Origin: Salipaludibacillus neizhouensis
GTDB taxonomy: Bacteria > Bacillota > Bacilli > Bacillales > Salisediminibacteriaceae
Assembly (NCBI RefSeq): GCF_002886185.1
Contig: NZ_KZ614146.1
Span: 1,472,930 to 1,536,929, forward strand
Length of the DNA: 64,000 bases
Reading direction: 5' to 3'
This document shows, in pieces, positions 1-64,000 of this stretch. A program made the translations under genes and the position numbers. The stretch's first letter is position 1. Each line of letters starts with the position of its first letter. The notes under the pieces are model-generated. The model was not told where the DNA came from. It saw only the letters and a program-made list of their open reading frames with translations, and ran no database searches.

Positions 1-23
1 AAGATTTTAAACGAATTTTGAAA

Positions 24-58
24 TTGGAACTCTGAAAATTGAGTTCCAATTAATTTTT
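24..58 (+). terminator. Rho-independent terminator of an upstream gene
   Basis: A perfect 9-bp stem (TTGGAACTC / GAGTTCCAA) with an 8-base loop is followed by TTAATTTTT. It ends a plus-strand gene left of the window. The T tract is interrupted by AA. Confidence 0.7.
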
Positions 59-83
59 ACCCTAGTAACATTCCATCCTTGAT

Positions 84-128
84 AAAAAGTAAAGTAAATT
101 TGTCAAAAAGTAAAGTATACTGTACAAT
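84..128 (+). promoter_or_regulatory. Promoter with direct-repeat operator before the XRE gene
   Basis: TTGTCA (100-105), a 17-base spacer and TACAAT (123-128) form a SigA-type promoter 31 bases before the start codon at 160. The 13-mer AAAAAGTAAAGTA occurs at 84-96 and 105-117, 21 bp apart, flanking the -35 and filling the spacer. Inference: the repeats bind the XRE protein for autoregulation. Confidence 0.6.
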
Positions 129-159
129 TTAATTACTGAAAGATTAAAGGGTGAATTAT

Positions 160-369
160 ATGTTATTAAAAAATCGAGTAAAGGAATTAAGGGCTAAACA
201 TAATGTGACGCAAAGTGTTCTTGCAGAATCTGTAAATGTTACAAGACAAACCATCGTTTCTTTAGAGAAGGGAAACTACATTCCGTCACTTTTACTAGCT
301 ATGAATATTGCACATATATTTCATTTACCAATTGAAGAAATATTCTTTTTAGAGGAGGGTGAGAAATGA
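160..369 (+). CDS. XRE-family helix-turn-helix regulator
   Basis: This 69-residue protein is almost entirely one Cro/CI-type HTH domain; the helices around VTQSVLAESVNVTRQTIVSL and the following EKG are the family signature. It binds DNA in the cytoplasm, probably as a dimer. The ATG at 160 is preferred to the in-frame GTG at 151 because AAAGGG at 146-151 is then correctly spaced. The end overlaps the next gene's ATG by four bases (ATGA), so the two are translationally coupled. Pairs of a very small XRE protein and a membrane protein are common in Bacillaceae; the membrane partner here is broken. Confidence 0.9.
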   Translation: MLLKNRVKELRAKHNVTQSVLAESVNVTRQTIVSLEKGNYIPSLLLAMNIAHIFHLPIEEIFFLEEGEK

Positions 370-832
370 GCGTTTCTCGAAATACATTAATCACAGTTAT
401 TGTAATCATATTATTTGGGTGGGCGATGACTGCATTTTATTATGCTTCGATTGACATCTCAGAGTATTTAAACGATACTAGTCGTTCTACTATGTTTGAA
501 CTAAATTTAACGCCATTAATAGCTTTTGCTTGTTTGGTAGGTATATTGTCTTTTATTGGTTTTAGTAAAAAGAAAAAGAAATCGTGGGCAAAAGCACTAC
601 TACTACCTGATGAATTTGAGGAAAATGACGAACGTGAAAAACAGATTACTAGCCACCATGCAGAGCTTCTTACGTTAGCATGATGTATGCAACACCTATA
701 ATTGCAAGTCTATTCTTACTTTATCCGTTTGTATCTGAGTCCATCCCATACTATCCTATTGTTATATTTTTGTTGCTGCCACTAACACAAATCGTTACTT
801 ACCTTGTCTCATGGAAACAGAATTATAACTAA
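366..832 (+). pseudogene. Membrane protein partner of the XRE regulator, frameshifted
   Basis: The first frame (366-683) encodes two hydrophobic segments (about residues 8-28 and 50-66), a lysine-rich stretch and DEFEENDEREKQI, then stops. The neighbouring frame continues at once with MMYATPIIASLFLLYPFVSE and a further hydrophobic helix to a TAA at 830-832. Together they would give about 155 residues with four membrane helices, the layout of DUF2178-like partners of small XRE regulators. I infer one indel near 660-680. A real two-protein arrangement is less likely because the second frame has no ribosome binding site. Confidence 0.7.
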
Positions 833-1049
833 AGGAGTATTTAGGAAAGAGGTTATGATTTAGAAGAAGCAGGATTTTTGGTACCTGACCCCCATGACTG
901 TAACATGTTACAGTCGTGGGGGTCAGGTATTTTTTTTTGGGGTCTCTTTTTTCTAAATTAGCGGTGTATTTTTCGGGAATCCATTTTATTCGTAATTCAT
1001 TTTGTCCTAAAGAAAGCTTTTCAGAACGTTCTCTTATCAATTCACTCAT
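795..1049 (-). CDS. Possible small protein whose 3' end runs into an inverted repeat
   Basis: The first 40 residues (MSELIRERSEKLSLGQNELR and following) are hydrophilic and protein-like, with GGATAA just before the ATG. From about residue 41 the frame reads through the palindrome at 884-929 and ends in a low-quality tail. I do not recognise it. It may be a gene fragment truncated by insertion of the palindromic element, or a chance frame. Confidence 0.25.
   Translation of the reverse strand: MSELIRERSEKLSLGQNELRIKWIPEKYTANLEKRDPKKKYLTPTTVTCYSHGGQVPKILLLLNHNLFPKYSFSYNSVSMRQGK
884..938. repeat. Palindromic repeat, family B, copy 1
   Basis: Arms ACCTGACCCCCATGACTG and its complement (one mismatch) meet around AACATGTT; a run of nine T follows on the plus strand. 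It would be a strong terminator hairpin. The second copy is at 13730-13772, with the same CTGACCCC.../...GGGGTCAG ends and the ACTGTAAC centre. Confidence 0.8.
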
Positions 1050-1301
1050 GAACTTATCCTTATATTTTTTAAGACCTGTTGACGACTGGTACTATCCGAA
1101 GTTTAGTAGATATTCAGATTAATTTGTTTTTGATCTACTGTGACTCTCCAAATAACATATAAATGAAAAGTAAGAAACAATCCCTTGGAAAGAATTTGCT
1201 TTTTAAGGCCGTGTTTAAGATTCCTTGCATCCCATAAACAACCACCCTTGTGCTTCTATAGTTTTAAGAATTTAAGATTAACGAAGCCAAGTAACTGCCG
1301 T

Positions 1302-1598
1302 TCATTCAATAATAGATTCTTGTTGCTGAGCTTCGTCCATTTTTTGTTGTTCAACCATTATATTTTCTTTTATGCTTTGAATAGACCGACCAGCTAAAAT
1401 TAAACTTCCCGTTAGATAAAGTATGGTACCAATAATAACAGCAAAGCCTAAGAAGTGAAGGAGACTGCCGATTAAAAAGGAAAACGCGATTAGCACGTCG
1501 TTAACTGTTTTCAACAGCCTGCACTGTTTTTTAAAAACTATCCGGGAAGTTCCACATCTTATATCTAAAATATCTTCCTTATTCTTGATGCTTAGCAT
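1302..1598 (-). CDS. YrhK-like membrane protein
   Basis: The 98-residue protein has an N-terminal region with RIVFKKQCRLLKTVNDVLIA followed by two hydrophobic segments (about residues 30-50 and 52-72) and a polar tail ending in EAQQQESIIE. The phrase around the first helix (F-LIGSLLHFLG) matches YrhK-domain proteins of Bacillus, whose function is unknown. The start at 1598 follows AAGGAGGAATTGAC; an in-frame ATG at 1643 lies upstream without a site. It stands alone. Confidence 0.7.
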   Translation of the reverse strand: MLSIKNKEDILDIRCGTSRIVFKKQCRLLKTVNDVLIAFSFLIGSLLHFLGFAVIIGTILYLTGSLILAGRSIQSIKENIMVEQQKMDEAQQQESIIE

Positions 1599-2216
1599 GT
1601 CAATTCCTCCTTTATGAAGACATCTTTCACGACGGAATTTCACTATATATGTTGTATTACGCGGAAATTAACTAGTTTAATTTGAATAGAACCTATTATA
1701 TCTTGAATAGTAATGTTTTCTGCTTATATATTGATAATTACCGAATTTTCTAACGCTAAAACTTTATATGAATGAAATTAATTTAATATTAATAAACAGT
1801 AATTCAGTGTAATATTTTCAAAGACTATTGGACTACAGATCGAGGGCTCCCCCGTTTTGCGAAATCCATCAAAATATGGACAGTGGCACAGTAACCGACC
1901 TTGACTCAATCTCAATGAATAGGGGGAAGATTATTCCATACTGTACACTCTCGAAAACTCGTTTTATAGATGTTGTAGGTCTCTTAATTAATAAACAATA
2001 TAAGAGAGTATGTTCGCTTATAGATAGAGTTTTCTACTTAATAACATAAAAGTATCAATGATAGCTAGCAGATATCAAGGTATTTTGGTAATTTTTGTTG
2101 ATTACAGCCACAAGAATGTACCATCTTTGCTATGTTTTTTACCAGCAGTTGCCACGAAATTTACCACTTGCAGTCAACACGTTTACCAGTAAAAACTTCA
2201 AGGATTTTGAAGTGAA
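1599..2216. other. AT-rich region with decayed repeat pieces
   Basis: No convincing gene. The stretch near 1935-1970 (CTGTACACTCTCG...) resembles the tails that follow REP family A at 22749 and 24109, and 2098-2160 resembles 9257-9300. These look like remnants of longer dispersed elements. Confidence 0.4.
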
Positions 2217-2254
2217 TAAGCCTAATCCTCTAACTGGGGGATTAGGCTTTTAGT
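2217..2254 (+). terminator. Terminator-like hairpin
   Basis: AAGCCTAATCC and GGATTAGGCTT form an 11-bp stem followed by TTTA. No clear gene lies just upstream on the plus strand. Confidence 0.6.
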
Positions 2255-2418
2255 CTTCCGGACTCACGCCAGAATAGTAACATTGTACTGCTCATTAAAT
2301 TGTTTCTAATAACTACATCTAACTATTTTTATTTATTTACTACTATCATTGTGTGTTTGTCCAATCAAGCTTGTACCTACTTACATATCCTATTAATAAA
2401 TGTAAGGAGGTGAGAAAA

Positions 2419-2808
2419 ATGGCATCAACTTGTGATAGATTGGCTAGAATAATAGGTGGTACTGCTCAAGTTTCAAATGGAGTATGTGTAGTTTCACGAC
2501 TCCGAAATATTAATGCGACTATATTAGATAGAAGAACACAATCACCTCTGTCTCTTCCATTCGCCTTATCATTTGAAAATCCAAAGAATGGAAAGACATT
2601 AAATTTGGGTGAAACAGTAATTCTTCAGAAAGAAATTAATCCTTTTATTTCAGAACTCCGAAAGAGAGGAATATTAGTTACAGCCCTCCACAATCACTGG
2701 TTATTTGATGAACCTAGATTAATGTATATTCACTGGGAAAAAGTTAGCAATCCATTTGAATTTGCTAGAGACAGTTTCGAAGCTGCTAAAGAAGCAGGTT
2801 TATTATAA
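2419..2808 (+). CDS. DUF1259 (LppY/LpqO-like) domain protein
   Basis: The 129-residue protein contains the family hallmark TALHNHWLFDEPRLMYIHWE (about residues 91-110), with conserved histidines that may bind metal. DUF1259 proteins have no firmly known role. There is no signal peptide, so it is probably cytoplasmic. The ATG at 2419 follows AAGGAGGTGAGAAAA; a longer reading from 2353 has no such site. A terminator follows directly, so it is a single-gene unit. Many relatives carry two such domains; this has one. Confidence 0.75.
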   Translation: MASTCDRLARIIGGTAQVSNGVCVVSRLRNINATILDRRTQSPLSLPFALSFENPKNGKTLNLGETVILQKEINPFISELRKRGILVTALHNHWLFDEPRLMYIHWEKVSNPFEFARDSFEAAKEAGLL

Positions 2809-2813
2809 TTTAA

Positions 2814-2846
2814 GATAACCCCCTTTTTAAGAAGGGGGGTTATTTC
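2814..2846 (+). terminator. Terminator of the DUF1259 gene
   Basis: ATAACCCCCTT / AAGGGGGGTTAT stem followed by TTTC, six bases after the stop codon. Confidence 0.85.
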
Positions 2847-3180
2847 TCCTCTAAATTCATCTACTTACCCTACTTACTTCACTTTTTGTGTCAACAATTT
2901 GTCCTAACCCTTATCAAATACGGCTTACGATTCATGGCTTGGTCCCTTAGTGGTTTGACAATCCATGGCAATTTCATTCTTATCCTCCGCCTTCTGGTGT
3001 CATCTTGCGGATAGTAATATCGTTCATACTTTCACCCCCACTTTTCAACTCAGTAACCATTAATTTTGTCGGAATAATATAACCTTTGTCGATACACTTT
3101 TAAATTGTTTATACCTATATTAAAATAGCTCTTGTGTGTTTTTTAAGTTCTATATTCCCATTCCACAGGAGGATAATTAT

Positions 3181-3363
3181 ATGAAACCCCCAAATATAGC
3201 AATTATTTTGTTAGAATTTAAAATTAAAGTACTGCGTTTGCGTATGGTTTTTAATGGTCGATCAAAAGGGCTTACCCACCCTCATACTATTAAACTTAGT
3301 CAAAAACTGGATGTTCACTTGTTTAAATATCAACTAATAACAATGCTTATAAAAAGTACATAA
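3181..3363 (+). CDS. Spo0E-like aspartyl-phosphate phosphatase
   Basis: The 60-residue protein has the layout of Spo0E-family proteins: a first helix with IKVLRLRMVF, a glycine/histidine turn, and the signature LSQKLDVHLFKYQ (about residues 40-52), where SQxLD is the catalytic motif that removes phosphate from Spo0A-P or related response regulators and delays sporulation. The start follows ACAGGAGGATAATT. It sits alone between repeat-rich spacers. The family assignment is firm; the target regulator is not known. Confidence 0.8.
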   Translation: MKPPNIAIILLEFKIKVLRLRMVFNGRSKGLTHPHTIKLSQKLDVHLFKYQLITMLIKST

Positions 3364-3402
3364 TATCAATGAACAGTTTCGGTCTACTAAGTAATACAAG
3401 AG

Positions 3403-3560
3403 TCAAGAAGTGAAGGGACGGTTCTCTGCTTCGCTCCCATACACGATGATAATAGAAGTGCAGAAGCCTCTTATGAAGTACGTCTTCAAAACGGCCATTC
3501 TTTCTGAATAGCTGTTTTTTGGTTTAGACTTGTTTCTTGAAAGGTTTAGGAAGATACTAG
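3403..3560 (+). repeat. REP family A copy with long tail (pair of 8991-9135)
   Basis: The core GGGACGGTTCTCTGCTTC lies at 3415-3432. The match to 8991-9135 continues for about 140 bases (ACACGATGATAAT, CATTCTTTCTGAATAGCTG, GTTTAGAC), showing a composite dispersed element and not a core alone. Confidence 0.75.
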
Positions 3561-3667
3561 GGGCTTTATTCAAATGAGATCCTTACTATTAAATTAATGA
3601 AATTAGGTAGAGCATGCAATTTGATTATCGTGTTAAAGTTTTTTCGGATTAATCGGAATGAACTGTA

Positions 3668-3922
3668 TCATAAATAGAGGGAAGGAGTATCATTTGATTC
3701 AGAGGGAATCCATGTGGTAATTGTCATAGCTGTGGACATCTTCGCAATAAAAAGGCCTACCAAGGCGCAGGCCAAGCCAATGTAAAATGTGCGGAGTTTA
3801 CTGCTTAGCACATTTTGTGGAGCAAAGTAATCGCTACTATAAAGTAAACGTGGACAAGTCTTTGAATCGGAGATTTCCATGTTTTCGATTACTTCACTTT
3901 CCTTCCCAAATGAGGGAGACAT
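3668..3922 (-). CDS. Hypothetical protein with one membrane segment
   Basis: This 84-residue reading frame starts 20 bases after the stop of the membrane protein at 3942-4418 and has one hydrophobic segment (LRTFYIGLACALVGLFIAKM, about residues 44-63). There is no good ribosome binding site, and I do not recognise the family. It may be a degraded gene. The low confidence reflects those gaps. Confidence 0.3.
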   Translation of the reverse strand: MSPSFGKESEVIENMEISDSKTCPRLLYSSDYFAPQNVLSSKLRTFYIGLACALVGLFIAKMSTAMTITTWIPSESNDTPSLYL

Positions 3923-3941
3923 CAAGTCAGTTCTTGGTCAT

Positions 3942-4418
3942 TTATGAGTTTCGCTTGGGCTGTTTGAACACTTCGTCCTGCCACAGTTGATATAGATAGA
4001 TGATAAGCGAAAAACCGATCATCATAGCAACAATAGCTATTGTCGGCAAAGTCGATTCACTTGAAGCAAGCCCCATCCGTTGCCATACCGGGTACATGAT
4101 GTACATAAATAACCCATCCAAAAGTATATTGACAGTCAAATACAACCAAAATTTCCCGAAAGTAAAACGGAATATCCAGATAACTATAACTAAATATGCT
4201 CCATACACCCAAGGAACCGGGACGACTTTATCCCACCCGAAAAGACTGGAACCAGCCTCTTTCCACCATCCGTAATGATAAGCCGCTTGATATGCCAAGG
4301 TATGAATAACGGTCATAAATAGAGCGACCGGCATGTACCGGCGCACAATATCCATTTTCAAAAAAAACAAGGACGCCCAAGGCAATACCAAGAGTGACCA
4401 TAGAATAATCTGTTTCAT
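3942..4418 (-). CDS. CBO0543-like integral membrane protein
   Basis: 158 residues with five hydrophobic helices, starting LWSLLVLPWASLFFLKMDIV and containing the WW and P-rich WDKVVPVPWVYGAY segment typical of the CBO0543 group of Bacillus membrane proteins. Function unknown; location cytoplasmic membrane. GGGGGT lies nine bases before the ATG. The group is also represented by the broken gene at 15490-16010. Family assignment is from general resemblance and is moderate. Confidence 0.65.
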   Translation of the reverse strand: MKQIILWSLLVLPWASLFFLKMDIVRRYMPVALFMTVIHTLAYQAAYHYGWWKEAGSSLFGWDKVVPVPWVYGAYLVIVIWIFRFTFGKFWLYLTVNILLDGLFMYIMYPVWQRMGLASSESTLPTIAIVAMMIGFSLIIYLYQLWQDEVFKQPKRNS

Positions 4419-5010
4419 GTCTTAATACCCCCATTAGTTTTATGTGTAGTATTACATTCGGTGCATATATTTATTCAGTATCTGATGAAAGTAACTGAAA
4501 CACCAACTTGGATAAGGAGAGTAACATACCGATTGGAATAATATTTACTAAGTATGGTGCTTTCTATTTAAATGCTGAAATATACTTTATGGTCAAATAG
4601 AAATTTGTGTTTATATACATTACGTTAAACCGTATCATAAATAAGGCGAATTTTTCGAAATAGAAATAAAATTGAGAATAAGATGTTGTTTGCGCAGAAT
4701 AAGATAAATTACTATGGCATATCGAAATTTTTAATAAAAAAGGGGGTAGTTGCTTTATTGTTCTTAAGGACGGTTCATTATTTAACCTGATATGTTGGTA
4801 GTAAATGAACCAAAGGGTGCTGGTGTCGCATTTGATGAAGAAAGATTATCTCGATGAGGCAGGGGACGGTTCTCTGCTTCATTTTTGTTGTGTGAATGAT
4901 TAAACTTCTTGTTTTAGACATACTGTAATATATCGTAAAAAGGATAAATTCCTGGCTAGGAAATAGATGTATCATAATCTTCATAAGATGTTGAGAAGGC
5001 ACGGAAAGGT
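4419..5010. other. Spacer with repeat pieces
   Basis: No gene. It holds a truncated REP core (AAGGACGGTTC, 4776-4786), a 75-base stretch (4781-4855) that recurs at 9317-9388 (GAAGAAAGATTATCTC shared), and a full REP copy at 4855-4885. Confidence 0.5.
4855..4885 (+). repeat. REP family A copy
   Basis: TGAGGCAG, the constant GGGACGGTTCT loop, CTGCTTCA and a T tract. Here it is not at the end of an intact gene. Confidence 0.85.
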
Positions 5011-5021
5011 GATTGATAGAA

Positions 5022-6203
5022 GTGAATGTCGAATCTTTTTTTCCCGAAAACATTAAAACGCCACTTAAGAATGATCCGCCGGGTGAATGGATGCCAACTC
5101 TTCCGGATAAGTGTATTCGTTTAAGTTCTGGTTTTCCCGCACCTACTCTTGTACCTGTTGAGCAGCTAAAGGCAGCGGTCATAAGCTTACTTGAAGAAGA
5201 GCAGGATTTACCGTTGCATTATGTTGGGAGCCCTAAAGTGGCGAAACTCAAGGAGCAGATTCAAGAAATGTTGCTAGAATATAACATTCGTGTATCGGGA
5301 GACGAGCTTTTAATTACATCCGGCGCATGTCAGGCGATTGATCTGGTTGCTCGCATTCTCATTGATGATAGCACAATCATTGTTATCGAGGCGCCAACAT
5401 ATATGGAGGCGTTAGAAGTATTTCAAAACTATACAAAGCATTTTATCAGTATTCCAATAGATGAGCATGGTCTCCAAACAAAAGTGTTAGAAGAAGTGCT
5501 AGAGGAAAGGAAAAAGAAAGGGCTCACCCTTCCGCGTTTGTTATATACCATCCCAACGTTTCAAAATCCAACAGGAACAACGATGTCAACGGAGCGACGG
5601 AAGCATGTTATGAAGCTTGCCGCCAACTATAATTTCCTTATTTTAGAGGATGATGCCTACAGAGAATTGTTCTTTGATAAGCCATCGATCCCATTAAAAG
5701 CAATGGAAAGGGAAGGTCGTGTTCTTTACGTTGGTTCTTTATCTAAAGTCGTTACAACTGGGATGCGGATTGGATGGGTAGCAGCAACTCCTGAATTTAT
5801 TACTGCTTTAGCCTGGTTTAAAAAGGATTTGGGCCATCCGTTTGCACAAGCGACAATGGCTTCGTTTCTAGAAAATACCGATATGGAGACACGACTGAAT
5901 TTCTTAAGAGACACGTACAAAGCGAAGTGTGAGGTGTTAATTTCTGCACTGGAACGATACCTTCCAAAATCGGTATCATGGTATATACCAGAAGGTGGTT
6001 ATTTTGTGTGGCTCAACATTGCAGGTGTCGATACGTCGCAATTATTAACTGAGGCTCTCTCTGAGGGCGTCTCCTATGTACCAGGTGAATACTTCTTCTT
6101 AAATCGACAAGATGGAAAAGAGTTTCTCCGTCTTTCATTTAGTTATGCCAATCAACAGGACATAGTCGAAGGAATTCAAAAACTAGGTAACGTTATAAAA
6201 TAA
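5022..6203 (+). CDS. PLP-dependent aminotransferase, class I/II (2-aminoadipate/MocR-like type)
   Basis: 393 residues of fold-type I aminotransferase without a DNA-binding domain. Visible motifs are ITSGACQAIDL (phosphate binding region), PTFQNPTGTTMS, LILEDDAYRELF (the aspartate that contacts the pyridine ring) and SLSKVVTTGMRIGW, whose lysine (about residue 242) forms the Schiff base with PLP. The nearest groups are 2-aminoadipate and aromatic aminotransferases; the substrate cannot be told. GTG at 5022 is chosen because AAAGGTGA is eight bases before it, while the TTG at 5013 is too close. A REP copy begins three bases after the stop and is the likely terminator. Confidence 0.88.
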   Translation: MNVESFFPENIKTPLKNDPPGEWMPTLPDKCIRLSSGFPAPTLVPVEQLKAAVISLLEEEQDLPLHYVGSPKVAKLKEQIQEMLLEYNIRVSGDELLITSGACQAIDLVARILIDDSTIIVIEAPTYMEALEVFQNYTKHFISIPIDEHGLQTKVLEEVLEERKKKGLTLPRLLYTIPTFQNPTGTTMSTERRKHVMKLAANYNFLILEDDAYRELFFDKPSIPLKAMEREGRVLYVGSLSKVVTTGMRIGWVAATPEFITALAWFKKDLGHPFAQATMASFLENTDMETRLNFLRDTYKAKCEVLISALERYLPKSVSWYIPEGGYFVWLNIAGVDTSQLLTEALSEGVSYVPGEYFFLNRQDGKEFLRLSFSYANQQDIVEGIQKLGNVIK

Positions 6204-6205
6204 TG

Positions 6206-6240
6206 TGAGGCAGGGGACGGTTCTCTGCTTCATTTTTGTT
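6206..6240 (+). repeat. REP family A copy after the aminotransferase
   Basis: Begins TGAGGCAG two bases after the native TAA stop. Its tail to about 6300 matches that of the copy at 10304-10400 (AATAAATCAAGTTTTTGAGAT shared). Confidence 0.85.
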
Positions 6241-6327
6241 GTGTAAATGAAGTAATAAATCAAGTTTTTGAGATGATGTAAAGTTTCGAAAAATGGTATT
6301 GTAGATGTTTCTTACGAGGGGAAAGGT

Positions 6328-6717
6328 ATGGAGAAAAAGAATAAATATAGTGTCTGTCCGCCCAGCATAATAAGAAGGGAAAAAGATTATTTAATAGTTT
6401 TAAGTACGTTATTCCTACTCACACGTTATTTAACGTTATGGCCGGTACCGATTAATCCTTCTTATTGGGAAGCTCCGCAGGCGGAAGGATATACTGGTCC
6501 TCATAAAGTGAATAACGGGTTAGCAGGGATGGAAGTTATTGAACTAGATCATTACAAACAACCGGAGCATATTGTGTATCGAGATAATTGGCTGTACGCC
6601 GCGACGAAGGATGGAGAAATTACCCGCGTTCGTCCGGATGGATCAGACAGTAATCAACAAAATTGTATAATCCCTAATCTTATTGAACAAAATTCTTCTT
6701 CTTGTGTACAACGATAA
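6328..6717 (+). pseudogene. N-terminal remnant of an SMP-30/strictosidine-synthase-like protein
   Basis: The 129-residue frame has a membrane anchor (about residues 22-40), then AGMEVIELDHYKQPEHIVYR, LYAATKDGEITRV and RPDGS, which is the first blade of the SMP-30/gluconolactonase six-bladed propeller. Full members are about 350-400 residues, so most blades are missing, and the C-terminal NLIEQNSSSCVQR looks unrelated. AGGGGAAAGGT precedes the ATG, so the fragment may still be translated. Confidence 0.6.
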
Positions 6718-6750
6718 AATGATTTACTCTTTGTTTAGGGAGTGATAGCC

Positions 6751-7512
6751 ATGAGAGAAGATATTGAAGGTATTAATTACAAAGAAGTAATTGAATATGC
6801 ACTTGATCCGCTAATTGTTCATTCGCAACTAAAGATAATATATATAAATGAAGCAGCAGAAAATTTTTTTAGAGCTGCAAAAGACGAGATAATTGGGGCA
6901 AGTCCTTTGGATATCTTTAAAAGCACCTCTAAACCCGCGATTATAAAAAGAATATCTGGGGCTTATAGGGAACCTGCAGAGCTTATTGAGGAAACTATCT
7001 ATAGAATGGATGGGACCTCAGTTGATGTTGAGTTATATTGTCATCCTATCAAGATAGGGGAAACACGAGCCATTCAAACTTATGTAAAAGATATCACAGA
7101 GAGAAAACAACATGAAAACGTACAATATGAAATGAATATACAAATAAATGAACTAGCCAGCAAAATTGTACCACTTTTAGAAGGCATTGCTGTACTTCCT
7201 TTGTTAGGAGAAATAAATTCGGATAGGGCAAAAATACTGTTAGAATTAGTACCAGTAAATGTTCAAGAGCAAAAGGTAAGTTGTTTAATTATAGATTGTT
7301 CAGGAATTTATAAAATTGACCATTTAGTTATTGACTTTTTTTCTGAAATTAACAGTGTACTAAAATTACTTGGGGTAAAGTGCGTTTTGACTGGGGTAAG
7401 GCCCCAATTAGCTTTAGAAGCAGTTACATTCGGCCTCAACTTAAAAAACTTAATTACTTTTTCCGATGTTAAGAAAGCCTTATACTTTTTAGGGGTAAAT
7501 AATACGGAGTAA
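6751..7512 (+). CDS. PAS-STAS protein, RsbR/stressosome-like
   Basis: 253 residues. An N-terminal PAS domain (about 5-118) contains LKIIYINEAAENFF and the PAC-like end IQTYVKDITERKQHE; a short linker helix leads to a STAS domain (about 140-250) with CLIIDCSGIYKIDH, where the serine in D-C-S-G matches the phosphorylated Ser/Thr of RsbR-type proteins. Known relatives assemble into stressosomes that sense signals and hold RsbT. No rsbT or rsbS gene is nearby, so this would act with partners elsewhere. ATG 6751 follows TAGGGAGTG at good spacing; GTG 6742 overlaps that site. Confidence 0.8.
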   Translation: MREDIEGINYKEVIEYALDPLIVHSQLKIIYINEAAENFFRAAKDEIIGASPLDIFKSTSKPAIIKRISGAYREPAELIEETIYRMDGTSVDVELYCHPIKIGETRAIQTYVKDITERKQHENVQYEMNIQINELASKIVPLLEGIAVLPLLGEINSDRAKILLELVPVNVQEQKVSCLIIDCSGIYKIDHLVIDFFSEINSVLKLLGVKCVLTGVRPQLALEAVTFGLNLKNLITFSDVKKALYFLGVNNTE

Positions 7513-7595
7513 AGTAAGAATTGTCTTCAGTAGAATTGATGGCACCTGAGTGGGCTCTAGCAGATTTACCTGCTGTAGGGAAGTTGGACGGACTC

Positions 7596-7680
7596 TAATA
7601 TATTGCTGTTTTTATCGTGAGTATGACAATTTTGTGCAAAGGACCAGACTAATAAGGTGGAGTCGTACTCGATAAAGAAT
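7596..7680 (+). repeat. Dispersed repeat pair member (with 13790-13868)
   Basis: Shared words are AATATAT..GCT, TATGACAAT and TTTGTGCAA.GGA, then CCTAATAA-like, over about 80 bases. Origin unknown. Confidence 0.5.
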
Positions 7681-7691
7681 ATCTCAACAGG

Positions 7692-7725
7692 ACAAAGAAG
7701 ATTAGATATTTCCTAATCTTCTTTT
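7692..7725. terminator. Bidirectional terminator hairpin
   Basis: AAAGAAGATTAG / CTAATCTTCTTT forms a 12-bp stem with T residues on both sides. On the minus strand it overlaps the last codons of the broken EVE gene. Confidence 0.75.
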
Positions 7726-8111
7726 ATACCCATTTGTTTTGCGATAAGATCAAAATCCTGCTTACATATCTCTAAGTGACCAATGAAATAAGGGATGGAA
7801 TTAAGTAACGAATGGGTGTTTCTTTACACCTAATAAAATCTATTTCTTCGAAAAGGAATAAAACCATTTATATCCATATCAAACTGGTAAATATGATCAT
7901 TGCTAACTTTACCGACAGCAGTAAATTTTTGATAGGGAATATCTTCATTGAAATTCTTTTTTGACGAGTAATAAATGATCCAATCACCAGTACTCATCTT
8001 TTTTAAAGGAGCCTTTTTGCCATGACAAAGTTGAGCAAATCCTTCATAGACAGCCTTCATTACATCGTCGTAAGTGGCAATTCCAATCCAGTATTTTGTC
8101 AACACCCGCAA
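7713..8111 (-). pseudogene. EVE-domain (UPF0310) protein, doubly frameshifted
   Basis: The open frame (7830-8111) encodes YWIGIATYDDVMKAVYEGFA, QLCHGKKAPLKKM, GDWIIYYS and GFIPFRRN, the first two thirds of an EVE domain. Frames that follow carry its remaining parts: IDFIRCKETPIRYLIPSL in one frame and FIGHLEICKQDFDLIAKQMG in another, ending at a TAG at 7713. EVE domains belong to the PUA-like fold and bind modified bases in RNA or DNA. About 20 residues also seem missing between the last two pieces. The ATG overlaps the end of the rhodanese gene, so it was the last gene of that operon. Confidence 0.75.
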
Positions 8112-8491
8112 TCGCCCTCGATGTTATTCTCTTCAAGAGTGTTTGAAACAGGAAAGTTCATTTCTTGCCATGCTGCAATACCACCGGTCAATTCTTTAAC
8201 TGTATAACCTTTTTCTAGTAAATGCTTTGCTACTTTGGCTGCAGTATTACACCATACATCCCAGCAATAGACAATAATTTCTTTATCCATTGGGATTTCA
8301 TCTAAACGAGTGTGTAATTCCTGTTGAGGTATAACTGTAGACCCTTTTATAATAATACTTCTTAACTTCTCTGGTCCGTTTCTTACATCGATTAAGAAAT
8401 ATGTTTCAGGATTTTTCTTACTTGACATTAAATAATCCATTGGACTGAGTGTTGCTTGTAAACGGGCATTAAAGTAATCAAGTGCATTCAT
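8099..8491 (-). CDS. Rhodanese-domain sulfurtransferase
   Basis: 130 residues forming one rhodanese domain: YFLIDVRNG, then the active-site loop region IIVYCWDVWCNTAAKVAKHL and the C-terminal GGIAAWQEMNFPV. The likely catalytic cysteine is the one in VYCW or the following WCN. It ends in GDCGC, which could bind metal. AGGAGGTTATACT precedes the ATG. It lies 18 bases after the MarR gene on the same strand and before the broken EVE gene, so MarR, rhodanese and EVE formed an operon, plausibly answering sulfur or redox stress. Confidence 0.85.
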   Translation of the reverse strand: MNALDYFNARLQATLSPMDYLMSSKKNPETYFLIDVRNGPEKLRSIIIKGSTVIPQQELHTRLDEIPMDKEIIVYCWDVWCNTAAKVAKHLLEKGYTVKELTGGIAAWQEMNFPVSNTLEENNIEGDCGC

Positions 8492-8509
8492 AGTATAACC
8501 TCCTGATTT

Positions 8510-8929
8510 TTATAACGAACTCCAAATTTTTATAAGTATTTCCTTCAGAAACTGCTTATCTTTATGGTTTAAGGGTGATAAAACTTCCGTTTCGGTTTTC
8601 GTCAAAAACTCCCAACATGACTCCAATACACTAGTACCTTTTTCAGTGACGATAAGACTGTAAGCTCTTCGGTCATTTGGATTTTTAGTTCTCTCAACAA
8701 ATCCTAAAGTTTCTAGGTGGTCCACATGACTCACCATAGTTGTCCGGTCTATATATATTTTTTGAGAAATGTCTTTTTGTGAAGAGTAAGGATTTTCCTT
8801 GATAAATAAGAGAACTCCATATTGTCTAGCGTCGATATTAAACGGGATCAGTGTTTCAGCAAACTTATTTTCCATTTGTTGTAGAACTTTACCAAACAGA
8901 AAACCATAAGATTGATTTAGTTGATTCAA
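8510..8929 (-). CDS. MarR-family regulator, copy 1
   Basis: 139 residues with the winged-helix core: DARQYGVLLFIKENPYSSQK, IDRTTMVSHVDHLETLGFVE and the wing ERTKNPNDRRAYSLIVTEKG. MarR proteins are dimers that usually repress their own operon until a ligand or oxidant releases them. It is the first gene before the rhodanese. A dyad at 8969-8981 lies just upstream. The gene and flanks are duplicated at 12278-12697 with six amino-acid differences, so one copy is recent. Confidence 0.92.
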   Translation of the reverse strand: MNQLNQSYGFLFGKVLQQMENKFAETLIPFNIDARQYGVLLFIKENPYSSQKDISQKIYIDRTTMVSHVDHLETLGFVERTKNPNDRRAYSLIVTEKGTSVLESCWEFLTKTETEVLSPLNHKDKQFLKEILIKIWSSL

Positions 8930-8968
8930 ATAAAACTCACCTCCTTAAATAATCAGCTTAATATATAA

Positions 8969-8981
8969 TCAGTATATCTGA
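8969..8981. promoter_or_regulatory. Candidate MarR operator, copy 1
   Basis: TCAG-TATAT-CTGA dyad about 40 bases before the MarR start. The same dyad (TCAG-TATAA-CTGA) is kept at 12737-12749 before the second copy although neighbouring bases differ. Confidence 0.5.
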
Positions 8982-8990
8982 CTAATTTAA

Positions 8991-9135
8991 GAAGTCAAGG
9001 GGACGGTTCTCTGCATCATTTCCATACACGATGATAATGGAAGTGCTGATGCTTCCTATGAAATATATCTTCAAAACAGCCATTCTTTCTGAATAGCTGT
9101 TTTTTGGTTTAGACAAGTTCCTTGAAAGATTTAGG
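8991..9135 (+). repeat. REP family A copy with long tail (pair of 3403-3560)
   Basis: Core at 8999-9016 with CTGCATCA in place of CTGCTTCA. The match to 3403-3560 extends through the tail; weaker similarity resumes at 9231-9260 against 3591-3620. Confidence 0.75.
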
Positions 9136-9316
9136 GAGATAATAGATGTTTGATTTGAATGTATGTAATCCATACAAGGGGAAGTCTTAAAATAAAAAGG
9201 ATTTTTAAAAGATTTATAGAAACTAAACTAATGAAATTAGTCAGGGCATACAATTTGATTACGGCCACCGAAATGTGCCAACCACGCCATCGTTTTTACC
9301 ATAGAGTTAATTTAAA

Positions 9317-9388
9317 CCGATGTGTTGGTTGTACATGAATCAAGGGTGTGGTGTCACGCATTTGTTGAAGAAAGATTATCTCTAAGGA
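9317..9388 (+). repeat. Dispersed repeat pair member (with 4781-4855)
   Basis: GATGTGTTGGT..TAC, GGGTGTGGTGTCACGCATTT and GAAGAAAGATTATCTC recur at 4788-4852 with small changes. It supplies DNA directly before the ribosome binding site of the next gene. Confidence 0.55.
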
Positions 9389-9397
9389 GGAGAAAGC

Positions 9398-10306
9398 ATG
9401 AAAGCAGTTGTATATTTGAAATACGGCTCACCCGATGTTCTTCAGCTGAAAGAGGTAGAAAAACCTTCACCCAAGGACAATGAAATACTGGTGAAGATAT
9501 ATGCGACTACGGTAACAGCCGGGGATTGGCGCCTTCGAAAGGCCGACCCATTCGCTGCTAGACTTTACAATGGTCTCATAAGGCCAAAAAAAGTAACCAT
9601 ATTAGGGTTTGAGTTAGCTGGGGAAGTTCAAGAAGTAGGTAAATCTGTAGAACGATTTAAGAAAGGTGATCATGTTTTTGCGTTCTGTGGTATTGGCTTT
9701 GGTGCATATGCCGAGTACAAATGTCTGCCTGAAGATGGAGTAGTGGCCATAAAACCGATTAATATGACTTATGAGGAGGCCGCCGCTGTTCCTACTGGCG
9801 GAATAACTGCCTTAAATCTTCTTAGAAAAGGTAAAATCACGAGTGGAATGAAGGTTCTTATTTATGGAGCTTCTGGAAGTGTAGGTACTTATGCGGTCCA
9901 GCTTGCCAAATATTATGGGGCAGATGTAACAGGGGTATGTAGTACCACGAATCTTGAAATGGTCAGAGCTATAGGAGCCGATATGGTCATTGATTATAAG
10001 AAACAGGATTTCACAGAAAATGGAGAAAGGTATGATTTAATCTTTAATGCCGTTGGGAAAAAAATATCAAAAATATCAAAATCAACGTGTAAAAAAGTGC
10101 TTCGCGCAAATGGAAAATATGTAAGTGTAGACATGTCACATAAGCCTCGTGTGGAAGATCTAAACTTCCTCACAGAGCTTATTGAGGCTAGTAAAATCAA
10201 ACCGGTCATAGATAGACGCTATACGTTTGAAGAGATTCCCGAGGCCCATAGCTATGTCGAACAAAAACACAAGAAAGGGAACGTAGTCATAACTGTCAGG
10301 AAATGA
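9398..10306 (+). CDS. NAD(P)-dependent alcohol dehydrogenase/quinone oxidoreductase (MDR, zinc-free)
   Basis: 302 residues of the medium-chain dehydrogenase family. The N-terminal GroES-like part (about 1-120) includes [19 protein letters not shown]; the Rossmann part has [20 protein letters not shown] (nucleotide-binding loop) and [13 protein letters not shown]. The zinc-binding cysteine cluster of classical alcohol dehydrogenases is absent, so quinone or enone reduction with NADPH is more likely. Start follows AAGGAGGAGAAAGC. The TGA stop is supplied by the first three bases of a REP copy. Confidence 0.9.
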
Positions 10307-10335
10307 TGCAGGGGACGGTTCTCTGCTTCATTTTA
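10304..10335 (+). repeat. REP family A copy providing the stop codon
   Basis: TGATGCAG, loop GGGACGGTTCT, CTGCTTCA, TTTT. TGA is the stop of the dehydrogenase gene. Tail to about 10400 matches 6240-6300. Confidence 0.9.
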
Positions 10336-10415
10336 GTTGCGTTAATGAAGCAATAAATCAAGTTTTTGAGATGCAGTAAAATATCGAAAATTGATAAAAG
10401 ATTGATTTCAATGAC

Positions 10416-10529
10416 GAGAGATTTCTTTCGGAAGAACTCTACACCGATGTGACGGCAGAGAAAAAATACCGGATTGACCTTTTAGCAGAGACAAAGTTGA
10501 AAGTTAGTTTAGAGAAAAGAGCATTCTAA
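10416..10529 (+). pseudogene. Remnant of a PD-(D/E)XK (Rpn-like) nuclease
   Basis: A 37-codon frame without a start reads ERFLSEELYTDVTAEKKYRI, DLLAETKLKVSLEKRAF. The order of an EE-L-DVT motif, a K-R-DLL..T-KLK motif resembles the N-terminal catalytic region of Rpn-type transposase-like nucleases of Bacillus. The rest of the gene is absent. The family call is tentative. Confidence 0.4.
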
Positions 10530-10547
10530 TAAAGAATGCTCTTTATT
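10515..10547 (+). terminator. Terminator after the nuclease remnant
   Basis: AAGAGCATTCT / AGAATGCTCTT stem followed by TATTTTT. Confidence 0.85.
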
Positions 10548-10663
10548 TTTGACTATTATTATTGATTTCAATAAAAACATTAACAAATTTGATAAATTTT
10601 TATTGCGAAACGATAAAAAACTTGTTAAAATCAAATTTATAATAAATAAGTGAGGTGTTTTTT

Positions 10664-11155
10664 ATGAAACAGGGTTCAACCATCTTTTTAAAAATAGCTG
10701 TTTTTCTTATTGGAATACCGTTTCTTGCTATATGTATCTTTTTGTTGCCACAAATAGCGATTGAAGCTTTTGGAGAAGCAAAAAATGGTGCAGAGTTGGC
10801 TTATGTGGTATTTGGCATTTTAATTGTTATGTATGTATCGATGATCCCGTTTTGCTATGCATTGTACCAATCATTTAAACTTTTAAGTTATATCGATAAG
10901 AACAAAGCATTCTCGGACTTATCTGTAACAGCACTAAAGCGTATAAAAATCTGTGCCATCACAATAAGTGGCTTGTTTGTGATAGCCCTGCCTCTTATTT
11001 ATATCATTGCGGAGTGGGACGATGCACCGGGTCTTATATTAATTGGAATGGTGATTATTGGTGCTTCATTGGTTATTGCAGTCTTTGCTGCCGTTCTCCA
11101 AAGACTTTTACGGGAAGCTATTCATATAAAATCTGAAAATGATTTAACGGTCTGA
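10664..11155 (+). CDS. DUF2975 membrane protein
   Basis: 163 residues with four membrane helices (about 6-28, 44-68, 102-124, 131-152) and the loop SFKLLSYIDKNKAFSDLSVT, which is the DUF2975 hallmark. Function unknown; such proteins are almost always encoded next to a small YozG-type XRE regulator, as here. ATG 10664 follows GAGGTG at proper spacing. The next gene starts nine bases later, so the pair is an operon. Confidence 0.85.
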   Translation: MKQGSTIFLKIAVFLIGIPFLAICIFLLPQIAIEAFGEAKNGAELAYVVFGILIVMYVSMIPFCYALYQSFKLLSYIDKNKAFSDLSVTALKRIKICAITISGLFVIALPLIYIIAEWDDAPGLILIGMVIIGASLVIAVFAAVLQRLLREAIHIKSENDLTV

Positions 11156-11164
11156 GGTGATAAA

Positions 11165-11386
11165 ATGGCGATTATAATCAATATTGATGTGATGCTTGCT
11201 AAAAGAAAAATGAGTGTAACAAAACTTTCGGAGAGCGTTGGTATAACAATGGCAAACCTTTCTATTTTGAAAAATGGAAAGGCAAAGGCGGTTCGTCTAT
11301 CAACTTTAGAGGCGATTTGTAAGGCGTTGGATTGCCAACCGGGGGATATTTTAGAATACAAAAGTGACGAAGAAACACAAGGGTAA
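11165..11386 (+). CDS. YozG-type XRE regulator
   Basis: 73 residues, a single HTH domain: VMLAKRKMSVTKLSESVGIT, ANLSILKNGKAKAVRLSTLE and CKALDCQPGDILEY. That ending is typical of YozG/YobD-type regulators paired with DUF2975 proteins. GAGGTGATAAA precedes the ATG. It probably regulates the pair and possibly the following isoprenyl transferase gene, which begins 59 bases downstream on the same strand with no terminator between. Confidence 0.9.
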   Translation: MAIIINIDVMLAKRKMSVTKLSESVGITMANLSILKNGKAKAVRLSTLEAICKALDCQPGDILEYKSDEETQG

Positions 11387-11445
11387 TAAAGTAGGGATAG
11401 CGGAGAGTAATTGAAAAAGACAACAATATTTTGAGGGGATAAAAA

Positions 11446-12207
11446 ATGGCAATGAAAATTCCTTTTTTCAATCAAAAAAAACAGGAAGAATCCTTCCATT
11501 ATTCGGAAGAGAGTACACCGGAACATATAGCGATAATTATGGACGGAAACGGACGTTGGGCTCAAAAGCGTGGAAAGCCAAGAGTTGCCGGCCATAAGGA
11601 AGGATTATCTGCTGTCGTAAAAATTGTCAAGGCAGCTGCTAAATGCAAGGTGAAAATTCTGACTCTGTACACATTTTCTACGGAAAACTGGAAACGTCCA
11701 AAGTCCGAGATAGACTTTATATTGAGACTTCCCAAGGAGTTTCTACATTTTTATCTCCCAGATATTATCTCCAATAATGTACGCATTAAGGCAATCGGTA
11801 ATATGGAAGAGCTTCCAGAAAATACACGTGAAGCGATACAGTATGCTATCGACTCTACCAAGGATAATGACGGTCTTCAGCTGAATATTGCGCTCAATTA
11901 TGGAAGCAGGCAGGAGATTGTGATTGGCATGAAAGAAATGTTCGCGGATATTAGAGATTCAAAACTGTCACTTGATAAGGTAGATGAACAGCAGTTTTCA
12001 GGATACCTATATACAGCTGGTATGACAAGTCCCGATCTGCTTATTCGAACAGGCGGGGAAAAACGCCTAAGCAATTTCCTGCTCTGGCAGATGGCCTACA
12101 CGGAGTTCTTGTTTACCGATGTACTGTGGCCGGATTTCTCCGAGAAGGAATTTATACATGCACTTGAAGAATACCGGCACCGAAAGCGAAGGTATGGCGG
12201 AATATAA
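11446..12207 (+). CDS. uppS: Isoprenyl transferase, UppS-like (stand-alone)
   Basis: 253 residues of cis-prenyltransferase. Motifs: IAIIMDGNGRWAQKRGKPRV with the catalytic aspartate (residue 33), TLYTFSTENWKRP, LNIALNYGSRQEI and DLLIRTGGEKRLSNFLLWQM followed by YTEFLFTDVLWPDF. UppS makes undecaprenyl diphosphate, the lipid carrier for peptidoglycan and teichoic acid, from farnesyl diphosphate and IPP. In Bacillus the housekeeping uppS sits between frr and cdsA; this one follows a DUF2975/XRE pair and lacks those neighbours, so it is probably a second paralogue, perhaps with another chain length. GGGGATAAAAA precedes the ATG. Confidence 0.9.
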   Translation: MAMKIPFFNQKKQEESFHYSEESTPEHIAIIMDGNGRWAQKRGKPRVAGHKEGLSAVVKIVKAAAKCKVKILTLYTFSTENWKRPKSEIDFILRLPKEFLHFYLPDIISNNVRIKAIGNMEELPENTREAIQYAIDSTKDNDGLQLNIALNYGSRQEIVIGMKEMFADIRDSKLSLDKVDEQQFSGYLYTAGMTSPDLLIRTGGEKRLSNFLLWQMAYTEFLFTDVLWPDFSEKEFIHALEEYRHRKRRYGGI

Positions 12208-12210
12208 AGA

Positions 12211-12258
12211 GACTGAGTGTTGCTTGTAAACGGGCATTAAAGTAATCAAGTGCATTCT
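12211..12258 (-). pseudogene. Duplicated 5' stub of the rhodanese gene
   Basis: Matches 8448-8495, the first 15 codons of the rhodanese gene, but the ATG has become AAG and the rest is missing, replaced by the end of the isoprenyl transferase gene. It marks one edge of the MarR duplication. Confidence 0.8.
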
Positions 12259-12277
12259 TAGTATAACCTCCTGATTT

Positions 12278-12697
12278 TTATAATGAATTCCAAATTTTTA
12301 TAAGTATTTCCTTCAAAAACTGTTTATCTTTATGGTTTAAGGGCGATAAAACTTCTGATTCCGTTTTCGTCAAAAACTCCCAACATGACTCCAATACACG
12401 AGTACCTTTTTCAGTGACGATAAGACTGTAGGCTCTTCGGTCATTTGGATTTCTAGTTCTCTCAACAAATCCTAGAGTTTCTAGGTGGTCCACATGACTC
12501 ACCATAGTTGTCCGGTCTATATATAGTTTTTGAGAAATATCTTTCTGTGAAGAGTAACGATTTTCCTTGATAAATAAGAGAACTCCATATTGTCTAGCAT
12601 CGATATTAAACGGTATCAGTGTTTCAGCAAACTTATTTTCCATTTGTTGTAGAACTTTACCAAACAGAAATCCATAAGATTGATTTAGTTGATTCAA
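12278..12697 (-). CDS. MarR-family regulator, copy 2
   Basis: 139 residues, differing from copy 1 (8510-8929) at six positions (P/R, I/L, K/R, S/R, T/S, S/N), all outside the recognition helix IDRTTMVSHVDHL except I/L next to it. DNA identity extends from about 12211 to 12785, ending in a truncated REP core. The copy has lost its rhodanese partner and would be transcribed alone, so it may act on the operon of copy 1 and form mixed dimers with it. Confidence 0.92.
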   Translation of the reverse strand: MNQLNQSYGFLFGKVLQQMENKFAETLIPFNIDARQYGVLLFIKENRYSSQKDISQKLYIDRTTMVSHVDHLETLGFVERTRNPNDRRAYSLIVTEKGTRVLESCWEFLTKTESEVLSPLNHKDKQFLKEILIKIWNSL

Positions 12698-12736
12698 ATA
12701 AAACTCACCTCCATAAATAATCAGTCTAATATATAA

Positions 12737-12749
12737 TCAGTATAACTGA
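12737..12749. promoter_or_regulatory. Candidate MarR operator, copy 2
   Basis: TCAG-TATAA-CTGA, the counterpart of the dyad at 8969-8981. Confidence 0.45.
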
Positions 12750-12767
12750 CTATATTTGAAAATACAA

Positions 12768-12787
12768 GTCAAGGGGACGGTTCTTCA
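12768..12787 (+). repeat. Truncated REP family A copy
   Basis: GTCAAGGGGACGGTTCT then unrelated sequence; the match to 8994-9012 ends here and forms the edge of the MarR duplication. Confidence 0.7.
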
Positions 12788-12997
12788 AGGGAAATAAAAG
12801 ATAACCTTTGCTTGTTAAATTAACGCGGGAGCAATAGTGGAACAAACTGTCGCTTCCATTGTTGAACTAACGAACAGTTAGTTTAAGAAGGTATGATATT
12901 ATTTTTGACACTTTGAGTGATTTGAAAGGGGGGAAATTTTTAGTTGAAGATGGTAATGATTGAAACTAATATAAAACTGCTAAGTTGATTTTTCGGC

Positions 12998-13630
12998 TCA
13001 TCTATTTATTGAATTCAATAACTGGAAGAAATATTGAGGGTCCTGAGTCTTATTTAGGTTATACCATGCTTGTAATGTATCGGGTGCAAATACATCTAAT
13101 TTATTCAGTACTTCCATCGTAAATTCCAGAGGTGCTACCCCTGAAGCAGTAACCAAATTCTCACCAGTTACGGAAGGTCTCATCTCATAAAATTCTTCTC
13201 CTTTATAATTAGGACAGACCGTTTTAATATATTCTAAGTCATTGCTTGTGTGTTTTCTAGAATCTAAGTATCCCATATTCGCAAGGGCCTCAGTTGCACC
13301 ACAAATTGCAGCAACAACAGTACCAATCTTTAAAGCTTCACCAATTTTTTTTAAGAAAGGCTGATGAATATCTTCTCTCCAAGTATTCCCTCCAGGCAAG
13401 ACTATAAGGTCTTCACTCTCTAGAGTACATTCATCAAGGGAAATATCTGGTTGTATGCTCAGCCCTCCCATCGTAGTAACACCTTCTTTATTCGTTCCTA
13501 CTGTAACTACTTTTAAAGGAACTACATCTTTTTTGAAATATCTTCCTGAGTTTAATTCAGCAATTAAATACCCATACTCCCAGTCTGACATTGTATTAAA
13601 TACATAAAGATAAACCTTTTTTGTTTGCAT
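12998..13630 (-). CDS. DJ-1/PfpI family protein
   Basis: 210 residues of the class I glutamine amidotransferase-like DJ-1/PfpI fold. Hallmarks are DLIVLPGGNTW, the nucleophile elbow VAAICGATEALANMGYLD with the likely active cysteine, and the following RKHTSN histidine. Relatives include YdeA-like putative peptidases and glyoxalase III-like enzymes; the true activity is unknown. There is a weak ribosome binding site before the ATG. It stands alone in this strand. Confidence 0.85.
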   Translation of the reverse strand: MQTKKVYLYVFNTMSDWEYGYLIAELNSGRYFKKDVVPLKVVTVGTNKEGVTTMGGLSIQPDISLDECTLESEDLIVLPGGNTWREDIHQPFLKKIGEALKIGTVVAAICGATEALANMGYLDSRKHTSNDLEYIKTVCPNYKGEEFYEMRPSVTGENLVTASGVAPLEFTMEVLNKLDVFAPDTLQAWYNLNKTQDPQYFFQLLNSINR

Positions 13631-13729
13631 TCAAGTAACACTCCAATCTATTGATACTGTCTACTATAATATAACTTACCTTACAGATAATGCTAGGGAA
13701 ATTATATTCCTTGATGAAATTTTTGCCAG

Positions 13730-13772
13730 CTGACCCCGACCACTGTAACGTTTTACAGTGGTCGGGGTCAGG
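13730..13772. repeat. Palindromic repeat, family B, copy 2
   Basis: Perfect 19-bp arms CTGACCCCGACCACTGTAA / TTACAGTGGTCGGGGTCAG around CGTT. It shares ends and centre with 884-929, but the inner bases of the stem differ in a paired way. Confidence 0.8.
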
Positions 13773-13789
13773 CACGTTTATTCAAGTAC

Positions 13790-13868
13790 TCTAATATATG
13801 GCTATCGTTATCCTGATTATATGACAATTTGTGCAAGGAACCTGCCTAATAATGAACAACTTTTATTG
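13790..13868 (+). repeat. Dispersed repeat pair member (with 7596-7680)
   Basis: Shared words TATGACAAT and TTTGTGCAAGGA, see 7596-7680. Confidence 0.45.
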
Positions 13869-14084
13869 GTAAAGAACACCAGTTGACAATAGTTACTAAA
13901 TATCCCTATGGATTTGCACTCTAATCAATAGGGATATTTTTAAATCCTAGAAATTAAAGAGCATGTATAGACAAGAAGGAATAAAAGAGCTAAGAAAAAT
14001 ACAATGAAACGAAGAGGAGCGGGTTTTTATGATAAGAATCTGAAGATAGGGAAATTAGTTCGTTAACCGTTTTCATTTCTGTAA

Positions 14085-14877
14085 GTTGGTAGATCAGTAG
14101 ACAGCTTTAAAGAAATTGGTCTTTCCACTTATGATGAAGCGATCGCAAGAAATGCCAAGAAATTCGATTCTAGCTATGATTTTGCGAACTATCTTACGTT
14201 AGGGATATCGGGTGGTACCATAAATAGTATGGATACAAGGTATCAGGCGATGAAAGGTGACGGGAACATAGCCACTTTTCTAGATTACATAACCATGGGT
14301 ACATCGGGCATGGTAAAGGAAGCAGTCAATCCGAAAGAACCCTATTCAGCAGAACACTGGATGAATAGTATTGGATTGGCAGGGACTTTAGCAGGTGGAG
14401 GACTTGCGGGGAATACTTTGAAAACTAGTGGAGGATCTCCAAAAGTAACGAAAAGCCCTAATAGAGAAAAAGATTCGGATGTAGATGTTGGTAAGGGTAC
14501 GGGTAACCTTGCAGATGCGATGCTTAAATCAAATTCTGCTAAAGCATGGGGAACTCTCGCTGATAGAACTAACCAAGGTGTTAAGCACTTTAATAACTAT
14601 TGGGAGTTATATCCTGAACGGATCCCTTCATTAGGCTAATCGTTTAGGTGTTGACCCTAATGACTTTGCAAATACAGTTCAAGGATTTGAGAATTTCACC
14701 AACTCTGCTAAAAATGTAATGGCGAATTATACTTCAATGAGAACAGTTGGTGATAAAACTATGTATTTTGTCGAAGGTGCAGAAAAAGCTAAGAAGGGTG
14801 TTGCGGTAATTGTTCAGAATGGAAAGATTCAAACAATGATGCCAACTTCACCAAAAGACTTCTTAAAACTACAATAA
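14085..14877 (+). pseudogene. C-terminal remnant of an LXG-type polymorphic toxin, frameshifted
   Basis: A frame without a start codon runs from 14085 to a TAA at 14637 and reads SYDFANYLTLGISGGTINSM, FLDYITMGTSGMVKEAVNPK, PYSAEHWMNSIGLAGTLAGG, the pre-toxin region seen in Bacillus LXG toxins secreted by the type VII (Ess/Yuk) system. After NNYWELYPERIPSL the frame shifts by one base and continues as ANRLGVDPNDFANTVQGF to KGVAVIVQNGKIQTMMPTSP and stops at 14877. The N-terminal LXG domain is absent. The last 80 residues are presumably the toxic domain, which I cannot classify. Confidence 0.7.
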
Positions 14878-14898
14878 TAAGGGTATAGGGAGGTAATT

Positions 14899-15315
14899 AT
14901 GCCTAGAGCTAGGATTAATGAAATGAAGTATGATGGATATGAGAGACTCTATTTATTGGAGTTGATAGAATCGAATAGCAAAGTCTGGGCGTATGGTTTA
15001 GAACATGATAATTATGTTGAGAGTGGATTTAAAATTATGGAAGAAATAGTTGGAAAAGAATGTGATTTTTCAATAGAGTGGGTTAACAAAATCAAGGTAG
15101 CTATCTTTGATGTTGACGAAATTGTACAAGATAAACTAGGCTCATCTCACACAGCATGCAATGTTACTGTTTCAAAAGTAATAGACTTAGACTCATTTGA
15201 ATTTTTTAGTGAGAGTTTAGGAACAGTTGTCGTAGAGCTTGAAAATGACGTTGATTTCTTGGGAGTTGACAGTAAAGTTTCATTTACAGGAAACCTACGT
15301 GCAGATTTTATTTAG
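14899..15315 (+). CDS. Probable immunity protein of the LXG-type toxin
   Basis: 138 acidic residues with no recognised domain and no signal peptide. It begins 22 bases after the toxin remnant, with a good site (GGGAGGTAATT) before the ATG, and is followed by a terminator. Position is the main argument: genes directly downstream of LXG toxins usually encode immunity proteins that bind and block the toxin in the cytoplasm. The frame is intact though the toxin is broken, as expected for an orphan immunity gene protecting against siblings. Confidence 0.55.
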   Translation: MPRARINEMKYDGYERLYLLELIESNSKVWAYGLEHDNYVESGFKIMEEIVGKECDFSIEWVNKIKVAIFDVDEIVQDKLGSSHTACNVTVSKVIDLDSFEFFSESLGTVVVELENDVDFLGVDSKVSFTGNLRADFI

Positions 15316-15340
15316 TTCCTATCTACCAGATAAATGATTA

Positions 15341-15373
15341 TATAGGCGGTTGTCTTATGCAACCGCTTTCTTA
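15341..15373 (+). terminator. Terminator of the toxin/immunity unit
   Basis: AGGCGGTTG / CAACCGCTT stem with TCTTAG after it. Confidence 0.7.
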
Positions 15374-15489
15374 GTTTCTTTAACAAGCTCGCGAAGCGTA
15401 CGAAACAATAACACTGTTATACATATCAGTGGCGTCTTCTGTTGATAAGAATAAAAGCAACCTAGTTAAAGAATATAGATCAAAAGTTT

Positions 15490-16010
15490 TTAATAGAAAT
15501 CGACCTTATTAAATTCTTTTTTAGGGGTGTCAGCAGGCTTTCTTTTTTTATCTTTAAAGCGAATTCCTGCAATGAATAATCGAACAAACCAGAACGTAGC
15601 AGACAGAACTGCGACAGTATAATACCCATTCCACCCTTTTCTAAATTCTACGAGTTTTGTGTATTTTTCAAGTATATTTTCTAGAAGAGCCATTGGTACG
15701 CTAAAAAGGAAAACACTAAAAAAAGTTTTTATTGGTTTCATTTTATAAGTAAATTGGTTATATATAACACATGATAAAGGGAACAAAATGTAAAGAAATA
15801 CAATATTTGAATCAAAAAGATTTGGGAAGTATCTCTTTGGATATTGAACATATTTGGTCTTTATTATTGGACCATCTATCAATGTAGAAACCAATGTTTT
15901 AAATAGATAAATGAGAAACCAATCTTTAAGGTCGCCTTTTCGGCGGAATAGGAATGCCCATCCCCTATTCCTATTAATGTAATTATATGTAATAATGTTC
16001 GCTCTCTCAT
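15490..16010 (-). pseudogene. CBO0543-like membrane protein, frameshifted near the N terminus
   Basis: The ATG at 16010 has a good site (AAAGGAAG) and begins MRERTLLHIITL. The long frame below it reads WAFLFRRKGDLKDWFLIYLF, KTLVSTLIDGPI, then YPKRYFPNLFDSN, several hydrophobic helices and LLENILEKYTKLVEFRKGW, the CBO0543 pattern, but without any start codon of its own before a stop. One indel near 15955-15970 would join them. Reading from the internal start at 15894 would lose the first two helices. Function unknown. Confidence 0.65.
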
Positions 16011-16135
16011 ATAACCGCTTCCTTTATGGTGAGATTTTACAAGAATGTCTAAAGAATTATAAATTAGTATCATCCAATCTTTTGTATTATATACACCTCA
16101 TTTTCTTTTAAAAAGAGTACCTTTTTCAGATACTC

Positions 16136-17845
16136 TCAACTAAAATATTTCATTGCTACTTTCTCTGCCGTTCTGGTTGCTAAAGCTTGAGTGGTAAGGG
16201 TGGGATTTGCCCCACCGATGCCATTATAATGAACACTGTTATCAGCAATAAACAGCCTTTTTACTTGGTATGCTTCACAAATGTCATCAACGACATGACC
16301 CATGCGCATCGTCGATTCAATATGGGCAAATAAATGGGCTGGCCAATTGGTACGAATAATCTTTTTTGCCCCAGCCTTGAGTAAGATCTCCGCAGAAATT
16401 TTCGCTAATTGATCTCTCTTTTTCTTATCTTCCTTGCTTGGTGTATAGCGGATGCTAGGAATAGGGCCATGTTCATCCTTTAGTATTGGGTCAAGTGTTA
16501 CTCCATTTTTCTTTTGGGGCTGGTCATCGGTAAGAATCAAAATGCTTAACGTATTTTGGTAGTTATGCATCCATTCTTTTAACTCATTTCCAACAAGTCG
16601 TCCTTGTAAATCCCATGGATCTTGAGCAGAATGTTCCTGCTTGAATGCATAGCCGCTTTGACTGAAACCAAAAGTTAACCCTGAAAACAAACCAGGACTT
16701 ACACCAGATGGTTGGATACATCCTAAACCAGGATAATCAAATCTGGCACCTGATGTTGGACCAACAAATGGATTAATATGTTTTTGCCCTAAAATACCCA
16801 TAATGTCTTTTTCATCGAATACTCCAGTTATCCAATCCCAATAGTGATTAGTTAATCCTCTTCCGACCCAAGAATTATTAGGGAGTTGTGAATTAAGCCA
16901 TAGCCTTGGGCTTTCAATACATCCTGCTGCCATGACAATCACTTTTCCATATAGCTCTCCAGTCTCGCCTGTCCATGTATCTCTGTATTCCACTCCAATG
17001 GCTCGTAACTCTTCCTTTGGATCATGCTCCGTCAGTATTTTTGTTGTAAAAGTGTTAGGTCGAATTTCTACATTTCCAGTTGCAAGTGCAAGAGGAACAT
17101 AACTAACGTTGGTCGATCGCTTTGCTACTTTATCCATTGATGGGCCGTGCGGGCAACCATTCACACAATGACCACAAAGAGTACAGCCCTCTAATTTTGA
17201 TATTTCCTCTAAGCTCTTACTTGTATCCATCAATTGTTCATTCGGATGTAAGATAGCATTTGGCTGAGGTCGATAACCAGGTGTTGTAGGGTTTAATGTA
17301 TTAAGGAATGGCCAGCCGGCTTTTTTTGCTCCATAATAAAACATTTCCTCTTTTGCTGTGGTAGGTGCAGGACGAACAGGCAATGTTGCCTCCACTTTTT
17401 CATAGTAAGGCAGTAACTCCCGATACGAAATCGGCCAGACATCATCAATCGCCATTGAATAAGCCCGAGGAGAATTAGCCCAATAATGTTGAGTCGTACC
17501 GCCAACACCAGTCGCTTGCCAAAGCTTCCCCCCAGTAGGAATAATTCGCTGCCAAGGGGCACGCCTGCGATCAGCAGCTCCCCAGCGCAAACGGCCGGAT
17601 GTTGTATCGTTCATCGAGTGTTCAAATTTCGTATATTGTTGACGTAAGAGGCTAATGTCTAGGTCATCGGGGCTAGAACTACTCACGGGTCCACGACTTT
17701 GATTAGGGTGACTCCATTTCTTATTTCCATACCAAGGACCTGCTTCTAGAATAAGAACCTTAACTCCTAACTCGCCTAATTCTTTCGCAGCAACGGCCCC
17801 GCCACCACCGGCTCCAATGATGATTACATCAGCATCAAAATTCAT
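16136..17845 (-). CDS. GMC-family oxidoreductase (gluconate 2-dehydrogenase flavoprotein-like)
   Basis: 569 residues. The FAD-binding loop is VIIIGAGGGGAVAAKELG at the N terminus; GGKLWQATGVGGTTQHYW is the second FAD motif; the C-terminal VHYNGIGGANPTLTTQALAT is the GMC_oxred_C end. Cysteines at about 221, 224, 227 and 231 form CTLCGHCVNGCPHG, an iron-sulfur-like cluster motif found in this subgroup. The enzyme should oxidise a sugar, sugar acid or alcohol and pass electrons to the chain. The subunit-3 gene is 14 bases upstream, so both form an operon. ATG 17845 follows AAGGTGGT. Confidence 0.85.
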   Translation of the reverse strand: MNFDADVIIIGAGGGGAVAAKELGELGVKVLILEAGPWYGNKKWSHPNQSRGPVSSSSPDDLDISLLRQQYTKFEHSMNDTTSGRLRWGAADRRRAPWQRIIPTGGKLWQATGVGGTTQHYWANSPRAYSMAIDDVWPISYRELLPYYEKVEATLPVRPAPTTAKEEMFYYGAKKAGWPFLNTLNPTTPGYRPQPNAILHPNEQLMDTSKSLEEISKLEGCTLCGHCVNGCPHGPSMDKVAKRSTNVSYVPLALATGNVEIRPNTFTTKILTEHDPKEELRAIGVEYRDTWTGETGELYGKVIVMAAGCIESPRLWLNSQLPNNSWVGRGLTNHYWDWITGVFDEKDIMGILGQKHINPFVGPTSGARFDYPGLGCIQPSGVSPGLFSGLTFGFSQSGYAFKQEHSAQDPWDLQGRLVGNELKEWMHNYQNTLSILILTDDQPQKKNGVTLDPILKDEHGPIPSIRYTPSKEDKKKRDQLAKISAEILLKAGAKKIIRTNWPAHLFAHIESTMRMGHVVDDICEAYQVKRLFIADNSVHYNGIGGANPTLTTQALATRTAEKVAMKYFS

Positions 17846-17859
17846 CAATTACCACCTTC

Positions 17860-18594
17860 TTATTCTGAAAATTTTTTCACAAGAAATCCACGCAGGTCGC
17901 GATAACCAAAAGCAGGACCAGGATAGTTAACAAGATCCCATGTCATAAACGGTCTTTCGATTCTCCGATTTTCTGGAGGGGCTATACGAGTTGTACCTAG
18001 AGAAAACCATTCGGAATAGTAACCAAGCAATAGCATTTGATGGATGTTACCTAATATATTTTGCACTAAACCTATATTTCCCTGAAAAGGAGAAGGGAGA
18101 CTCTCCATATCAACTCGACCATTTTCTAATAAATGAATGGCTTCAAATCGATTATTAATTGAAAGGGCGGCAAATGGCCCTCCTTCTGGGAAGATTGAAT
18201 GATTTGGTGTCTCTAGTACTTGACCTGAAAGTACAAGTTGCTTAGCACCTGCATCAAGAACTCCAGCTGTTGCAGAGGATAGCTGAATCTTGTTCCCGCC
18301 CCACTCTCCTTGAATAGAAATATAATGATCTAACCCCCAAATAAGATAATCATCCAGTCGTAAATCTAATGCACCTAACGTTGAAGGAATAACAGCATCT
18401 ACGAAAGCCATAAAGGTAGCTTGGGTATGAGCAATACTTGTTTGACTAGCTTTTAATGGTAACTGTATCGGGGCAGGTGTCGGTAAAGAAGGTGGATTAT
18501 GGGAAACGAAAGTAGTCAATGACTGTTTAATATCGTTTAAAATGCTTCTTTTCTTCTGATGAGTGGAACTAGACTCTCTTTCAGGTAACTTCAT
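17860..18594 (-). CDS. Gluconate 2-dehydrogenase subunit 3 family protein
   Basis: 244 residues. After a polar N-terminal segment of about 60 residues it follows the subunit-3 fold: FMAFVDAVIPSTLGALDLRL, then a long helical part ending NILGNIHQMLLLGYYSEWFS and the tail VNYPGPAFGYRDLRG. In the three-subunit enzyme this protein escorts or stabilises the flavoprotein. No Tat or Sec signal is evident, unlike in proteobacterial relatives, and no cytochrome subunit gene is adjacent. The AAGGAA site before the ATG is good. Confidence 0.8.
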   Translation of the reverse strand: MKLPERESSSTHQKKRSILNDIKQSLTTFVSHNPPSLPTPAPIQLPLKASQTSIAHTQATFMAFVDAVIPSTLGALDLRLDDYLIWGLDHYISIQGEWGGNKIQLSSATAGVLDAGAKQLVLSGQVLETPNHSIFPEGGPFAALSINNRFEAIHLLENGRVDMESLPSPFQGNIGLVQNILGNIHQMLLLGYYSEWFSLGTTRIAPPENRRIERPFMTWDLVNYPGPAFGYRDLRGFLVKKFSE

Positions 18595-18935
18595 CGTATA
18601 ATTCCTTTCTTGTTTTTTTATATTATTGTCAAATATGGATTAAATATTCGCCTAGTAAAACACATTTATAGAAAGAACTAAAATTAAAGAGAAATAAATT
18701 GAAATCAACTTGGAGTGAATGGTAAACGAGTTTTAAACTTAATATAGTGGTCGGTGAAAGAGGTTACCATGTAGGGTGAAAAATCAGTTTTGATCTTTAG
18801 CAAGAGAGCTAAGCTCTAATAAATGGGCATAATCCATGAAGTAAAAAATGAATATAGAGTATAAGTATGATATAGCAGAGTGCGTTGCATGTATGGGAAC
18901 CCGCTTATGCATACTGCAAAATGAGAGATTATTAT

Positions 18936-18977
18936 TAAGAAACCGTGTGCTGATAAATAGTATGCACACGGTTTCTA
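18936..18977. terminator. Hairpin between the oxidoreductase operon and the glucosidase gene
   Basis: AAACCGTGTGC / GCACACGGTTT, 11-bp stem. It lies downstream of the minus-strand gene at 19179-21044 and may end it. A weaker hairpin (GAAGCC...GGCTTC) is at 19012-19050. Confidence 0.55.
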
Positions 18978-19178
18978 CTAGGTATACACACTACCTTGGT
19001 AGGAGTGAATAGTGAAGCCTTCGGGATTACCTCGTGACTGAAGGGCTTCCTCTAAATGTGTCAATCACAAGCGACGTCTGTTGATATTATACAGCTTGTA
19101 CGCGACGATTTCATTATGGAATGGATCCATGATTGTATGAAACTTTGGGTTATTTCTTTCGAAAAATCACAATTAATC

Positions 19179-21044
19179 TTAACCAAACAATCTATTATAT
19201 AACAATAGTGATCTTATCACACCTGATTGAGAATAACTTGGCATTCCAATCCCTCTTGGTCGACCTTTGCTGTACAATAATTCGGGTAAGAGACCACAAA
19301 AAGCACTGTTATTGTAATTATGGTTAAAGTACTTCCAGGCTTGGTTTACATCATGGTTAACTAAAAATGCTTCACCCAACCAGAAGGTGGGTCCGGTCCA
19401 CGGCTTTAAATCGCCTTCTTCTGTTGTTAAACTCTCATGTCTCCAAATGCCTCCAATGAAGGGATCTTCAAGTCTTTGCTGAATAGCTTTAAGTGTCGGT
19501 TTTAACCACTCTTTTGGAAAAATAGGAAATTCAGAGAAGAATAGAGTAACAGATGCATCTAATAAATTTGTTTCCATCGATCGAGTAACAATTCCGTTGT
19601 GAACGTTATGTCTATAAATCGCCTGAATTAATTCAGATGAACCTTGTCTAAATCGATTAGCTTTTTCATTTTCAAAGATAACGTCAGCCATCTCGGCTGC
19701 TCTTATTAATCCAAACGCAGAAATACCTGATGTCCATGTCATATGTTCGAAGGTTTCCCCTAAATGTGGTCCAAATGTTTCCCAAATCCCTGCATCTGGG
19801 AAGATAAGCCCAGTTGAATCACGGTTCTTCAAAATCCATTCGGCCGATTGGTTTATAATAGGCCACAGATCACGTATGATTGTATCTTCTTTTACTAACG
19901 ACCAAACTTGCCATATTCCGTATAAAATAAATCCAGTAGTATCGTTTTCAAAAGCATGCTCGTTTGGTAAACGTGTAACAACATTATAAGCAAAAAAATA
20001 GTTACCATCAGGACGCTCTATTAAATAACTAAGTGTTGCATACAATGCTTTTACTGCGTCTTCTAGATGTCCAGCTAATGCTAATGTAGATGCGATCCAC
20101 AAGCTATCACGAATCCATACATTGCCTTGGTAAGGTTTAAATCCAATGATAATAGGAGTTCCATCTTTCTGTAGGCTCATTTTTGTTAACGTGTTACTCA
20201 TCTTCCAAAAATATTTTAGCTCAGGTGTGAGCGTATTGATCTCTACTGTTTTATTGTGCCATGCTTGCCATACTTTCAATGTTTGATGTTCACTTTGATT
20301 AATGTGGGCCAATGTTTTCTCTAATTCTTGAAGTGCCTCCTCTTTAGAAGCGCCGGCTGCAAATAATTGAAAGACAGGCTCGCTGTATTCTGGGCCTTGG
20401 ACCTTTTGAGCGGGAATAGTAAAGATCAATGGAACAGGGAGTAAACTGTGTTCAAAAATAGTTGCCTGACCTCCAGTTACTGCTTTAGAAATATTGCCTG
20501 TTATTCCTTCAGCAGAGGGAGAAACAGTAGTTGCAAGCCATTGGTTTTCAGAGAGTCGAGAAATAAAGGTGTTATCAATTCTTTCAACAATATTTTTTAA
20601 GTGTACGACAGGAAAAATCGATATTTCTGAAGGGTTGCTACGGAGAGTTTTAACTTCAATTGAGCGTATGAAAGAGTTTCTATTAGGAGGAGTCCATGTT
20701 TTTGTCCTGACTACGGTATTACCTTTATGAGTAACTACTTCATATATTCCATAGCCATGAATATACCTCGTACTATTTAATGAAATAATTTCCCCGATTT
20801 GTCCCAATTTCTCTTGAACTATTCCATATGGATCATACCAAATTTTATCGTTCTGGTCTTTTGCTAGTATATAAGAACCTGAATTATCTAAAAGTGAACT
20901 GGACAAGTCATAGTTTCCGAAAAAAAGTTGACTTATTTTATCAACTGGAAGACAACCAACATCATATTGCTGAAGCCAAGCTAATACATTACCATTTGAA
21001 ATAGGAGCATGATTATCTTGATTTTTACCAATAAAATAATTCAT
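19179..21044 (-). CDS. GH15-like glycoside hydrolase (glucoamylase-type)
   Basis: 621 residues of the six-hairpin glycosidase group. An N-terminal beta-rich part (about 1-265) precedes the (alpha/alpha)6 barrel. Motifs include YQGNVWIRDSLWIASTLALA, HAFENDTTGFILYGIW, the acidic loop DAGIWETFGPHLGETFEHMT (likely general acid) and KPWTGPTFWLGEAFL with RGIGMPSYSQSG near the end. No signal peptide is visible, so the substrate should be an intracellular oligosaccharide. GAGGAGTGAGATGA precedes the ATG. A link with the nearby GMC oxidoreductase, oxidising the released sugar, is only a guess. Confidence 0.8.
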   Translation of the reverse strand: MNYFIGKNQDNHAPISNGNVLAWLQQYDVGCLPVDKISQLFFGNYDLSSSLLDNSGSYILAKDQNDKIWYDPYGIVQEKLGQIGEIISLNSTRYIHGYGIYEVVTHKGNTVVRTKTWTPPNRNSFIRSIEVKTLRSNPSEISIFPVVHLKNIVERIDNTFISRLSENQWLATTVSPSAEGITGNISKAVTGGQATIFEHSLLPVPLIFTIPAQKVQGPEYSEPVFQLFAAGASKEEALQELEKTLAHINQSEHQTLKVWQAWHNKTVEINTLTPELKYFWKMSNTLTKMSLQKDGTPIIIGFKPYQGNVWIRDSLWIASTLALAGHLEDAVKALYATLSYLIERPDGNYFFAYNVVTRLPNEHAFENDTTGFILYGIWQVWSLVKEDTIIRDLWPIINQSAEWILKNRDSTGLIFPDAGIWETFGPHLGETFEHMTWTSGISAFGLIRAAEMADVIFENEKANRFRQGSSELIQAIYRHNVHNGIVTRSMETNLLDASVTLFFSEFPIFPKEWLKPTLKAIQQRLEDPFIGGIWRHESLTTEEGDLKPWTGPTFWLGEAFLVNHDVNQAWKYFNHNYNNSAFCGLLPELLYSKGRPRGIGMPSYSQSGVIRSLLLYNRLFG

Positions 21045-21510
21045 TCATCTCACTCCTCAATGAGAAATTTCAGGCCTTCAATAATAATATTATATCTTTG
21101 AAATTTTTATGTTATTAGGAGAAAATTAAAAACTATAAGAAAATAATCTAGTGAGTTAGCTAGTTATAAGGAAAATCTCATTTAGATACACCACGGTGAG
21201 CCTATCACAACTTGAGGTATAGAAAAGGGTTCCACCCTAAATATCAAATGAGACTATACAAATCCCTGAAATTTCTTGATATACCGTTAGCAATTGGGAA
21301 GCATTTTAAGTGATCTCCTGCTATTATTGAGTAGGTCAGGAACGTTACCACTCCCTCATAAGAACCGCATGTGTGCCTTGTCATGATTATTTTACTAAGG
21401 AGCTACAATTGTCTAATGTTGTACTTAAATTAACGGGGAGAAACCGGCGCTAAAGGTGAAGATTGTTGAATAACTAAGTAACAGAGATAAAGAACATTGG
21501 GGGTGATTAA
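21045..21510. other. Spacer without recognised features
   Basis: I see no gene, clear promoter or terminator. ATTAACGGGGAG (21428) resembles words at 12820 and 22073, a possible weak dispersed repeat. Confidence 0.4.
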
Positions 21511-22056
21511 GTGGTGTTGAAAAAGATGATACCAAGCGTGTGGGAGACAAAAAGGCTCACGATTAAAGACCTTACTGAAGAAGAAATTCCAACTGCTCAA
21601 AAGTTATATGACCAAGGGAGTTTTATTCACCAATGGGACGGCGGTAGCTTAGATAAAGAGTATGTATATCGTTGTTTTACCGTTGGTGACTTACCGCCTA
21701 ATGGCCTCAATGAGCAATTTAAAATCCAAGTTATACGAATGCAGGAAACGGGACTCATTGTTGGATTACTTACTACGTATCACGGATATCCAACGCCTGA
21801 AACATTTTATATTAACTACCTGTATATTGACAAAGAGTATCACAAACAAGGACTTGGACAAGAAGTGGTTAATGAATTATTAGATATATTGAAACAGACT
21901 AAATATAATGAAGTGCGGGCAAATGTTGCAATAAAAAATTGGGCAGCGCTTAGGTTTTGGACCAAACTTGGACTTAATACAATTCAAGGGATTTTCGGAG
22001 ACAAAGAACACGGTGTTGATCATTACGCTGACATAGAGGTAATTAAGTATTTATGA
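21511..22056 (+). CDS. GNAT-family N-acetyltransferase
   Basis: 181 residues, one GNAT domain. The acetyl-CoA motif A is FYINYLYIDKEYHKQGLGQE (Q-x-x-G-x-G/A form), followed by a helix and VRANVAIKNWAALRFWTKLG (motif B). Substrate unknown. Three possible starts (GTG 21511, GTG 21514, TTG 21517) follow GGGGGTGAT; by spacing 21514 or 21517 fits best. It stands alone. Confidence 0.85.
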   Translation: MVLKKMIPSVWETKRLTIKDLTEEEIPTAQKLYDQGSFIHQWDGGSLDKEYVYRCFTVGDLPPNGLNEQFKIQVIRMQETGLIVGLLTTYHGYPTPETFYINYLYIDKEYHKQGLGQEVVNELLDILKQTKYNEVRANVAIKNWAALRFWTKLGLNTIQGIFGDKEHGVDHYADIEVIKYL

Positions 22057-22132
22057 GATTTTTCTTATTCAATTAACGGGGGAACATTAGCACAACAGCA
22101 GATGTGAACAAAATAATAAAAAGGAGCAAAAA

Positions 22133-22669
22133 ATGATTGTTTCTATTTGTGGGATAAAGGGCAGCTATGCTGAAATAGCGGCACTAGAAATGTTAGGAGA
22201 AGGAATATCTCTATTGTACTGTAATAGTTTTCAAAGTGCTTTGGATTCAGTAAAAAATAAACGGTCAGATTATGCGATTATACCCGTGAAAACATCAAAT
22301 TCGGGATATGTATCAGAGGTGAATGAGTTGCTTTCTTCTGGTAATTGGGGAGTAAAGCAAAAATTTCACCTTCATACTCACCATTGTCTTATGGCTGTAA
22401 AAGGTCAAGAATTAAATAGGATTAAATCAGTTTATTCTCATCCAAAAGCACTACAAGAATGTGAACTATTCCTAAGCAAGTTAAATGTCTCGTTGCGAGA
22501 TTTTTTTAATACGGCTGCTAGTGCAAAGCATGTTGCTGAAAATAATCTATTAAACACGGCAGTTATTGCATCTAAGCAAGCGGCTCAACTTTATCGATTA
22601 GAAATCCTAGCTGAAAACATTGAAAATAACAGTGATGTAACAACTTTTTACACAATAGTTCCTAGATAG
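22133..22669 (+). CDS. Prephenate dehydratase-like protein without ACT domain
   Basis: 178 residues matching the catalytic domain of prephenate dehydratase: GIKGSYAEIAALEML, a lobe with SDYAIIPVKTSNSGYV, VYSHPKALQECELFL, NTAASAKHVAENN and a C-terminal SDVTTFYTIVP. In PheA the last motif is normally TRF with a catalytic threonine; here the arginine position is threonine (TTF). The ACT domain that binds phenylalanine is missing. It may be a divergent, unregulated enzyme or a binding protein. AAAGGAGCAAAAA precedes the ATG. A degenerate REP follows the stop. Confidence 0.75.
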   Translation: MIVSICGIKGSYAEIAALEMLGEGISLLYCNSFQSALDSVKNKRSDYAIIPVKTSNSGYVSEVNELLSSGNWGVKQKFHLHTHHCLMAVKGQELNRIKSVYSHPKALQECELFLSKLNVSLRDFFNTAASAKHVAENNLLNTAVIASKQAAQLYRLEILAENIENNSDVTTFYTIVPR

Positions 22670-22715
22670 TGAAGCAGGCAGGTGAAGTCGGGGAAGGTTC
22701 TCTGTTTCCTTTTAT
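22670..22715 (+). repeat. Degenerate REP family A copy with tail
   Basis: TGAAGCAG at once after the TAG stop, then GGGAAGGTTCTCTGTTTC. The tail (CTGCAAACTCTCGTAAATCG at 22750-22769) matches that at 24108-24127. Confidence 0.6.
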
Positions 22716-22994
22716 TGTTATGAAAGCGATCAATCGTGTTTTTGCCTACTGCAAACTCTCGTAAATCGTATTTTATGAGTTTTAGGGCACGTAAAATTGT
22801 TTTATTGATAGGGCGGATTTTTGAAGACACCGGGTGAAAGGTCAGCTAGTAAATTTAAAGTATCTTGGTAATTTCTGTTGAATGAGTTTAGAGAGTAGTG
22901 ATTATGTTAATAGTTTCAATTATGGATAAAGAAAATTCTGTTTCTCAAATCATTATTCTAGGAAAAGGTACATTTACAATAGTTTTACAAGAAG

Positions 22995-23102
22995 ACGATT
23001 GTTACAGATGCAGCAGCTAATCCAGAGTTGAAAGTAATGATTAGAGAAAGTATGAAAGATTACATTGAAGGAAGAACTATGACGACAAAAGTGTTAAGAT
23101 AA
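22995..23102 (+). pseudogene. Short C-terminal gene remnant
   Basis: A 35-codon frame without a start reads TDAAANPELKVMIRESMKDY followed by IEGRTMTTKVLR. It looks like the end of a small helical DNA-binding or antitoxin-like protein, but I do not recognise it. Upstream frames hold other pieces (22903-22990). Confidence 0.3.
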
Positions 23103-23145
23103 TCACTATCTCCAAAGAATTTCTACGAGTGAATTCCAATCAGGT

Positions 23146-23172
23146 ATGAAGCAGAGAACCGTCCCCTGCATC
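23146..23172 (-). repeat. REP family A copy, reverse orientation
   Basis: Reads ATGAAGCAG, AGAACCGTCCC, CTGCATC on the plus strand, ahead of the RDD gene. Confidence 0.85.
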
Positions 23173-23193
23173 AATACGAGAGGAGAGTGTCAT

Positions 23194-23618
23194 TTGGAAG
23201 TTACTAATCCAGCAGGTTTTCAAACAGATTTTTAGCGAGTTTTTTAGATTTTATCATTATATTTTTGGTGACAGGAATTATCTCATACTTTCTCTATGGA
23301 GTATTCTATAATAGTGACAAAAACTACCCTTCTGACATATTAAGATTCTTCTATACTTTGTTATTGCCTGTTTTATGGTCTGGGTACACGATAGGAAGAA
23401 AAATGGTAGGAAATCGTATCGTTAGAATGGATGGGAAAAAAGTTGGAATCGGCACAATTTTATTAAGAGTAATAGTAGCCGGAATTGCCTATGCTCTCAC
23501 ATTAGGAATTGGATTGATTGTAAGTGCCTTTATGGTAGGGATACGAGAAGATCAACGTGCGATTAATGACTTTATTGCACAAACTTATGTGACAACAAAC
23601 CCACCTACGAAAAACTAA
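23194..23618 (+). pseudogene. RDD-family membrane protein, frameshifted
   Basis: TTG 23194 with AGGAGAG upstream opens EVTNPAGFQTDF and stops. The next frame holds RFLASFLDFIIIFLVTGIIS and continues to 23618 with a second helix (FFYTLLLPVLWSGYTIG), then RMDGKKVGIGTILLRVIVAG and a third helix. RDD proteins have the N-PAGF-x-R-x-x-A-x-x-x-D motif at the start of helix 1, exactly what the two frames give when joined by one indel near 23225. Their role is transport-related or unknown. The gene would be about 140 residues. Confidence 0.75.
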
Positions 23619-23832
23619 ATAGTGGAAGATGCCAGTTAAACAAACGGGGAAATCTTTAGTTTAGCAAGCATTTGAAAATAACTATAAAAAATGGGTTAAT
23701 TCTCTGAAATGGCCATTTTATTTTTGCAAACCAAAAGCACCACAATTGTGGTGCAAATAGAGATAACTTTCACCACATTTCATTTCCAAGTGTAAATTTC
23801 AGTTTCGGGATAGGTAACGGAATCCATGAAAG

Positions 23833-23976
23833 TTAAATTTTTCTTCTGGAACAACCATCACATACTGCTATATCCTTTTCTTGATTTCTTTCTAACACTC
23901 TTTTACATTTCATACAACGCTGTAATTGATTCACTTTTTCTTGTTCTCTAATTAGTTTACTATAACCGATATATAA
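23833..23976 (-). CDS. Possible small zinc-ribbon protein
   Basis: A 47-codon frame has two Cys pairs, RCMKCKRVLERNQ and VCDGCSRRKI, typical of a zinc ribbon. AAAGGAG followed by ATG occurs at 23978-23990, but that ATG is in another frame that soon stops, so the gene is either started at a non-standard codon or frameshifted in its first codons. Confidence 0.35.
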   Translation of the reverse strand, partial: LYIGYSKLIREQEKVNQLQRCMKCKRVLERNQEKDIAVCDGCSRRKI

Positions 23977-24037
23977 TCATCTCCTTTATTTATCTTATTC
24001 AATAACCGGAAGTTGAATTCCTTTAAATTATTTAATC

Positions 24038-24070
24038 TTGATGTAGGGGACGGTTCTCTGCTTCATTTTG
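24038..24070 (+). repeat. REP family A copy
   Basis: TTGATGTAG, GGGACGGTTCT, CTGCTTCATTTT. The tail through 24130 matches 22715-22785. Confidence 0.8.
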
Positions 24071-24289
24071 TTGTTCTTATGAAGTGATCGATCGTGTTTA
24101 TGCCATACTGCACACTTTCGTAAATCGTATTTTAAAATATGATATTGTTTTACAAAATCGATTGATTTTCAATACGAGCAATTTATCCCCGCAATAAGGC
24201 AACATAGTGAAGTAAGGCTCTGGAATTATCAAGGCTTTATGGTATAAAAATGATGTACTAATTAAGCATAGTGAAAGGAGACAAGATTC

Positions 24290-25107
24290 ATGGGACAACA
24301 TAGACTAACCAAGAGCTTTTCCTCAACATATGGAAAAATAAGTTATGATATAAAAGGTGAAGGACCCTCCGTTGTGCTCGTACATGGAACCCCTTGGTCT
24401 TCTTTTAACTGGAGACATATTATTCCTGCACTTAGCCAATGGGTTACTGTGTACTACTACGACCTTCTTGGATATGGTTATTCTGAGAAGACTGATATAG
24501 ATGTCTCATTAGGAGTTCAAAATAAAGTTCTTTCTGAACTACTTGAATTCTGGGGATTAAAGAACCCGATGATGATTGGACATAACTTTGGTGGGACAAC
24601 TGTCTTAAGAACTCATCTTTTAGAAGAACATAATTTCGAAAAAATAATACTCATTGATCCAGTAGCAATAGCACCATGGGGCTCACCTTTCTTCTCCCAC
24701 GTAAACAAGTACGAATCTGCGTTTCAAGGCATACCTGAATATATACATGATGCAATGGTTTCGACGTATGTTCGGGGAGCAATGTATAAAGAGATGGACA
24801 ATGAAACCTTAAAAGGGATAAAAGATCCTGGTTAGGCTCTATAGGGCAGCAAGCTTTTTATCGTCAAATAGCACAAGCGAGTCAAAAGTATACTGATGAA
24901 ATTGAACCTGTTTACAGCGCGATAAACAAGCCAGTATTAATTATATGGGGAGAAGAGGATACTTGGGTACCCATTGAAAAAGGTCAAAAATTACATAAAA
25001 AAATGAAAACTTCAAGTTTTATTTCGATACCTAGAGCCGGTCACTTAGTTCAAGAAGACCAACCAAGTATTCTATTATCTTATATTTTGAAGTTTCTGGT
25101 TAAGTAG
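24290..25107 (+). pseudogene. Alpha/beta hydrolase (haloalkane dehalogenase-like), frameshifted
   Basis: The first frame encodes VVLVHGTPWSSFNWR (oxyanion region), YYYDLLGYGYSEK and the nucleophile elbow MMIGHNFGGTTVLRTHLLEE. Close relatives have GHDFGG with aspartate as nucleophile; here it is asparagine. The frame stops at 24835 after KGIKDPG; the adjacent frame continues LGSIGQQAFYRQIAQASQKY, then VLIIWGEEDTWVPIEKGQ and the catalytic histidine in IPRAGHLVQEDQP, ending 25107. Both a lesion at the nucleophile and an indel near 24830 argue for a dead gene. GAAAGGAGACAAGATTC precedes the ATG. Confidence 0.8.
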
Positions 25108-25210
25108 GGACCATGTAAAGTTTTTATAGGAAATGAAATGGGAGATTATATCGTAAAATCAGCATGTAGACCTCGTTAGACAAGGAACGTTTCAAAAATT
25201 AATTCATTAA

Positions 25211-25262
25211 AAGGCGCAAATTTGAACTAAGAATTGCGCTCTTTTTTTGTGTATAGAGGAAC
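25211..25262 (+). repeat. Hairpin repeat family C, copy 1
   Basis: GGCGCAA...TTGCGCT stem, then CTTTTTTTGTGTATAGAGG. Three further copies share GAATTGCGCTCTTT and the GTGTATAG tail (30332, 34040, 36875). It can act as a terminator for the hydrolase gene. Confidence 0.65.
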
Positions 25263-25378
25263 GTTCTTACGTATTTCATTAGAAGTAAATAACTTCACTT
25301 AAGCTATTGTTTGCTTCATAAGGAAATTTTACAAAAGTTAGGTTAGAAGAAATTTTAAAGTTATAAGGGGGAAGTAAA

Positions 25379-25825
25379 TTGACACGAGTTGCTTCGTTAT
25401 TAGATATTCCTGCAATAACATTACTAAAATTAAAAATGTTTAAAGAAGCTGGCATGGAACACGTTCTTAGAGAAGATTTTGTTCATGAAGTTGAGAACAC
25501 CTACAAAGAGTTGTATGAAACAGGAAAAGCTACACATTTTGTCATGGAACACGATAATGAAATGAGTGCGTTTGCTGGGGCATTTATCAAAGAAGACATT
25601 CCTTATTGTTTCTATAAAGAAGCTCAGTATGGATTTATTGGAGATGTATATGTCGATCCTCGGTTTAGAAAACAAGGCTATGCACGAAAGTTAACAGACG
25701 AAGTGTTAGATTGGTTTTCTGAAAAAGAAATCCATACTATTCGTTTATTAGCTAGTGATAGCGCAAAAAAACTATACCAATCCATAGGTTTTAAAGGAAC
25801 TGACCAGATGATTTTACATAGATAA
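25379..25825 (+). CDS. GNAT-family N-acetyltransferase
   Basis: 148 residues, one GNAT domain. Motif A: FIGDVYVDPRFRKQGYARKL (R-x-x-G-x-A), followed by IHTIRLLASDSAKKLYQSIG. The N-terminal LLDIPAITLLKLKMFKEAGM suggests a peptide- or small-molecule-acetylating enzyme of unknown target. TTG start follows AAGGGGGAAGTAAA. Beta-lactamase-fold and another GNAT gene follow on the same strand. Confidence 0.85.
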   Translation: MTRVASLLDIPAITLLKLKMFKEAGMEHVLREDFVHEVENTYKELYETGKATHFVMEHDNEMSAFAGAFIKEDIPYCFYKEAQYGFIGDVYVDPRFRKQGYARKLTDEVLDWFSEKEIHTIRLLASDSAKKLYQSIGFKGTDQMILHR

Positions 25826-25913
25826 GAGGGGATGCCGTGTATGACAACATACAAGCTGCATTCTTAGAACAAATGATAAAGTGAATATAAAAAAACCACT
25901 ATATTCCAACCAC

Positions 25914-25927
25914 GGAACGTTTGTTCG
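25914..25927. promoter_or_regulatory. Possible LexA/DinR-like box
   Basis: GGAACGTTTGTTCG contains the GAAC-N4-GTTC dyad of Bacillus SOS boxes, 47 bases before the next start codon. One outer base and one inner base differ from the usual consensus. No DNA repair gene is adjacent, so the assignment is weak. Confidence 0.3.
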
Positions 25928-25973
25928 CGTTACAATGTTTGTATGTAAATTAATAACATTTGAGGTGGTTACT

Positions 25974-27011
25974 ATGAAATTAAAAAATATCAACATTGAG
26001 GAACGAATGGAACATTATCGTGTAAATGGTTTAAGTATTGCTTTGATTGAAAACGGCCAAATTAGTGGAACAGAAAACTACGGATTACTGGAAGTTAAAA
26101 GCGATAGAGAAATAAACGAGAATTCGATTTTTGGTGCGTGTTCGATTAGCAAACTTTTAACTGGAGTAGCGGCTATCAAACTTATAGAGAAGGGAATTCT
26201 TGGTTTAGATGAAAATGTAAATGAAAGACTTATAACATGGAAAATACCTGAAAATGTATTCACAAAAACTAAAAAAGTTACGTTAAGGAACTTGCTTAGT
26301 CATCAATCCGGAATCAAGGATCCCGAAGGAAGTTTTTCTGAACTAAATACAGATACAGGTATTCCTTCAATGGTTGAATTATTAGAGGGGGAAACTCCGT
26401 ATTGTAAGGATCCTATTGAAGTACAGTACGAGCCAGAGAGCAAATTCCATTATTCAGATGCAGGTTTTTGTGTTGTTCAGCAACTAATTGAAGATGTGAC
26501 AGAAAAATCGTTTTATCAAGTGGTGAATGAGTTCATATTTAAGCCATTAGGAATGGAAAATAGCTATTTAAACACAACGATGTTAGAGATGGATAACCAG
26601 TACTTCTCTTGTGGTCATACTAAAAATGGTGATTTAGTAGAGGGGAAATATCCTATATACCCTTATCCAGCAGCTTCTGGATTATGGACGACTTCATTGG
26701 ATTTAGCTGCATTAGTTCTTGAGCTAATGAATGCTCTAAAAGGAGAAAGTAAAATTGGCATTTCAGAAAGTTTAGCAAAAGAAATGATAACTTCTCAAAG
26801 AGGGAAAAGTTGGACAGGATTAGGTGTATTCTTAGACGGTTCTGATAAAGAATTAGAAATTTCATCTCTGGGTTGGGGAGTAGGCTTCCAATGTATGATA
26901 TTTGCATCTCCACACTTAGAAAAAGGTGCCGTTATAATGACGAATGCAGAATTAGGTGTTCATCAATTAAAGGGGATTATAGGAGATATTTATAGGTCTC
27001 TTATATCTTAA
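25974..27011 (+). CDS. Serine hydrolase, beta-lactamase/penicillin-binding fold
   Basis: 345 residues of the class C beta-lactamase-like family. The S-x-x-K nucleophile motif is in GACSISKLLTG, the Y-x-N-like motif in FHYSDAGFCVVQQL, and a third motif near the C terminus where LGWGVGFQ stands for H/K-x-G. No signal peptide, so the enzyme is intracellular, and the substrate is unknown (D-aminopeptidase- or esterase-like). ATG 25974 follows GAGGTGGTTACT; the longer frame from 25881 is not supported. A related gene lies at 34100-35122. Confidence 0.85.
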   Translation: MKLKNINIEERMEHYRVNGLSIALIENGQISGTENYGLLEVKSDREINENSIFGACSISKLLTGVAAIKLIEKGILGLDENVNERLITWKIPENVFTKTKKVTLRNLLSHQSGIKDPEGSFSELNTDTGIPSMVELLEGETPYCKDPIEVQYEPESKFHYSDAGFCVVQQLIEDVTEKSFYQVVNEFIFKPLGMENSYLNTTMLEMDNQYFSCGHTKNGDLVEGKYPIYPYPAASGLWTTSLDLAALVLELMNALKGESKIGISESLAKEMITSQRGKSWTGLGVFLDGSDKELEISSLGWGVGFQCMIFASPHLEKGAVIMTNAELGVHQLKGIIGDIYRSLIS

Positions 27012-27037
27012 CAACGTTATGTTAAAGGGGGAGAAAG

Positions 27038-27409
27038 ATGCAAATAACTTTAGCAAATCCTAATCATATATCTGACGTTATGGCTTTCTTTAATGAGATT
27101 TTAGACCGTAATAATAGTGCAATTTATTCGGAAGAGTTTTTATGTCCTCTTGGAATTAAAGCGGCCATAAGACGAGAGCAAATGATAGTAGCAACAGTAG
27201 AAGATCAAGTAGTGGGAGCAGTTCGCTTTTATCGAAAGAAAACGCAAAACAAAATTTCTTTATATCAATTTGCGGTAAGTGAGGGTTATCGTGGTAAAGG
27301 ATTATTAAAAACGATGTTAAAGACGATAAATGATTTACCTATTGTTGTATTGTGTCCGACAGATTCGAAATTCAATGATTATTATTACAAGACAGAATGG
27401 AGAATTTAA
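27038..27409 (+). CDS. GNAT-family acetyltransferase, possibly shortened
   Basis: 123 residues: MIVATVEDQVVGAVRFYRKK, ISLYQFAVSEGYRGKGLLKT (motif A, R-G-K-G) and a C-terminal VLCPTDSKFNDYYYKTEWRI. In the adjacent frame NGEFKTWVYNDE follows directly and ends at 27434; that looks like the natural end of the protein, so a small deletion may have changed the last residues. The core fold is complete. GGGGGAGAAAG precedes the ATG. Confidence 0.75.
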   Translation: MQITLANPNHISDVMAFFNEILDRNNSAIYSEEFLCPLGIKAAIRREQMIVATVEDQVVGAVRFYRKKTQNKISLYQFAVSEGYRGKGLLKTMLKTINDLPIVVLCPTDSKFNDYYYKTEWRI

Positions 27410-27495
27410 AACATGGGTTTATAATGATGAATAAGAAAGATTAATATAAAATCACAACATATTTTCAAAAATTGATTGTAAGGGAGTTTAATTGT

Positions 27496-27780
27496 GTGAA
27501 CCTCTTAAAGTTTTTTGTTTACCAAATTGCTCTTTCTATTATTGGCATAGCAAATAATTATTTTTTCAAGGATTTTCTTTATGAGCACTTCAATATACAT
27601 AATAAATTGATTTCTTCATTAATTGCGACACCTATTGATATGATTATCATTTATTTCACCTTTAAGTTATATTCCTTATTAAAAACTAAGCTGAGATACA
27701 AGGTTTTAATTCATATAGGTGCATTGATTACAGGGTTTTTAATTTTTGGGTTAATAACTAATCAAATTTCTTTGTGGTGA
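27496..27780 (+). CDS. Small polytopic membrane protein (GtrA-like)
   Basis: 94 residues with four predicted membrane helices (about 4-24, 34-55, 59-70 and 75-92). The pattern FFVYQIALSIIGIANNYFFK resembles the start of GtrA-type flippase partners, but it is shorter and I cannot confirm it. GTG 27496 follows AAGGGAG at nine bases; TTG 27472 upstream has no site. Confidence 0.55.
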   Translation: MNLLKFFVYQIALSIIGIANNYFFKDFLYEHFNIHNKLISSLIATPIDMIIIYFTFKLYSLLKTKLRYKVLIHIGALITGFLIFGLITNQISLW

Positions 27781-27859
27781 ATGTTCAACTAGGTCTAGCT
27801 ATGTAGAAAAACCCCTATACTTATAATTTTTTAAAACAGACATGGAGATATATGCAATT

Positions 27860-28756
27860 ATGAATCAAATAAAAAACGCCAGTATAAAATTAAAAGGGCA
27901 ATTAGATCAACAGGAATATAAAGATATAAAAAGTCTTAAGGAGTATTGTGGTAGTAAAGATAAAGTAACAGTAAAGCTAGAGCTTGATTATAAATGGAGC
28001 AAAGCTCTAGATAAAAGTGTGGACAGTAATGAGATCAATGAATTTATGTTCTATGATGAAGGTATGCTTATCGGTTATATTGGAATATGTCAATTTGGTG
28101 GAGAAACGTTGGAAGTTAATGGCGTAGTCCATCCTGAGTTTAGGAGAATGGGAGTCTTCACCAGGTTATTCTCGTTGGTGAAGGATGAGTGGTACAAAAG
28201 AAAATCACAGGATCTGCTTTTACTGAGTGATCAAAACTCACTATCTGGTCTTGAATTTATCAAGAGTACAGGTGCGCATTATGAAAACTCAGAATATGAA
28301 ATGTTTCTTAAAGGTGAACCAACTCTAGGATCAGCTTTAAATAAGTTGATACTTAGAAGAGCACTCAATGAAGACGCAAAAGAAATAGCAAGACAAAATA
28401 ATATATATTTCCAATCTGACTCCGAGGAACTAGAGATTCTCCCCGAGGAAGAAGCGAAGCGCGGAGTAGATATTTATATTGCTGAAATTGATAACGAAAT
28501 CATAGGGAAGGTACAAGTAAGTGTAGATGCTGGTATAGGTGGTATTTACGGGTTAGGAGTCCTTCCAGAATATCGAAGAAAAGGTTATGGTAGAGATATC
28601 TTAATGAAAGCGATAGAGAAGCTGAAAGAAAAGCAAGTACATGAAATAATGCTGCAAGTTTCTGTGGAAAACAAGCATGCCTTAGAACTCTATAAATCCT
28701 GTGGTTTTGAGGAGACTTCTACGATGGATTATTATAAACTAAGCAAAAAACAATGA
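27860..28756 (+). CDS. Tandem GNAT acetyltransferase
   Basis: 298 residues with two GNAT domains. The first (about 1-150) has LEVNGVVHPEFRRMGVFTRL and degenerate features; the second (about 155-295) has IYGLGVLPEYRRKGYGRDIL (R-R-K-G-x-G) and IMLQVSVENKHALELYKSCG. Such tandem proteins, like mycothiol synthase relatives, usually keep activity in one domain. ATG 27860 is chosen because GGAG at 27844 precedes it, while ATG 27842 has no site. The stop TGA is the start of a REP copy. Confidence 0.85.
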   Translation: MNQIKNASIKLKGQLDQQEYKDIKSLKEYCGSKDKVTVKLELDYKWSKALDKSVDSNEINEFMFYDEGMLIGYIGICQFGGETLEVNGVVHPEFRRMGVFTRLFSLVKDEWYKRKSQDLLLLSDQNSLSGLEFIKSTGAHYENSEYEMFLKGEPTLGSALNKLILRRALNEDAKEIARQNNIYFQSDSEELEILPEEEAKRGVDIYIAEIDNEIIGKVQVSVDAGIGGIYGLGVLPEYRRKGYGRDILMKAIEKLKEKQVHEIMLQVSVENKHALELYKSCGFEETSTMDYYKLSKKQ

Positions 28757-28790
28757 TGCAGGGGACGGTTCTCTGCTTCATTTTTATTGT
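28754..28790 (+). repeat. REP family A copy providing the stop codon
   Basis: TGATGCAG, GGGACGGTTCT, CTGCTTCA, TTTTT; TGA is the stop of the tandem GNAT gene. Confidence 0.9.
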
Positions 28791-28817
28791 TATTATGAAG
28801 CAATCAATTGTATTCTA

Positions 28818-28931
28818 GTCATTCATGTATACAGACGTATGGGCTTTATAGAAGAAGGTAGACAGAAGAAACAATTAAAATATGAAGATGGTTCATATGG
28901 TGATGACATATTGATGGCTTTTTATATTTAA
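28818..28931 (+). pseudogene. C-terminal remnant of a RimJ/RimL-like acetyltransferase
   Basis: A frame without a start reads RRMGFIEEGRQKKQLKYEDG followed by SYGDDILMAFYI, the usual end of RimJ/RimL-type GNAT proteins. The rest of the gene is missing; it begins where the REP tail ends. Confidence 0.65.
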
Positions 28932-29005
28932 TAACAAGATTTTGAATTAAATTAATAGGGAGCTATCTCTAAATTCTGGTGCTAACGTGCCCTGCAAGAG
29001 GGGTA

Positions 29006-29046
29006 AGAAAAAAGGCAACACTGAAAATAATCAGGTTGCCTTTTCT
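29006..29046 (+). terminator. Terminator-like hairpin
   Basis: AAAAGGCAAC / GTTGCCTTTT with an inner CTGA...TCAG extension and T residues. Confidence 0.8.
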
Positions 29047-29144
29047 GTATGATTAACTAAATTATACCATATATTTTCACGAACTATCAGTCTATGTTTT
29101 TCCTAATTTATTGGTAGTGTTGTACTTAGAATGGAGGTAGATTC

Positions 29145-29656
29145 ATGATTGAATACAGAATAAAAACAAACAAAGACTTTACTGAAAAAATTGGGGAACT
29201 TGTATGTATGCTTGAACATTCAAGGGAAGTTACCTTAAGTGAAATTTCTAATCTAAACCAAAACGATTTAGATTATTTACCGAATAATCGTTCAAACTCG
29301 ATTGGTTCTCTTTTATCACATATTGCGTCCATTGAGTTTGTACATCAGTGTATTTCGTTTGAAAACAGGGATTTTACAAACGAAGAATACTTCGAGTGGG
29401 GAGCAGCTCTGGAATTAGGGGATAAGGGAAGAGAAGTGATTAGAAGTCATTCTATTGATTATCTCAATTATCACAAGTTAGAAACAATACATTAACCTAT
29501 TTGAAATCGAAACAAGATAGTTGGTTATTTGAAGTGAATAAATGGGGTAATGGTGTTTCTTATAATAATTACTATTTATGGTTTCACGTGATGGAGGACG
29601 AAATCAGCCATCGTGGACAGATTAGAACAATTAAAAAACTGCTGGAAAAAAGCTAA
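29145..29656 (+). pseudogene. DinB-family (DUF664-like) protein, frameshifted
   Basis: The first frame has LGELVCMLEHSR-like helices, SIGSLLSHIASIEFVHQCIS (first metal histidine) and ends 29495. The next frame continues at about 29475 with SQVRNNTLTYLKSKQDSWLF, NNYYLWFHVMEDEISHRGQI (second metal histidine pair, H-V-x-E-D-E-x-x-H) and stops at 29656. Joined, they form a normal 170-residue DinB four-helix bundle, a family of metal-dependent thiol transferases and related enzymes. GGAGG precedes the ATG. One indel near 29480 separates the halves. Confidence 0.8.
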
Positions 29657-29831
29657 ACTTAGATCAGCTAAAGAGGAGCAAGAGCTGAACAGGTATTTTA
29701 TTAAACTATTGTACATTTAGTGGAACAAACTGTCCCTGCTCTTGTGTCGCAAACAAGGGGAGGATAGTGGAAGTGAAGCAATATTTTTATTATCAGTATT
29801 AGTGAAGTGCATAAATATAGGAGGAGAAGTA

Positions 29832-30317
29832 GTGCGAGAAATAACTTTGTCTAATGGTAAAACAGTAGAAGTAGAGTGTTTAAGTTGTGCGTTAACAAGT
29901 GGATTAATACAGCCAGATGGTGGTGTGGTCCTGGAAACGGAGTATTTCCACGCACATCAAGATGTTGCATATCCCATAAAGGGGCTAATAATAATAGCTT
30001 CTAAACGGCATATTAAACGTTTTGATGAATTAACAGAATATGAACAGGTAGATTATATTACGGTTTTATCAAGGATAAGGAAGGCACAAAGAGATATTTT
30101 AGGAATTGATTATGTTTATTATTTTTATAATGAAGACACATCTCATCATTTCCATACTTGGATGGTACCAAGATACGATTGGATGTATGAATTTGGTCGC
30201 TCTGTTGAATCAGTAAGGCCTGTTCTGCTCCACGCTCGTGAAGAAATGAATAACGATGAGAATATTCAGGAGGTAATGGAAGCAATTAAGTCTTTAAGGA
30301 AAGAATTAAATACATAA
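29832..30317 (+). CDS. HIT-family nucleotide-binding protein
   Basis: 161 residues. The HIT signature H-x-H-x-H-like motif is TSHHFHTWMVPRYDWM (about residues 105-120); its middle histidine would attack the alpha phosphate of the nucleotide. The N-terminal CLSCAL may be part of a metal site. HIT enzymes are nucleotide hydrolases or transferases. GTG 29832 follows TAGGAGGAGAAGTA. A longer reading from 29742 is not supported. Confidence 0.85.
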   Translation: MREITLSNGKTVEVECLSCALTSGLIQPDGGVVLETEYFHAHQDVAYPIKGLIIIASKRHIKRFDELTEYEQVDYITVLSRIRKAQRDILGIDYVYYFYNEDTSHHFHTWMVPRYDWMYEFGRSVESVRPVLLHAREEMNNDENIQEVMEAIKSLRKELNT

Positions 30318-30331
30318 GTTTGTATTCCACT

Positions 30332-30381
30332 AACGAGCGTAATTCTGAAGGAAAGAATTGTGCTCGTTCTTTGTGTATAGG
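30332..30381 (+). repeat. Hairpin repeat family C, copy 2
   Basis: ACGAGCGTAATTCT / AGAATTGTGCTCGT stem (two G-U pairs), then TCTTTGTGTATAGGG. The tail GGATATTTATGTTA at 30415 recurs at 32409 and 36959. Confidence 0.7.
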
Positions 30382-30576
30382 GTTATTTAATGGCATGGAA
30401 CTTCCAAATATACTGGATATTTATGTTAGAATTGGTGTAAGGTTTTATAGAAATGTCTTTAGTTAAAATGGCAAAATACTAAGATTCGATAATGATAAAA
30501 TATCGGTGTATGGCAGACTTAATGTATAAACTAGTTGGTTACAATTAAAAAGGAATAAGGAAGGAAGTCTAAAACT

Positions 30577-31284
30577 ATGGATTTCGAAACAGTTATGCAG
30601 GAGCTTGAATCTCTCGGTAAGGAACGAACTAAAAAAATGTACCTATCCAATGGTGCGCACGAGCCTCTTTTTGGCGTTGCAACAGGTGCTATGAAACCAA
30701 TCGTTAAGGAAATAAAAATAAATCAACGTTTAGCTGAAGAGCTTTATGCTACAGGTAACTATGATGCCATGTATTTTGCAGGCATTATTGCAGATCCAAA
30801 TGCTATGACTGAGTCGGATTTTGATCGTTGGATGGATGAAGCGTATTTTTATATGCTATCTGATTATGTAGTGGCAGTAACGTTATCAGAGGCAGATATT
30901 GCACAAGACATTGCTGATAAATGGATTGCAAGTGGCGACGAGCTGAGGATGTCAGCGGGTTGGAGTTGCTACTGCTGGCTTTTAGGGAATCGCCAAGACA
31001 ATGAATTTGCCGAAAACAAGATTTCTAATATGCTTGATAGAGTGAAAAATTCTATTCATGATTCGCCGGAAAGAACGAAAGTGTCTATGAATAATTTTAT
31101 ATACACCGTGGGGACTTCCTATTTGCCGCTACATGAAAAGGCTGTTGTGACCGCTAAAGAAGTAGGTATAGTAGAAATCAAAAGGGACAACAAAAAACCT
31201 AGTTCCCTAAATTCTTATGAAAATATTCAAAAACAAATAGATAAAGAAAGGCTTGGTTTCAAACGCAAGCATGTTAGATGTTAA
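30577..31284 (+). CDS. DNA alkylation repair protein, AlkD-like HEAT repeat
   Basis: 235 residues, all helical, with the AlkD/DUF-type start KKMYLSNGAHEPLFGVATGA, a repeated helix-turn-helix pattern (LAEELYATGNYDAMYFAGII) and ERTKVSMNNFIYTVGTSYLP. AlkD-fold enzymes remove 3-methyladenine or 7-methylguanine, but some members of this branch lack the catalytic residues. AAGGAAGTCT precedes the ATG. The C-terminal 30 residues are lysine rich. Confidence 0.75.
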   Translation: MDFETVMQELESLGKERTKKMYLSNGAHEPLFGVATGAMKPIVKEIKINQRLAEELYATGNYDAMYFAGIIADPNAMTESDFDRWMDEAYFYMLSDYVVAVTLSEADIAQDIADKWIASGDELRMSAGWSCYCWLLGNRQDNEFAENKISNMLDRVKNSIHDSPERTKVSMNNFIYTVGTSYLPLHEKAVVTAKEVGIVEIKRDNKKPSSLNSYENIQKQIDKERLGFKRKHVRC

Positions 31285-31434
31285 AAACTGCTTTGTATCG
31301 GGGTGTTGATCCAAGAAGGGTCGATAGTGAACCAATTATAAAATACATATCTCATTAATGAAATACTACGTTTTATTTTTCTAACTGTTGTTGTTTTTTA
31401 TCACTATAACTGAGGTTTTCAGAAGGGTGATTTA

Positions 31435-31596
31435 ATGGAGGCAATCAAACTAGGATTAGCTATGTTATTCGCAATAATAGTAATTGCGATAGTTTTTTCT
31501 TTAGTAAGATTAATAGTAAAGCATTTTTTTGATGACTTTTATCGGGCACTCTACCGAAAGTCATATCGTTTATTCCATAAAGTTTTCAGGAATTAA
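31435..31596 (+). CDS. Small single-pass membrane protein
   Basis: 53 residues with one strongly hydrophobic helix (LAMLFAIIVIAIVFSLVRLI, about residues 8-27) and a basic tail DFYRALYRKSYRLFHKVF. GAAGGGTGATTTA precedes the ATG. I do not recognise it. A small membrane protein of similar build is at 41385-41531. Confidence 0.6.
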   Translation: MEAIKLGLAMLFAIIVIAIVFSLVRLIVKHFFDDFYRALYRKSYRLFHKVFRN

Positions 31597-31690
31597 ATTT
31601 TTGTTCGCCCAATTGGTGGGGTTTCTTTGTTTTTATTTCGCTAATGGCCAGAAAAGTTAAAGTAGATAAAAAATTGAAAGTGAGGACAAA

Positions 31691-32131
31691 ATGAATGAAA
31701 TAGCATGGGACATACGTGAGGGCAAGCGTTTGAAAAAGATTCAATTAGTCCAAAGTAATCTCGTGACGCTCTTGTTATTCGTTCTATGTGCTTATTTTTT
31801 GAAGAACGGAATGGAGGCTTCCTTCCTTTTTGGAATATGTTGCGCGGTTTTCTGGCTCTATTTAGCAAGTATGGTGTACACCCTAAATACAGGACGAACA
31901 ATCGGTACAAAGACTAGTAGGCGTGTGCAGGACTTTGATAAAGACCATTTTGGCGAGAAGCGCTGGAAGAGAAAGAAAATTATAGAGGTTGTATTCAGTA
32001 ATGTTATAACTGTTGTTTTTACAGTGTTATTGGTTAATTTAGATTTTAATTTTGAAAGATTGGACTTTCAAGTCATTGCTATTCCATTTATCGGGGCTTG
32101 GATTGGCCATAATATAGGAGAGATTATGTGA
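31691..32131 (+). CDS. Hypothetical membrane protein
   Basis: 146 residues with four hydrophobic segments (about 24-38, 43-63, 101-117, 125-143) and a charged central loop (RVQDFDKDHFGEKRWKRKK). Family not recognised. GAAAGTGAGGACAAA precedes the ATG. The stop TGA is formed by the first bases of a REP copy, so the REP hairpin sits immediately at the gene end. Confidence 0.65.
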   Translation: MNEIAWDIREGKRLKKIQLVQSNLVTLLLFVLCAYFLKNGMEASFLFGICCAVFWLYLASMVYTLNTGRTIGTKTSRRVQDFDKDHFGEKRWKRKKIIEVVFSNVITVVFTVLLVNLDFNFERLDFQVIAIPFIGAWIGHNIGEIM

Positions 32132-32160
32132 GGCAGGGGACGGTTCTCTGCTTCACTTTT
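32129..32160 (+). repeat. REP family A copy providing the stop codon
   Basis: TGAGGCAG, GGGACGGTTCT, CTGCTTCA, CTTTTTG. TGA ends the membrane protein gene; G-T pairing keeps the stem. Confidence 0.9.
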
Positions 32161-32520
32161 TGTTGTGCTTAACAAACAATTAATCGCGATTTTGACATCC
32201 TATAGAAACATATATGAATGAATGTTCTTTTATGGAAAGAGAAGTGCTACTATACATAGTTTTTCACTCACAAAATAGTATACCAATAAATGAAACACTG
32301 TTTGCCATTTCATACTTTGGGAATAAATATGTTCTTGTTTGATTGGTTTAAATATGATCACTCTTCTACGTTGGGCAATTTAATAGAATAAGGCTCCTAA
32401 ACAAAAATGGATATTTATGTTAATATTGGCATAAGGTTATGAAAGTAATTAAACTTCAGCAACAGGAAACTTTAATACTTCCTTAATACAACCTTTCATG
32501 AATTTTAAGGAGGAAAAATA
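32161..32520. other. Spacer with repeat tails
   Basis: No gene. REP tail (AATTAATCGCGATTTTGACAT) and the word GGATATTTATGTTAATATTG at 32409 of family C tails. Confidence 0.4.
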
Positions 32521-32996
32521 GTGAGAATAGTTTTAGAATCACTACGTTTTATAGGTATCTATTTTTTACTTCTGACGATATTAGGCGTAATTACTTATCT
32601 TATTTTATCAAGTTTCGGTTTAAATGCTGAAAAATATAGTTGGACGGCAATCGTTAGTGCATTTATCTTAATTTTCGTACTATACAAAAAGATGGGTTGG
32701 GGTGAGGGGTATAATAACCCCATTCTCTGCATTTCGCTTATGTTAATTATCATCTTTTCATTGTTAATTCCAGATACAAATTTGTTTATCAGTATGGTTT
32801 CCCGTTTAAGTTATTAACGTTATATATTGAAAATGGGAGCAGATTCGTTATTCCCAATCTATTTTCTGGAGGTATCACGGGTTGGAATGTGAGTATGGGT
32901 GTCTTTGGTAATTTTATAGTCTTCTATTTCACTTTACGCTTCATATTTAAAAACTTAGCAAATAAAAAAGAAGATCTTGTTAATAGGATGAGTTAA
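32521..32996 (+). pseudogene. Membrane protein, frameshifted
   Basis: GTG 32521 with AAGGAGGAAAAATA opens a frame with three helices (FIGIYFLLLTILGVITYLIL, AIVSAFILIFVLY, ISLMLIIIFSLLI) that ends 32817. The next frame continues LYIENGSRFVIPNLFSGGIT, GWNVSMGVFGNFIVFYFTLR and ends KNLANKKEDLVNRMS at 32996, where another helix is found. I read this as one gene of about 158 residues with an indel near 32810. Family not recognised. Confidence 0.6.
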
Positions 32997-33135
32997 TACA
33001 TGTGATGCAGGGTCTTTTGTCTATTTTCCAAGTGTTTGTATACTTATAAGCTGTTATGTAAGCAAAATGGGTGCAATTAAATTTAGATTGTTAAGGTGAT
33101 TAGTTTGAGTAGTAATTTCATTTGGAGGAATATTT

Positions 33136-33909
33136 ATGAACCAATTAAAGGATAAAATTGCAATTGTTACGGGTGTAAGCCGTTTAAAAGGGATTGGAGC
33201 AGCTATTTGTAAGGAGTTAGCAGAAGCGGGTTATCACATCTTTTTTACTTATTGGATGGATTATGACAAAGAAATGCCTTGGAGCATTAATTTAGATGAT
33301 CCATTGAAACTTAAAGAGGAATTGTTGGGAAAAGGTGTGAAAGTATCATGTATGGAACTGGATCTAACGCAACATAATGCACCGGAACAACTTATAAATA
33401 GAGTTTCTGAACAACTTGGTTCTCCTTATATTTTGATTAATAATGCCACACACTCAACTAACAACGATTTTTCTACTGTGACTGCCGAAATATTAGATAA
33501 ACATTACATGGTAAATGTACGAGCGACGACACTGTTAAGTAGTTTATTTGCGCAAAGATTTAATAAGAAATCTGGTGGAAGAATCGTCAATATTACTTCG
33601 GGGCAGTTTCAAGGACCCATGCCTGGTGAATTAGCATATGCAACAACAAAGGGAGCTGTTGATGCTCTAACTATTACATTGTCGGCCGAACTTGCTCCGT
33701 TAGGCATCACAGTCAATGCCATAAATCCAGGTCCAACTGATACTGGTTGGATGACAGATGACATCAAAACGAAATTAAGACCATTGTTTCCGTTCGGTAG
33801 AATAGGCGATCCGAAAGATGCTGCAAAAACAATTAAATTCCTAGTGAGTGAAGATGCGGATTGGATTACAGGGCAAGTTATTCATTCAGAGGGTGGATTT
33901 AAAAGATAA
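33136..33909 (+). CDS. SDR-family oxidoreductase
   Basis: 257 residues with the short-chain dehydrogenase layout: cofactor loop VTGVSRLKGIGAAIC (variant of TGxxxGxG with one inserted region), LILINNATHS for N-N-A-G, catalytic serine in NITSGQF, Y-x-x-x-K in AYATTKGAVDAL, and NAINPGPTDTGW. The GVSRLKGIG form is typical of Bacillus SDRs annotated as 3-ketoacyl-ACP reductase-like, often linked to antibiotic or unknown metabolism. GGAGGAATATTT precedes the ATG; a terminator follows. Confidence 0.88.
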   Translation: MNQLKDKIAIVTGVSRLKGIGAAICKELAEAGYHIFFTYWMDYDKEMPWSINLDDPLKLKEELLGKGVKVSCMELDLTQHNAPEQLINRVSEQLGSPYILINNATHSTNNDFSTVTAEILDKHYMVNVRATTLLSSLFAQRFNKKSGGRIVNITSGQFQGPMPGELAYATTKGAVDALTITLSAELAPLGITVNAINPGPTDTGWMTDDIKTKLRPLFPFGRIGDPKDAAKTIKFLVSEDADWITGQVIHSEGGFKR

Positions 33910-33916
33910 ACAATTC

Positions 33917-33944
33917 AAAAAGGCTCTTATCATAGAGCCTTTTT
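33917..33944 (+). terminator. Terminator of the SDR gene
   Basis: AAAAAGGCTCT / AGAGCCTTTTT, 11-bp stem with T tail. Confidence 0.9.
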
Positions 33945-34039
33945 GGTGTATTATTAAGCATAAGTTTGTGAACTAAAGTACTAATTCAAGGATAGCTTTG
34001 CTTTAATACCGGTCTTTGATTGTAGTCAATGAAAATGAG

Positions 34040-34075
34040 TTAAGAATTGCGCTCTTTCTATGTGTATAGAGATAG
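34040..34075 (+). repeat. Hairpin repeat family C, copy 3 (half)
   Basis: Only the right arm TAAGAATTGCGCTCTTT and the TATGTGTATAGAG tail remain, just before the next gene. Confidence 0.55.
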
Positions 34076-34099
34076 AAAAATAGTGTTGGAGGGATAGAA

Positions 34100-35122
34100 A
34101 TGAAAAGCAACATTTTAAATCGTATTACCAATATCCAAGAAAAAGTTGAATTTTCTGGAAGCACTCTCGTTAAGAAAAATAGCGATATTTTAGCAGAGAC
34201 AAGCTACGGTTATGCTAACCGTTCGGAGCAAATTAAAAATAGTATGCATACAAGATATGGCATAGCTTCAGGTTGCAAACTTCTTACATCCATTGCAATC
34301 TGTCAACTTGTAGAGAATGGGAAACTTTCTTTTGATACAAAATTAGTAGATTGCCTCGATGTTCATTTCCCTCATTTTGATATGGGTATAACCATTCATC
34401 ATCTATTAACACATACATCAGGGATACCAGATTATTTTGATGAAGAAGTGATGGATGATTTTGAGGAATTGTGGGTTAAGAATCCAATGTATCTTCTTAG
34501 AACCTTAGAAGACTTTTTACCCCTTTTCCAGAACCAGCCAATGAAATTAAAAGTTGAAGAGAGATTTCATTACAACAATGCTGGCTATATCTTACTTGGT
34601 TTAATTGTAGAGCAAGCAAGTAAACTTGCATTTTCCGAATATGTTAAAGAAAACATCTTTATAAAAGCGGATATGGATGACTCTGGCTATTTTGAATTTG
34701 ATTCTCTCCCCAAGCATACAGCATTAGGTTATATTGAACGTCCAGATGGTAAGTGGAAAACAAATATTTACTCATTACCTGTAAAAGGTGGTGCAGATGG
34801 TGGAGCCTTTGTAACCGTCGACGATATGGCAAAATTGTGGGATTCGCTTTTAAACAACCAATTACTTAATGAAGAACATACTAAAAAGTTACTTACTCCT
34901 TATGTTCAAACGGATGACAAACATAGCTTTTACGGTTATGGAGTATGGATTGAGAAAAATGATGAAGAGATTTTAAAATTTCATATTATGGGTTATGACC
35001 CAGGTGTTAGTTTTCATGCTGCTTTTTATCCGAAAATTTCAATAATAACAGTAATATGTTCAAATAAATCCGAAGGTGCATTCGATATTATGAGAGAAAT
35101 TGAAGAAGAAATTTCAATGTAA
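34100..35122 (+). CDS. Serine hydrolase, beta-lactamase/penicillin-binding fold
   Basis: 340 residues. S-x-x-K is ASGCKLLTSIA (about residue 56), Y-x-N is FHYNNAGYILLGLI, and the third motif region is near FHIMGYDPGVSF, where H-x-x-G replaces K-T-G. LLTHTSGIPDYFDEE is the usual class C-like loop. No signal peptide, so probably intracellular esterase or peptidase. GGAGGGATAGAA precedes the ATG. Only distantly related in sequence to the gene at 25974-27011. Confidence 0.85.
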   Translation: MKSNILNRITNIQEKVEFSGSTLVKKNSDILAETSYGYANRSEQIKNSMHTRYGIASGCKLLTSIAICQLVENGKLSFDTKLVDCLDVHFPHFDMGITIHHLLTHTSGIPDYFDEEVMDDFEELWVKNPMYLLRTLEDFLPLFQNQPMKLKVEERFHYNNAGYILLGLIVEQASKLAFSEYVKENIFIKADMDDSGYFEFDSLPKHTALGYIERPDGKWKTNIYSLPVKGGADGGAFVTVDDMAKLWDSLLNNQLLNEEHTKKLLTPYVQTDDKHSFYGYGVWIEKNDEEILKFHIMGYDPGVSFHAAFYPKISIITVICSNKSEGAFDIMREIEEEISM

Positions 35123-35270
35123 TCTTCGGTTTGTGAAATAAAGCTATTAGATATTTGTGTTAATGTAAATGAATTCTAAATTAATGATCTAATCTTGTTA
35201 AGGAACTAAGCAAGGCCAGGATAGAAGATCTATGGATTACCTCGTACACTTGATACGAGGTGATTTACAT

Positions 35271-35843
35271 ATGTACTTAAAAGTTTTGAAAAACACGAAT
35301 ATCTTAAATTATTTACTTGGAGCAGGTGTTTCTAATACAGGCAACGTTATTGCTGGTCTTGGTTTCTTGTTTTTAGCTTATGAACTAACGGGATCGAGCC
35401 TTTATACGACTGGAGTAGTTATCTCACAAGCAGCCCCATATCTTTTATTCGGTCTAATTGGCGGAGTTATTGCAGACTGGACGGATAAAAAAACGTTACT
35501 TATATGGATTGAACTTATCCGAGTGCCAATTGTTTTATCTCTTGTATTATTTTATCGATTTGAGATATTAAATTACTGGCATCTTGTTTCAGTCAGTTTT
35601 ATCATTCAGAGAATAGGCTGTTTTTATAATCCTGCTCATCGGGCAATATTACCTATGATTACAATAGAAGAGGAGAGAACGACTGCTAATAGTTTATTAG
35701 ATACGGTAACAAGGGGGGGGACCAAAGTCCATAAAGAGGGCTACTGTGCAAACAAACCCTTTTGTTATCATTTTTCTATATTCGATCTTGAACATAGCAA
35801 TCAAGATAGTTTTCCATTTTTGTGGATTGTAAAAGTTAGTTAG
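35271..35843 (+). pseudogene. MFS transporter, truncated after five helices
   Basis: ATG 35271 follows ACGAGGTGATTTACAT. The first 145 residues are a normal MFS start: GAGVSNTGNVIAGLGFLFLA, YLLFGLIGGVIADWTDKKTL (loop 2-3 motif) and RAILPMITIEEERTTANSLL. At a run of seven G (35714-35720) the frame leaves the family and reads KVHKEGYCANKPF to a stop at 35843. The expected 250 C-terminal residues are absent from all frames, so this is a deletion as well as a possible homopolymer error. Confidence 0.75.
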
Positions 35844-35918
35844 GATTTTGGAAAACAGAATAAGAAGAACTTGAATACCATCGATAGTATATAAGAAAAG
35901 ATAGAAAGTGGGTGCTTT

Positions 35919-36545
35919 ATGGGAGAACAAGAGAAATTAAAGATCTTTGATGATAATAGAAACCAAATAGGAATTGCTTCTCGGAGCGATGTGCATAGGG
36001 TTGGATATTGGCACGAAGTTTTTCATTGTTGGTTTGTCTGCAATATACAAGGAACAGATTATATCTATTTACAGCTTCGTAGTAATAAGAAAAAAGACTA
36101 TCCTAACCTATTAGATATTACTGCTGCTGGACATTTATTAGCCGATGAAACAGTAAAAGATGGTGTAAGAGAAATAAAAGAAGAAATCGGAATAGATGTG
36201 GCTTTTGAGGAGTTGAAACAGTTAGGTGTAATCGATTACTGAGCTATGAAAGATAATTTCATCGATAAAGAAATAGCGAACGTTTTTTTGTATATGAATG
36301 AGAAGAACTTTGATGACTTTACTCTTCAAGAAGAAGAAGTTTCTGGAATAGTTAGAGCTAAATTTATTGATTTTGCTCAACTTTGGTTTGGCGAAAGAGA
36401 TGAAATAGAAATCAATGGATTTGAAATTAATAATGATGGAAAAAAGCTTATTATTAATACAAATCTAAACAGAGATAAATTCGTACCACACGAAATTTCT
36501 TTTTATAGAGAAGTTATTCAAAAGATACAGGAGCAGATAAAATAG
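35919..36545 (+). pseudogene. Nudix hydrolase interrupted by an in-frame TGA
   Basis: The N-terminal part (35919-36242) has the DNRNQIGIASRSDVHRVGYW start and a complete Nudix box, GHLLADETVKDGVREIKEEI-G-I, matching Gx5Ex7REUxEExGU. A single TGA at 36240-36242 follows GVIDY; the same frame then reads AMKDNFIDKEIANVFLYMNE to 36545, the normal C-terminal half. CGA to TGA is the simplest change. These proteins hydrolyse nucleoside-diphosphate derivatives or isopentenyl diphosphate-like compounds. Both halves together are 208 codons. AAAGTGGGTGCTTT precedes the ATG. Confidence 0.85.
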
Positions 36546-36603
36546 AACTTTAGTTGTGTAAAGTTGAATTAGAGAAAGACAAAACTGAGCCAGGAGTGCA
36601 AAG

Positions 36604-36822
36604 GTGAAGGGTGGGGTAATTTTGTTTGTCGGCCGTTCTTTATACATATTAGGTTTGCTATTTGTTTTCTTTAGCATAATCATATTGGTAATGTTGTTAT
36701 TCTCAAATAATGGGAATCCGCTTATGCCTCTAGTTGCTTTACTTAATGGTTTTATGGCAATGGGAATTGGTGATATAGTAATAGACTTAAATCATAAAAA
36801 GAGCATAGAAAAGAAGAAGTAA
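36604..36822 (+). CDS. Small membrane protein
   Basis: 72 residues with two hydrophobic helices (about 5-32 and 40-60) and a lysine-rich end (NHKKSIEKKK). GTG start follows CCAGGAGTGCAAAG. Family not recognised. Confidence 0.6.
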   Translation: MKGGVILFVGRSLYILGLLFVFFSIIILVMLLFSNNGNPLMPLVALLNGFMAMGIGDIVIDLNHKKSIEKKK

Positions 36823-36874
36823 TTAAAGATTGCTCAACTAAAGTATCAAGAGTAGAAGAATAGGTTATTCAACG

Positions 36875-36926
36875 AAAGAGTGCATTTCTGAACTAGAGAA
36901 TTGCGCTCTTTCTATAGTTATAAGGA
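36875..36926 (+). repeat. Hairpin repeat family C, copy 4
   Basis: AAAGAGTGCATTTCT / GAGAATTGCGCTCTTT imperfect stem, followed by TCTATAGTTATAAGGATATT. Confidence 0.65.
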
Positions 36927-37011
36927 TATTTAATGAAAGGAGACTTTTAAACCGGGCTGGATATTTATGTAAATATTATTTTGAGGCTTTACGTAAAAAG
37001 GAGGTTGATTT

Positions 37012-37476
37012 ATGTCTGAAATAACATTTTTAGCTTCATCTAAACCTTTTATAATACCTGATGAAATTCAAAAGTACAACAATCGTACTGTTTTTGAACG
37101 AGAAGTAGACATTATTAATTTATGGGTGAATGAAGTTGATACATTTGGATGGGGGGGATTTGTAGAGGGACTCTTTACTATGCCCTACATTTATGAAATC
37201 TCTGGTGCTGGTAATGAATTATTCTTATTGTATCTTGAAATGCATATGGAAATAGGGGATGTTTTAGAGCTATTACATTTTCCTAATCAACATGCCTTCG
37301 AGTATTATCAGAGAAGATTAATGGAAAACCCCGAACCGATTAATATTAATGGTGGAAAATTAACTTATCAAGATAAATATGGAACTTATCAGTTAAATCC
37401 AAAAAAATGGGTAGAAGAGTTGAGTCATAAAATTTATTTAACAGAATATGGAGTTACAACGATTGTTAAGTATTAA
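37012..37476 (+). CDS. Hypothetical protein
   Basis: 154 residues, soluble, no signal peptide. The order FGWGGFVEGLFTMPYIYEIS, LLYLEMHMEIGDVLELLHFP and PEPININGGKLTYQDKYGTY suggests a small globular cytoplasmic protein; I recall similar hypothetical proteins in Bacillus but no function. AAAAGGAGGTTGATTT precedes the ATG. It is not in an obvious operon. Confidence 0.7.
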   Translation: MSEITFLASSKPFIIPDEIQKYNNRTVFEREVDIINLWVNEVDTFGWGGFVEGLFTMPYIYEISGAGNELFLLYLEMHMEIGDVLELLHFPNQHAFEYYQRRLMENPEPININGGKLTYQDKYGTYQLNPKKWVEELSHKIYLTEYGVTTIVKY

Positions 37477-37679
37477 TAGAGGCATTAAAAAAGGATTGGG
37501 AAACCGCAGTCCATATGAATTTCCATAAAGTATATTTAAAAATCAAAATTAGAGTTCAACAGAGCCATCAATCATAAATTAAAACCTTCATATAATAGAG
37601 CTATTACTCTTAAGGGTTAAAAAGATGCATTGTTTAATTAAAATTCTGTTGAAGAAATGGGTTTAGGAGGTCTTAGTCA

Positions 37680-38272
37680 ATGATTATAAAGAGAATTTCT
37701 TGTAAGGTGAGAGAAGAAAACAAAGACGTATTTTATAAACATCAAAAACAATGGAAATCTCTTAGTGATGCAAAAGGTTTTTTAGGTCAAGTTGGTGGTT
37801 GGGATATAAAACAACCATTAACAGCATGTGTTTACTCTTGTTGGCGTAATTTAGAAGATTATCAACATTTTATGAAAGAGGAACATGACAAAATCTTTTT
37901 TAATTCGGGGCAGGAAAATACCTATGAATCATTTAAGTAAGTTTATTTCAAGAGAAACTAAAGGTTCCTGGGATGGGAGATAATATTGTTAATGTTTTAA
38001 GAAGATCTAAATATATACGAGTTGCATTAGGACAAGTTAAAGAGCACAAATTAAAGAAATTTATTGATATGCAAAAAAAAGTTTGGAATGTAGAAATGCA
38101 AAAATCTCAAGGGATGCTTGGGGGAACATTCACTTTCTCCAAAAAGAATAGCAATGACTTCCTCGTATTAACGGGGTGGGAGAGCGAAGATTCTCAAGAA
38201 GCATATGCGGAAGAAATTTTCCTTGAATTATTAAAAATTGCAAAACCTAAGAATGATATTTGGTACATTTAG
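37680..38272 (+). pseudogene. DUF4937 (YdbC-like) protein, frameshifted
   Basis: The first frame (37680-37940) encodes the N-terminal half: MIIKRISCKVREENKDVFYK, LSDAKGFLGQVGGWD and HDKIFFNSGQENTYESF. The second frame, open from about 37943, reads LFQEKLKVPGMGDNIVNVLR, then IRVALGQVKEHKLKKFIDMQ, KVWNVEMQKSQGMLGGTF and ends 38272. In YdbC of B. subtilis these are consecutive parts of one protein with two ferredoxin-like ABM-type halves. One indel around 37940 explains the split. TTAGGAGGTCTTAGTCA precedes the ATG. Confidence 0.75.
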
Positions 38273-38409
38273 GAGAACAATTTAAAGTTGAAGAAGGATG
38301 GCGTGTCTACCCAAAACATTTTTACAACAGATTGTGAAAAAAATTACGTTATCTCTAAAAGTTTTAATTTTTAGCAACTGTAAATTTTTCGAATATTTCG
38401 AATGACCCA

Positions 38410-38453
38410 TTTACAAACTAATTTCAAAACGATATAATTGTTTGCACAAGCAA
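38410..38453 (+). promoter_or_regulatory. Promoter and operator of the MarR gene
   Basis: TTTACA (38410-38415), 17 bases, TATAAT (38433-38438). The near-palindrome TTGTTTGCACAAGCAA (38438-38453) begins at the end of the -10 and covers the start point. Its reverse complement occurs at 38942-38957, before the NmrA gene. Confidence 0.75.
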
Positions 38454-38472
38454 CTATAAGGAGATATGATTT

Positions 38473-38901
38473 ATGCTCGAAAAATATCTAACTGAGTGTC
38501 TATACTTTACAGCTAGCAGACTAGATCGAATAATTACCAAAATGGCCGAAGATGAATTTTCAAAGACAGGGTTGTCCCCTACAGCAGCCTATTTATTAAT
38601 GGTTGTATATGAAGATGAAGGTCTATCTCAAAAAAAGATCGGAGAGACATTATACTTAAAACCATCAACCGTAACAAGAACAATTGACAACCTAGTTAGA
38701 AAAGAATTAATTAATAAGGAAATTAACGGCAGAACTACCTTAATATATTCAACAAATAAAGGCAAAGAATTAAGTACTTTAATTCATGAATGCTGGTTTA
38801 GCCTTAGAGACCATTATTCTTCTATTATCGGTAAAGAAGATGCGGATGAAATAACTAATAAAATAAGTAAAATTAATGATCAGTTAGATATAGTAGATTA
38901 A
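38473..38901 (+). CDS. MarR-family regulator
   Basis: 142 residues. The winged helix is visible as LSPTAAYLLMVVYEDEGLSQ, KKIGETLYLKPSTVTRTIDN and LVRKELINKEINGRTTLIYS. Like other MarR proteins it should repress by dimer binding. Its own promoter carries TTGTTTGCACAAGCAA, and the same site lies between its terminator and the next genes, so it is the likely regulator of the NmrA/DUF1772 pair as well as of itself. Ligand unknown. AAGGAGATATGATTT precedes the ATG. Confidence 0.9.
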   Translation: MLEKYLTECLYFTASRLDRIITKMAEDEFSKTGLSPTAAYLLMVVYEDEGLSQKKIGETLYLKPSTVTRTIDNLVRKELINKEINGRTTLIYSTNKGKELSTLIHECWFSLRDHYSSIIGKEDADEITNKISKINDQLDIVD

Positions 38902-38932
38902 AAATATATCTTTTTAAAGGATATATTTTTTA
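38900..38932 (+). terminator. Terminator of the MarR gene
   Basis: AAAATATATCTTT / AAGGATATATTTT stem followed by TT. Confidence 0.7.
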
Positions 38933-38941
38933 ATAAAATAG

Positions 38942-38957
38942 TTGCTTGTGCAAACAA
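38942..38957. promoter_or_regulatory. Second MarR operator
   Basis: TTGCTTGTGCAAACAA, the exact reverse complement of 38438-38453. A weak promoter (TTTTTA, 17 bases, TAAAAT at 38934-38939) lies just before it, the same geometry as at the MarR promoter. Confidence 0.7.
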
Positions 38958-39060
38958 ACTATTTTGGTTGGCACAAATTCTTGTTAAGGAGGTGAAAAAA
39001 GAAAAGGTAACATATTCACTTTTATTATTTTAGCTAATTTAAATTAATGGAGGTTAGAAG

Positions 39061-39942
39061 ATGAAGCGTAATGAAGAAAAATTATCAGAAGAATACATGG
39101 ATAGTAATCCGGAAGATAAACCGGTTCTAGTTATTGGAGGAACAGGTAAAACTGGAAGACGTATTGTAAAACGGTTACGAGATCATCATATTCCCGTAAG
39201 AGTTGGATCACGAAAGGAAAATCCTTCTTTTAACTGGGAGGATAGAACAACATGGGAATCAGCTTTACGCGGAACAAAATCAGCATATATATCTTATTAT
39301 CCTGATTTAGCGGTCGAAAATGCAGCTAAAGACATTGCGGATTTTTCTGCGATTGCAAGAAAAAATGGAGTTAATCGTCTCGTTTTATTATCAGGTCGAG
39401 GGGAAGAAGAAGCTCAAAACGCAGAAAATATGTTAATAAAGTCAGGTGTTGAATGGACGATCATTAGATGTAGCTGGTTTTGCCAAAATTTTAGTGAAGG
39501 CTTTTTATTGGATCAGATTAATCATGGGGAAGTCTCTCTCCCTATAGGAGATGTAAAAGAACCCTTTATTGATGCAGAAGATATTGCAGATGTTGCATTT
39601 GCAGCACTCACCGAGCAAGGGCATGAAGGCAAACTATATGAGATGACAGGTTCTTCTTCCATTTCTTTTGAAGAAGCTACAAATAAAATTGCAGGAGCAA
39701 TTGGGAAGGATATTAAGTATAATCATATATCCATTGAAAAATTTGAGGAAATGTTAAAGAAAGATCAGACACCAAGAGTATATATAGATTTCCTTATCGA
39801 ATTATTCACTCAAGTATTCGACGGTAGAAATACTAATTCGGAAGTTGGGGTACAGGAAGCACTCGGTCATAAACCGCGAAGTTTTGATGATTATGTCAGA
39901 GCTACAGCTGAGTCAGGAATTTGGACAATTCAAAATGCCTAA
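39061..39942 (+). CDS. NmrA-like NAD(P)-binding oxidoreductase
   Basis: 293 residues of atypical SDR fold. The cofactor loop is VLVIGGTGKTGRRIVKRL (about residues 22-39), followed by VNRLVLLSGRGEEEAQNAEN and WTIIRCSWFCQNFSEGF, a pattern shared with NmrA/YtfG-type proteins. These act on quinones or sense redox state. The first 18 residues are a polar extension. GGAGGTTAGAAG precedes the ATG. The next gene overlaps its last codons, and the MarR operator lies upstream, so it belongs to a MarR-controlled operon. Confidence 0.85.
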   Translation: MKRNEEKLSEEYMDSNPEDKPVLVIGGTGKTGRRIVKRLRDHHIPVRVGSRKENPSFNWEDRTTWESALRGTKSAYISYYPDLAVENAAKDIADFSAIARKNGVNRLVLLSGRGEEEAQNAENMLIKSGVEWTIIRCSWFCQNFSEGFLLDQINHGEVSLPIGDVKEPFIDAEDIADVAFAALTEQGHEGKLYEMTGSSSISFEEATNKIAGAIGKDIKYNHISIEKFEEMLKKDQTPRVYIDFLIELFTQVFDGRNTNSEVGVQEALGHKPRSFDDYVRATAESGIWTIQNA

Positions 39943-40420
39943 TTCCATCATTTACACAGTAATTTTCTTTACATGTATTGGGACAGGAATATTGGCTGGC
40001 CTTTTCTTCTCCTTTTCCACATTTATTATGGAAGCATTGGGTGAAATATCTGCCAAAAGTGGAATGAATGCTATGAAAGCAATAAATAGAACAATCCTAA
40101 ACCCATTGTTCGGGCTCATCTATTTTGGTACAGCTTTAATGACCCTATTTCTATTAGTCGCTACGCTATTCAACTCAGAATGGAATGGTAGAATTTATAT
40201 TATATCCGGTAGCTTACTCTACTTGGTTGGAACATTCTTAGTAACTATTATTTTTAATGTTCCCTTAAATAATCTACTTGAAAGAGGGGATTCAACTGAC
40301 TACTCTTCTCAACAAATGTGGAGAAGTTATATAAAAAAATGGACTGTATGGAATCATATCAGAACCGTAACAGCAGTTGGAACATTGGCATGTTTTGTTT
40401 TAGGATTTAAACTACTCTAA
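39935..40420 (+). CDS. DUF1772 (anthrone oxygenase-like) membrane protein
   Basis: 161 residues with four membrane helices: IIYTVIFFTCIGTGILAGLF, then about 49-70, 84-104 and 138-158. VPLNNLLERGD and MWRSYIKKWTVWNHIRTVTA are hallmarks of DUF1772, which includes fungal anthrone oxygenases. Its ATG at 39935 overlaps the end of the NmrA-like gene (ATGCCTAA), so the two are translationally coupled. The pair plausibly handles a quinone or aromatic compound sensed by the MarR protein. Confidence 0.8.
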   Translation: MPNSIIYTVIFFTCIGTGILAGLFFSFSTFIMEALGEISAKSGMNAMKAINRTILNPLFGLIYFGTALMTLFLLVATLFNSEWNGRIYIISGSLLYLVGTFLVTIIFNVPLNNLLERGDSTDYSSQQMWRSYIKKWTVWNHIRTVTAVGTLACFVLGFKLL

Positions 40421-40949
40421 ATAAAAATTCATAAACACTTAGGGGTGTATTTCTTATTTCAGAAATGTACCTTTTTTTAGTTTTTCGGTCTTTAGTGTTA
40501 AATTTCCTTTGATTTCTTTAGCAACTCGAGTTCTCTCTAGTATTATATTTTGCATTAATCATCCCTTCTAATTGTAGTGGAAGATTTAAAAATAATTTAT
40601 TGTGGATCTCAGATTTACTAAGATCCTATCATTAAACTACCAATTGTCACTTATCTTTTAATAATGTTTTCTTGTAACAACCTATTGTAATTAAGATTGC
40701 AATAGTGTAACTTTTTAGACCTTCGAACTGGGAAATAGTGTTAAACTAAAGAAGAGACTAGTAGAGAGTGTTTTTTAATAAAAACTATCATTCATTCGTT
40801 TTTTTTTCGAATATTGATATCAGTATTTATTCATATGTTCATTGAAATAGCTAAAAAATTGTATCATTAAATTGGTTCACGATTTAAATTTTATAAAATT
40901 AATCGTTTCATTAAAGTATTTATAGACTTAATTAGGAGGACTAGAATTT
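40421..40949. other. Spacer, AT-rich
   Basis: Apart from the tiny minus-strand frame at 40454-40555 I see only AT-rich DNA and no clear terminator. Confidence 0.4.
40454..40555 (-). CDS. Possible 33-residue basic peptide
   Basis: A frame starting MQNIILERTRVAKEIKGNLT, rich in lysine, with AGAAGGGATGATTA at the right distance before the ATG. No homologue recognised. It is supported only by the ribosome binding site and composition. Confidence 0.3.
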   Translation of the reverse strand: MQNIILERTRVAKEIKGNLTLKTEKLKKGTFLK

Positions 40950-41312
40950 ATGATTATTGGTTTGCATCACGCACAAATTACTATTCCTAAAGGTGAAGAA
41001 GAGGAAGCTAAAAACTTTTATTGTAAAGTATTAGGACTAAAAAAAGTTGAAAAGCCTGATTCTCTAAAAGGTCGTGGAGGTTTTTGGTTACAAGTAGGTG
41101 AGACACAGGTACATGTAGGAACAGAAGAAGGATTTGACCGACTAACAACGAAAGCCCATTTGGCATATCAAGTAGAAGATGTTTCTTATTGGAGAGAGAC
41201 ATTGGAGGAAAATGGCATTAAGGTTTTAGATTCGGTTCCTATTCCTAACTTTGAAAGGTTTGAATTTAGAGACCCATTTGGAAATAGAGTAGAGATTATT
41301 AAAGAAATTTGA
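40950..41312 (+). CDS. VOC-family (glyoxalase/bleomycin resistance-like) protein
   Basis: 120 residues with two beta-alpha-beta-beta-beta units. Metal-ligand-like positions are the histidine in GLHHAQITIP, VHVGTEEGF, the histidine in KAHLAYQVEDV and the glutamate in RVEIIKEI. FRDPFGNRVEI is the common end motif. A lactoylglutathione lyase-like or antibiotic-binding role is possible; the substrate is not clear. AGGAGGACTAGAATTT precedes the ATG. Confidence 0.85.
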   Translation: MIIGLHHAQITIPKGEEEEAKNFYCKVLGLKKVEKPDSLKGRGGFWLQVGETQVHVGTEEGFDRLTTKAHLAYQVEDVSYWRETLEENGIKVLDSVPIPNFERFEFRDPFGNRVEIIKEI

Positions 41313-41384
41313 ATGGACTAAATATGTACATATATAAGAAAAACATTTTTATATTAGCAAGTTGTGTTGCAGGAGGGACTTTCA

Positions 41385-41531
41385 GTGTGGAGATTTGTTG
41401 ATGATTTAGCTGGAGCTCTGTACGATATTTTTAAATTTATTCTATGGTCAATTAGCTATTTACTTGCAGGGATGATAATCGTTGCAGTTCCAATGTATCT
41501 GATTGTTTTGGTAGTCGGTTACTTTCAGTAA
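41385..41531 (+). CDS. Small membrane protein
   Basis: 48 residues: WRFVDDLAGALYDIFKFILW followed by a long hydrophobic helix LLAGMIIVAVPMYLIVLVVG. GTG start after CAGGAGGGACTTTCA at seven bases, and a terminator just after the stop, so it is likely a real gene. Function unknown. Confidence 0.65.
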   Translation: MWRFVDDLAGALYDIFKFILWSISYLLAGMIIVAVPMYLIVLVVGYFQ

Positions 41532-41540
41532 TTTAACACA

Positions 41541-41577
41541 AAAAAGCGATTTCTCAACAAAGGGTAATCGCTTTTTA
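41541..41577 (+). terminator. Terminator of the small membrane protein gene
   Basis: AAAAAGCGATT / AATCGCTTTTT stem with T tail. Confidence 0.85.
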
Positions 41578-41631
41578 TGAAGAACGACTTAATTTACGAG
41601 TAGATTAGTGAAAACCATTTTCCATTTAAAT

Positions 41632-41660
41632 TATGAAGCAGAGAACCGTCCCCTGCATTA
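41632..41660 (-). repeat. REP family A copy, reverse orientation
   Basis: Reads ATGAAGCAG, AGAACCGTCCC, CTGCATTA. In frame it codes MKQRTVPC and is therefore easily mistaken for the start of the methyltransferase. Confidence 0.9.
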
Positions 41661-41686
41661 TAGATCTAGAAGAAGGATGTGAGAGA

Positions 41687-42367
41687 ATGAGCTCTTTTGA
41701 TTGGCATAAAGAAGCAAAAAATCTTTGGGATGAGAAGGCTGACTTTTGGAATCAAAGCAGCGAAGGAATGTGGGAAAATGGCAGCCGCAAGTCCATTGTT
41801 CCCTTTGTACAAAAGCACTTCCCTAAAGGCAGTTTTATAGCAGATTTAGGTTGTGGGGATGGATATGGCTCTTATAAGTTGGAACAGGCCGGATTTCAAG
41901 TGACGGGCATAGACTTATCGGAAGAAATGATTGAAGCTGCAAAAAGAGAAGAGAGAAATAAGCGAGTGAATTTTGTACAAGGTGACCTAACAACATTGCC
42001 GTTTGAAGATGAAACGTTCTCAGGGTTAATGGCCATTAACTCGATCGAGTGGACAGAACATCCTTTAAAAGCATTAGCTGAGATGCACCGAATAGTAAAA
42101 AAAGATCATTTATTGTGCTTAGGGATACTCGGACCAACAGCAGCACCACGAGCGAATAGCTATAACCGTCTTTACGGGGAATCAGTCATATGCAATACGA
42201 TGATGCCGTGGGAATTCGAACAATTAGCACAAGAAAACGGCTGGGAAATCATTGGTGGGGAAGGTGTCTTTAAACAAGGAGTCGACGAAAAAATGGTCTC
42301 CCACTTACCAAAAGAATTGAAACAATCACTCACATTTATGTGGTTGGTCATGTTAAAGAAATTATGA
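41687..42367 (+). CDS. Class I SAM-dependent methyltransferase
   Basis: 226 residues. Motif I: IADLGCGDGYGSYKLEQAGF; acidic end of strand 2 in VTGIDLSEEMIEAAK; VNFVQGDLTTLPFEDETFSG; then AINSIEWTEHPLKALAEMHR, the UbiE/Methyltransf_11 pattern. Acceptor unknown, small molecule likely. The ATG at 41687 follows AGAAGGATGTGAGAGA; extending to 41633 would only add REP-encoded residues. An amine oxidase gene follows 62 bases later. Confidence 0.88.
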   Translation: MSSFDWHKEAKNLWDEKADFWNQSSEGMWENGSRKSIVPFVQKHFPKGSFIADLGCGDGYGSYKLEQAGFQVTGIDLSEEMIEAAKREERNKRVNFVQGDLTTLPFEDETFSGLMAINSIEWTEHPLKALAEMHRIVKKDHLLCLGILGPTAAPRANSYNRLYGESVICNTMMPWEFEQLAQENGWEIIGGEGVFKQGVDEKMVSHLPKELKQSLTFMWLVMLKKL

Positions 42368-42429
42368 TTAAATGATAGCTTCATGAATAAAACCAGTGAC
42401 TACAACACACAGCGATTGGAGGAATGAAT

Positions 42430-43521
42430 ATGAGTGATCCTATTATCATTGTTGGGGCAGGTTTAAGCGGGATTCGTGTGGCTTCTTTGCTTACTTCAAA
42501 GGGTATCGAGTGTTGCGTACTAGAAGCGAGAGGGCGAATTGGAGGCAGAGTTTTAAGTGAATCTTCCGTGGACAGGCCTGAACTTGGTAAGTTTGACCTG
42601 GGACCAACATGGTTTTGGCCACAGCAGGAGCCCATTATTTCTAGTCTAGTAAATGAACTCGGTTTACAGACATTCGTACAGCATACCGATGGAGATATCC
42701 TTCTCGAGCGATCTCAAAGTCAACCTCTAGAGCGACATAAGCTACCAGAAGGGGCTACCCTAAGTTCGGTTCGGCTCAGTGGTGGAGTTCAGTCCCTTAT
42801 TGATGCCGTAGCGGCAACTCTTCCCCGGGGGACGGTTGAATTAGGAACGAGTGTGACAACAATAAGTATGGATGAAGCAGGAAAGGTAACTCTTGAAGCA
42901 GACCTCGCTGATGGAAAGAAGAAAAGTATACGTGCAAGAGCTGTGATCTTAGCATTACCGCCCCGAATTGTGGCGAGTCGCATAGCCTTCTCCCCACCTC
43001 TCTCAACCCAGCTTATGACGAGTTTGCAAGACAAGCCCACGTGGATGGCGGGACAGGCCAAGGTGATTGCGATATATAATCGTCCTTTTTGGCGAGAAGA
43101 CGGACTATCCGGCCAGGTTATGAGTTGGGCAGGTCCCTTGCAAGAAATTCATGATGCATCACCGGATTCAGGATCCGGGGCACTTTTTGGTTTCTTTGGA
43201 ATATCCGCAAAGATGCGCCAAGAGCTTGGTAAAGAAAGAGTTCTCAAACTAGTTGTCACCCAGTTGACACGACTCTTTGGGCAGTTAGCTGAAAAACCGA
43301 TTTCTCTGTTATACAAGGATTGGTCTATTGACACTGAAACGGCGGTTGACGAAGACTCCATACCGATTAGCGATTTTCCCAACTATGGTCAACCGGCAAA
43401 TTTTAGTTCGGGGAAAAAGAAAATCATTTTTGCCGGGACGGAAACCTCTTCAGAACACGGGGGACATCTTGAAGGAGCACTTCGATCAGCTGAACGTGCA
43501 GTTGCCGAACTGATGGAGTGA
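42430..43521 (+). CDS. Flavin-dependent amine oxidase
   Basis: 363 residues. FAD-binding: IIIVGAGLSGIRVASLLTSK then VLEARGRIGGRVLSE, with FDLGPTWFWPQ (monoamine oxidase signature) and the C-terminal IIFAGTETSSEHGGHLEGAL, the second flavin motif. The family oxidises amines or aromatic amino acids, or works as phytoene-desaturase-like enzymes. ATG 42430 is seven bases after GGAGG; ATG 42424 is too close. Base composition is higher in GC than the flanks. The TGA stop is the start of a REP copy. Confidence 0.88.
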   Translation: MSDPIIIVGAGLSGIRVASLLTSKGIECCVLEARGRIGGRVLSESSVDRPELGKFDLGPTWFWPQQEPIISSLVNELGLQTFVQHTDGDILLERSQSQPLERHKLPEGATLSSVRLSGGVQSLIDAVAATLPRGTVELGTSVTTISMDEAGKVTLEADLADGKKKSIRARAVILALPPRIVASRIAFSPPLSTQLMTSLQDKPTWMAGQAKVIAIYNRPFWREDGLSGQVMSWAGPLQEIHDASPDSGSGALFGFFGISAKMRQELGKERVLKLVVTQLTRLFGQLAEKPISLLYKDWSIDTETAVDEDSIPISDFPNYGQPANFSSGKKKIIFAGTETSSEHGGHLEGALRSAERAVAELME

Positions 43522-43548
43522 AGCAGGGGACGGTTCTCTGCTTCACTT
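43519..43548 (+). repeat. REP family A copy providing the stop codon
   Basis: TGAAGCAG, GGGACGGTTCT, CTGCTTCA: a perfect 8-bp stem. TGA ends the amine oxidase gene. The T tract is short here (CTTA). Confidence 0.9.
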
Positions 43549-43596
43549 ACAGGTCAGAATTTGTATAATTCTTGATTTTTAGAGGTTGTTATATGC

Positions 43597-43668
43597 TTTC
43601 GAACAGAGGCGGTGAATCCGTTCCAGGCGGCTGCTTTTCGAAGGAGTCACCGCCTTCGCTTGTTCGAG
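43597..43668. repeat. Imperfect palindrome, repeat family D, copy 1
   Basis: TCGAACA..GAGGCGGTGA and TCACCGCC..TTGTTCGA arms enclose GGCGGCTGCTTTTCGAAGG. The GGCGGCTGCTTT word recurs at 55590-55601 with a CTCCTCGAAC end. Confidence 0.6.
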
Positions 43669-43919
43669 TTATTGGTTCAGAAAGTCAATTAGACAACCTT
43701 TTTACATGGTTGGTTTTTATTTGCTTTTTCAGTGCCCGATGCAATGATATTAAAACGAACTTTCGGAGTGATAATAATCACGAATAAAAATCAAATATAC
43801 GAGGAATTAGTTAATTACATGAATGAAGGGATATATTTATATTTATCCCATTTTATAGTCCTTCGATGATATAATTGTACCGGGTATTAAGAATTGAAAC
43901 TGGAGAGGATGAAACGTAA

Positions 43920-44285
43920 ATGGCGGAAATAAATTCTATTATGTCTTGGACGTTTAGTGGAGAAACATCGATTCCAAAAGAAATTAATGAAGTGTTAGTA
44001 GAAGGCGAAGTCCCAGAAATAGCTTATAAAACGGTTCGAGATGTTGCGGTAGTGACTAATAAAAGGTTTATTATTGCTGACAAACAAGGGCTTACTGGGA
44101 AAAAAGTTGAGGTTTATACCATTCCATTTAAATCAATCATTATGTACTCTAGTGAAAATGCGGGAACACTGGATTTTAATTCGGAGCTTGAGCTTTGGAC
44201 AAAGGCTGGCACTTTCAAACTGAACCTAAGTAAAAAGGTTGATATAAGAAAACTAGATCGATTAATAGGAAAGTATGTTTTATAA
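43920..44285 (+). CDS. PH-domain (bPH) protein
   Basis: 121 residues, a single bacterial pleckstrin-homology domain: VLVEGEVPEIAYKTVRDVAV, VTNKRFIIADKQGLTGKKVE, YTIPFKSIIMYSSENAG and the C-terminal helix VDIRKLDRLIGKYVL. Bacterial PH proteins of the YvqF-like set form oligomers; function unknown. GGAGAGGATGAAACGTAA precedes the start. A terminator lies 54 bases after the stop. Confidence 0.85.
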   Translation: MAEINSIMSWTFSGETSIPKEINEVLVEGEVPEIAYKTVRDVAVVTNKRFIIADKQGLTGKKVEVYTIPFKSIIMYSSENAGTLDFNSELELWTKAGTFKLNLSKKVDIRKLDRLIGKYVL

Positions 44286-44338
44286 ATTGAAGGTTTTCTT
44301 TTAAAGCAATGGAAAGTTTGATAATAGTACATATTATA

Positions 44339-44379
44339 AGGGTCCGTTCTCTCCTCTGTGAGAGAATGGATCCTTTTTT
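44339..44379 (+). terminator. Terminator of the PH-domain gene
   Basis: AGGGTCCGTTCTCTC / GAGAGAATGGATCCT stem with G-T pairs, then TTTTTT. Confidence 0.8.
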
Positions 44380-44489
44380 GAAAGACCTGGCGACTTTCAC
44401 TGCCTGCTGAAGTTGCGTATTTTACCGGAAAGCGAGAAGGTCAAGAATTGCTCAGTGTGGTTAAATGGCTTAATTTCTTCAGTTTAAAC

Positions 44490-44556
44490 GGTAGGGAGCA
44501 GACTTCTCTACTTCTTTTTATCGTTGTAAAAATTGGAAGCAGAGAACCGTCCCTTT
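44490..44556. repeat. REP family A pair, left partner degenerate
   Basis: A decayed forward copy (GTAGGGAGCAGACTTCTCTAC) is followed by an intact reverse core GAAGCAGAGAACCGTCCC (44536-44553). Confidence 0.65.
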
Positions 44557-44657
44557 GTTAGTCAGCGTGATGCTTAAAATTATTGACTGTTTTCTGAAAA
44601 TAGCTTATATTTAAGATTGAAATGTATATTCGTATACGATTTCAAAGGAGAAATAGG

Positions 44658-45095
44658 ATGAAAAAAATTATGTTTATACTATTCACTTTTTCTATTGTTA
44701 TCCTTAGTGGATGCTCGGTTCTTGAAGAAGTAAATAGCTCACTGAATTATGCAACTGAATCAACAGATTATATTAATGACCTACAAACATTTGGAGAGGA
44801 AGCATCTTCACTTGTCCAAGACGCTGCCACAGATCCTGATAAAAAAACTGAATTAGAGGGAAAAATAACAGACCTTGAGGCAAGAATCAAGGAATTTAAT
44901 GAAATGAAAGCACCGTCTATTGCTACTGATCTTCATGAAACGGTTGTTGAAAAAAATGATCAAATCCTTGAGGGGATTAATACAGCAAAGGAAAACGGCG
45001 AACTGTCAGTTGAAAAACTAAAGGATACAGAAATTTTTAAAACAATAAATGAAATGACTGACCTAATAGATCAAATAAAGCAGCTTGAATTGTGA
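44658..45095 (+). CDS. DUF6376-like lipoprotein
   Basis: 145 residues. A lipoprotein signal (KKIMFILFTFSIVILSGCSV) has the lipobox L-S-G-C with the lipidated cysteine at 19. The mature part is acidic and helical (NYATESTDYINDLQTFGEEA, ELEGKITDLEARIKEFNEMK), exposed outside the membrane. The layout matches DUF6376 of Bacillus, function unknown. ATG 44658 follows AAAGGAGAAATAGG; the longer frame from 44622 is unsupported. TGA is supplied by a REP. Confidence 0.8.
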   Translation: MKKIMFILFTFSIVILSGCSVLEEVNSSLNYATESTDYINDLQTFGEEASSLVQDAATDPDKKTELEGKITDLEARIKEFNEMKAPSIATDLHETVVEKNDQILEGINTAKENGELSVEKLKDTEIFKTINEMTDLIDQIKQLEL

Positions 45096-45125
45096 AGCAG
45101 GGGACGGTTCTCTGCTTCTTTTTTT
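45093..45125 (+). repeat. REP family A copy providing the stop codon
   Basis: TGAAGCAG, GGGACGGTTCT, CTGCTTC then TTTTTTTG, a full terminator. TGA ends the lipoprotein gene. Confidence 0.92.
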
Positions 45126-45843
45126 GTGCTTAATGAAACAAATTTAATTTTCTTAAATTTCATGTTTCGCAGCTTTTGTACCCACATACAGGTCGATACT
45201 AAATTCAAAACTTATGTTTATTTCATTGATTTCTTAGTAATTTCTTCTAACTTTTAACTATCACACAGAAATTTTTCACAGTATTCTCCATTAACATTTT
45301 ACGAGATTAGTAATATTTTTTAGCGTCTTTTTTCGTGTAGAAAAATTTGCTTTCATTACTTTGGACTGTGTTTTGTAAAATAATTTCCACATCAAATAAA
45401 ATTGGTTTATAGGATAATCTTCGATAACTTATCAGTTATTAATTCTTTTAATAATAAAAAGTAATTTGAAATTTATGGCAGATAGATATTGTGGATGTTA
45501 AAAATTCAGTTTATAATAATAAATAGGAACATACGTTTGAATGAAGGAGAGATACCAATACTGTTGATTATAATTAACCAATATAATCATACTTAGTTGG
45601 TTTCTTTAATTTCTTTAACTCATTTCCTCCTTTAGATGGAGAGTAAATCATCCTCTAGTATGTTAATGAGATGTTGATAAGTTGATATAGTCTATTTATA
45701 GAATTTTAAAAGGTGGCATGAAGTAATGAGCGAACACATAGAATTCCCTCTATACAGAGGAGATTGTTTGTTCAGAATAAAATTACTTAAAAAGAACTAT
45801 CAGGTCACCCAATACTTCTACAATTGTTGAAAGGATGAAAACA
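45126..45843. other. Long AT-rich spacer
   Basis: About 720 bases with no protein-like frame. No palindrome or repeat of note; the ABC promoter is presumably in its right part but I cannot place it. Confidence 0.45.
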
Positions 45844-46839
45844 ATGAATAATACAAAAAAATACGAAAACAATACGGAATTGGCCATTCAAGCTACTGGT
45901 CTCGTTAAGAAATTTGGTGACAATTTTGCAGTTGATGGTGTTGATTTAGAAGTACGGAAAGGAACAGTCTATGGTTTCCTCGGACCAAATGGTGCAGGTA
46001 AGACCACGACTATCCGCATGCTGGCAACTTTGCTGCAAGTCGATGGCGGATATGCCAAAATTTTCGGTCATGACCTCGTTGAAGAGGCAGACAAGGTACG
46101 CAGCAAAATCAGTTTAACCGGGCAATTTGCCTCGGTCGATGAAGATCTCTCTGGGATAGAGAATCTCATATTAATTGGTCGTCTTATGGGCTATTCCAGA
46201 CGAAAGGCTAGAGAAAGAGGGAGTGAACTCCTTCAAGCATTTAGCTTAGGAGATGTAGCAAAAACTCAAGTTAAAAAATATTCTGGTGGCATGAGGCGTA
46301 GAATAGATATCGCAGCTAGTATCGTGGTCACACCGGATATTTTATTTTTAGATGAGCCAACGACAGGATTGGACCCGCGCAGCCGCAATCAAGTATGGGA
46401 TATAATAAGAGCACTTGTGAGAAATGGAACGACTGTATTATTAACTACTCAGTATCTGGATGAAGCAGATCAACTAGCGGATCGAATTGCTGTTATTGAT
46501 AAAGGAAGAATAATTGCTGAAGGTACAAGTGGTGAGCTTAAGGCATCTGTTGGCTCAGGTACGCTTCATGTTCGGTTGCTCGATGCAGATTCCAGACCTC
46601 AGGCTCAGAAACTATTGGCTGAGATATTGGAGACGCCGATCGAGCTATTATCAGACCCTACGGCACTTTCAGCTCTTGTTTCAGATAATGAGCGCGTAGC
46701 GAAGGCGCTTGGAGAGTTAGCCAGCGCCGGTATTAAGGTGACTGATTTTTCGCTTGGTCAGCCTAGTTTGGATCAGGTCTTTCTTACCTTGACTGGGCAA
46801 TCAGACACAGAAGACAAGACTGAGGAGGCTAACTCATGA
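45844..46839 (+). CDS. DrrA-type ABC transporter ATP-binding protein
   Basis: 331 residues. Walker [22 protein letters not shown]-loop [15 protein letters not shown]; signature [20 protein letters not shown]; Walker [22 protein letters not shown]-loop is replaced by Q in [18 protein letters not shown], as usual in the daunorubicin-resistance branch. The C-terminal part (about 230-331) is the DrrA regulatory domain. It powers export of a hydrophobic compound through the next gene's product, whose ATG overlaps the stop. ATG 45844 fits the GAAAGG site. Confidence 0.9.
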
Positions 46840-47708
46840 CAAATTTTTCATCGCATTCAGATAATAATAACGATACTGAAAAAAGTGGTAACGATAATGG
46901 TTTAGATGAAGCACTAAACAAAGCGATTGCAAATCGCATGCGTCCTTCTAAACCTAATGGGATAAAGACATCACTTACCTTTGCATGGCGGGCGTTACTT
47001 AAAATCAAATACGTCCCTGAACAGCTTATGGATGCGACTGTCTTTCCGATCATGTTTCTACTAATGTTTACGTACCTATTTGGAGGGGCCATCGCTGGAT
47101 CTACTGCTGATTACCTTCAATTTCTCCTACCTGGTATTCTCGTTCAGACGATCGTGACGATTACGATGTACACGGGGATCGAGTTGAACAATGACATTAC
47201 AAAGGGGATTTTCGATCGTTTTCGGACTTTGCCTATATGGCGTCCGTCTGTCCTCGTTGGTGCCTTACTAGTTGATACTGTGCGTTATTCATTAGCAGCT
47301 TTTATTATGATAGGGTTAGGTTTAGTACTAGGTTTCAGACCTGACGGAGGTCTGCTTGGAGTTTTATTAGCTATGGTATTGCTACTTATTTTTGCGTTCA
47401 GTTTATCCTGGATATGGACGACACTTGGCTTAATCATGAGAACGGAAAAGTCGCTTATGGGTGTCAGCATGATGGTAATGTTTCCCTTGACCTTTATTAG
47501 TAATGTATTCGTTGATCCGGAGACCTTGCCGACGTGGCTGCAAGGATTTGTTGAAGTGAATCCCATTTCACTTGTTGTGACTGGTGTGCGAGGGTCGATG
47601 CACGGCATTGTAACCCTAGAAGAGATCGTTTGGGTGCTGTTGTCGTCTGCAATAATTTTGGGGATTTTTGCACCGCTTACGATGTATTTATACCGTAATA
47701 AGAAATAA
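46836..47708 (+). CDS. DrrB-type ABC-2 permease
   Basis: 290 residues with six membrane helices after a 45-residue polar, asparagine-rich N terminus. ABC-2 hallmarks are [60 protein letters not shown] and [21 protein letters not shown]. Located in the cytoplasmic membrane as partner of the ATPase; start overlaps the upstream stop (ATGA). GC content is higher than in most neighbours, which suggests transfer. Substrate unknown, drug-like compounds in known relatives. Confidence 0.9.
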
Positions 47709-47741
47709 GGATGCGGTTCTGGATTGAAGTAGGCATGGCAT

Positions 47742-47801
47742 ATGCACGAAACCAAGAAAGCTGATCTGAAACGCGAATTTTAACGTGGAGACAAAAAGTA
47801 G
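47742..47801 (+). pseudogene. Decayed paralogue of the small gene at 51802
   Basis: ATG-HETKKADLKREF-stop, then RGDKK-stop in the same frame, matching NYTKTEKAELRREFECGDEE of the intact copy. The 25 bases upstream (GATTGAAG..GGCATATG) also match. Confidence 0.5.
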
Positions 47802-47812
47802 AATTACTAACT

Positions 47813-47862
47813 GGTAGCTGTTCTCTGCCTTATTTTGTGGAGTGAGACAGAGAACAGTTCCT
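47813..47862. repeat. Degenerate REP family A pair
   Basis: TAGCTGTTCTCTGCCTTATT and GACAGAGAACAGTTCCTC form the two arms of an inverted pair after the ABC operon. Confidence 0.6.
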
Positions 47863-47891
47863 CAATAATTGCTGGATGTATCTAAAGAGAA

Positions 47892-48023
47892 TCACTTATT
47901 CGTGCTGTGCTGCTTGCTAGGTAATTTACGATTTGCGTGTGCTTTCCCTTGACGCTTTTCATTCTGCTTCGCTTTTTCCTGCTTTTCATGTAATTTTTCT
48001 ACGAACTCATGTGTATCATCCAT
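47892..48023 (-). CDS. DUF4023 family protein
   Basis: 43 residues, strongly basic: MDDTHEFVEKLHEKQEKAKQ, NEKRQGKAHANRKLPSKQHS-TNK. The T-H-E-F-V-E-K-L start and K-Q-H-S-T-N-K end are the DUF4023 pattern seen in many Bacillus species; function unknown. AAGGAGGGTTTCTT precedes the ATG at a good distance. Short size explains why it is easily missed. Confidence 0.85.
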   Translation of the reverse strand: MDDTHEFVEKLHEKQEKAKQNEKRQGKAHANRKLPSKQHSTNK

Positions 48024-48626
48024 AAGAAACCCTCCTTATCAGAACTCGTTGTTCACATCTTCTCCGGTTCAAGCAAATGATCAAATGCCTCACCACTCCA
48101 AGAGCCACTTTTTTTGATATTATAAACGTTATTATGTGGATTATAGAAGCTATTATACGAAATGACACCTTTTCTTTTTTTACATTCCTCAAGGTTGAAT
48201 AACCAAAAGGCATTTAAATTTGGTCTATAGAAGTCAGTATTAACAGATCAAATTATGCAAGAAAAATTTTATATTATAATGTAGCTGGACTTGTTCAGGA
48301 AGCTAACTAGTATATAGGGTAATGTGTCGGTACCGGTTAACTGGGCACAGTGTCCTAACACTATTTAATTAGTTTTGGGAGCTGGCAGGGATTTGTCATC
48401 GTGGTATAGAAATCAAGAAGTAGGGATCAGATTTCCTACCTTTTTTAGCATCATAACTAAATAACGAGGTTAGTAAAATTACACATGCATTTTCTGAGCT
48501 ACCATAGAAAGAATTTTAATTGACAGATATTGTTTAGGATGGACAAAAGTTAGTACATATTCTTGTATAGGTTAAATCTATATTTTACATTCGCAGGATA
48601 GATTTTAAAGGATGGGGGTTCAAGAA
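48024..48626. other. Spacer before fbp
   Basis: No gene. A weak hairpin at 48418-48446 (GTAGG/CCTAC, TTTTTT) may be a terminator or attenuator. I see no clear catabolite-repression site. Confidence 0.4.
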
Positions 48627-50567
48627 ATGGATACTAGCTACTTAGATTTACTTGCAAAAATATATGATAAAGAGAGTAAAGTTGTTACCGAAATGATTAA
48701 TCTTGAGGCCATTCTGAATTTACCAAAAGGAACGGAACATTTTGTCAGCGATCTTCACGGAGAATTCCACGCATTCCAGCATGTGCTAAGAAATGGATCG
48801 GGAAATGTTAAGACGAAGATTAATGATCTGCTTAAAGATGAACTTTCTGATGATGAAATAAATGAATTTGCTACACTAGTTTATTATCCAGAAGAGAAAT
48901 TGAAGCTTATAAAAAACGAAATGGAAAATAGTCAATCGCTCAATCAGTGGTACAATAAAACCATTGAACGTATGATAAATTTGGTCCTTTTTGCCTCATC
49001 AAAGTACACTCGAACAAAGGTGAGAAAAGCTTTGCCGAAGCAATTTGATTATATTATTGAAGAGCTGTTGTATAAAACGGATGAATTATCGAACAAGAAA
49101 AATTATTATCATAAAATTGTGGAGCGAATCATTTCACTAAGGCAAGTAGACAAGTTTATTGCTGGCCTGGCTTATACAATTCAGAGGTTAGTTGTCGATC
49201 ATCTTCATGTTGTAGGGGATATCTATGACCGCGGGCCTCAACCAGATAAGATTATGGACACACTTATCAATTATCATTCCGTTGATATTCAATGGGGTAA
49301 CCACGATGTCCTATGGATTGGGGCTTATTCTGGATCAAAGGTATGTTTGGCTAATTTAATTCGAATTTGTGCTAGATACGATAATCTTGACATTATTGAA
49401 GATGTCTATGGAATTAATCTCAGACCTCTTCTGAATCTAGCCGAAAAATACTATGATGATAACCAAGCTTTCCGACCGAAAAACAATGCATCAGAAGAAA
49501 ATATATTTGAAAATGAACAATTGCAAAAAACAAAAATTCACCAAGCAATTACAATGATTCAATTCAAACTAGAAATGCCAATCATTAAGAGAAGACCAGA
49601 TTTCAATATGTCTCGTCGGCTTGTACTTGAGAACATTGATTATGAACAAAAAATTATCACGCTTTATGGGGAAGAATACTCATTAGAAAATGATTGTTTT
49701 GCAACGGTGAATCCAGATCAGCCTGATCAGCTGTTAGAGGAAGAAGAACAAGTCATGAATAAACTGCTGTTTGCTTTCCAGCACTCGGAAAAATTGGCTA
49801 GACATATGAAATTTTTCATGAAGAAAGGCAGTCTTTATTTAAAGTACAATGGGAACTTACTCATTCATGGATGCATACCGTTAAATGAAGATGGTACCAT
49901 GAAGGAAATGGTAATTAAAGATAAGTCGCATTCTGGAAGAGAGTTACTCGATATTTTTGAGTCATATTTACGCTACAGTTTTGCGCATCCTGAACGAACG
50001 GATGATCTTGCAACAGACATGGTGTGGTATTTGTGGACTGGTGAAAACTCATCTCTTTTCGGTAAAAAAGAAATGACAACCTTTGAAAGATATTTTATTA
50101 AAGATAAGGTAGCTCATGTAGAAGAAAAGAACCATTATTACTATCTTCGTGCAGATGAGGAGGTTTGTCGAGAAATTTTAAAGGAATTTGATCTCGATCC
50201 AGATCAGGGGCGTATTATTAATGGGCACACACCTGTCCTAGAAATAAGTGGTGAAAACCCTATAAAAGCAAATGGAAAAATGATTGTCATTGATGGTGGT
50301 TTTTCAAAGGCTTACCAATCTAAAACTGGAATTGCGGGGTACACCCTTTTATATAACTCATTCGGTATGCAGCTTGTTGCCCATAATAAATTCACTTCAA
50401 AAGAAGATGTTCTTAAGAATGGGACAGATGTTTTATCGGTTAAACGATTAGTCGATAGAGAAGTGGAAAGAAAGAAAGTGATGGAAACCAATAATGGCGA
50501 GAAAATATTACAACAGATATCTGACTTAAAACATTTGATGGAATACCGTTACCGGATTGACCAGTGA
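48627..50567 (+). CDS. fbp: Fructose-1,6-bisphosphatase, class III
   Basis: 646 residues, the usual size for Firmicute class III FBPase, a metallophosphatase-fold enzyme of gluconeogenesis (fructose-1,6-bisphosphate to fructose-6-phosphate). Metal motifs: [50 protein letters not shown], and C-terminal INGHTPV and [23 protein letters not shown] 48627 follows GATGGGGGTTCAAGAA; ATG 48612 is also possible. The stop TGA begins a REP copy. Confidence 0.93.
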
Positions 50568-50596
50568 AGCAGGGGACGGTTCTCTGCTTCATTTTA
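50565..50596 (+). repeat. REP family A copy providing the stop codon
   Basis: TGAAGCAG, GGGACGGTTCT, CTGCTTCA, TTTTAA; TGA is the stop of fbp. Confidence 0.92.
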
Positions 50597-50738
50597 ATAG
50601 CTGTTGCAATAACTTTAATATTTTTTGAATTTCTACTTATCGGACTAAGTGATGCTATGTAATTGATTCCACGTATCACTAAATAACAAGCCCTACGCAG
50701 AAAATATTTAAAGAGTCAGTTCCGAAATGAGATTATAT

Positions 50739-50771
50739 GAAAAGACGTCTCCCTGAAGTGGAGACGTCTTA
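50739..50771 (-). terminator. Terminator of the cell wall hydrolase gene
   Basis: AAGACGTCTCC / GGAGACGTCTT, perfect 11-bp stem, four T on the minus strand, just after the stop codon. Confidence 0.85.
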
Positions 50772-50775
50772 TGCC

Positions 50776-51405
50776 TTATTCTAAAAATTCGTGGTCGTCA
50801 ATTGTCGTAACAACTGTCATTTTTTCTAACCAACGTGAAGTAGCAGTGGTTGAATTCCAGAAGTACAACGCTCCATCCACAAGGTTAGTTCCTTCCAACG
50901 CTTCTTGCACGGCAGCTATGGTATCTGCGTCTGGACTGTTTTTAATAGTCCCTGTTGCGTAAGGTTCAAACTGTCGTTTTTGCGTAATCACTTCATAGAC
51001 ATTGTCAGGAAACTCGTTACTATCTACACGGTTCAACACTACTTCTGCTACTGCAACCTTGCCTTCGTATACCTGACCACGTGCTTCTGCATGTACAAGG
51101 TGTTCTAGTAGATGACGGTCATCGGTGCTTAAGGTTGCCCTTTGTGTTTCTACTCTGTCAATGCTTACTGATTCCCATATTTGGTTACTAGGCGTATCCG
51201 TATGCAATGAACCAGATACAATGAATGGGTTAAATTTGTCTAGGTTGTCCAATTCAACGCTGTGACGCTTTTTAATATAGTTGATCGTATCCCCTTCGAT
51301 TGCTTGGGACGAATTTTCGTCTTGATAATTGAAACTAGCCATTGTTGAGGTTGCTGCAGTAAATGCTAGGATGCCCGCTAGTAATAATCCTATTAATTTT
51401 TTCAT
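50776..51405 (-). CDS. Cell wall hydrolase, SleB/CwlJ-type (Hydrolase_2)
   Basis: 209 residues. A Sec signal (KKLIGLLLAGILAFTAATST, cleavage near residue 23) is followed by a linker and a C-terminal Hydrolase_2 domain (about 100-209) with LLEHLVHAEARGQVYEGKVA, VAEVVLNRVDSNEFPDNVYE, QFEPYATGTI and GALYFWNSTTATSRWLE. The E of HAEARG is the likely catalytic acid. SleB-like enzymes are lytic transglycosylases of the spore cortex; this one lacks the peptidoglycan-binding domain, so a vegetative or accessory role is possible. Confidence 0.85.
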   Translation of the reverse strand: MKKLIGLLLAGILAFTAATSTMASFNYQDENSSQAIEGDTINYIKKRHSVELDNLDKFNPFIVSGSLHTDTPSNQIWESVSIDRVETQRATLSTDDRHLLEHLVHAEARGQVYEGKVAVAEVVLNRVDSNEFPDNVYEVITQKRQFEPYATGTIKNSPDADTIAAVQEALEGTNLVDGALYFWNSTTATSRWLEKMTVVTTIDDHEFLE

Positions 51406-51433
51406 ATCTCAAATATCCCTTTCTATTAACCTA

Positions 51434-51610
51434 TTAGCCTGTGAATAGCTGTGTCCATGCGTTATCATCGTACCTTACGTCAATAGCCGTAAAGTCATCG
51501 TTTACAATGTTCTTCCTTTGCCCCTGCGAATTTATCTCAGCTTTCACAATTGGCTATTGGAGATTTATTTTCTTGAACTCTACAGTAACGCACGAAACAC
51601 GTAAGGGTAA
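51434..51610 (-). pseudogene. Gene remnant with internal stop
   Basis: A frame without a start reads VTVEFKKINLQ, a TAG, then PIVKAEINSQGQRKNIVNDD, FTAIDVRYDDNAWTQLFTG and TAA. The composition is protein-like, but I do not recognise it. Confidence 0.3.
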
Positions 51611-51801
51611 CCCCTCAAATTATTCCACCTTATCTAGATCTTGTCGGAAAAATAGAAGATTAAGAGATAAATTAAATGTCTAAATGGTCTTAAAAGTAGG
51701 AAGCAGGGATAGGTTTGGAATTTATTATTTAGGTCACAGCACTTAAGAAAGAGGAAGTATTGAAGATGAAAGAGATTGTTGATTGAAGAAGGAAACGGCA
51801 T

Positions 51802-51909
51802 ATGAACTATACAAAAACCGAGAAAGCCGAGCTAAGACGAGAATTTGAATGTGGAGACGAAGAGGAAAAAGATTGTTTCACGTTAATTAAGAAAAGGCGT
51901 GGATACTAA
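51802..51909 (+). CDS. Small acidic/basic protein
   Basis: 35 residues: MNYTKTEKAELRREFECGDE followed by EEKDCFTLIKKRRGY. GAAGGAAACGGCAT precedes the ATG. A decayed copy with matching upstream DNA lies at 47742, which supports a once-mobile or duplicated gene. Function unknown; it could also be a fragment of a longer helical protein. Confidence 0.45.
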   Translation: MNYTKTEKAELRREFECGDEEEKDCFTLIKKRRGY

Positions 51910-52035
51910 AATCATTGCTGAATCTGTTGAATTGTTTGAGGGAGAGATAAATATAATAGAGAAGTAGAGTAGTTAACATATTGACTTGGAGGTAATCTAT
52001 TATTTTTTCGAATTGGAGGTGTGTGAATCTTATAT

Positions 52036-52074
52036 ATCAAAACCGACCTTTCTAAGTAGGAAGGTCGGTTTTGA
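52036..52074. terminator. Bidirectional terminator
   Basis: AAAACCGACCTTTC / GGAAGGTCGGTTTT, 14-bp stem, with T residues on the plus side and A residues before it; it can serve both the plus-strand small gene and the minus-strand NmrA gene. Confidence 0.85.
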
Positions 52075-52097
52075 AATACGTTAATTATGCTGATTTT

Positions 52098-52961
52098 TTA
52101 AGAAAGACCTTTAACGATTTGAGGTAACCCCTCACTAAGTGGTGATGCTGGTCGCCCAAGAAGTTTTTCGAAATCGTTGCTTTCAATTGATAATGAACCT
52201 GCACGAATGCTTTTCTGGATGTCAACAAGAAAAGGTAGAAGGAAATCCGGCACGCCAGCATCTTTCATAATGTCCGCGTAAGCAGTATCACTAACTTGCT
52301 GTACTGGTACTTCTTTACCCAAAACAGTACCGAGTGCAGAAGCGAATTCTTCCTGAGTTAATAACTTACCGGATAGCTCGTAGGTTGTATTTTCGTGCCC
52401 GGTTCCAGTGAGTACCGTTGCCGCAGCTTCTGCATAATCTTGTTGTAACGCCCAGCCTACTTTTCCACTTCCGGCTGATGTCACCCATGGAGCTCCAGCT
52501 AGTACTCCTTGAATACTTGAGGTTTCATTCTCCATGTACCAGTTATTGCGTAAGAATGAATAAGGAATGCCTGTTTTTATAATAGTTTCTTCAGTGACTT
52601 TATGCGTGGATGCAAGGAAGTTTTCACTTTCATTTGCATTTACTATGCTAGTATAAGCAATAAAATTAACGCCGACACGCTCTGCAGCAGCTACCGCATT
52701 AGCATGTTGCTTCGTTCTGGTTTCATTTTCCCCATCTGTAGAAATAATTAAAAGCCTGTCAATACCTGAAAAAGAAGAATCAAGTGTTTCAGGGTGGTCA
52801 AAGTCTCCTTGACGAACTTCTACTCCACGAGCTTGTAATCCTTCAGCTTTTTCCGGGTTCCGAACACTTACTGCAAGTTGGTCCACTGGGACAGTTTTCA
52901 ATAAAGTTTCTACAACTTTCGTGCCTAATTTCCCAGTTGCTCCTGTTACTAGCATTTTCAT
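52098..52961 (-). CDS. NmrA/YtfG-like NAD(P)H quinone oxidoreductase
   Basis: 287 residues. MKMLVTGATGKLGTKVVETL is the cofactor loop (G-x-x-G-x-x-G); ISTDGENETRTKQHANAVAA and FLRNNWYMENETSSIQGVLA are typical of QOR2 (YtfG)-type quinone reductases. It should reduce quinones with NADPH in the cytoplasm. ATG 52961 follows TTGGAGGAATAACAAA. The Rrf2 gene is divergent, with tandem 19-bp repeats between, so Rrf2 control in response to electrophiles or disulfide stress is likely, as for the YwnA/HypR group. Confidence 0.88.
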   Translation of the reverse strand: MKMLVTGATGKLGTKVVETLLKTVPVDQLAVSVRNPEKAEGLQARGVEVRQGDFDHPETLDSSFSGIDRLLIISTDGENETRTKQHANAVAAAERVGVNFIAYTSIVNANESENFLASTHKVTEETIIKTGIPYSFLRNNWYMENETSSIQGVLAGAPWVTSAGSGKVGWALQQDYAEAAATVLTGTGHENTTYELSGKLLTQEEFASALGTVLGKEVPVQQVSDTAYADIMKDAGVPDFLLPFLVDIQKSIRAGSLSIESNDFEKLLGRPASPLSEGLPQIVKGLS

Positions 52962-53004
52962 TTTGTTATTCCTCCAATTTATGTAATATGATATTAAGTA
53001 TTTA

Positions 53005-53042
53005 ACCTGTATCCATTTAAGATACCTGTATTCATAGTAGAT
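53005..53042. promoter_or_regulatory. Tandem 19-bp direct repeats, likely Rrf2 operator
   Basis: ACCTGTATCCATTTAAGAT (53005-53023) is followed without gap by ACCTGTATTCATAGTAGAT (53024-53042), 16 of 19 identical. They lie in the shared region of the Rrf2 and NmrA genes. Confidence 0.6.
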
Positions 53043-53153
53043 ACTCATGAGCGTTTTGTCAATGAGTTATAATAAACCTTTATTCATTTTATGGATTTTA
53101 AGGTATAATACGTTGTATTGAAAATTGATACAAAATTAGGTAGGTGAATGAAT

Positions 53154-53594
53154 ATGTCCATCAGTAGCCGTTTTACAGTTGGCGTTCATATATTAGCTCT
53201 TATTGAACTTAATAAAGATGGGATCAGTTCATCTGAATTTTTAGCAGGAAGTATAAACACGAACCCAAGCTTGGTAAGAAAAATTATCGGAATGCTGAAA
53301 AAAGTGGAAATTGTGGAAGTTCGCCCTGGGGTAGCAGGGGGGAAACTTGCAAAGGATCCATCTAATATAACATTATTTGATGTTTACAAGGCAGTCGATG
53401 TGGTGCAGGAAGAAGAATTGTTTACAGTGCATGAAAATACACATCCTGATTGTATTGTAGGAAAGAATATTCAAAACTCAATTGCTCCTGTATTATCAGC
53501 AGCACAATTAGCTATGGAACAGGTACTCGGAAGTGTAACCATTGCGGATGTTGTAAAGGATATAGTTGAAAAAGAAACGTATAAAATACAGTAA
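53154..53594 (+). CDS. Rrf2-family regulator (YwnA-like)
   Basis: 146 residues. The winged-helix start SISSRFTVGVHILALIELNK, then SSEFLAGSINTNPSLVRKII and VRPGVAGGKLAKDPSNITLF are the Rrf2 pattern. A single cysteine (PDCIVGKN) is present, not the three-Cys iron-sulfur cluster of IscR, so thiol-based redox sensing is plausible. ATG 53154 fits the AGGTAGGTG site. It is divergent from the NmrA-like oxidoreductase, its probable target. Confidence 0.88.
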   Translation: MSISSRFTVGVHILALIELNKDGISSSEFLAGSINTNPSLVRKIIGMLKKVEIVEVRPGVAGGKLAKDPSNITLFDVYKAVDVVQEEELFTVHENTHPDCIVGKNIQNSIAPVLSAAQLAMEQVLGSVTIADVVKDIVEKETYKIQ

Positions 53595-53656
53595 TTTGAT
53601 CATTCATTCAGACATTCTTGAAGTAGGAATGTCTTTTTTTACAAGGTAAGAAAGTA

Positions 53657-53776
53657 TAAGATGATGGCTATCTTTACGCCACACGCATCAAGGGAGGGGC
53701 GTCCTTGATGCTTAATGATGGAAGCGAAAGATCACGCTGTATTTAACAAAAGACGCTTTGCGTTTTTCTTAAGCTT
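53657..53776 (+). repeat. Repeat family E, copy 1 (with 62967-63079)
   Basis: Two inner hairpins: GCATCAAGG/CCTTGATGC and GACGC/GCGTTTTTC. Shared words with the second copy are GCTATCTTTACGCCACA, AAAGATCACGCTGTATTTAA and TTTTTCTTAAG. Confidence 0.75.
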
Positions 53777-54026
53777 TTTTATCATTAACCATAAAGGTTA
53801 CATATGCTGCACGTTATAAATAATTGTTGGTTTGTAAGAATTCGCGAGATCCTGCAGTGACTCTTTGTTACAATGAAAGGTGTTTTCGTAGTTCCACATA
53901 GTTATTTTAACGATAATTGTTCTAAATTATCGCTTTATGCAGGATAATAATAATAATTGTTGAAAGTAATTAAATTAGGAACTTAGATTCACTTATTTTG
54001 AAATAATTTATAAAGGGGTGTAAACG

Positions 54027-55004
54027 ATGAATGAAATTTTAACAAATGAACTTAGAGATCAATACTTAAAAACACTTTCGCCGGAACAAACAGATTTCAT
54101 TCGAAATCATGTGAGACGTGGGAAAAAGACGATTTTTGCGAATTCTATGGCAAAGGATAAAGGAATTGTTCTTCCAGAAGATTTAAACAGCGAGGAAATT
54201 GAGCATTTATTAGAAGACTGGGTGTTAATTGATTACATTGATAATGGTTTTGTGAACCCAGATACCCCATGCGAATGTGGAAGGCCACTTCGATATCAAT
54301 ATATTGTAAAACACAACAAATCAAACGAACAGAGGACGTTTGGAATCAATCACTTTGAAGAACATACAGGGTTACCACCAAACATCGTTAAACTTATTAA
54401 AAGCGGTTTCCAGACAATTGAATACGAAATGGATGAGTTATTAATTAAAATTTTTAACAATTGGAATATAGAAGAGGAAGTACCCTTTACTCTGGATGAA
54501 GATTATATTTACCCAATAGATATGCAAAAACATTTGGATGCGAATGTCCCCTTATTGGATCGGCAAATAAAAAGAGTGAAACAACAAATCTTGTCATTAA
54601 GTTCAGGACCAAAAAGAGAGGTTACGGATAGAGAATTCGAAGCAAAGGATACTCAAAAAATTAGCCCATTTTATGCAACAGAAACTCAAGAACCAGATCC
54701 TATTAACTTGTTTAGCGAAGAGGAAATGCCTTTACCTAAGAAAGAGAATGACTTGAAGCCGTATGCGCTTGCAAGTGAGTATAGAGACGCGGTGTTCGGA
54801 TACTTAACGGAAGGGGTTACTAGTACTAGAATAATCTGTGAATTATTAATGAAGAACTATCATGCTCCTTCTGAGAGATATTACTCAGGAAGACCTAAAA
54901 TATATGTTAGCGTATGTTTTTACTTGGATTTATTAGTAAGTAAAGAGAAGGCATTACATATAGGCTCTCTTAATCTCGACGACCGCTATTATAAACTAAC
55001 GTGA
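54027..55004 (+). CDS. DUF3895 domain protein
   Basis: 325 residues, cytoplasmic. An N-terminal helical region, then a small zinc-like site NPDTPCECGRPLRYQYIVKH (C-x-C), FGINHFEEHTGLPPNIVKLI, an acidic low-complexity linker (about 200-240) and a C-terminal domain with VTSTRIICELLMKNYHAPSE and IYVSVCFYLDLLV. This layout matches Bacillus DUF3895 proteins, whose function is unknown. AAGGGGTGTAAACG precedes the ATG. The TGA stop is the start of a REP copy whose stem shows a matching change. Confidence 0.7.
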   Translation: MNEILTNELRDQYLKTLSPEQTDFIRNHVRRGKKTIFANSMAKDKGIVLPEDLNSEEIEHLLEDWVLIDYIDNGFVNPDTPCECGRPLRYQYIVKHNKSNEQRTFGINHFEEHTGLPPNIVKLIKSGFQTIEYEMDELLIKIFNNWNIEEEVPFTLDEDYIYPIDMQKHLDANVPLLDRQIKRVKQQILSLSSGPKREVTDREFEAKDTQKISPFYATETQEPDPINLFSEEEMPLPKKENDLKPYALASEYRDAVFGYLTEGVTSTRIICELLMKNYHAPSERYYSGRPKIYVSVCFYLDLLVSKEKALHIGSLNLDDRYYKLT

Positions 55005-55035
55005 TGCAGGGGACGGTTCTCCGCATCATTTTTTT
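55002..55035 (+). repeat. REP family A copy providing the stop codon, covarying stem
   Basis: TGATGCAG, GGGACGGTTCT, CCGCATCA, then seven T. TGATGC pairs with GCATCA where other copies have TGAAGC with GCTTCA. TGA ends the DUF3895 gene. Confidence 0.9.
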
Positions 55036-55265
55036 GAGTGAATAAAATAACTAATAGTCTTGAAGAAGGCAGGGAGAACGGAAACACTCTTTAGTAAAAA
55101 ATATGCTTTGAAAAGGAACAGAATTGGAATTCATTTCAGTAGGGAAAGGATTTAAGAATGAGGAAGTCTAGAAGTTAATAGAGGAATGTGTATTTCTCTT
55201 TTTCTATGATATACCGGTAGTACTTATGTTTCAGAAGATTGTAGACTGACTAAAATGTATTCCTA

Positions 55266-55321
55266 TAAAGAGATAAGAAACAAATGCCCTAGCGAATGGA
55301 CAATCGTTTCTTATCTCTTTA
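55266..55321. terminator. Terminator-like hairpin
   Basis: AAAGAGATAAGAAAC / GTTTCTTATCTCTTT, perfect 15-bp stem. On the minus strand it follows the small gene at 55325-55432. Confidence 0.75.
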
Positions 55322-55324
55322 TGC

Positions 55325-55432
55325 TTATTTTACTGCTGTTTTAGTTTGTTTTCTTTTACTTTTCTGCTCATGTTGATGAATAGCCCAATACAACTCTTCA
55401 TCAGTATATAGGGACATTTTGATATTTTTCAT
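55325..55432 (-). CDS. Small hypothetical protein
   Basis: 35 residues, MKNIKMSLYTDEELYWAIHQ followed by a lysine-rich end (HEQKSKRKQTKTAVK). AAAGGAGGGATAACAC is an excellent site before the ATG and a strong hairpin follows the stop, so a real gene is likely. I do not recognise it; length and composition would suit a sporulation or DNA-associated peptide. Confidence 0.6.
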   Translation of the reverse strand: MKNIKMSLYTDEELYWAIHQHEQKSKRKQTKTAVK

Positions 55433-55572
55433 GTGTTATCCCTCCTTTGTTCTTAGTAATTACAAGTATAGACCAAGTAATTGGAAGGATGTTCGATAGC
55501 GTTAGGTTTTATAACAGAGAAATTTGGATGGTGGGGGATGGTTGCTTCTAAAAATAAGAATGTTGATTTTTA

Positions 55573-55640
55573 AACAGAGACGTTCGAATATCCTCTAGGC
55601 GGCTGCTTTCTGTGGGCAATGCTTCAGCCTCCTCGAACAA
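55573..55640. repeat. Repeat family D, copy 2
   Basis: GTTCGAATATCC, GGCGGCTGCTTTCTGTGGGC, AATGCTTCAGCCTCCTCGAA. The GCTTTC.GTGGGC...CAGCCTCCTCG form is, from memory, common in Bacillus genomes. Confidence 0.65.
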
Positions 55641-55766
55641 CGATCGTGTTGTGTGATCTACTCAGATAGCTTTTTACCGTTGGAATCTTTTCCCTTGGCT
55701 TCTTAGAGGTTAAATTAAGAGAGGGTTAAGCGAGCATACGTCTGTTTTTTAAAACTTGGCACTTTG

Positions 55767-55786
55767 GAAGCAGAGAACCGTCCCTG
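55767..55786 (-). repeat. REP family A core, reverse orientation
   Basis: GAAGCAGAGAACCGTCCCTG, no partner nearby. Confidence 0.85.
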
Positions 55787-56029
55787 TGATATAGTATGAT
55801 TATCAAAAATGATGTATAATTAAATATAGTAAAGTGAATACAGTGGATATTCTTTAGTACATAGTGAGCGCTTAAGTTCATCTATTCACAAAAATAAAAA
55901 CTATCATTTTGGTCCATATAATCATTAAGGTTGCTGGTTTTGAGAGTGATATTATCATATAATAGTATATATATTATTATATAAATAAATGATATGGTTA
56001 TAATTGTGACAAAAATGGTGTTTCACTAG

Positions 56030-56051
56030 GTCACACTTAGCTAAGTGTGAC
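56030..56051. promoter_or_regulatory. Perfect 22-bp palindrome in the mqo leader
   Basis: GTCACACTTAG followed directly by its reverse complement, 27 bases before the mqo start. It may be an operator or a 5' hairpin. Confidence 0.7.
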
Positions 56052-56078
56052 ATCTATATAGGGGAAAGGTTGGTACAA

Positions 56079-57581
56079 ATGAGCATCAGAGAAACAGAAA
56101 CAGACGTCATTTTAATCGGCGCAGGAATTATGAGTGCTACTTTAGGGACACTCTTAAAAGAATTGGTACCCGAGTGGGATATTAAAGTGTTTGAAAAGCT
56201 GGCAAACGCTGGTGAGGAAAGCTCAAATGAATGGAACAATGCAGGAACAGGACATGCGGCACTTTGCGAGCTTAACTACACGGATGAAAAACCGGATGGT
56301 TCTATAGATATCAGTAAAGCTACAAAAATTAATGAACAATTTCAAGTTTCCATGCAGTTTTGGTCTTCCCTTGTAAACAACAAACTAATACAGAAACCAC
56401 AGCAATTTATTATGCCATTGCCTCATATGAGTTTAGTGCAAGGAGAACAAAATGTTACTTTTTTAAAGAATCGTTTTAAAGCGTTATCAGAAAACCCTCT
56501 TTTTAATGGGATGGAATATTCAGACAACCCTGAAAAACTGATGGAATGGATTCCACTTATTATGGAAGGACGCGCATCGAAAGAACCTATCGCAGCGACG
56601 AAAAGCGATGCGGGAACGGATGTTAACTTTCGAACCCTGACGCGCATGTTATTTAACAACTTAGAGAGTAAAAATGTTGAAATGAATTTTAAGCATATTG
56701 TAAGCGACATTACCCGCACCAACGAAGGCTTGTGGGAATTGAAAGTTAAAAATTTGGAGAGCGGTACTGTCGAACGCCATAAGGCAAAATTTGTGTTCAT
56801 CGGTGGCGGTGGTGGCAGCTTGCATTTACTGCAAAAATCCGGTATTCCAGAAGGTAAAAAAACGGGAGGGTTCCCTGTAAGCGGATTGTTTATGGTGTGT
56901 AATAATCCAGAAATTATAGCGCAGCATCATGCTAAAGTTTACGGTAAAGCTAAGGTTGGCGCTCCGCCAATGTCTGTTCCACATCTTGATACAAGATTTA
57001 TCGACAACAAAAAAACGTTACTGTTTGGACCATATGCGGGATTCTCACCAAAATTTTTAAAATACGGGTCAATTTTTGATTTGTTAACGTCCGTAAAGCC
57101 GAATAATGTCTTAACGATGTTAGCGGCAGGCGCAAAAGAGATGTCATTGACTAAATATCTGATTCAGCAAGTGATGTCATCGAAAGAACAGCGCATGGAA
57201 GACTTACGTGAGTTTTTCCCGAACGCTAGAAGCGAAGATTGGGATTTAGTAGTAGCTGGTCAACGTGTACAAGTTATCAAAGATACGGAATCTGGAGGGA
57301 AAGGGACACTTCAATTTGGTACGGAAATGATTACTGCCGCTGATGGTTCCATTGCAGCGTTACTTGGCGCTTCTCCGGGTGCTTCGACGGCCGTTCACGT
57401 CATGCTTGAACTACTCGAAAAATGCTTCCCGCAACATATAGAAGAGTGGGAACCAAAAATCAAAGAAATGATTCCTTCTTATGGCTTGTCACTATTGGAA
57501 AACCCAGAGCTTCTGAAGGAAATTCAAGCTTCAACAGGGGAGTCGCTAGGACTAACCGAAAAAAAGCCAGTGTTTAGTTAA
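56079..57581 (+). CDS. mqo: Malate:quinone oxidoreductase
   Basis: 500 residues, normal for Mqo, a membrane-associated FAD enzyme that oxidises malate to oxaloacetate and reduces the quinone pool in the TCA cycle. Motifs: [20 protein letters not shown] (FAD loop), [55 protein letters not shown] and C-terminal [23 protein letters not shown] 56079 follows GGGGAAAGG at nine bases. A perfect palindrome lies in the leader. A paired REP follows 10 bases after the stop. Confidence 0.93.
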
Positions 57582-57589
57582 TATTTAAG

Positions 57590-57658
57590 GAGGCAGGGGA
57601 CGGTTCTCTGCTTCTTTTTTTTTGTGGATTTTGAAGCAGAGAACCGTCCCTATGTTTT
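57590..57658. repeat. REP family A inverted pair 1
   Basis: GGGACGGTTCTCTGCTTC (57598-57615) and its reverse complement (57632-57649), joined by T9GTGGATTTT and followed by TATGTTTTTT. An 18-bp stem between convergent mqo and the GGDEF gene; terminator in both directions. Confidence 0.92.
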
Positions 57659-58243
57659 TTAACCATGTAATTTAATTTGATTTCTGCCAGAGCGTTTCGC
57701 TTCATATAATGCTGCATCTGCTTCTGTGATCATATCTGTCGGTTGGCTTGACGGTGTTACTAGCTTCGTAGAAATCCCTATGCTTAGAGTAAGAATTTCT
57801 CCATTTATATTTGAACCGTTATGAGGAATGCGGGCACTTCTAACTGTTTCTTGAATTCTATTGGCAATGTCAATCGCCTGATCGATACTTCTATCAGGAA
57901 GCAACATCACAAATTCTTCTCCTCCATACCGGGCTGCTAAATCCTCCGTTCCTATCGTTATATTTCTGAGGAAGCTCCCCAATTGTTTTAAACAAGCGTC
58001 GCCAGCCTGATGCCCATATAGGTCATTAAAGGCTTTAAAAAAATCAATATCTAGTAATATAAGGGATATTGGTATTGAAACATCCAATCGTTTATTCCAC
58101 TCTCGCACCAAGGTATCATCAAAACAACGGCGGTTAGCAATCCCGGTCAAACCGTCTTGCAAAGAAAGCCTTTCCAAAAGTTGGTTAGCCTTTTTAAGCT
58201 TCTGGTCTGCGACCGTCTTAACAGTTACATCTCGAAAATCCAT
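57659..58243 (-). CDS. GGDEF diguanylate cyclase part of a split PAS-GGDEF gene
   Basis: 194 residues: LQDGLTGIANRRCFDDTLVR, LILLDIDFFKAFNDLYGHQA, the active loop AARYGGEEFVMLLPDRS and TLSIGISTK, ADAALYEAKRSGRNQIK. Catalytic GGEEF is intact, so it should make c-di-GMP; the RxxD inhibitory site is not seen. Its ATG overlaps the end of the PAS frame, and its first residues DFRDVTVKTVADQKL are the normal end of a PAC motif, so the two frames are one gene with a one-base deletion near 58235, or a translationally coupled pair. Confidence 0.85.
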   Translation of the reverse strand: MDFRDVTVKTVADQKLKKANQLLERLSLQDGLTGIANRRCFDDTLVREWNKRLDVSIPISLILLDIDFFKAFNDLYGHQAGDACLKQLGSFLRNITIGTEDLAARYGGEEFVMLLPDRSIDQAIDIANRIQETVRSARIPHNGSNINGEILTLSIGISTKLVTPSSQPTDMITEADAALYEAKRSGRNQIKLHG

Positions 58244-59346
58244 AAATAACCATCGAAAAGACCACCATCCATCATAGGTATCGAATCACGTTCGATGGTT
58301 CGACCGTTTATTAATTGAATTTCTTCAGATCGATGGGTTTGAAGATTCTTCGTTATATTTTTCTTTTCACGTAAATAAGAGTCATAATCTTTCATCATAT
58401 GTTGCGCTTCATTCACCAATAATTGCTGATCATCTAATGTATTACTTTTTGGGAAAATATTTAAATAGGCATCATTAAATAAAGTCACTTCCCCAGTCGC
58501 GTCTTCAACTTTAACCCCATAAGGAAGAGATGCAATGAGTGTTTCAAACTTAATTGTTGTTTGACGAAGTTCTTCCTCCGCTTTTTTCCTTGCAGTGATA
58601 TCTCTACTCACCGATATCACTTGAATTTCACCATTTGGACCTTTTATAGGGGTGCCTTTCATTTCTAAATCTAGCCAATCTCCATTTATATTCATACAGC
58701 GATATTCTATACCTAGTGTACTCCAAGTGGAGACCATCTTATGAAAGAAATGAAACATATTTTCCCAATCATCAGGATGAATATGCTTAAGCGGATAGCT
58801 ACCAACGTAATCATCAAGCTCGAAACCTAACACTGTGGTATGAGAAGGAGATGCGTATAGCGCTAATCCGTCCTCTGCAAGTACAGCAACCATATCTGAT
58901 ATGTTTTCAGAGATCAGTTGATAATTAATAATGTTATTGTGGAAAGCTTCAATATTCGTTTTTCGTGATGATAAACCAGTAATAGTTCCTGAAAATGATG
59001 CTATTTCTTGGTTTTTATCAAAGTCTATCTTTAAAAATAAATGAACCTTTTCCTCTTTCCCTTGCTTGGATACTAACTTAAATTCCTTTAGAATTCCATC
59101 GCCACTGCCTTCTAGAAGTGCTTTCAATTGTTCTTCAACACTGGATTGCTCTTCAGCTTTAACATAAGATAAAAAGGGCGTCCCTAATGCTTCTTCAATT
59201 GTGTAATCTGTGATATCCGTCCATTTTTTATTTAAGGCAATATAGTTCCATTCTTTATCGAGTTGGAAAATAACTGCGTTAGGGATTTCTATTAGTTCTT
59301 GATACTTTTTATTACTTACATTAGAAGATTTTTCTTTGAAATCCAT
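58225..59346 (-). CDS. PAS-domain sensor part of the split PAS-GGDEF gene
   Basis: 373 residues with three PAS domains: about 10-130 (AVIFQLDKEWNYIALNKKWT), 135-258 (ENISDMVAVLAEDGLALYAS, PAC end IQVISVSRDITARKKAEEEL) and 262-373 (LPYGVKVEDATGEVTLFNDA). The frame ends GGLFDGYLWIFEM-stop, where relatives read GYLWIFRDVT; adding one C in ATTTTCGAG would restore it. There is no membrane segment, so the signal is cytoplasmic. The site before the ATG (ATAGGAGTTGATATAGA) is good. Confidence 0.8.
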   Translation of the reverse strand: MDFKEKSSNVSNKKYQELIEIPNAVIFQLDKEWNYIALNKKWTDITDYTIEEALGTPFLSYVKAEEQSSVEEQLKALLEGSGDGILKEFKLVSKQGKEEKVHLFLKIDFDKNQEIASFSGTITGLSSRKTNIEAFHNNIINYQLISENISDMVAVLAEDGLALYASPSHTTVLGFELDDYVGSYPLKHIHPDDWENMFHFFHKMVSTWSTLGIEYRCMNINGDWLDLEMKGTPIKGPNGEIQVISVSRDITARKKAEEELRQTTIKFETLIASLPYGVKVEDATGEVTLFNDAYLNIFPKSNTLDDQQLLVNEAQHMMKDYDSYLREKKNITKNLQTHRSEEIQLINGRTIERDSIPMMDGGLFDGYLWIFEM

Positions 59347-59495
59347 TCTATATCAACTCCTATCCAGCTCTCCGTATTACTTCATCTAATAAGCACAGAG
59401 ACACACATATATATGCTATATTATATCTTTAGAACCAGTGAAAAACCATATCATTTAGAAAAGGCAATTAATTAGTCCTGCATTCGATTTGGAGA

Positions 59496-59557
59496 AACAA
59501 GGGACGGTTCTCTGCTTCTTTTTTTGTTGTTTTTGAAGCAGAGAACCGTCCCTATGT
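59496..59557. repeat. REP family A inverted pair 2
   Basis: Forward core GGGACGGTTCTCTGCTTC (59501-59518) and reverse core (59535-59552) with T7GTTGTTTT between. It lies between divergent genes, so it is not placed to terminate either. Confidence 0.9.
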
Positions 59558-59627
59558 TTGCCTAAGTTTGGATTTATTTAGATATAAATGGTAACCTTAA
59601 TTTACTAGTGAAGGGGAGTGATTTGTA

Positions 59628-60470
59628 ATGAGTATTGCTGTACCGGAGATTACACTTAATGATGGCCTGTCTTTGCCAGTTATGGGTTTTGGTACATACA
59701 AGTTGAACGGTAATGATGGAGCGAATGCCATTCACAGTGCCATTAATAAAGGGTATCGACTGATTGATACTGCTTATAACTATGAGAACGAAGGAACAGT
59801 AGGGGAAGCCGTTCGACGCACTTCTATTCCAAGACATGAATTAAGAATTACGTCTAAATTACCTGGCCGATATCAAACCTATGATAAAGCTGTTAGTACC
59901 ATTCAAGAATCCTTATATCGAGCTAAACTGGATTATTATGATTTATATCTCATTCATTGGCCTAATCCTCAACAAAATAATTTTGTAGAAGCATGGCAGG
60001 CATTAATTGATGCTAAAAAATGGGGACTGATTCGATCTATTGGTGTTTGTAACTTTTTACCTGAACATTTAGAACGATTGGAAAAAGAAACTGGTACGAA
60101 GGCTAGTATTAATCAAATCGAATTACATCCATTTTTCAACCAAGAAGATCAAAGAAAATGGCATGAAGAGAATGATATCAAAACGCAATCTTGGAGCCCG
60201 TTGGCTCACGCAAATGATGTTTTGAATAATGATACACTAAAGAAAATTGCCGACAATCATAACAAGTCGATTTCTCAAGTTATTTTACGTTGGCACTATC
60301 AACTTGGGGCAATCTCAATTCCTAAATCAGCTTCACCAATTCGACAGTTGGAAAATATATCGATTTTTGATTTTTCATTAGATGATACAGAAATGAGTAT
60401 GATCTCAGCATTAACTCGACAAGATGGCAGAATTAACAATCAAGATCCAGCTGTTTACGAGGAATTTTAA
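59628..60470 (+). CDS. Aldo/keto reductase
   Basis: 280 residues, (beta/alpha)8 fold. Catalytic tetrad by position: D47 (GYRLIDTAY), Y52, K77 (ELRITSKLPG), H110 (YLIHWPNP). SIGVCNFLPEHLERL and the C-terminal ISIPKSASPIRQLENISIFD bind NADPH. Member of the 2,5-diketo-D-gluconate reductase-like group (AKR5). Substrate unclear; general aldehyde detoxification likely. AAGGGGAGTGATTTGTA precedes the ATG. A paired REP lies eight bases after the stop. Confidence 0.92.
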   Translation: MSIAVPEITLNDGLSLPVMGFGTYKLNGNDGANAIHSAINKGYRLIDTAYNYENEGTVGEAVRRTSIPRHELRITSKLPGRYQTYDKAVSTIQESLYRAKLDYYDLYLIHWPNPQQNNFVEAWQALIDAKKWGLIRSIGVCNFLPEHLERLEKETGTKASINQIELHPFFNQEDQRKWHEENDIKTQSWSPLAHANDVLNNDTLKKIADNHNKSISQVILRWHYQLGAISIPKSASPIRQLENISIFDFSLDDTEMSMISALTRQDGRINNQDPAVYEEF

Positions 60471-60478
60471 GTGAAATA

Positions 60479-60530
60479 CGGGGACGGTTCTCTGCTTCAT
60501 AAAATGAAGCAGAGAACCGTCCCTTTGTTT
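60479..60530. repeat. REP family A inverted pair 3
   Basis: Cores joined by only ATAAAAT: a stem of about 21 bp with CTTCAT/ATGAAG at the tip, followed by TTTGTTTT. Confidence 0.92.
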
Positions 60531-60623
60531 TCCTAAACTTTTTTTACGGTAGTATATTTTATTTTGTGGAATAACTGATATAATAATAGAGTTAGACAGT
60601 AAATTGGTGGAAGGGAAACGTGG

Positions 60624-61457
60624 TTGAATCAAATGAAAGAAACAGAAGAAAATAAAGTAACTAGCAATCAGAATCCTTTGAGAAAAAAGGTCAAACAATT
60701 GGTTGAGCATAGACTGTTCCAACCGTTTATAATTGGAATCATTTTATTCAACGGATTGGTTATTGTCACCGAATCCTATCTTGTTGGGAATGACATATTA
60801 TTAGTTCTTGATGTAATGATTGTCTGGATCTTTGCTATAGAAATGATCCTGAAAATTGTTGGTCTCGGTTTTAGAGGCTATTTTTCTGATCGATGGAATA
60901 TTTTTGATTTTAGTATTGTCTTAGCAAGCTTATTATTTTACGCAACTCCGTTCGTAAGTGTTTTAAGACTGATAAGAGTATTACGTTTGATCAGAATGAT
61001 TCCGGCAATTCCAGCTTTAAGAAAGATAATCGATTCCCTAATGAAATCTGTGCCAGCTCTAACAGGTATTTTAGGATTGACGTTTTTGATCTTTTCCATT
61101 TACGCCATTATTGGAACAACATTTTTCAGAGATGTTCTTCCGTATGAATTTTTTGGGAGTTTTCACACCTCGCTTTTCACATTGATGCAGGTAGTAACCT
61201 TTGAATCGTGGGCGAGTCAGGTAGCAAGACCGATTATTCATGAAGTACCATGGGCGTGGGCTTATTTTATATCATTTATTGTCATTGGGGCATTAGTTAT
61301 TTTAAATCTTGTAGTTGCCGTAATATTGGACTATTTGGGTCATGAAGACGAAACGCTTCAAAAGGAACAAATGGAAAGATTGTACAAAGACAACCAGGAT
61401 TTAAAGAAAGATATCCAGGAAATTAAGCAATTACTTCTTGATAAAAATCAAAAATAA
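60624..61457 (+). CDS. NaChBac-like voltage-gated sodium channel
   Basis: 277 residues with six helices. S4 carries four arginines every third residue (R115, R118, R121, R124 in VSVLRLIRVLRLIRMI). The pore has LMQVVTFESWASQVAR, where NaChBac has TLESWAS; the glutamate of the selectivity filter is kept (E194), with L to F before it. S6 (ISFIVIGALVILNLVVAVIL) leads into a C-terminal coiled coil (about 242-275) that should hold the tetramer. Sodium selectivity is inferred from ESW. TTG start follows AAGGGAAACGTGG; ATG 60633 is an alternative. REP pairs lie on both sides. Confidence 0.9.
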   Translation: MNQMKETEENKVTSNQNPLRKKVKQLVEHRLFQPFIIGIILFNGLVIVTESYLVGNDILLVLDVMIVWIFAIEMILKIVGLGFRGYFSDRWNIFDFSIVLASLLFYATPFVSVLRLIRVLRLIRMIPAIPALRKIIDSLMKSVPALTGILGLTFLIFSIYAIIGTTFFRDVLPYEFFGSFHTSLFTLMQVVTFESWASQVARPIIHEVPWAWAYFISFIVIGALVILNLVVAVILDYLGHEDETLQKEQMERLYKDNQDLKKDIQEIKQLLLDKNQK

Positions 61458-61470
61458 CCATGGAAACAAT

Positions 61471-61524
61471 AGGGGACGGTTCTCTGCTTCATAAAACGAA
61501 GCAGAGAACCGTCCCCTTGTTTCT
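61471..61524. repeat. REP family A inverted pair 4
   Basis: GGGGACGGTTCTCTGCTTC and complement joined by ATAAAAC, then TTGTTTCTT. It lies between the convergent channel gene and the EIIA gene. Confidence 0.92.
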
Positions 61525-62021
61525 TATTTAACTGTCACAATAAGTACTTCTGTCTCACTTGTTTTTGCGTTTTCCGTAAATTCTTTTTCTACATTTTCAA
61601 CGACTTCATCCATGTTCGTAATAATTAAAGGAGAGATAGTACTAGTTGCCTTTTCATTAATGATTTCTAAATCGAAGCTCACCAGTTTATCACCGCGTTT
61701 CACTTTATCTCCGGCTTTAACAAAAGCTTCAAAGCCTTCTCCATCTAAATTAACCGTGTCAAGACCTATGTGGATGAGAAGTTCTAGTCCAGATTTAGTC
61801 TTTAATCCAATAGCGTGTTTTGTAGGGAAAACTTGGACAACTTCTCCGTCTACAGGACTGACGACATTTCCGTCACTCGGTTCAATGGCGATTCCTTCTC
61901 CCATCATTTTTTGAGAAAATACCGGGTCTGGAACCTCTGTAATATCCACGACTTTACCATTAATAGGAGCAGTAATTCGTTCTACAACACTTTCCTTTTT
62001 ACCGAATAGTTTCTTTAACAT
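61524..62021 (-). CDS. PTS glucose-family EIIA component
   Basis: 165 residues. Both histidines are present: H69 in [13 protein letters not shown] and H84 in [15 protein letters not shown]84 is the likely phospho-acceptor. [20 protein letters not shown] and [20 protein letters not shown] are standard for this fold. It passes phosphate from HPr to a membrane IIBC. Adjacent to treR and treA, it may serve a trehalose permease that lacks its own IIA domain. GGGGATGTTTTC precedes the ATG; the treR gene ends 29 bases before. Confidence 0.88.
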
Positions 62022-62050
62022 GAAAACATCCCCTTTTGAAAAATTTGGAC

Positions 62051-62761
62051 TTAATGGGTTCTTCGGGCAAAGTCAACGAATCGAAACTTGTCTGGTCTGT
62101 GTCTGGACTCTGTGTATTGAAAAAGGGTCGTATCATCAAAATAGACGTAGTTTTTGATGACAACAACATTATGAAACCCATCAAGGTCTAATAACTCGCG
62201 GTCTTCCGCAGTCGGCTCAACGACAACAATTTCCTTTTTTGCAAAACTGATGGTGAGGTGCAGCTCGTTTTCAACGTAATTATAAATAGAATCTGCACAA
62301 ATTTCTTCTGTTAATCCAGGGACCAGCTCTTCAATGAGGTAATCCTTATCTAAGATAATTTTCTCCCCATCAATTTCCCTGATTCTTCCTATCTTCCAAA
62401 CAGAGTTATTGCTGGTTAGATTTAACTGGCGTTTCATGTTTGCATCAGGTTTAATGAGTGATAATTCGCTAACAATGGTTTTAACGTTATCCATTTTTTG
62501 TGCCAATTCTTTGAAACTAACAAGTCCGGATATCGGAAAATCAAACTTATTGACATCGATCACGATAGAACCTTTGCCTCTAACCTTTTGGATAAACCCA
62601 TTCTGAGACAAGAGGTTTAACGCCTTGCGAATTGTTTCTCTCGAAGTATCATAACGAACTGTCATGTCGTTTTCTGAAGGGAGAAGTGTATCAGGTGATA
62701 TTTCTCCAGACTTTATTTGTGTTGCAATCTCATCATAAATTGATAAATATTTGTTTTTCAT
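62051..62761 (-). CDS. treR: Trehalose operon repressor, GntR/HutC family
   Basis: 236 residues. The N-terminal winged helix (about 1-68) has [40 protein letters not shown] and [14 protein letters not shown]; the UTRA ligand domain (about 85-232) has [20 protein letters not shown] and ends [14 protein letters not shown], close to Bacillus TreR. It represses the trehalose genes and is released by trehalose-6-phosphate. ATG 62761 is preferred to the upstream 62806. Its place after treA is the usual Bacillus order. Confidence 0.88.
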
Positions 62762-62966
62762 AGTGCAGCCCCATTTATTAGTAAAAGATAAGATATACGT
62801 TCGCATCTGCCTTTAAACTGAAAAAGGGGGATCAAGGTGACTCCTTTTTTCCTTCTCCATTAACACCTGCACCCACTGCGAAGGTGTTACAGGAATTGTG
62901 GCAAAAGCTCACGATGTAGTTTAGCTTAACTGTTTTTCTTAAGAGATAAGAGAATTTATAAAATTG

Positions 62967-63079
62967 GCAGCTATCTTTACGCCACAAGTATCAAGGGAAC
63001 CCCACCCTTGATACTTAAATGATGGTGGCTAAAGATCACGCTGTATTTAATAAAAGACGGCTCTGCCGTTTTTCTTAAG
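62967..63079 (+). repeat. Repeat family E, copy 2 (overlaps the treA 3' end)
   Basis: About 112 bases matching 53657-53776 at roughly 80%. Hairpins TATCAAGGG/CCCTTGATA and ACGGC/GCCGT. The last treA codons (K-N-G-R-A-V-F-Y-stop) lie inside it. Confidence 0.75.
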
Positions 63080-64000
63080 ATGATAAACAATGGATTCATA
63101 GGGTCTTAACTTGATTTGTTGGATGTCCTTTGGTGAATCAGGGTAGTTGGCTAGTAATTGATCGCATGAATACCCATCAACATCGAATGTTTCCGGCAGA
63201 GTAAAGGTTGTTTCTCGCCCATAAAAATTACTTACCATGAGTAACTTTTCTTCTCCATTGCTTCGTACATAAGCAAAAATATCATTATCTTCTTCTAAAA
63301 GCAACTGATAGTCTCCACTGGTGATGATATCGTATTCTTTTCTGAGTTTAATTAACTGTTGGTAATGATAAAAGACCGAGTTTTTATCGGCAACAGCTTG
63401 TTCCGCGTTAATTTCGCGAGAGTTATCTGCTGTCTGTATCCATGGCGTGCCTGTGGTAAATCCGGCGTGCTTCCTTGCATTCCACTGAACAGGTGTTCGT
63501 GAGTTATCTCTCGACTTTTGCTGTAATATTTCAATAATATCTTTGTCTTGCATGCCTTCTTCTTTCTTGGCGTTATACATATTTAACGACTCGACATCAC
63601 GATAGTCATCGATGTCGTCAAATGCTGGATTCGTCATACCAAATTCTTCGCCCTGATAAATATAAGGGGTTCCTTGCATCATATGGATCGTTGTTGCCAG
63701 CATTTTTGCAGATTCCGTATGGTACCTTGTGTCATCGCCAAATCGCGAGACGACGCGGGGTTGATCGTGATTACACCAGAACAGAGCGTTCCAACCGCCA
63801 CCTTTATTCATTTCGACTTGCCATGTTGATAGAATTCGCTTTAATTCATGAAAATTAAAATCAGCTTTTGTCCACTTTTCACCATGAGGATAATCTACCT
63901 TTAAATGATGAAAATTAAAGGTCATGTCTAGCTCCTGACGTTCCGGGTTCGTATACTTAATACAATTATCAATCGTCGTCGACGACATTTCACCGACGGT
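63047..64000 (-). CDS. treA: Trehalose-6-phosphate hydrolase, C-terminal part
   Basis: The window holds the last 313 or so residues of a GH13 phospho-alpha-(1,1)-glucosidase; the start lies beyond 64000. Visible are WNALFWCNHDQPRVVSRFGD (catalytic-site region with N-H-D), MMQGTPYIYQGEEFGMTNPA, SRDNSRTPVQWNARKHAGFT and the C-terminal beta domain (YGRETTFTLPETFDVDGYSC). The enzyme splits imported trehalose-6-phosphate into glucose and glucose-6-phosphate. The order treA-treR is as in B. subtilis. The extreme C terminus is read from a dispersed repeat. Confidence 0.9.
   Translation of the reverse strand, partial: TVGEMSSTTIDNCIKYTNPERQELDMTFNFHHLKVDYPHGEKWTKADFNFHELKRILSTWQVEMNKGGGWNALFWCNHDQPRVVSRFGDDTRYHTESAKMLATTIHMMQGTPYIYQGEEFGMTNPAFDDIDDYRDVESLNMYNAKKEEGMQDKDIIEILQQKSRDNSRTPVQWNARKHAGFTTGTPWIQTADNSREINAEQAVADKNSVFYHYQQLIKLRKEYDIITSGDYQLLLEEDNDIFAYVRSNGEEKLLMVSNFYGRETTFTLPETFDVDGYSCDQLLANYPDSPKDIQQIKLRPYESIVYHLKKNGRAVFY

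Follow-up and report, generated by a model that had tools for sequence, protein, structure and literature searches.

A transposase-linked REP-like repeat family that probably donates stop codons to genes of Salipaludibacillus neizhouensis and its relatives

Repeat copies at the locus

The window, the whole 64,000-nt stretch of S. neizhouensis DNA that we analysed, holds seven genes whose in-frame TGA stop codon is the first triplet of a short palindromic element, and all seven ORF ends fall where the first-pass annotation had placed them. ORFs were called mechanically, without genome annotation. The seven elements lie on the forward strand, at 10304..10330 (stop of a Zn-dehydrogenase ORF, 9398-10306), 28754..28780 (GNAT, 27842-28756), 32129..32155 (a 146-aa protein, 31691-32131), 43519..43545 (amine oxidase, 42424-43521), 45093..45119 (DUF6376, 44622-45095), 50565..50591 (FBPase_2, 48612-50567) and 55002..55028 (DUF3895, 54027-55004). 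Pfam backs the names dehydrogenase, GNAT, amine oxidase, fbp and DUF3895 given to these genes at first; the presumed lipoprotein is the DUF6376 protein, and the presumed membrane protein, ending at 32129, matched no Pfam family. A terminator scan covering bases 1-60000 of the 64000 flagged the elements at 10304, 28754, 32129 and 45093 as terminator-like (flags 10308, 28758, 32128 and 45094) and that at 55002 weakly so (55009).

Two further copies had been described as starting just after a native stop. The forward-strand element at 6206..6232 does so: it opens with TGAGGCAG two bases past the TAA of ORF 5013-6203 and is terminator-like. The site at 22670..22708 (forward strand), directly after the TAG of ORF 22133-22669, is only a degenerate copy, with tag GGGAAGGTTCT at 22691, TGAAGCAG 21 nt before the tag and a terminator-like flag at 22689. 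Two more terminator-like forward-strand elements, 4855..4881 (TGAGGCAG arm) and 24039..24065 (TGATGTAG arm), do not sit at a called ORF end. There are also four inverted, REPIN-like pairs: 57589..57658, between the 3' ends of ORF 56070-57581 (forward) and ORF 57659-58243 (reverse); 59493..59560; 60473..60531, with a tag 13 nt past the stop-codon start of ORF 59628-60470; and 61465..61523, 3' of ORF 60624-61457. Further single copies, located here by their tags, are found at 3415..3425 and 9000..9010 (forward) and at 44543..44553 and 55774..55784 (reverse). The forward tag at 12774..12784 has no recognisable 3' arm, and the reverse-strand single copies at 23155..23165 (away from same-strand ORF ends) and 41642..41652 carry TGATGCAG and TAATGCAG arms, respectively.

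Anatomy and copy number

The window subfamily is laid out as TGANGCAG-GGGACGGTTCT-3' arm, the 5' arm opening with TGANGCAG. This opening had been reported as TGAWGCAG at all seven stops, which is incorrect for 32129, where TGAGGCAG replaces it; 45093 and 55002 have variant 3' arms. GGGACGGTTCT is the conserved centre of an imperfect hairpin, and the surrounding stem sequence varies by host species. Predicted folding energies range from -11.9 to -15.7 kcal/mol at eight of the nine sites at or just after a stop, with -0.9 kcal/mol at 22670. At 7/9 sites, the supposed 11-base loop is predicted to form four additional base pairs, leaving only a CGG triloop. In 8/8 genomes, a 5' arm pairs better on average with 3' arms from its own species than with 3' arms from elsewhere. 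When arms are exchanged among the copies of one species, pairing is about as good as with the true partners (genome G005 excepted), so the matching of arms is demonstrated at the level of species and not of individual copies.

An exact-pattern count in the S. neizhouensis genome found 151 tags and none of the reversed pattern, so the tags are not due to chance. Most copy statistics in this genome rest on 141 of the 151. The tags are clustered and occur as singles and inverted pairs (99 single copies and 42 pair members by the pairing criterion used), and 128 of the 141 lie outside called ORFs. The family is thus a many-copy, short extragenic palindrome found singly or in inverted pairs, as REP and REPIN sequences are. 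An Rfam scan of the window gave no match at gathering thresholds. A literature search with GGGACGGTTC returned no paper recognisable by title as being on this repeat, and searches for REPIN/RAYT groups in Firmicutes and for Bacillaceae REPs produced no match.

Copies accumulate at gene stops

Measuring tag-to-stop distances against random intergenic places, a check of the kind proposed with the first-pass annotation, revealed enrichment at stops: an ORF stop lies 0-20 nt upstream of 49/141 tags, compared with 3.0% at random places, and the same pile-up is found in seven other genomes (19-33% vs 2.5-4.8%). Copies do gather at the 3' ends of genes in general. Within this pile-up, ten of the 141 tags have a called-ORF stop at exactly -8 (8 TGA, 2 TAA), seven of the TGAs being those of the window genes. 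Fifteen of the 141 tags belong to TGANGCAG copies. Seven of these serve as stops, three have a different stop 13-18 nt upstream, and in five the nearest same-strand ORF stop is at least 325 nt away.

The stop triplet follows each species' arm

We next consider unlinked copies, defined as those without a same-strand ORF stop within 60 nt, for which the stop-triplet baseline in flanking DNA is 5-7%. In G010, a TAA at -5 is used as a stop nine times and is present in 60/94 unlinked copies; in G026, a TGA at -9 is used four times and is present in 11/16. The stop at -8 in G007 (eight uses) recurs in 16/39 unlinked copies, and that at -7 in G014 (five uses) in 6/21. The S. neizhouensis genome uses a stop at -8 ten times and a TAG at -2 seven times, and the triplets occur in 13/83 and 11/83 unlinked copies, which is only a modest enrichment (16% and 13% vs 6.5%). 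G005 is a counter-case: its arm consensus offers TGA, yet only one stop is found at -9. Because the place of the stop tracks each species' own 5' arm and unlinked copies carry the triplet, the element itself appears to bring the stop.

An alternative is that the transposing enzyme prefers stop-like targets, so that copies land behind native host stops; precise insertion at TGA-like targets had been one of the two original proposals. The marked accumulation of copies 0-20 nt past stops, common to all the genomes examined, would fit this. So would G022, whose arm consensus holds no stop and where elements directly follow one (d=12 seven times, d=13 four times), and the unchanged C-termini described below. 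The TGA itself needs no such target, since it sits in the element's 5' arm; stops at the donated position are present in copies far from ORF stops, and the TAA or TGA of other species follows their own arm. Two genes, moreover, run into the element. We therefore regard target-directed insertion as an unlikely general explanation, although it may be the source of the abutting class and of the general pile-up.

C-termini and orthologues

Two genes have tails, ...RGRFSASF and ...KGRFSAS, that are translated element. In the suggested comparison with orthologues, which was counted by hand, C-terminus length is unlike that of orthologues in 7/9 stop-donating or read-through genes compared with 15/46 control pairs (p = 0.022); not all of the orthologues reach the 55% identity required of the controls. 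Among genes with a stop 11-18 nt before the tag, the C-terminus differs in 3/8 and is unchanged in 5/8. The orthologue of the 55002 gene itself ends in a repeat-encoded tail, and leaving this gene out gives 6/8 (p = 0.045). The 28754 gene differs in length from its G002 and G003 counterparts and equals a distant G022 relative; scoring it as unchanged gives 6/9 (p = 0.071), and making both changes gives 5/8 (p = 0.13). The length differences amount to a few residues, and the evidence from them is small and fragile. For the 32129 gene, an orthologue was not found in 18 relatives at 1e-10. Nor was a clean empty site found within the fetched stretches of eight genomes; the search returned 36 flank pairs at other places, and among the 32 listed the tagless ones (G010, G022 and G026) resembled other repeat copies or overlapping matches.

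Terminator activity as a likely side effect

The element had also been described as a complete intrinsic terminator. The terminator scan passes 5/7 stop sites and five further sites of the family, including a degenerate one, whereas 43519, which has no T tract, and 50565 are unflagged, and a T tract is not universal. These passes, together with the folding energies above, would fit the idea that gene-end copies have been kept for ending translation and transcription together, the second of the original proposals. Selection for such a cassette is not supported: T-richness after the 3' arm is not significantly higher in gene-end than in other single copies in 7/8 genomes, several of them with small samples. 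The value in S. neizhouensis is p=0.11, and of the seven others, which contribute 2-15 gene-end copies apiece, G005 alone reaches p=0.03. We consider this selection very improbable; where a copy has a T tract, terminator activity is likely a by-product. The remaining possibility, a coincidence of mechanical ORF calling in AT-rich DNA, is refuted by the counts, with Pfam families matching 6/7 of the proteins and about 0.2 stops expected at exactly -8 (assuming an evenly spread intergenic null) where ten are found.

An associated Y1 transposase

The first-pass annotation pointed to similar repeats near RAYT-type transposases in Bacillus, a hunch that proved sound outside the window. The S. neizhouensis genome contains a broken Y1 transposase gene (C2, ~998.6-999.4 kb) with inverted family copies at both ends, and related genes scoring >200 bits are present in 7/30 relatives, with open frames of 265-311 aa. 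In 7/8 of these genes (the S. neizhouensis gene included), a GGGACGG repeat on the gene's strand begins 11-26 nt past the stop-codon start, and in five of them it has the exact tag. Inverted copies at both ends within ~300 nt are seen only in S. neizhouensis and G026. A Y1 (RAYT) gene thus accompanies the repeat, as in REP/REPIN systems. At least 40 tags and a transposase coincide in 7/9 tag-rich and 7/8 transposase-bearing genomes (Fisher p = 1e-4, with a 40-tag cut-off chosen after seeing the data and species that are not independent). The mismatches are G007 (129 tags) and G008 (49), without a transposase match >200 bits, and G009, with a transposase and two exact tags.

Piece one of the broken gene matches Y1_Tnp at 30.6 bits; piece two has weak HTH_psq and HTH_23 matches below cut-off, and REP_Tyr_transpos is below cut-off in both. 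The gene carries the HUH motif NHVH, the Y motif YIHQNP and, judged by eye, FQ at the likely motif place. The flanking-repeat motif GGGGACGG is one base off GGGGWSAS, and the repeat of a second G010 transposase (L117) has GGGGACAG, which fits it.

Spread and orientation

Tails of single copies within 150 kb of one another are alike above chance in S. neizhouensis (0/2000 permutations reach the value). This likeness is weak in G022 (29/1000) and absent in G010 (199/1000) and G007 (379/1000), and we accordingly do not extend local spread to a general rule. One orientation rule fits G010 and C1 1.04-1.40 Mb of S. neizhouensis but is broken in C1 1.435-1.537 Mb and in C2 0.80-0.945 Mb, and we rejected a lagging-strand bias.

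Comparison with known repeat systems

GTAG-tagged REPs are likewise short palindromes, single or dimeric, near gene 3' ends, and their termini often supply the TAG stop codon of flanking ORFs (Di Nocera 2013, PMC3733652). Unlike them, the copies tabulated here have no GTAG/GTGG foot (hairpin feet of the 15 TGANGCAG copies, the only arms tabulated, are mostly GTGA and never GT[AG]G), the conserved motif occupies the middle of the hairpin, and the donated stop is TGA, TAA or TAG depending on species rather than TAG. CGTC-tagged REPs are similar in that the reverse complement AGAACCGTCCC contains CGTC; theirs is an unpaired end tag, whereas ours is central in the hairpin, and they are reported to lack an association with transposase genes (PMC3733652). 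REPINs and BIMEs share the two inverted copies with a short spacer but differ in that most copies here are single.

TIRYT/TIRtron repeats and TnpAY1 subclass 2.1 (equivalent to RAYT group 1) resemble our system in a Y1 transposase with NHVH and FQ, a C-terminal helix-turn-helix (only putative in the S. neizhouensis gene, with matches below cut-off) and flanking repeats with GGGGWSAS, from which the motif here is one base off (PMC3733652, PMC6006769); TIRYT repeats are also dispersed as singles or dimers (PMC3733652). The 2018 survey reports that REP-like sequences were not found beside subclass 2.1 genes (PMC6006769), whereas the transposase genes here adjoin hairpin repeats that, in most of these genomes, number >100. 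The subclass 2.1 Y motif, YIELNP or Y[IV]HLNP, also differs from YIHQNP (PMC6006769). Subclass 2.6 (equivalent to RAYT group 5) has the motifs NH[LIV]H and YIH[QN]NP, both of which fit the S. neizhouensis gene, and atypical secondary structures repeated elsewhere in the genome lie on either side of its genes; it is reported mostly from Bacteroidetes, with a median of 179 aa and the motif WQ (PMC6006769), unlike the longer enzymes here with FQ and a putative helix-turn-helix end matched below cut-off. Because the Y motif fits subclass 2.6, the transposase may belong to 2.1, 2.6 or neither.

Discussion

Taken together, these data make it probable that a transposase-linked, mobile REP-like family donates stop codons to genes through its hairpin arm. 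A Y1 (HUH) transposase of RAYT/TIRYT type would spread the palindrome; a copy arriving in the right frame at a gene's 3' end, or slightly within it, would turn its own TGA into the gene's stop. Otherwise a stop immediately ahead of the element would end the gene, or in rare cases the gene would read through and acquire an element-encoded tail. We infer that the copies are mobilised by the transposase and reached their places by insertion, and that insertions further inside genes are lost to purifying selection. A broader version is conceivable though doubtful: an order-wide transposon system in which a TIRYT-like enzyme reads the invariant hairpin centre as the stem drifts, with insertion steered to gene 3' ends and spread mainly nearby, so that the arm repeatedly becomes the stop and a mobile element sets its host species' stops at several genes.

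Stop borrowing has already been reported for other bacterial repeats, the GTAG REPs in 2013, and what is new here is a variant and not a kind. Since the stem has a species-specific stop triplet or lacks one altogether, element-borne stops can be distinguished from stops that existed before, which makes this family a multi-species test of mobile palindromes shaping gene ends. If the transposase belongs to subclass 2.1, the family would also join high-copy hairpin repeats to a class listed as lacking them in the 2018 survey.

Copies and predicted fold of the repeat

The exact core of the REP-like hairpin repeat, GGGACGGTTCT (the tag), occurs 151 times in the 5.5-Mb genome of S. neizhouensis, where a reversed control pattern has no occurrence; the window itself is 36% G+C. 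We examined 141 of these copies, lying within 861 kb of sequence, and by the criterion used 99 are single and 42 are members of inverted pairs. As the first-pass annotation stated, the in-frame TGA stops at 10304, 28754, 32129, 43519, 45093, 50565 (FBPase) and 55002 are the first triplet of the element. Five of the gene names it gave are backed by Pfam; of the other two genes, one belongs to DUF6376 and one has no family. Two further copies had been listed just behind native stops, at 6206 and 22670, and the latter is present in degenerate form. Eight of the nine sites have predicted folds of -11.9 to -15.7 kcal/mol, and in seven of these eight the stem is predicted to run on to a CGG apex rather than to close an 11-base loop. 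At window positions 882-929 a 48-nt palindrome of different sequence, followed by a T run, forms a strong terminator-like site and is perhaps another repeat family.

The stop codon follows the arm of the element

Copies are enriched at stop codons relative to random positions: 49 of 141 copies have an ORF stop in the 0-20 nt that precede the tag, against 3.0% of random intergenic places, and in seven other genomes the share is 19-33% of copies against 2.5-4.8%. The stem sequence varies by species, for instance GGCAAATG...CGTTTGCC in the related genome G010 and TGAAACA...TGTTTCA in G026, and in each of the eight genomes examined a 5' arm forms, on average, a better pairing with 3' arms from its own species than with ones from other species. 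Matched change of both arms is shown only between species, since arms re-dealt within one species pair about as well as the true pairs (G005 excepted).

The stop position follows these arms. Relative to the tag, it is TGA at -8 and TAG at -2 in S. neizhouensis, TAA at -5 in G010, TGA at -9 in G026, TAA or TGA at -8 in G007, and TGA or TAA at -7 in G014. Where the arm consensus has no stop (G022, G016), ORF stops lie mostly directly before the element; G005 is an exception, its consensus TGA being used as a stop once. Copies without a same-strand ORF stop within 60 nt still carry a stop triplet at the arm position in 13-69% of cases, against a flank baseline of 5-7%, an excess that is large in G010 and G026 and modest in S. 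neizhouensis. The donated stop is, on balance, part of the element and not a pre-existing target; precise insertion at TGA-like sequences is not needed to explain the TGA itself.

Selection for a combined stop/terminator cassette, the other proposal, gets no support: gene-end single copies are not significantly T-richer downstream than other single copies in this genome (p = 0.11), and among seven other genomes, with 2-15 gene-end copies each, only G005 reaches 0.03. The element had also been called a complete intrinsic terminator, and five of the seven sites pass a terminator scan while two do not. Judged by eye, it is in the window's subfamily that a T run most often follows CTGCTTCA.

C-termini of orthologues

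C-termini often differ from those of orthologues. The 10304 gene ends two residues before its G005 orthologue; the 28754 gene ends one residue later than in G002 and G003, level with a distant G022 relative; the 43519 gene stops five residues before its counterpart in G005 and about three before that in G011; and the FBPase gene ends two residues later than three relatives. The end of the 55002 gene differs, its G007 orthologue itself ending in a repeat-encoded tail, and the 45093 gene ends at the identical place in two of three relatives. A search of 18 relatives at 1e-10 found no orthologue of the 32129 gene. At C1:1583492 and C2:1001065, the gene tails RGRFSASF and KGRFSAS are translated from the element; the G007 orthologues have other residues there or end earlier.

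Overall, the C-terminus is changed in 7 of 9 stop-donating or read-through genes (the window genes with an orthologue, one unchanged gene with TAG at -2, and the two element-tailed genes) versus 15 of 46 control pairs (p = 0.022), the controls being restricted to relatives of at least 55% identity, below which some of the nine fall, and partly repeating genes. This difference is fragile: without 55002 it is 6 of 8 (p = 0.045), with 28754 taken as unchanged 6 of 9 (p = 0.071), and with both alterations 5 of 8 (p = 0.13). Eight genes that stop 11-18 nt ahead of the tag resemble the control (3 changed, 5 unchanged). There thus seem to be two modes: a copy lands downstream of a native stop, or it takes the stop over.

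Repeats with other stems stand at the ends of the same genes in G007 (FBPase, the 1087728 gene and the 55002 gene) and G005 (the 10304 gene and the C2_850861 gene), which suggests that these gene ends were hit independently.

Regional orientation

Single copies in S. neizhouensis are grouped in regional subfamilies with similar tails and shared orientation: 29 minus and 3 plus at C1:1.04-1.40 Mb, 16 plus and 4 minus at C1:1.435-1.537 Mb, and 19 plus and 4 minus at C2:0.80-0.945 Mb, all with positive GC skew, so that orientation fits a lagging-strand rule inconsistently. In G010, orientation tracks GC skew as lagging-strand bias would give (33 minus and 5 plus at C1:1.13-1.49 Mb, skew positive; 39 plus and 15 minus at 4.13-4.36 Mb, skew weakly negative).

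An associated transposase

The Y1_Tnp profile matches at seven places in the S. neizhouensis genome, some being pieces of a single gene; at C2:~998.6-999.4 kb a broken Y1 gene, in two reading-frame pieces, has inverted family copies at both ends. Relatives scoring above 200 bits occur in 7 of 30 related genomes (G005, G009, G010, G014, G016, G022 and G026), and all of these hold more than 100 tags except G009, with 2. G007 (129 tags) and G008 (49 tags) have no match above 200 bits. In seven of eight transposase genes, including that of S. neizhouensis, a same-strand GGGACGG repeat begins 11-26 nt beyond the first base of the stop codon, five of the seven containing the exact tag; in G005 it lies 141 nt away. 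Only in S. neizhouensis and G026 does a second copy, in inverted orientation, stand within ~300 nt on the opposite side. In G009 (C14), where exact tags are so few, repeats adjoining a close transposase relative have GGGACGG without the TTCT part.

The nearest named relative among the matches listed in one scan is from Aquibacillus halophilus (66% identity), where GGGACGG repeats, again with different arms, lie at 3160-3426, ~600-850 nt downstream of the match. The S. neizhouensis transposase has the motifs NHVH, FQ and YIHQNP; FQ, length and a weakly scored helix-turn-helix end would point to TnpAY1 subclass 2.1, and the Y motif (YIHQNP) to 2.6.

Relation to known systems

Di Nocera and colleagues showed, for two genomes, REPs lying no more than 20 bp from the 3' ends of genes, and reported that GTAG REPs often provide TAG stops and that TIRYT transposases have flanking inverted repeats, some with a common GGGGWSAS (PMC3733652). 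A second Y1 transposase in G010 (C1:4221457-4222005) is surrounded by GGGACAG repeats, one of which, GGGGACAG, matches that motif. Nunvar and colleagues described REP accumulation near rayt genes in some genomes (PMC2817692); a 2018 survey found REP-like sequences absent next to subclass 2.1 genes, a subclass it links to TIRYT, and reports atypical structures adjoining subclass 2.6 genes (PMC6006769). The word Firmicutes does not occur in the main texts of these three papers.

Stop-donating, REP-like palindromes linked to a transposase are of a kind already known, and the present family is a real variant of it. What is new is a repeat family in a Bacillaceae-like group, with species-specific stems built around one common centre and stop donation at a position that tracks the arm across species.
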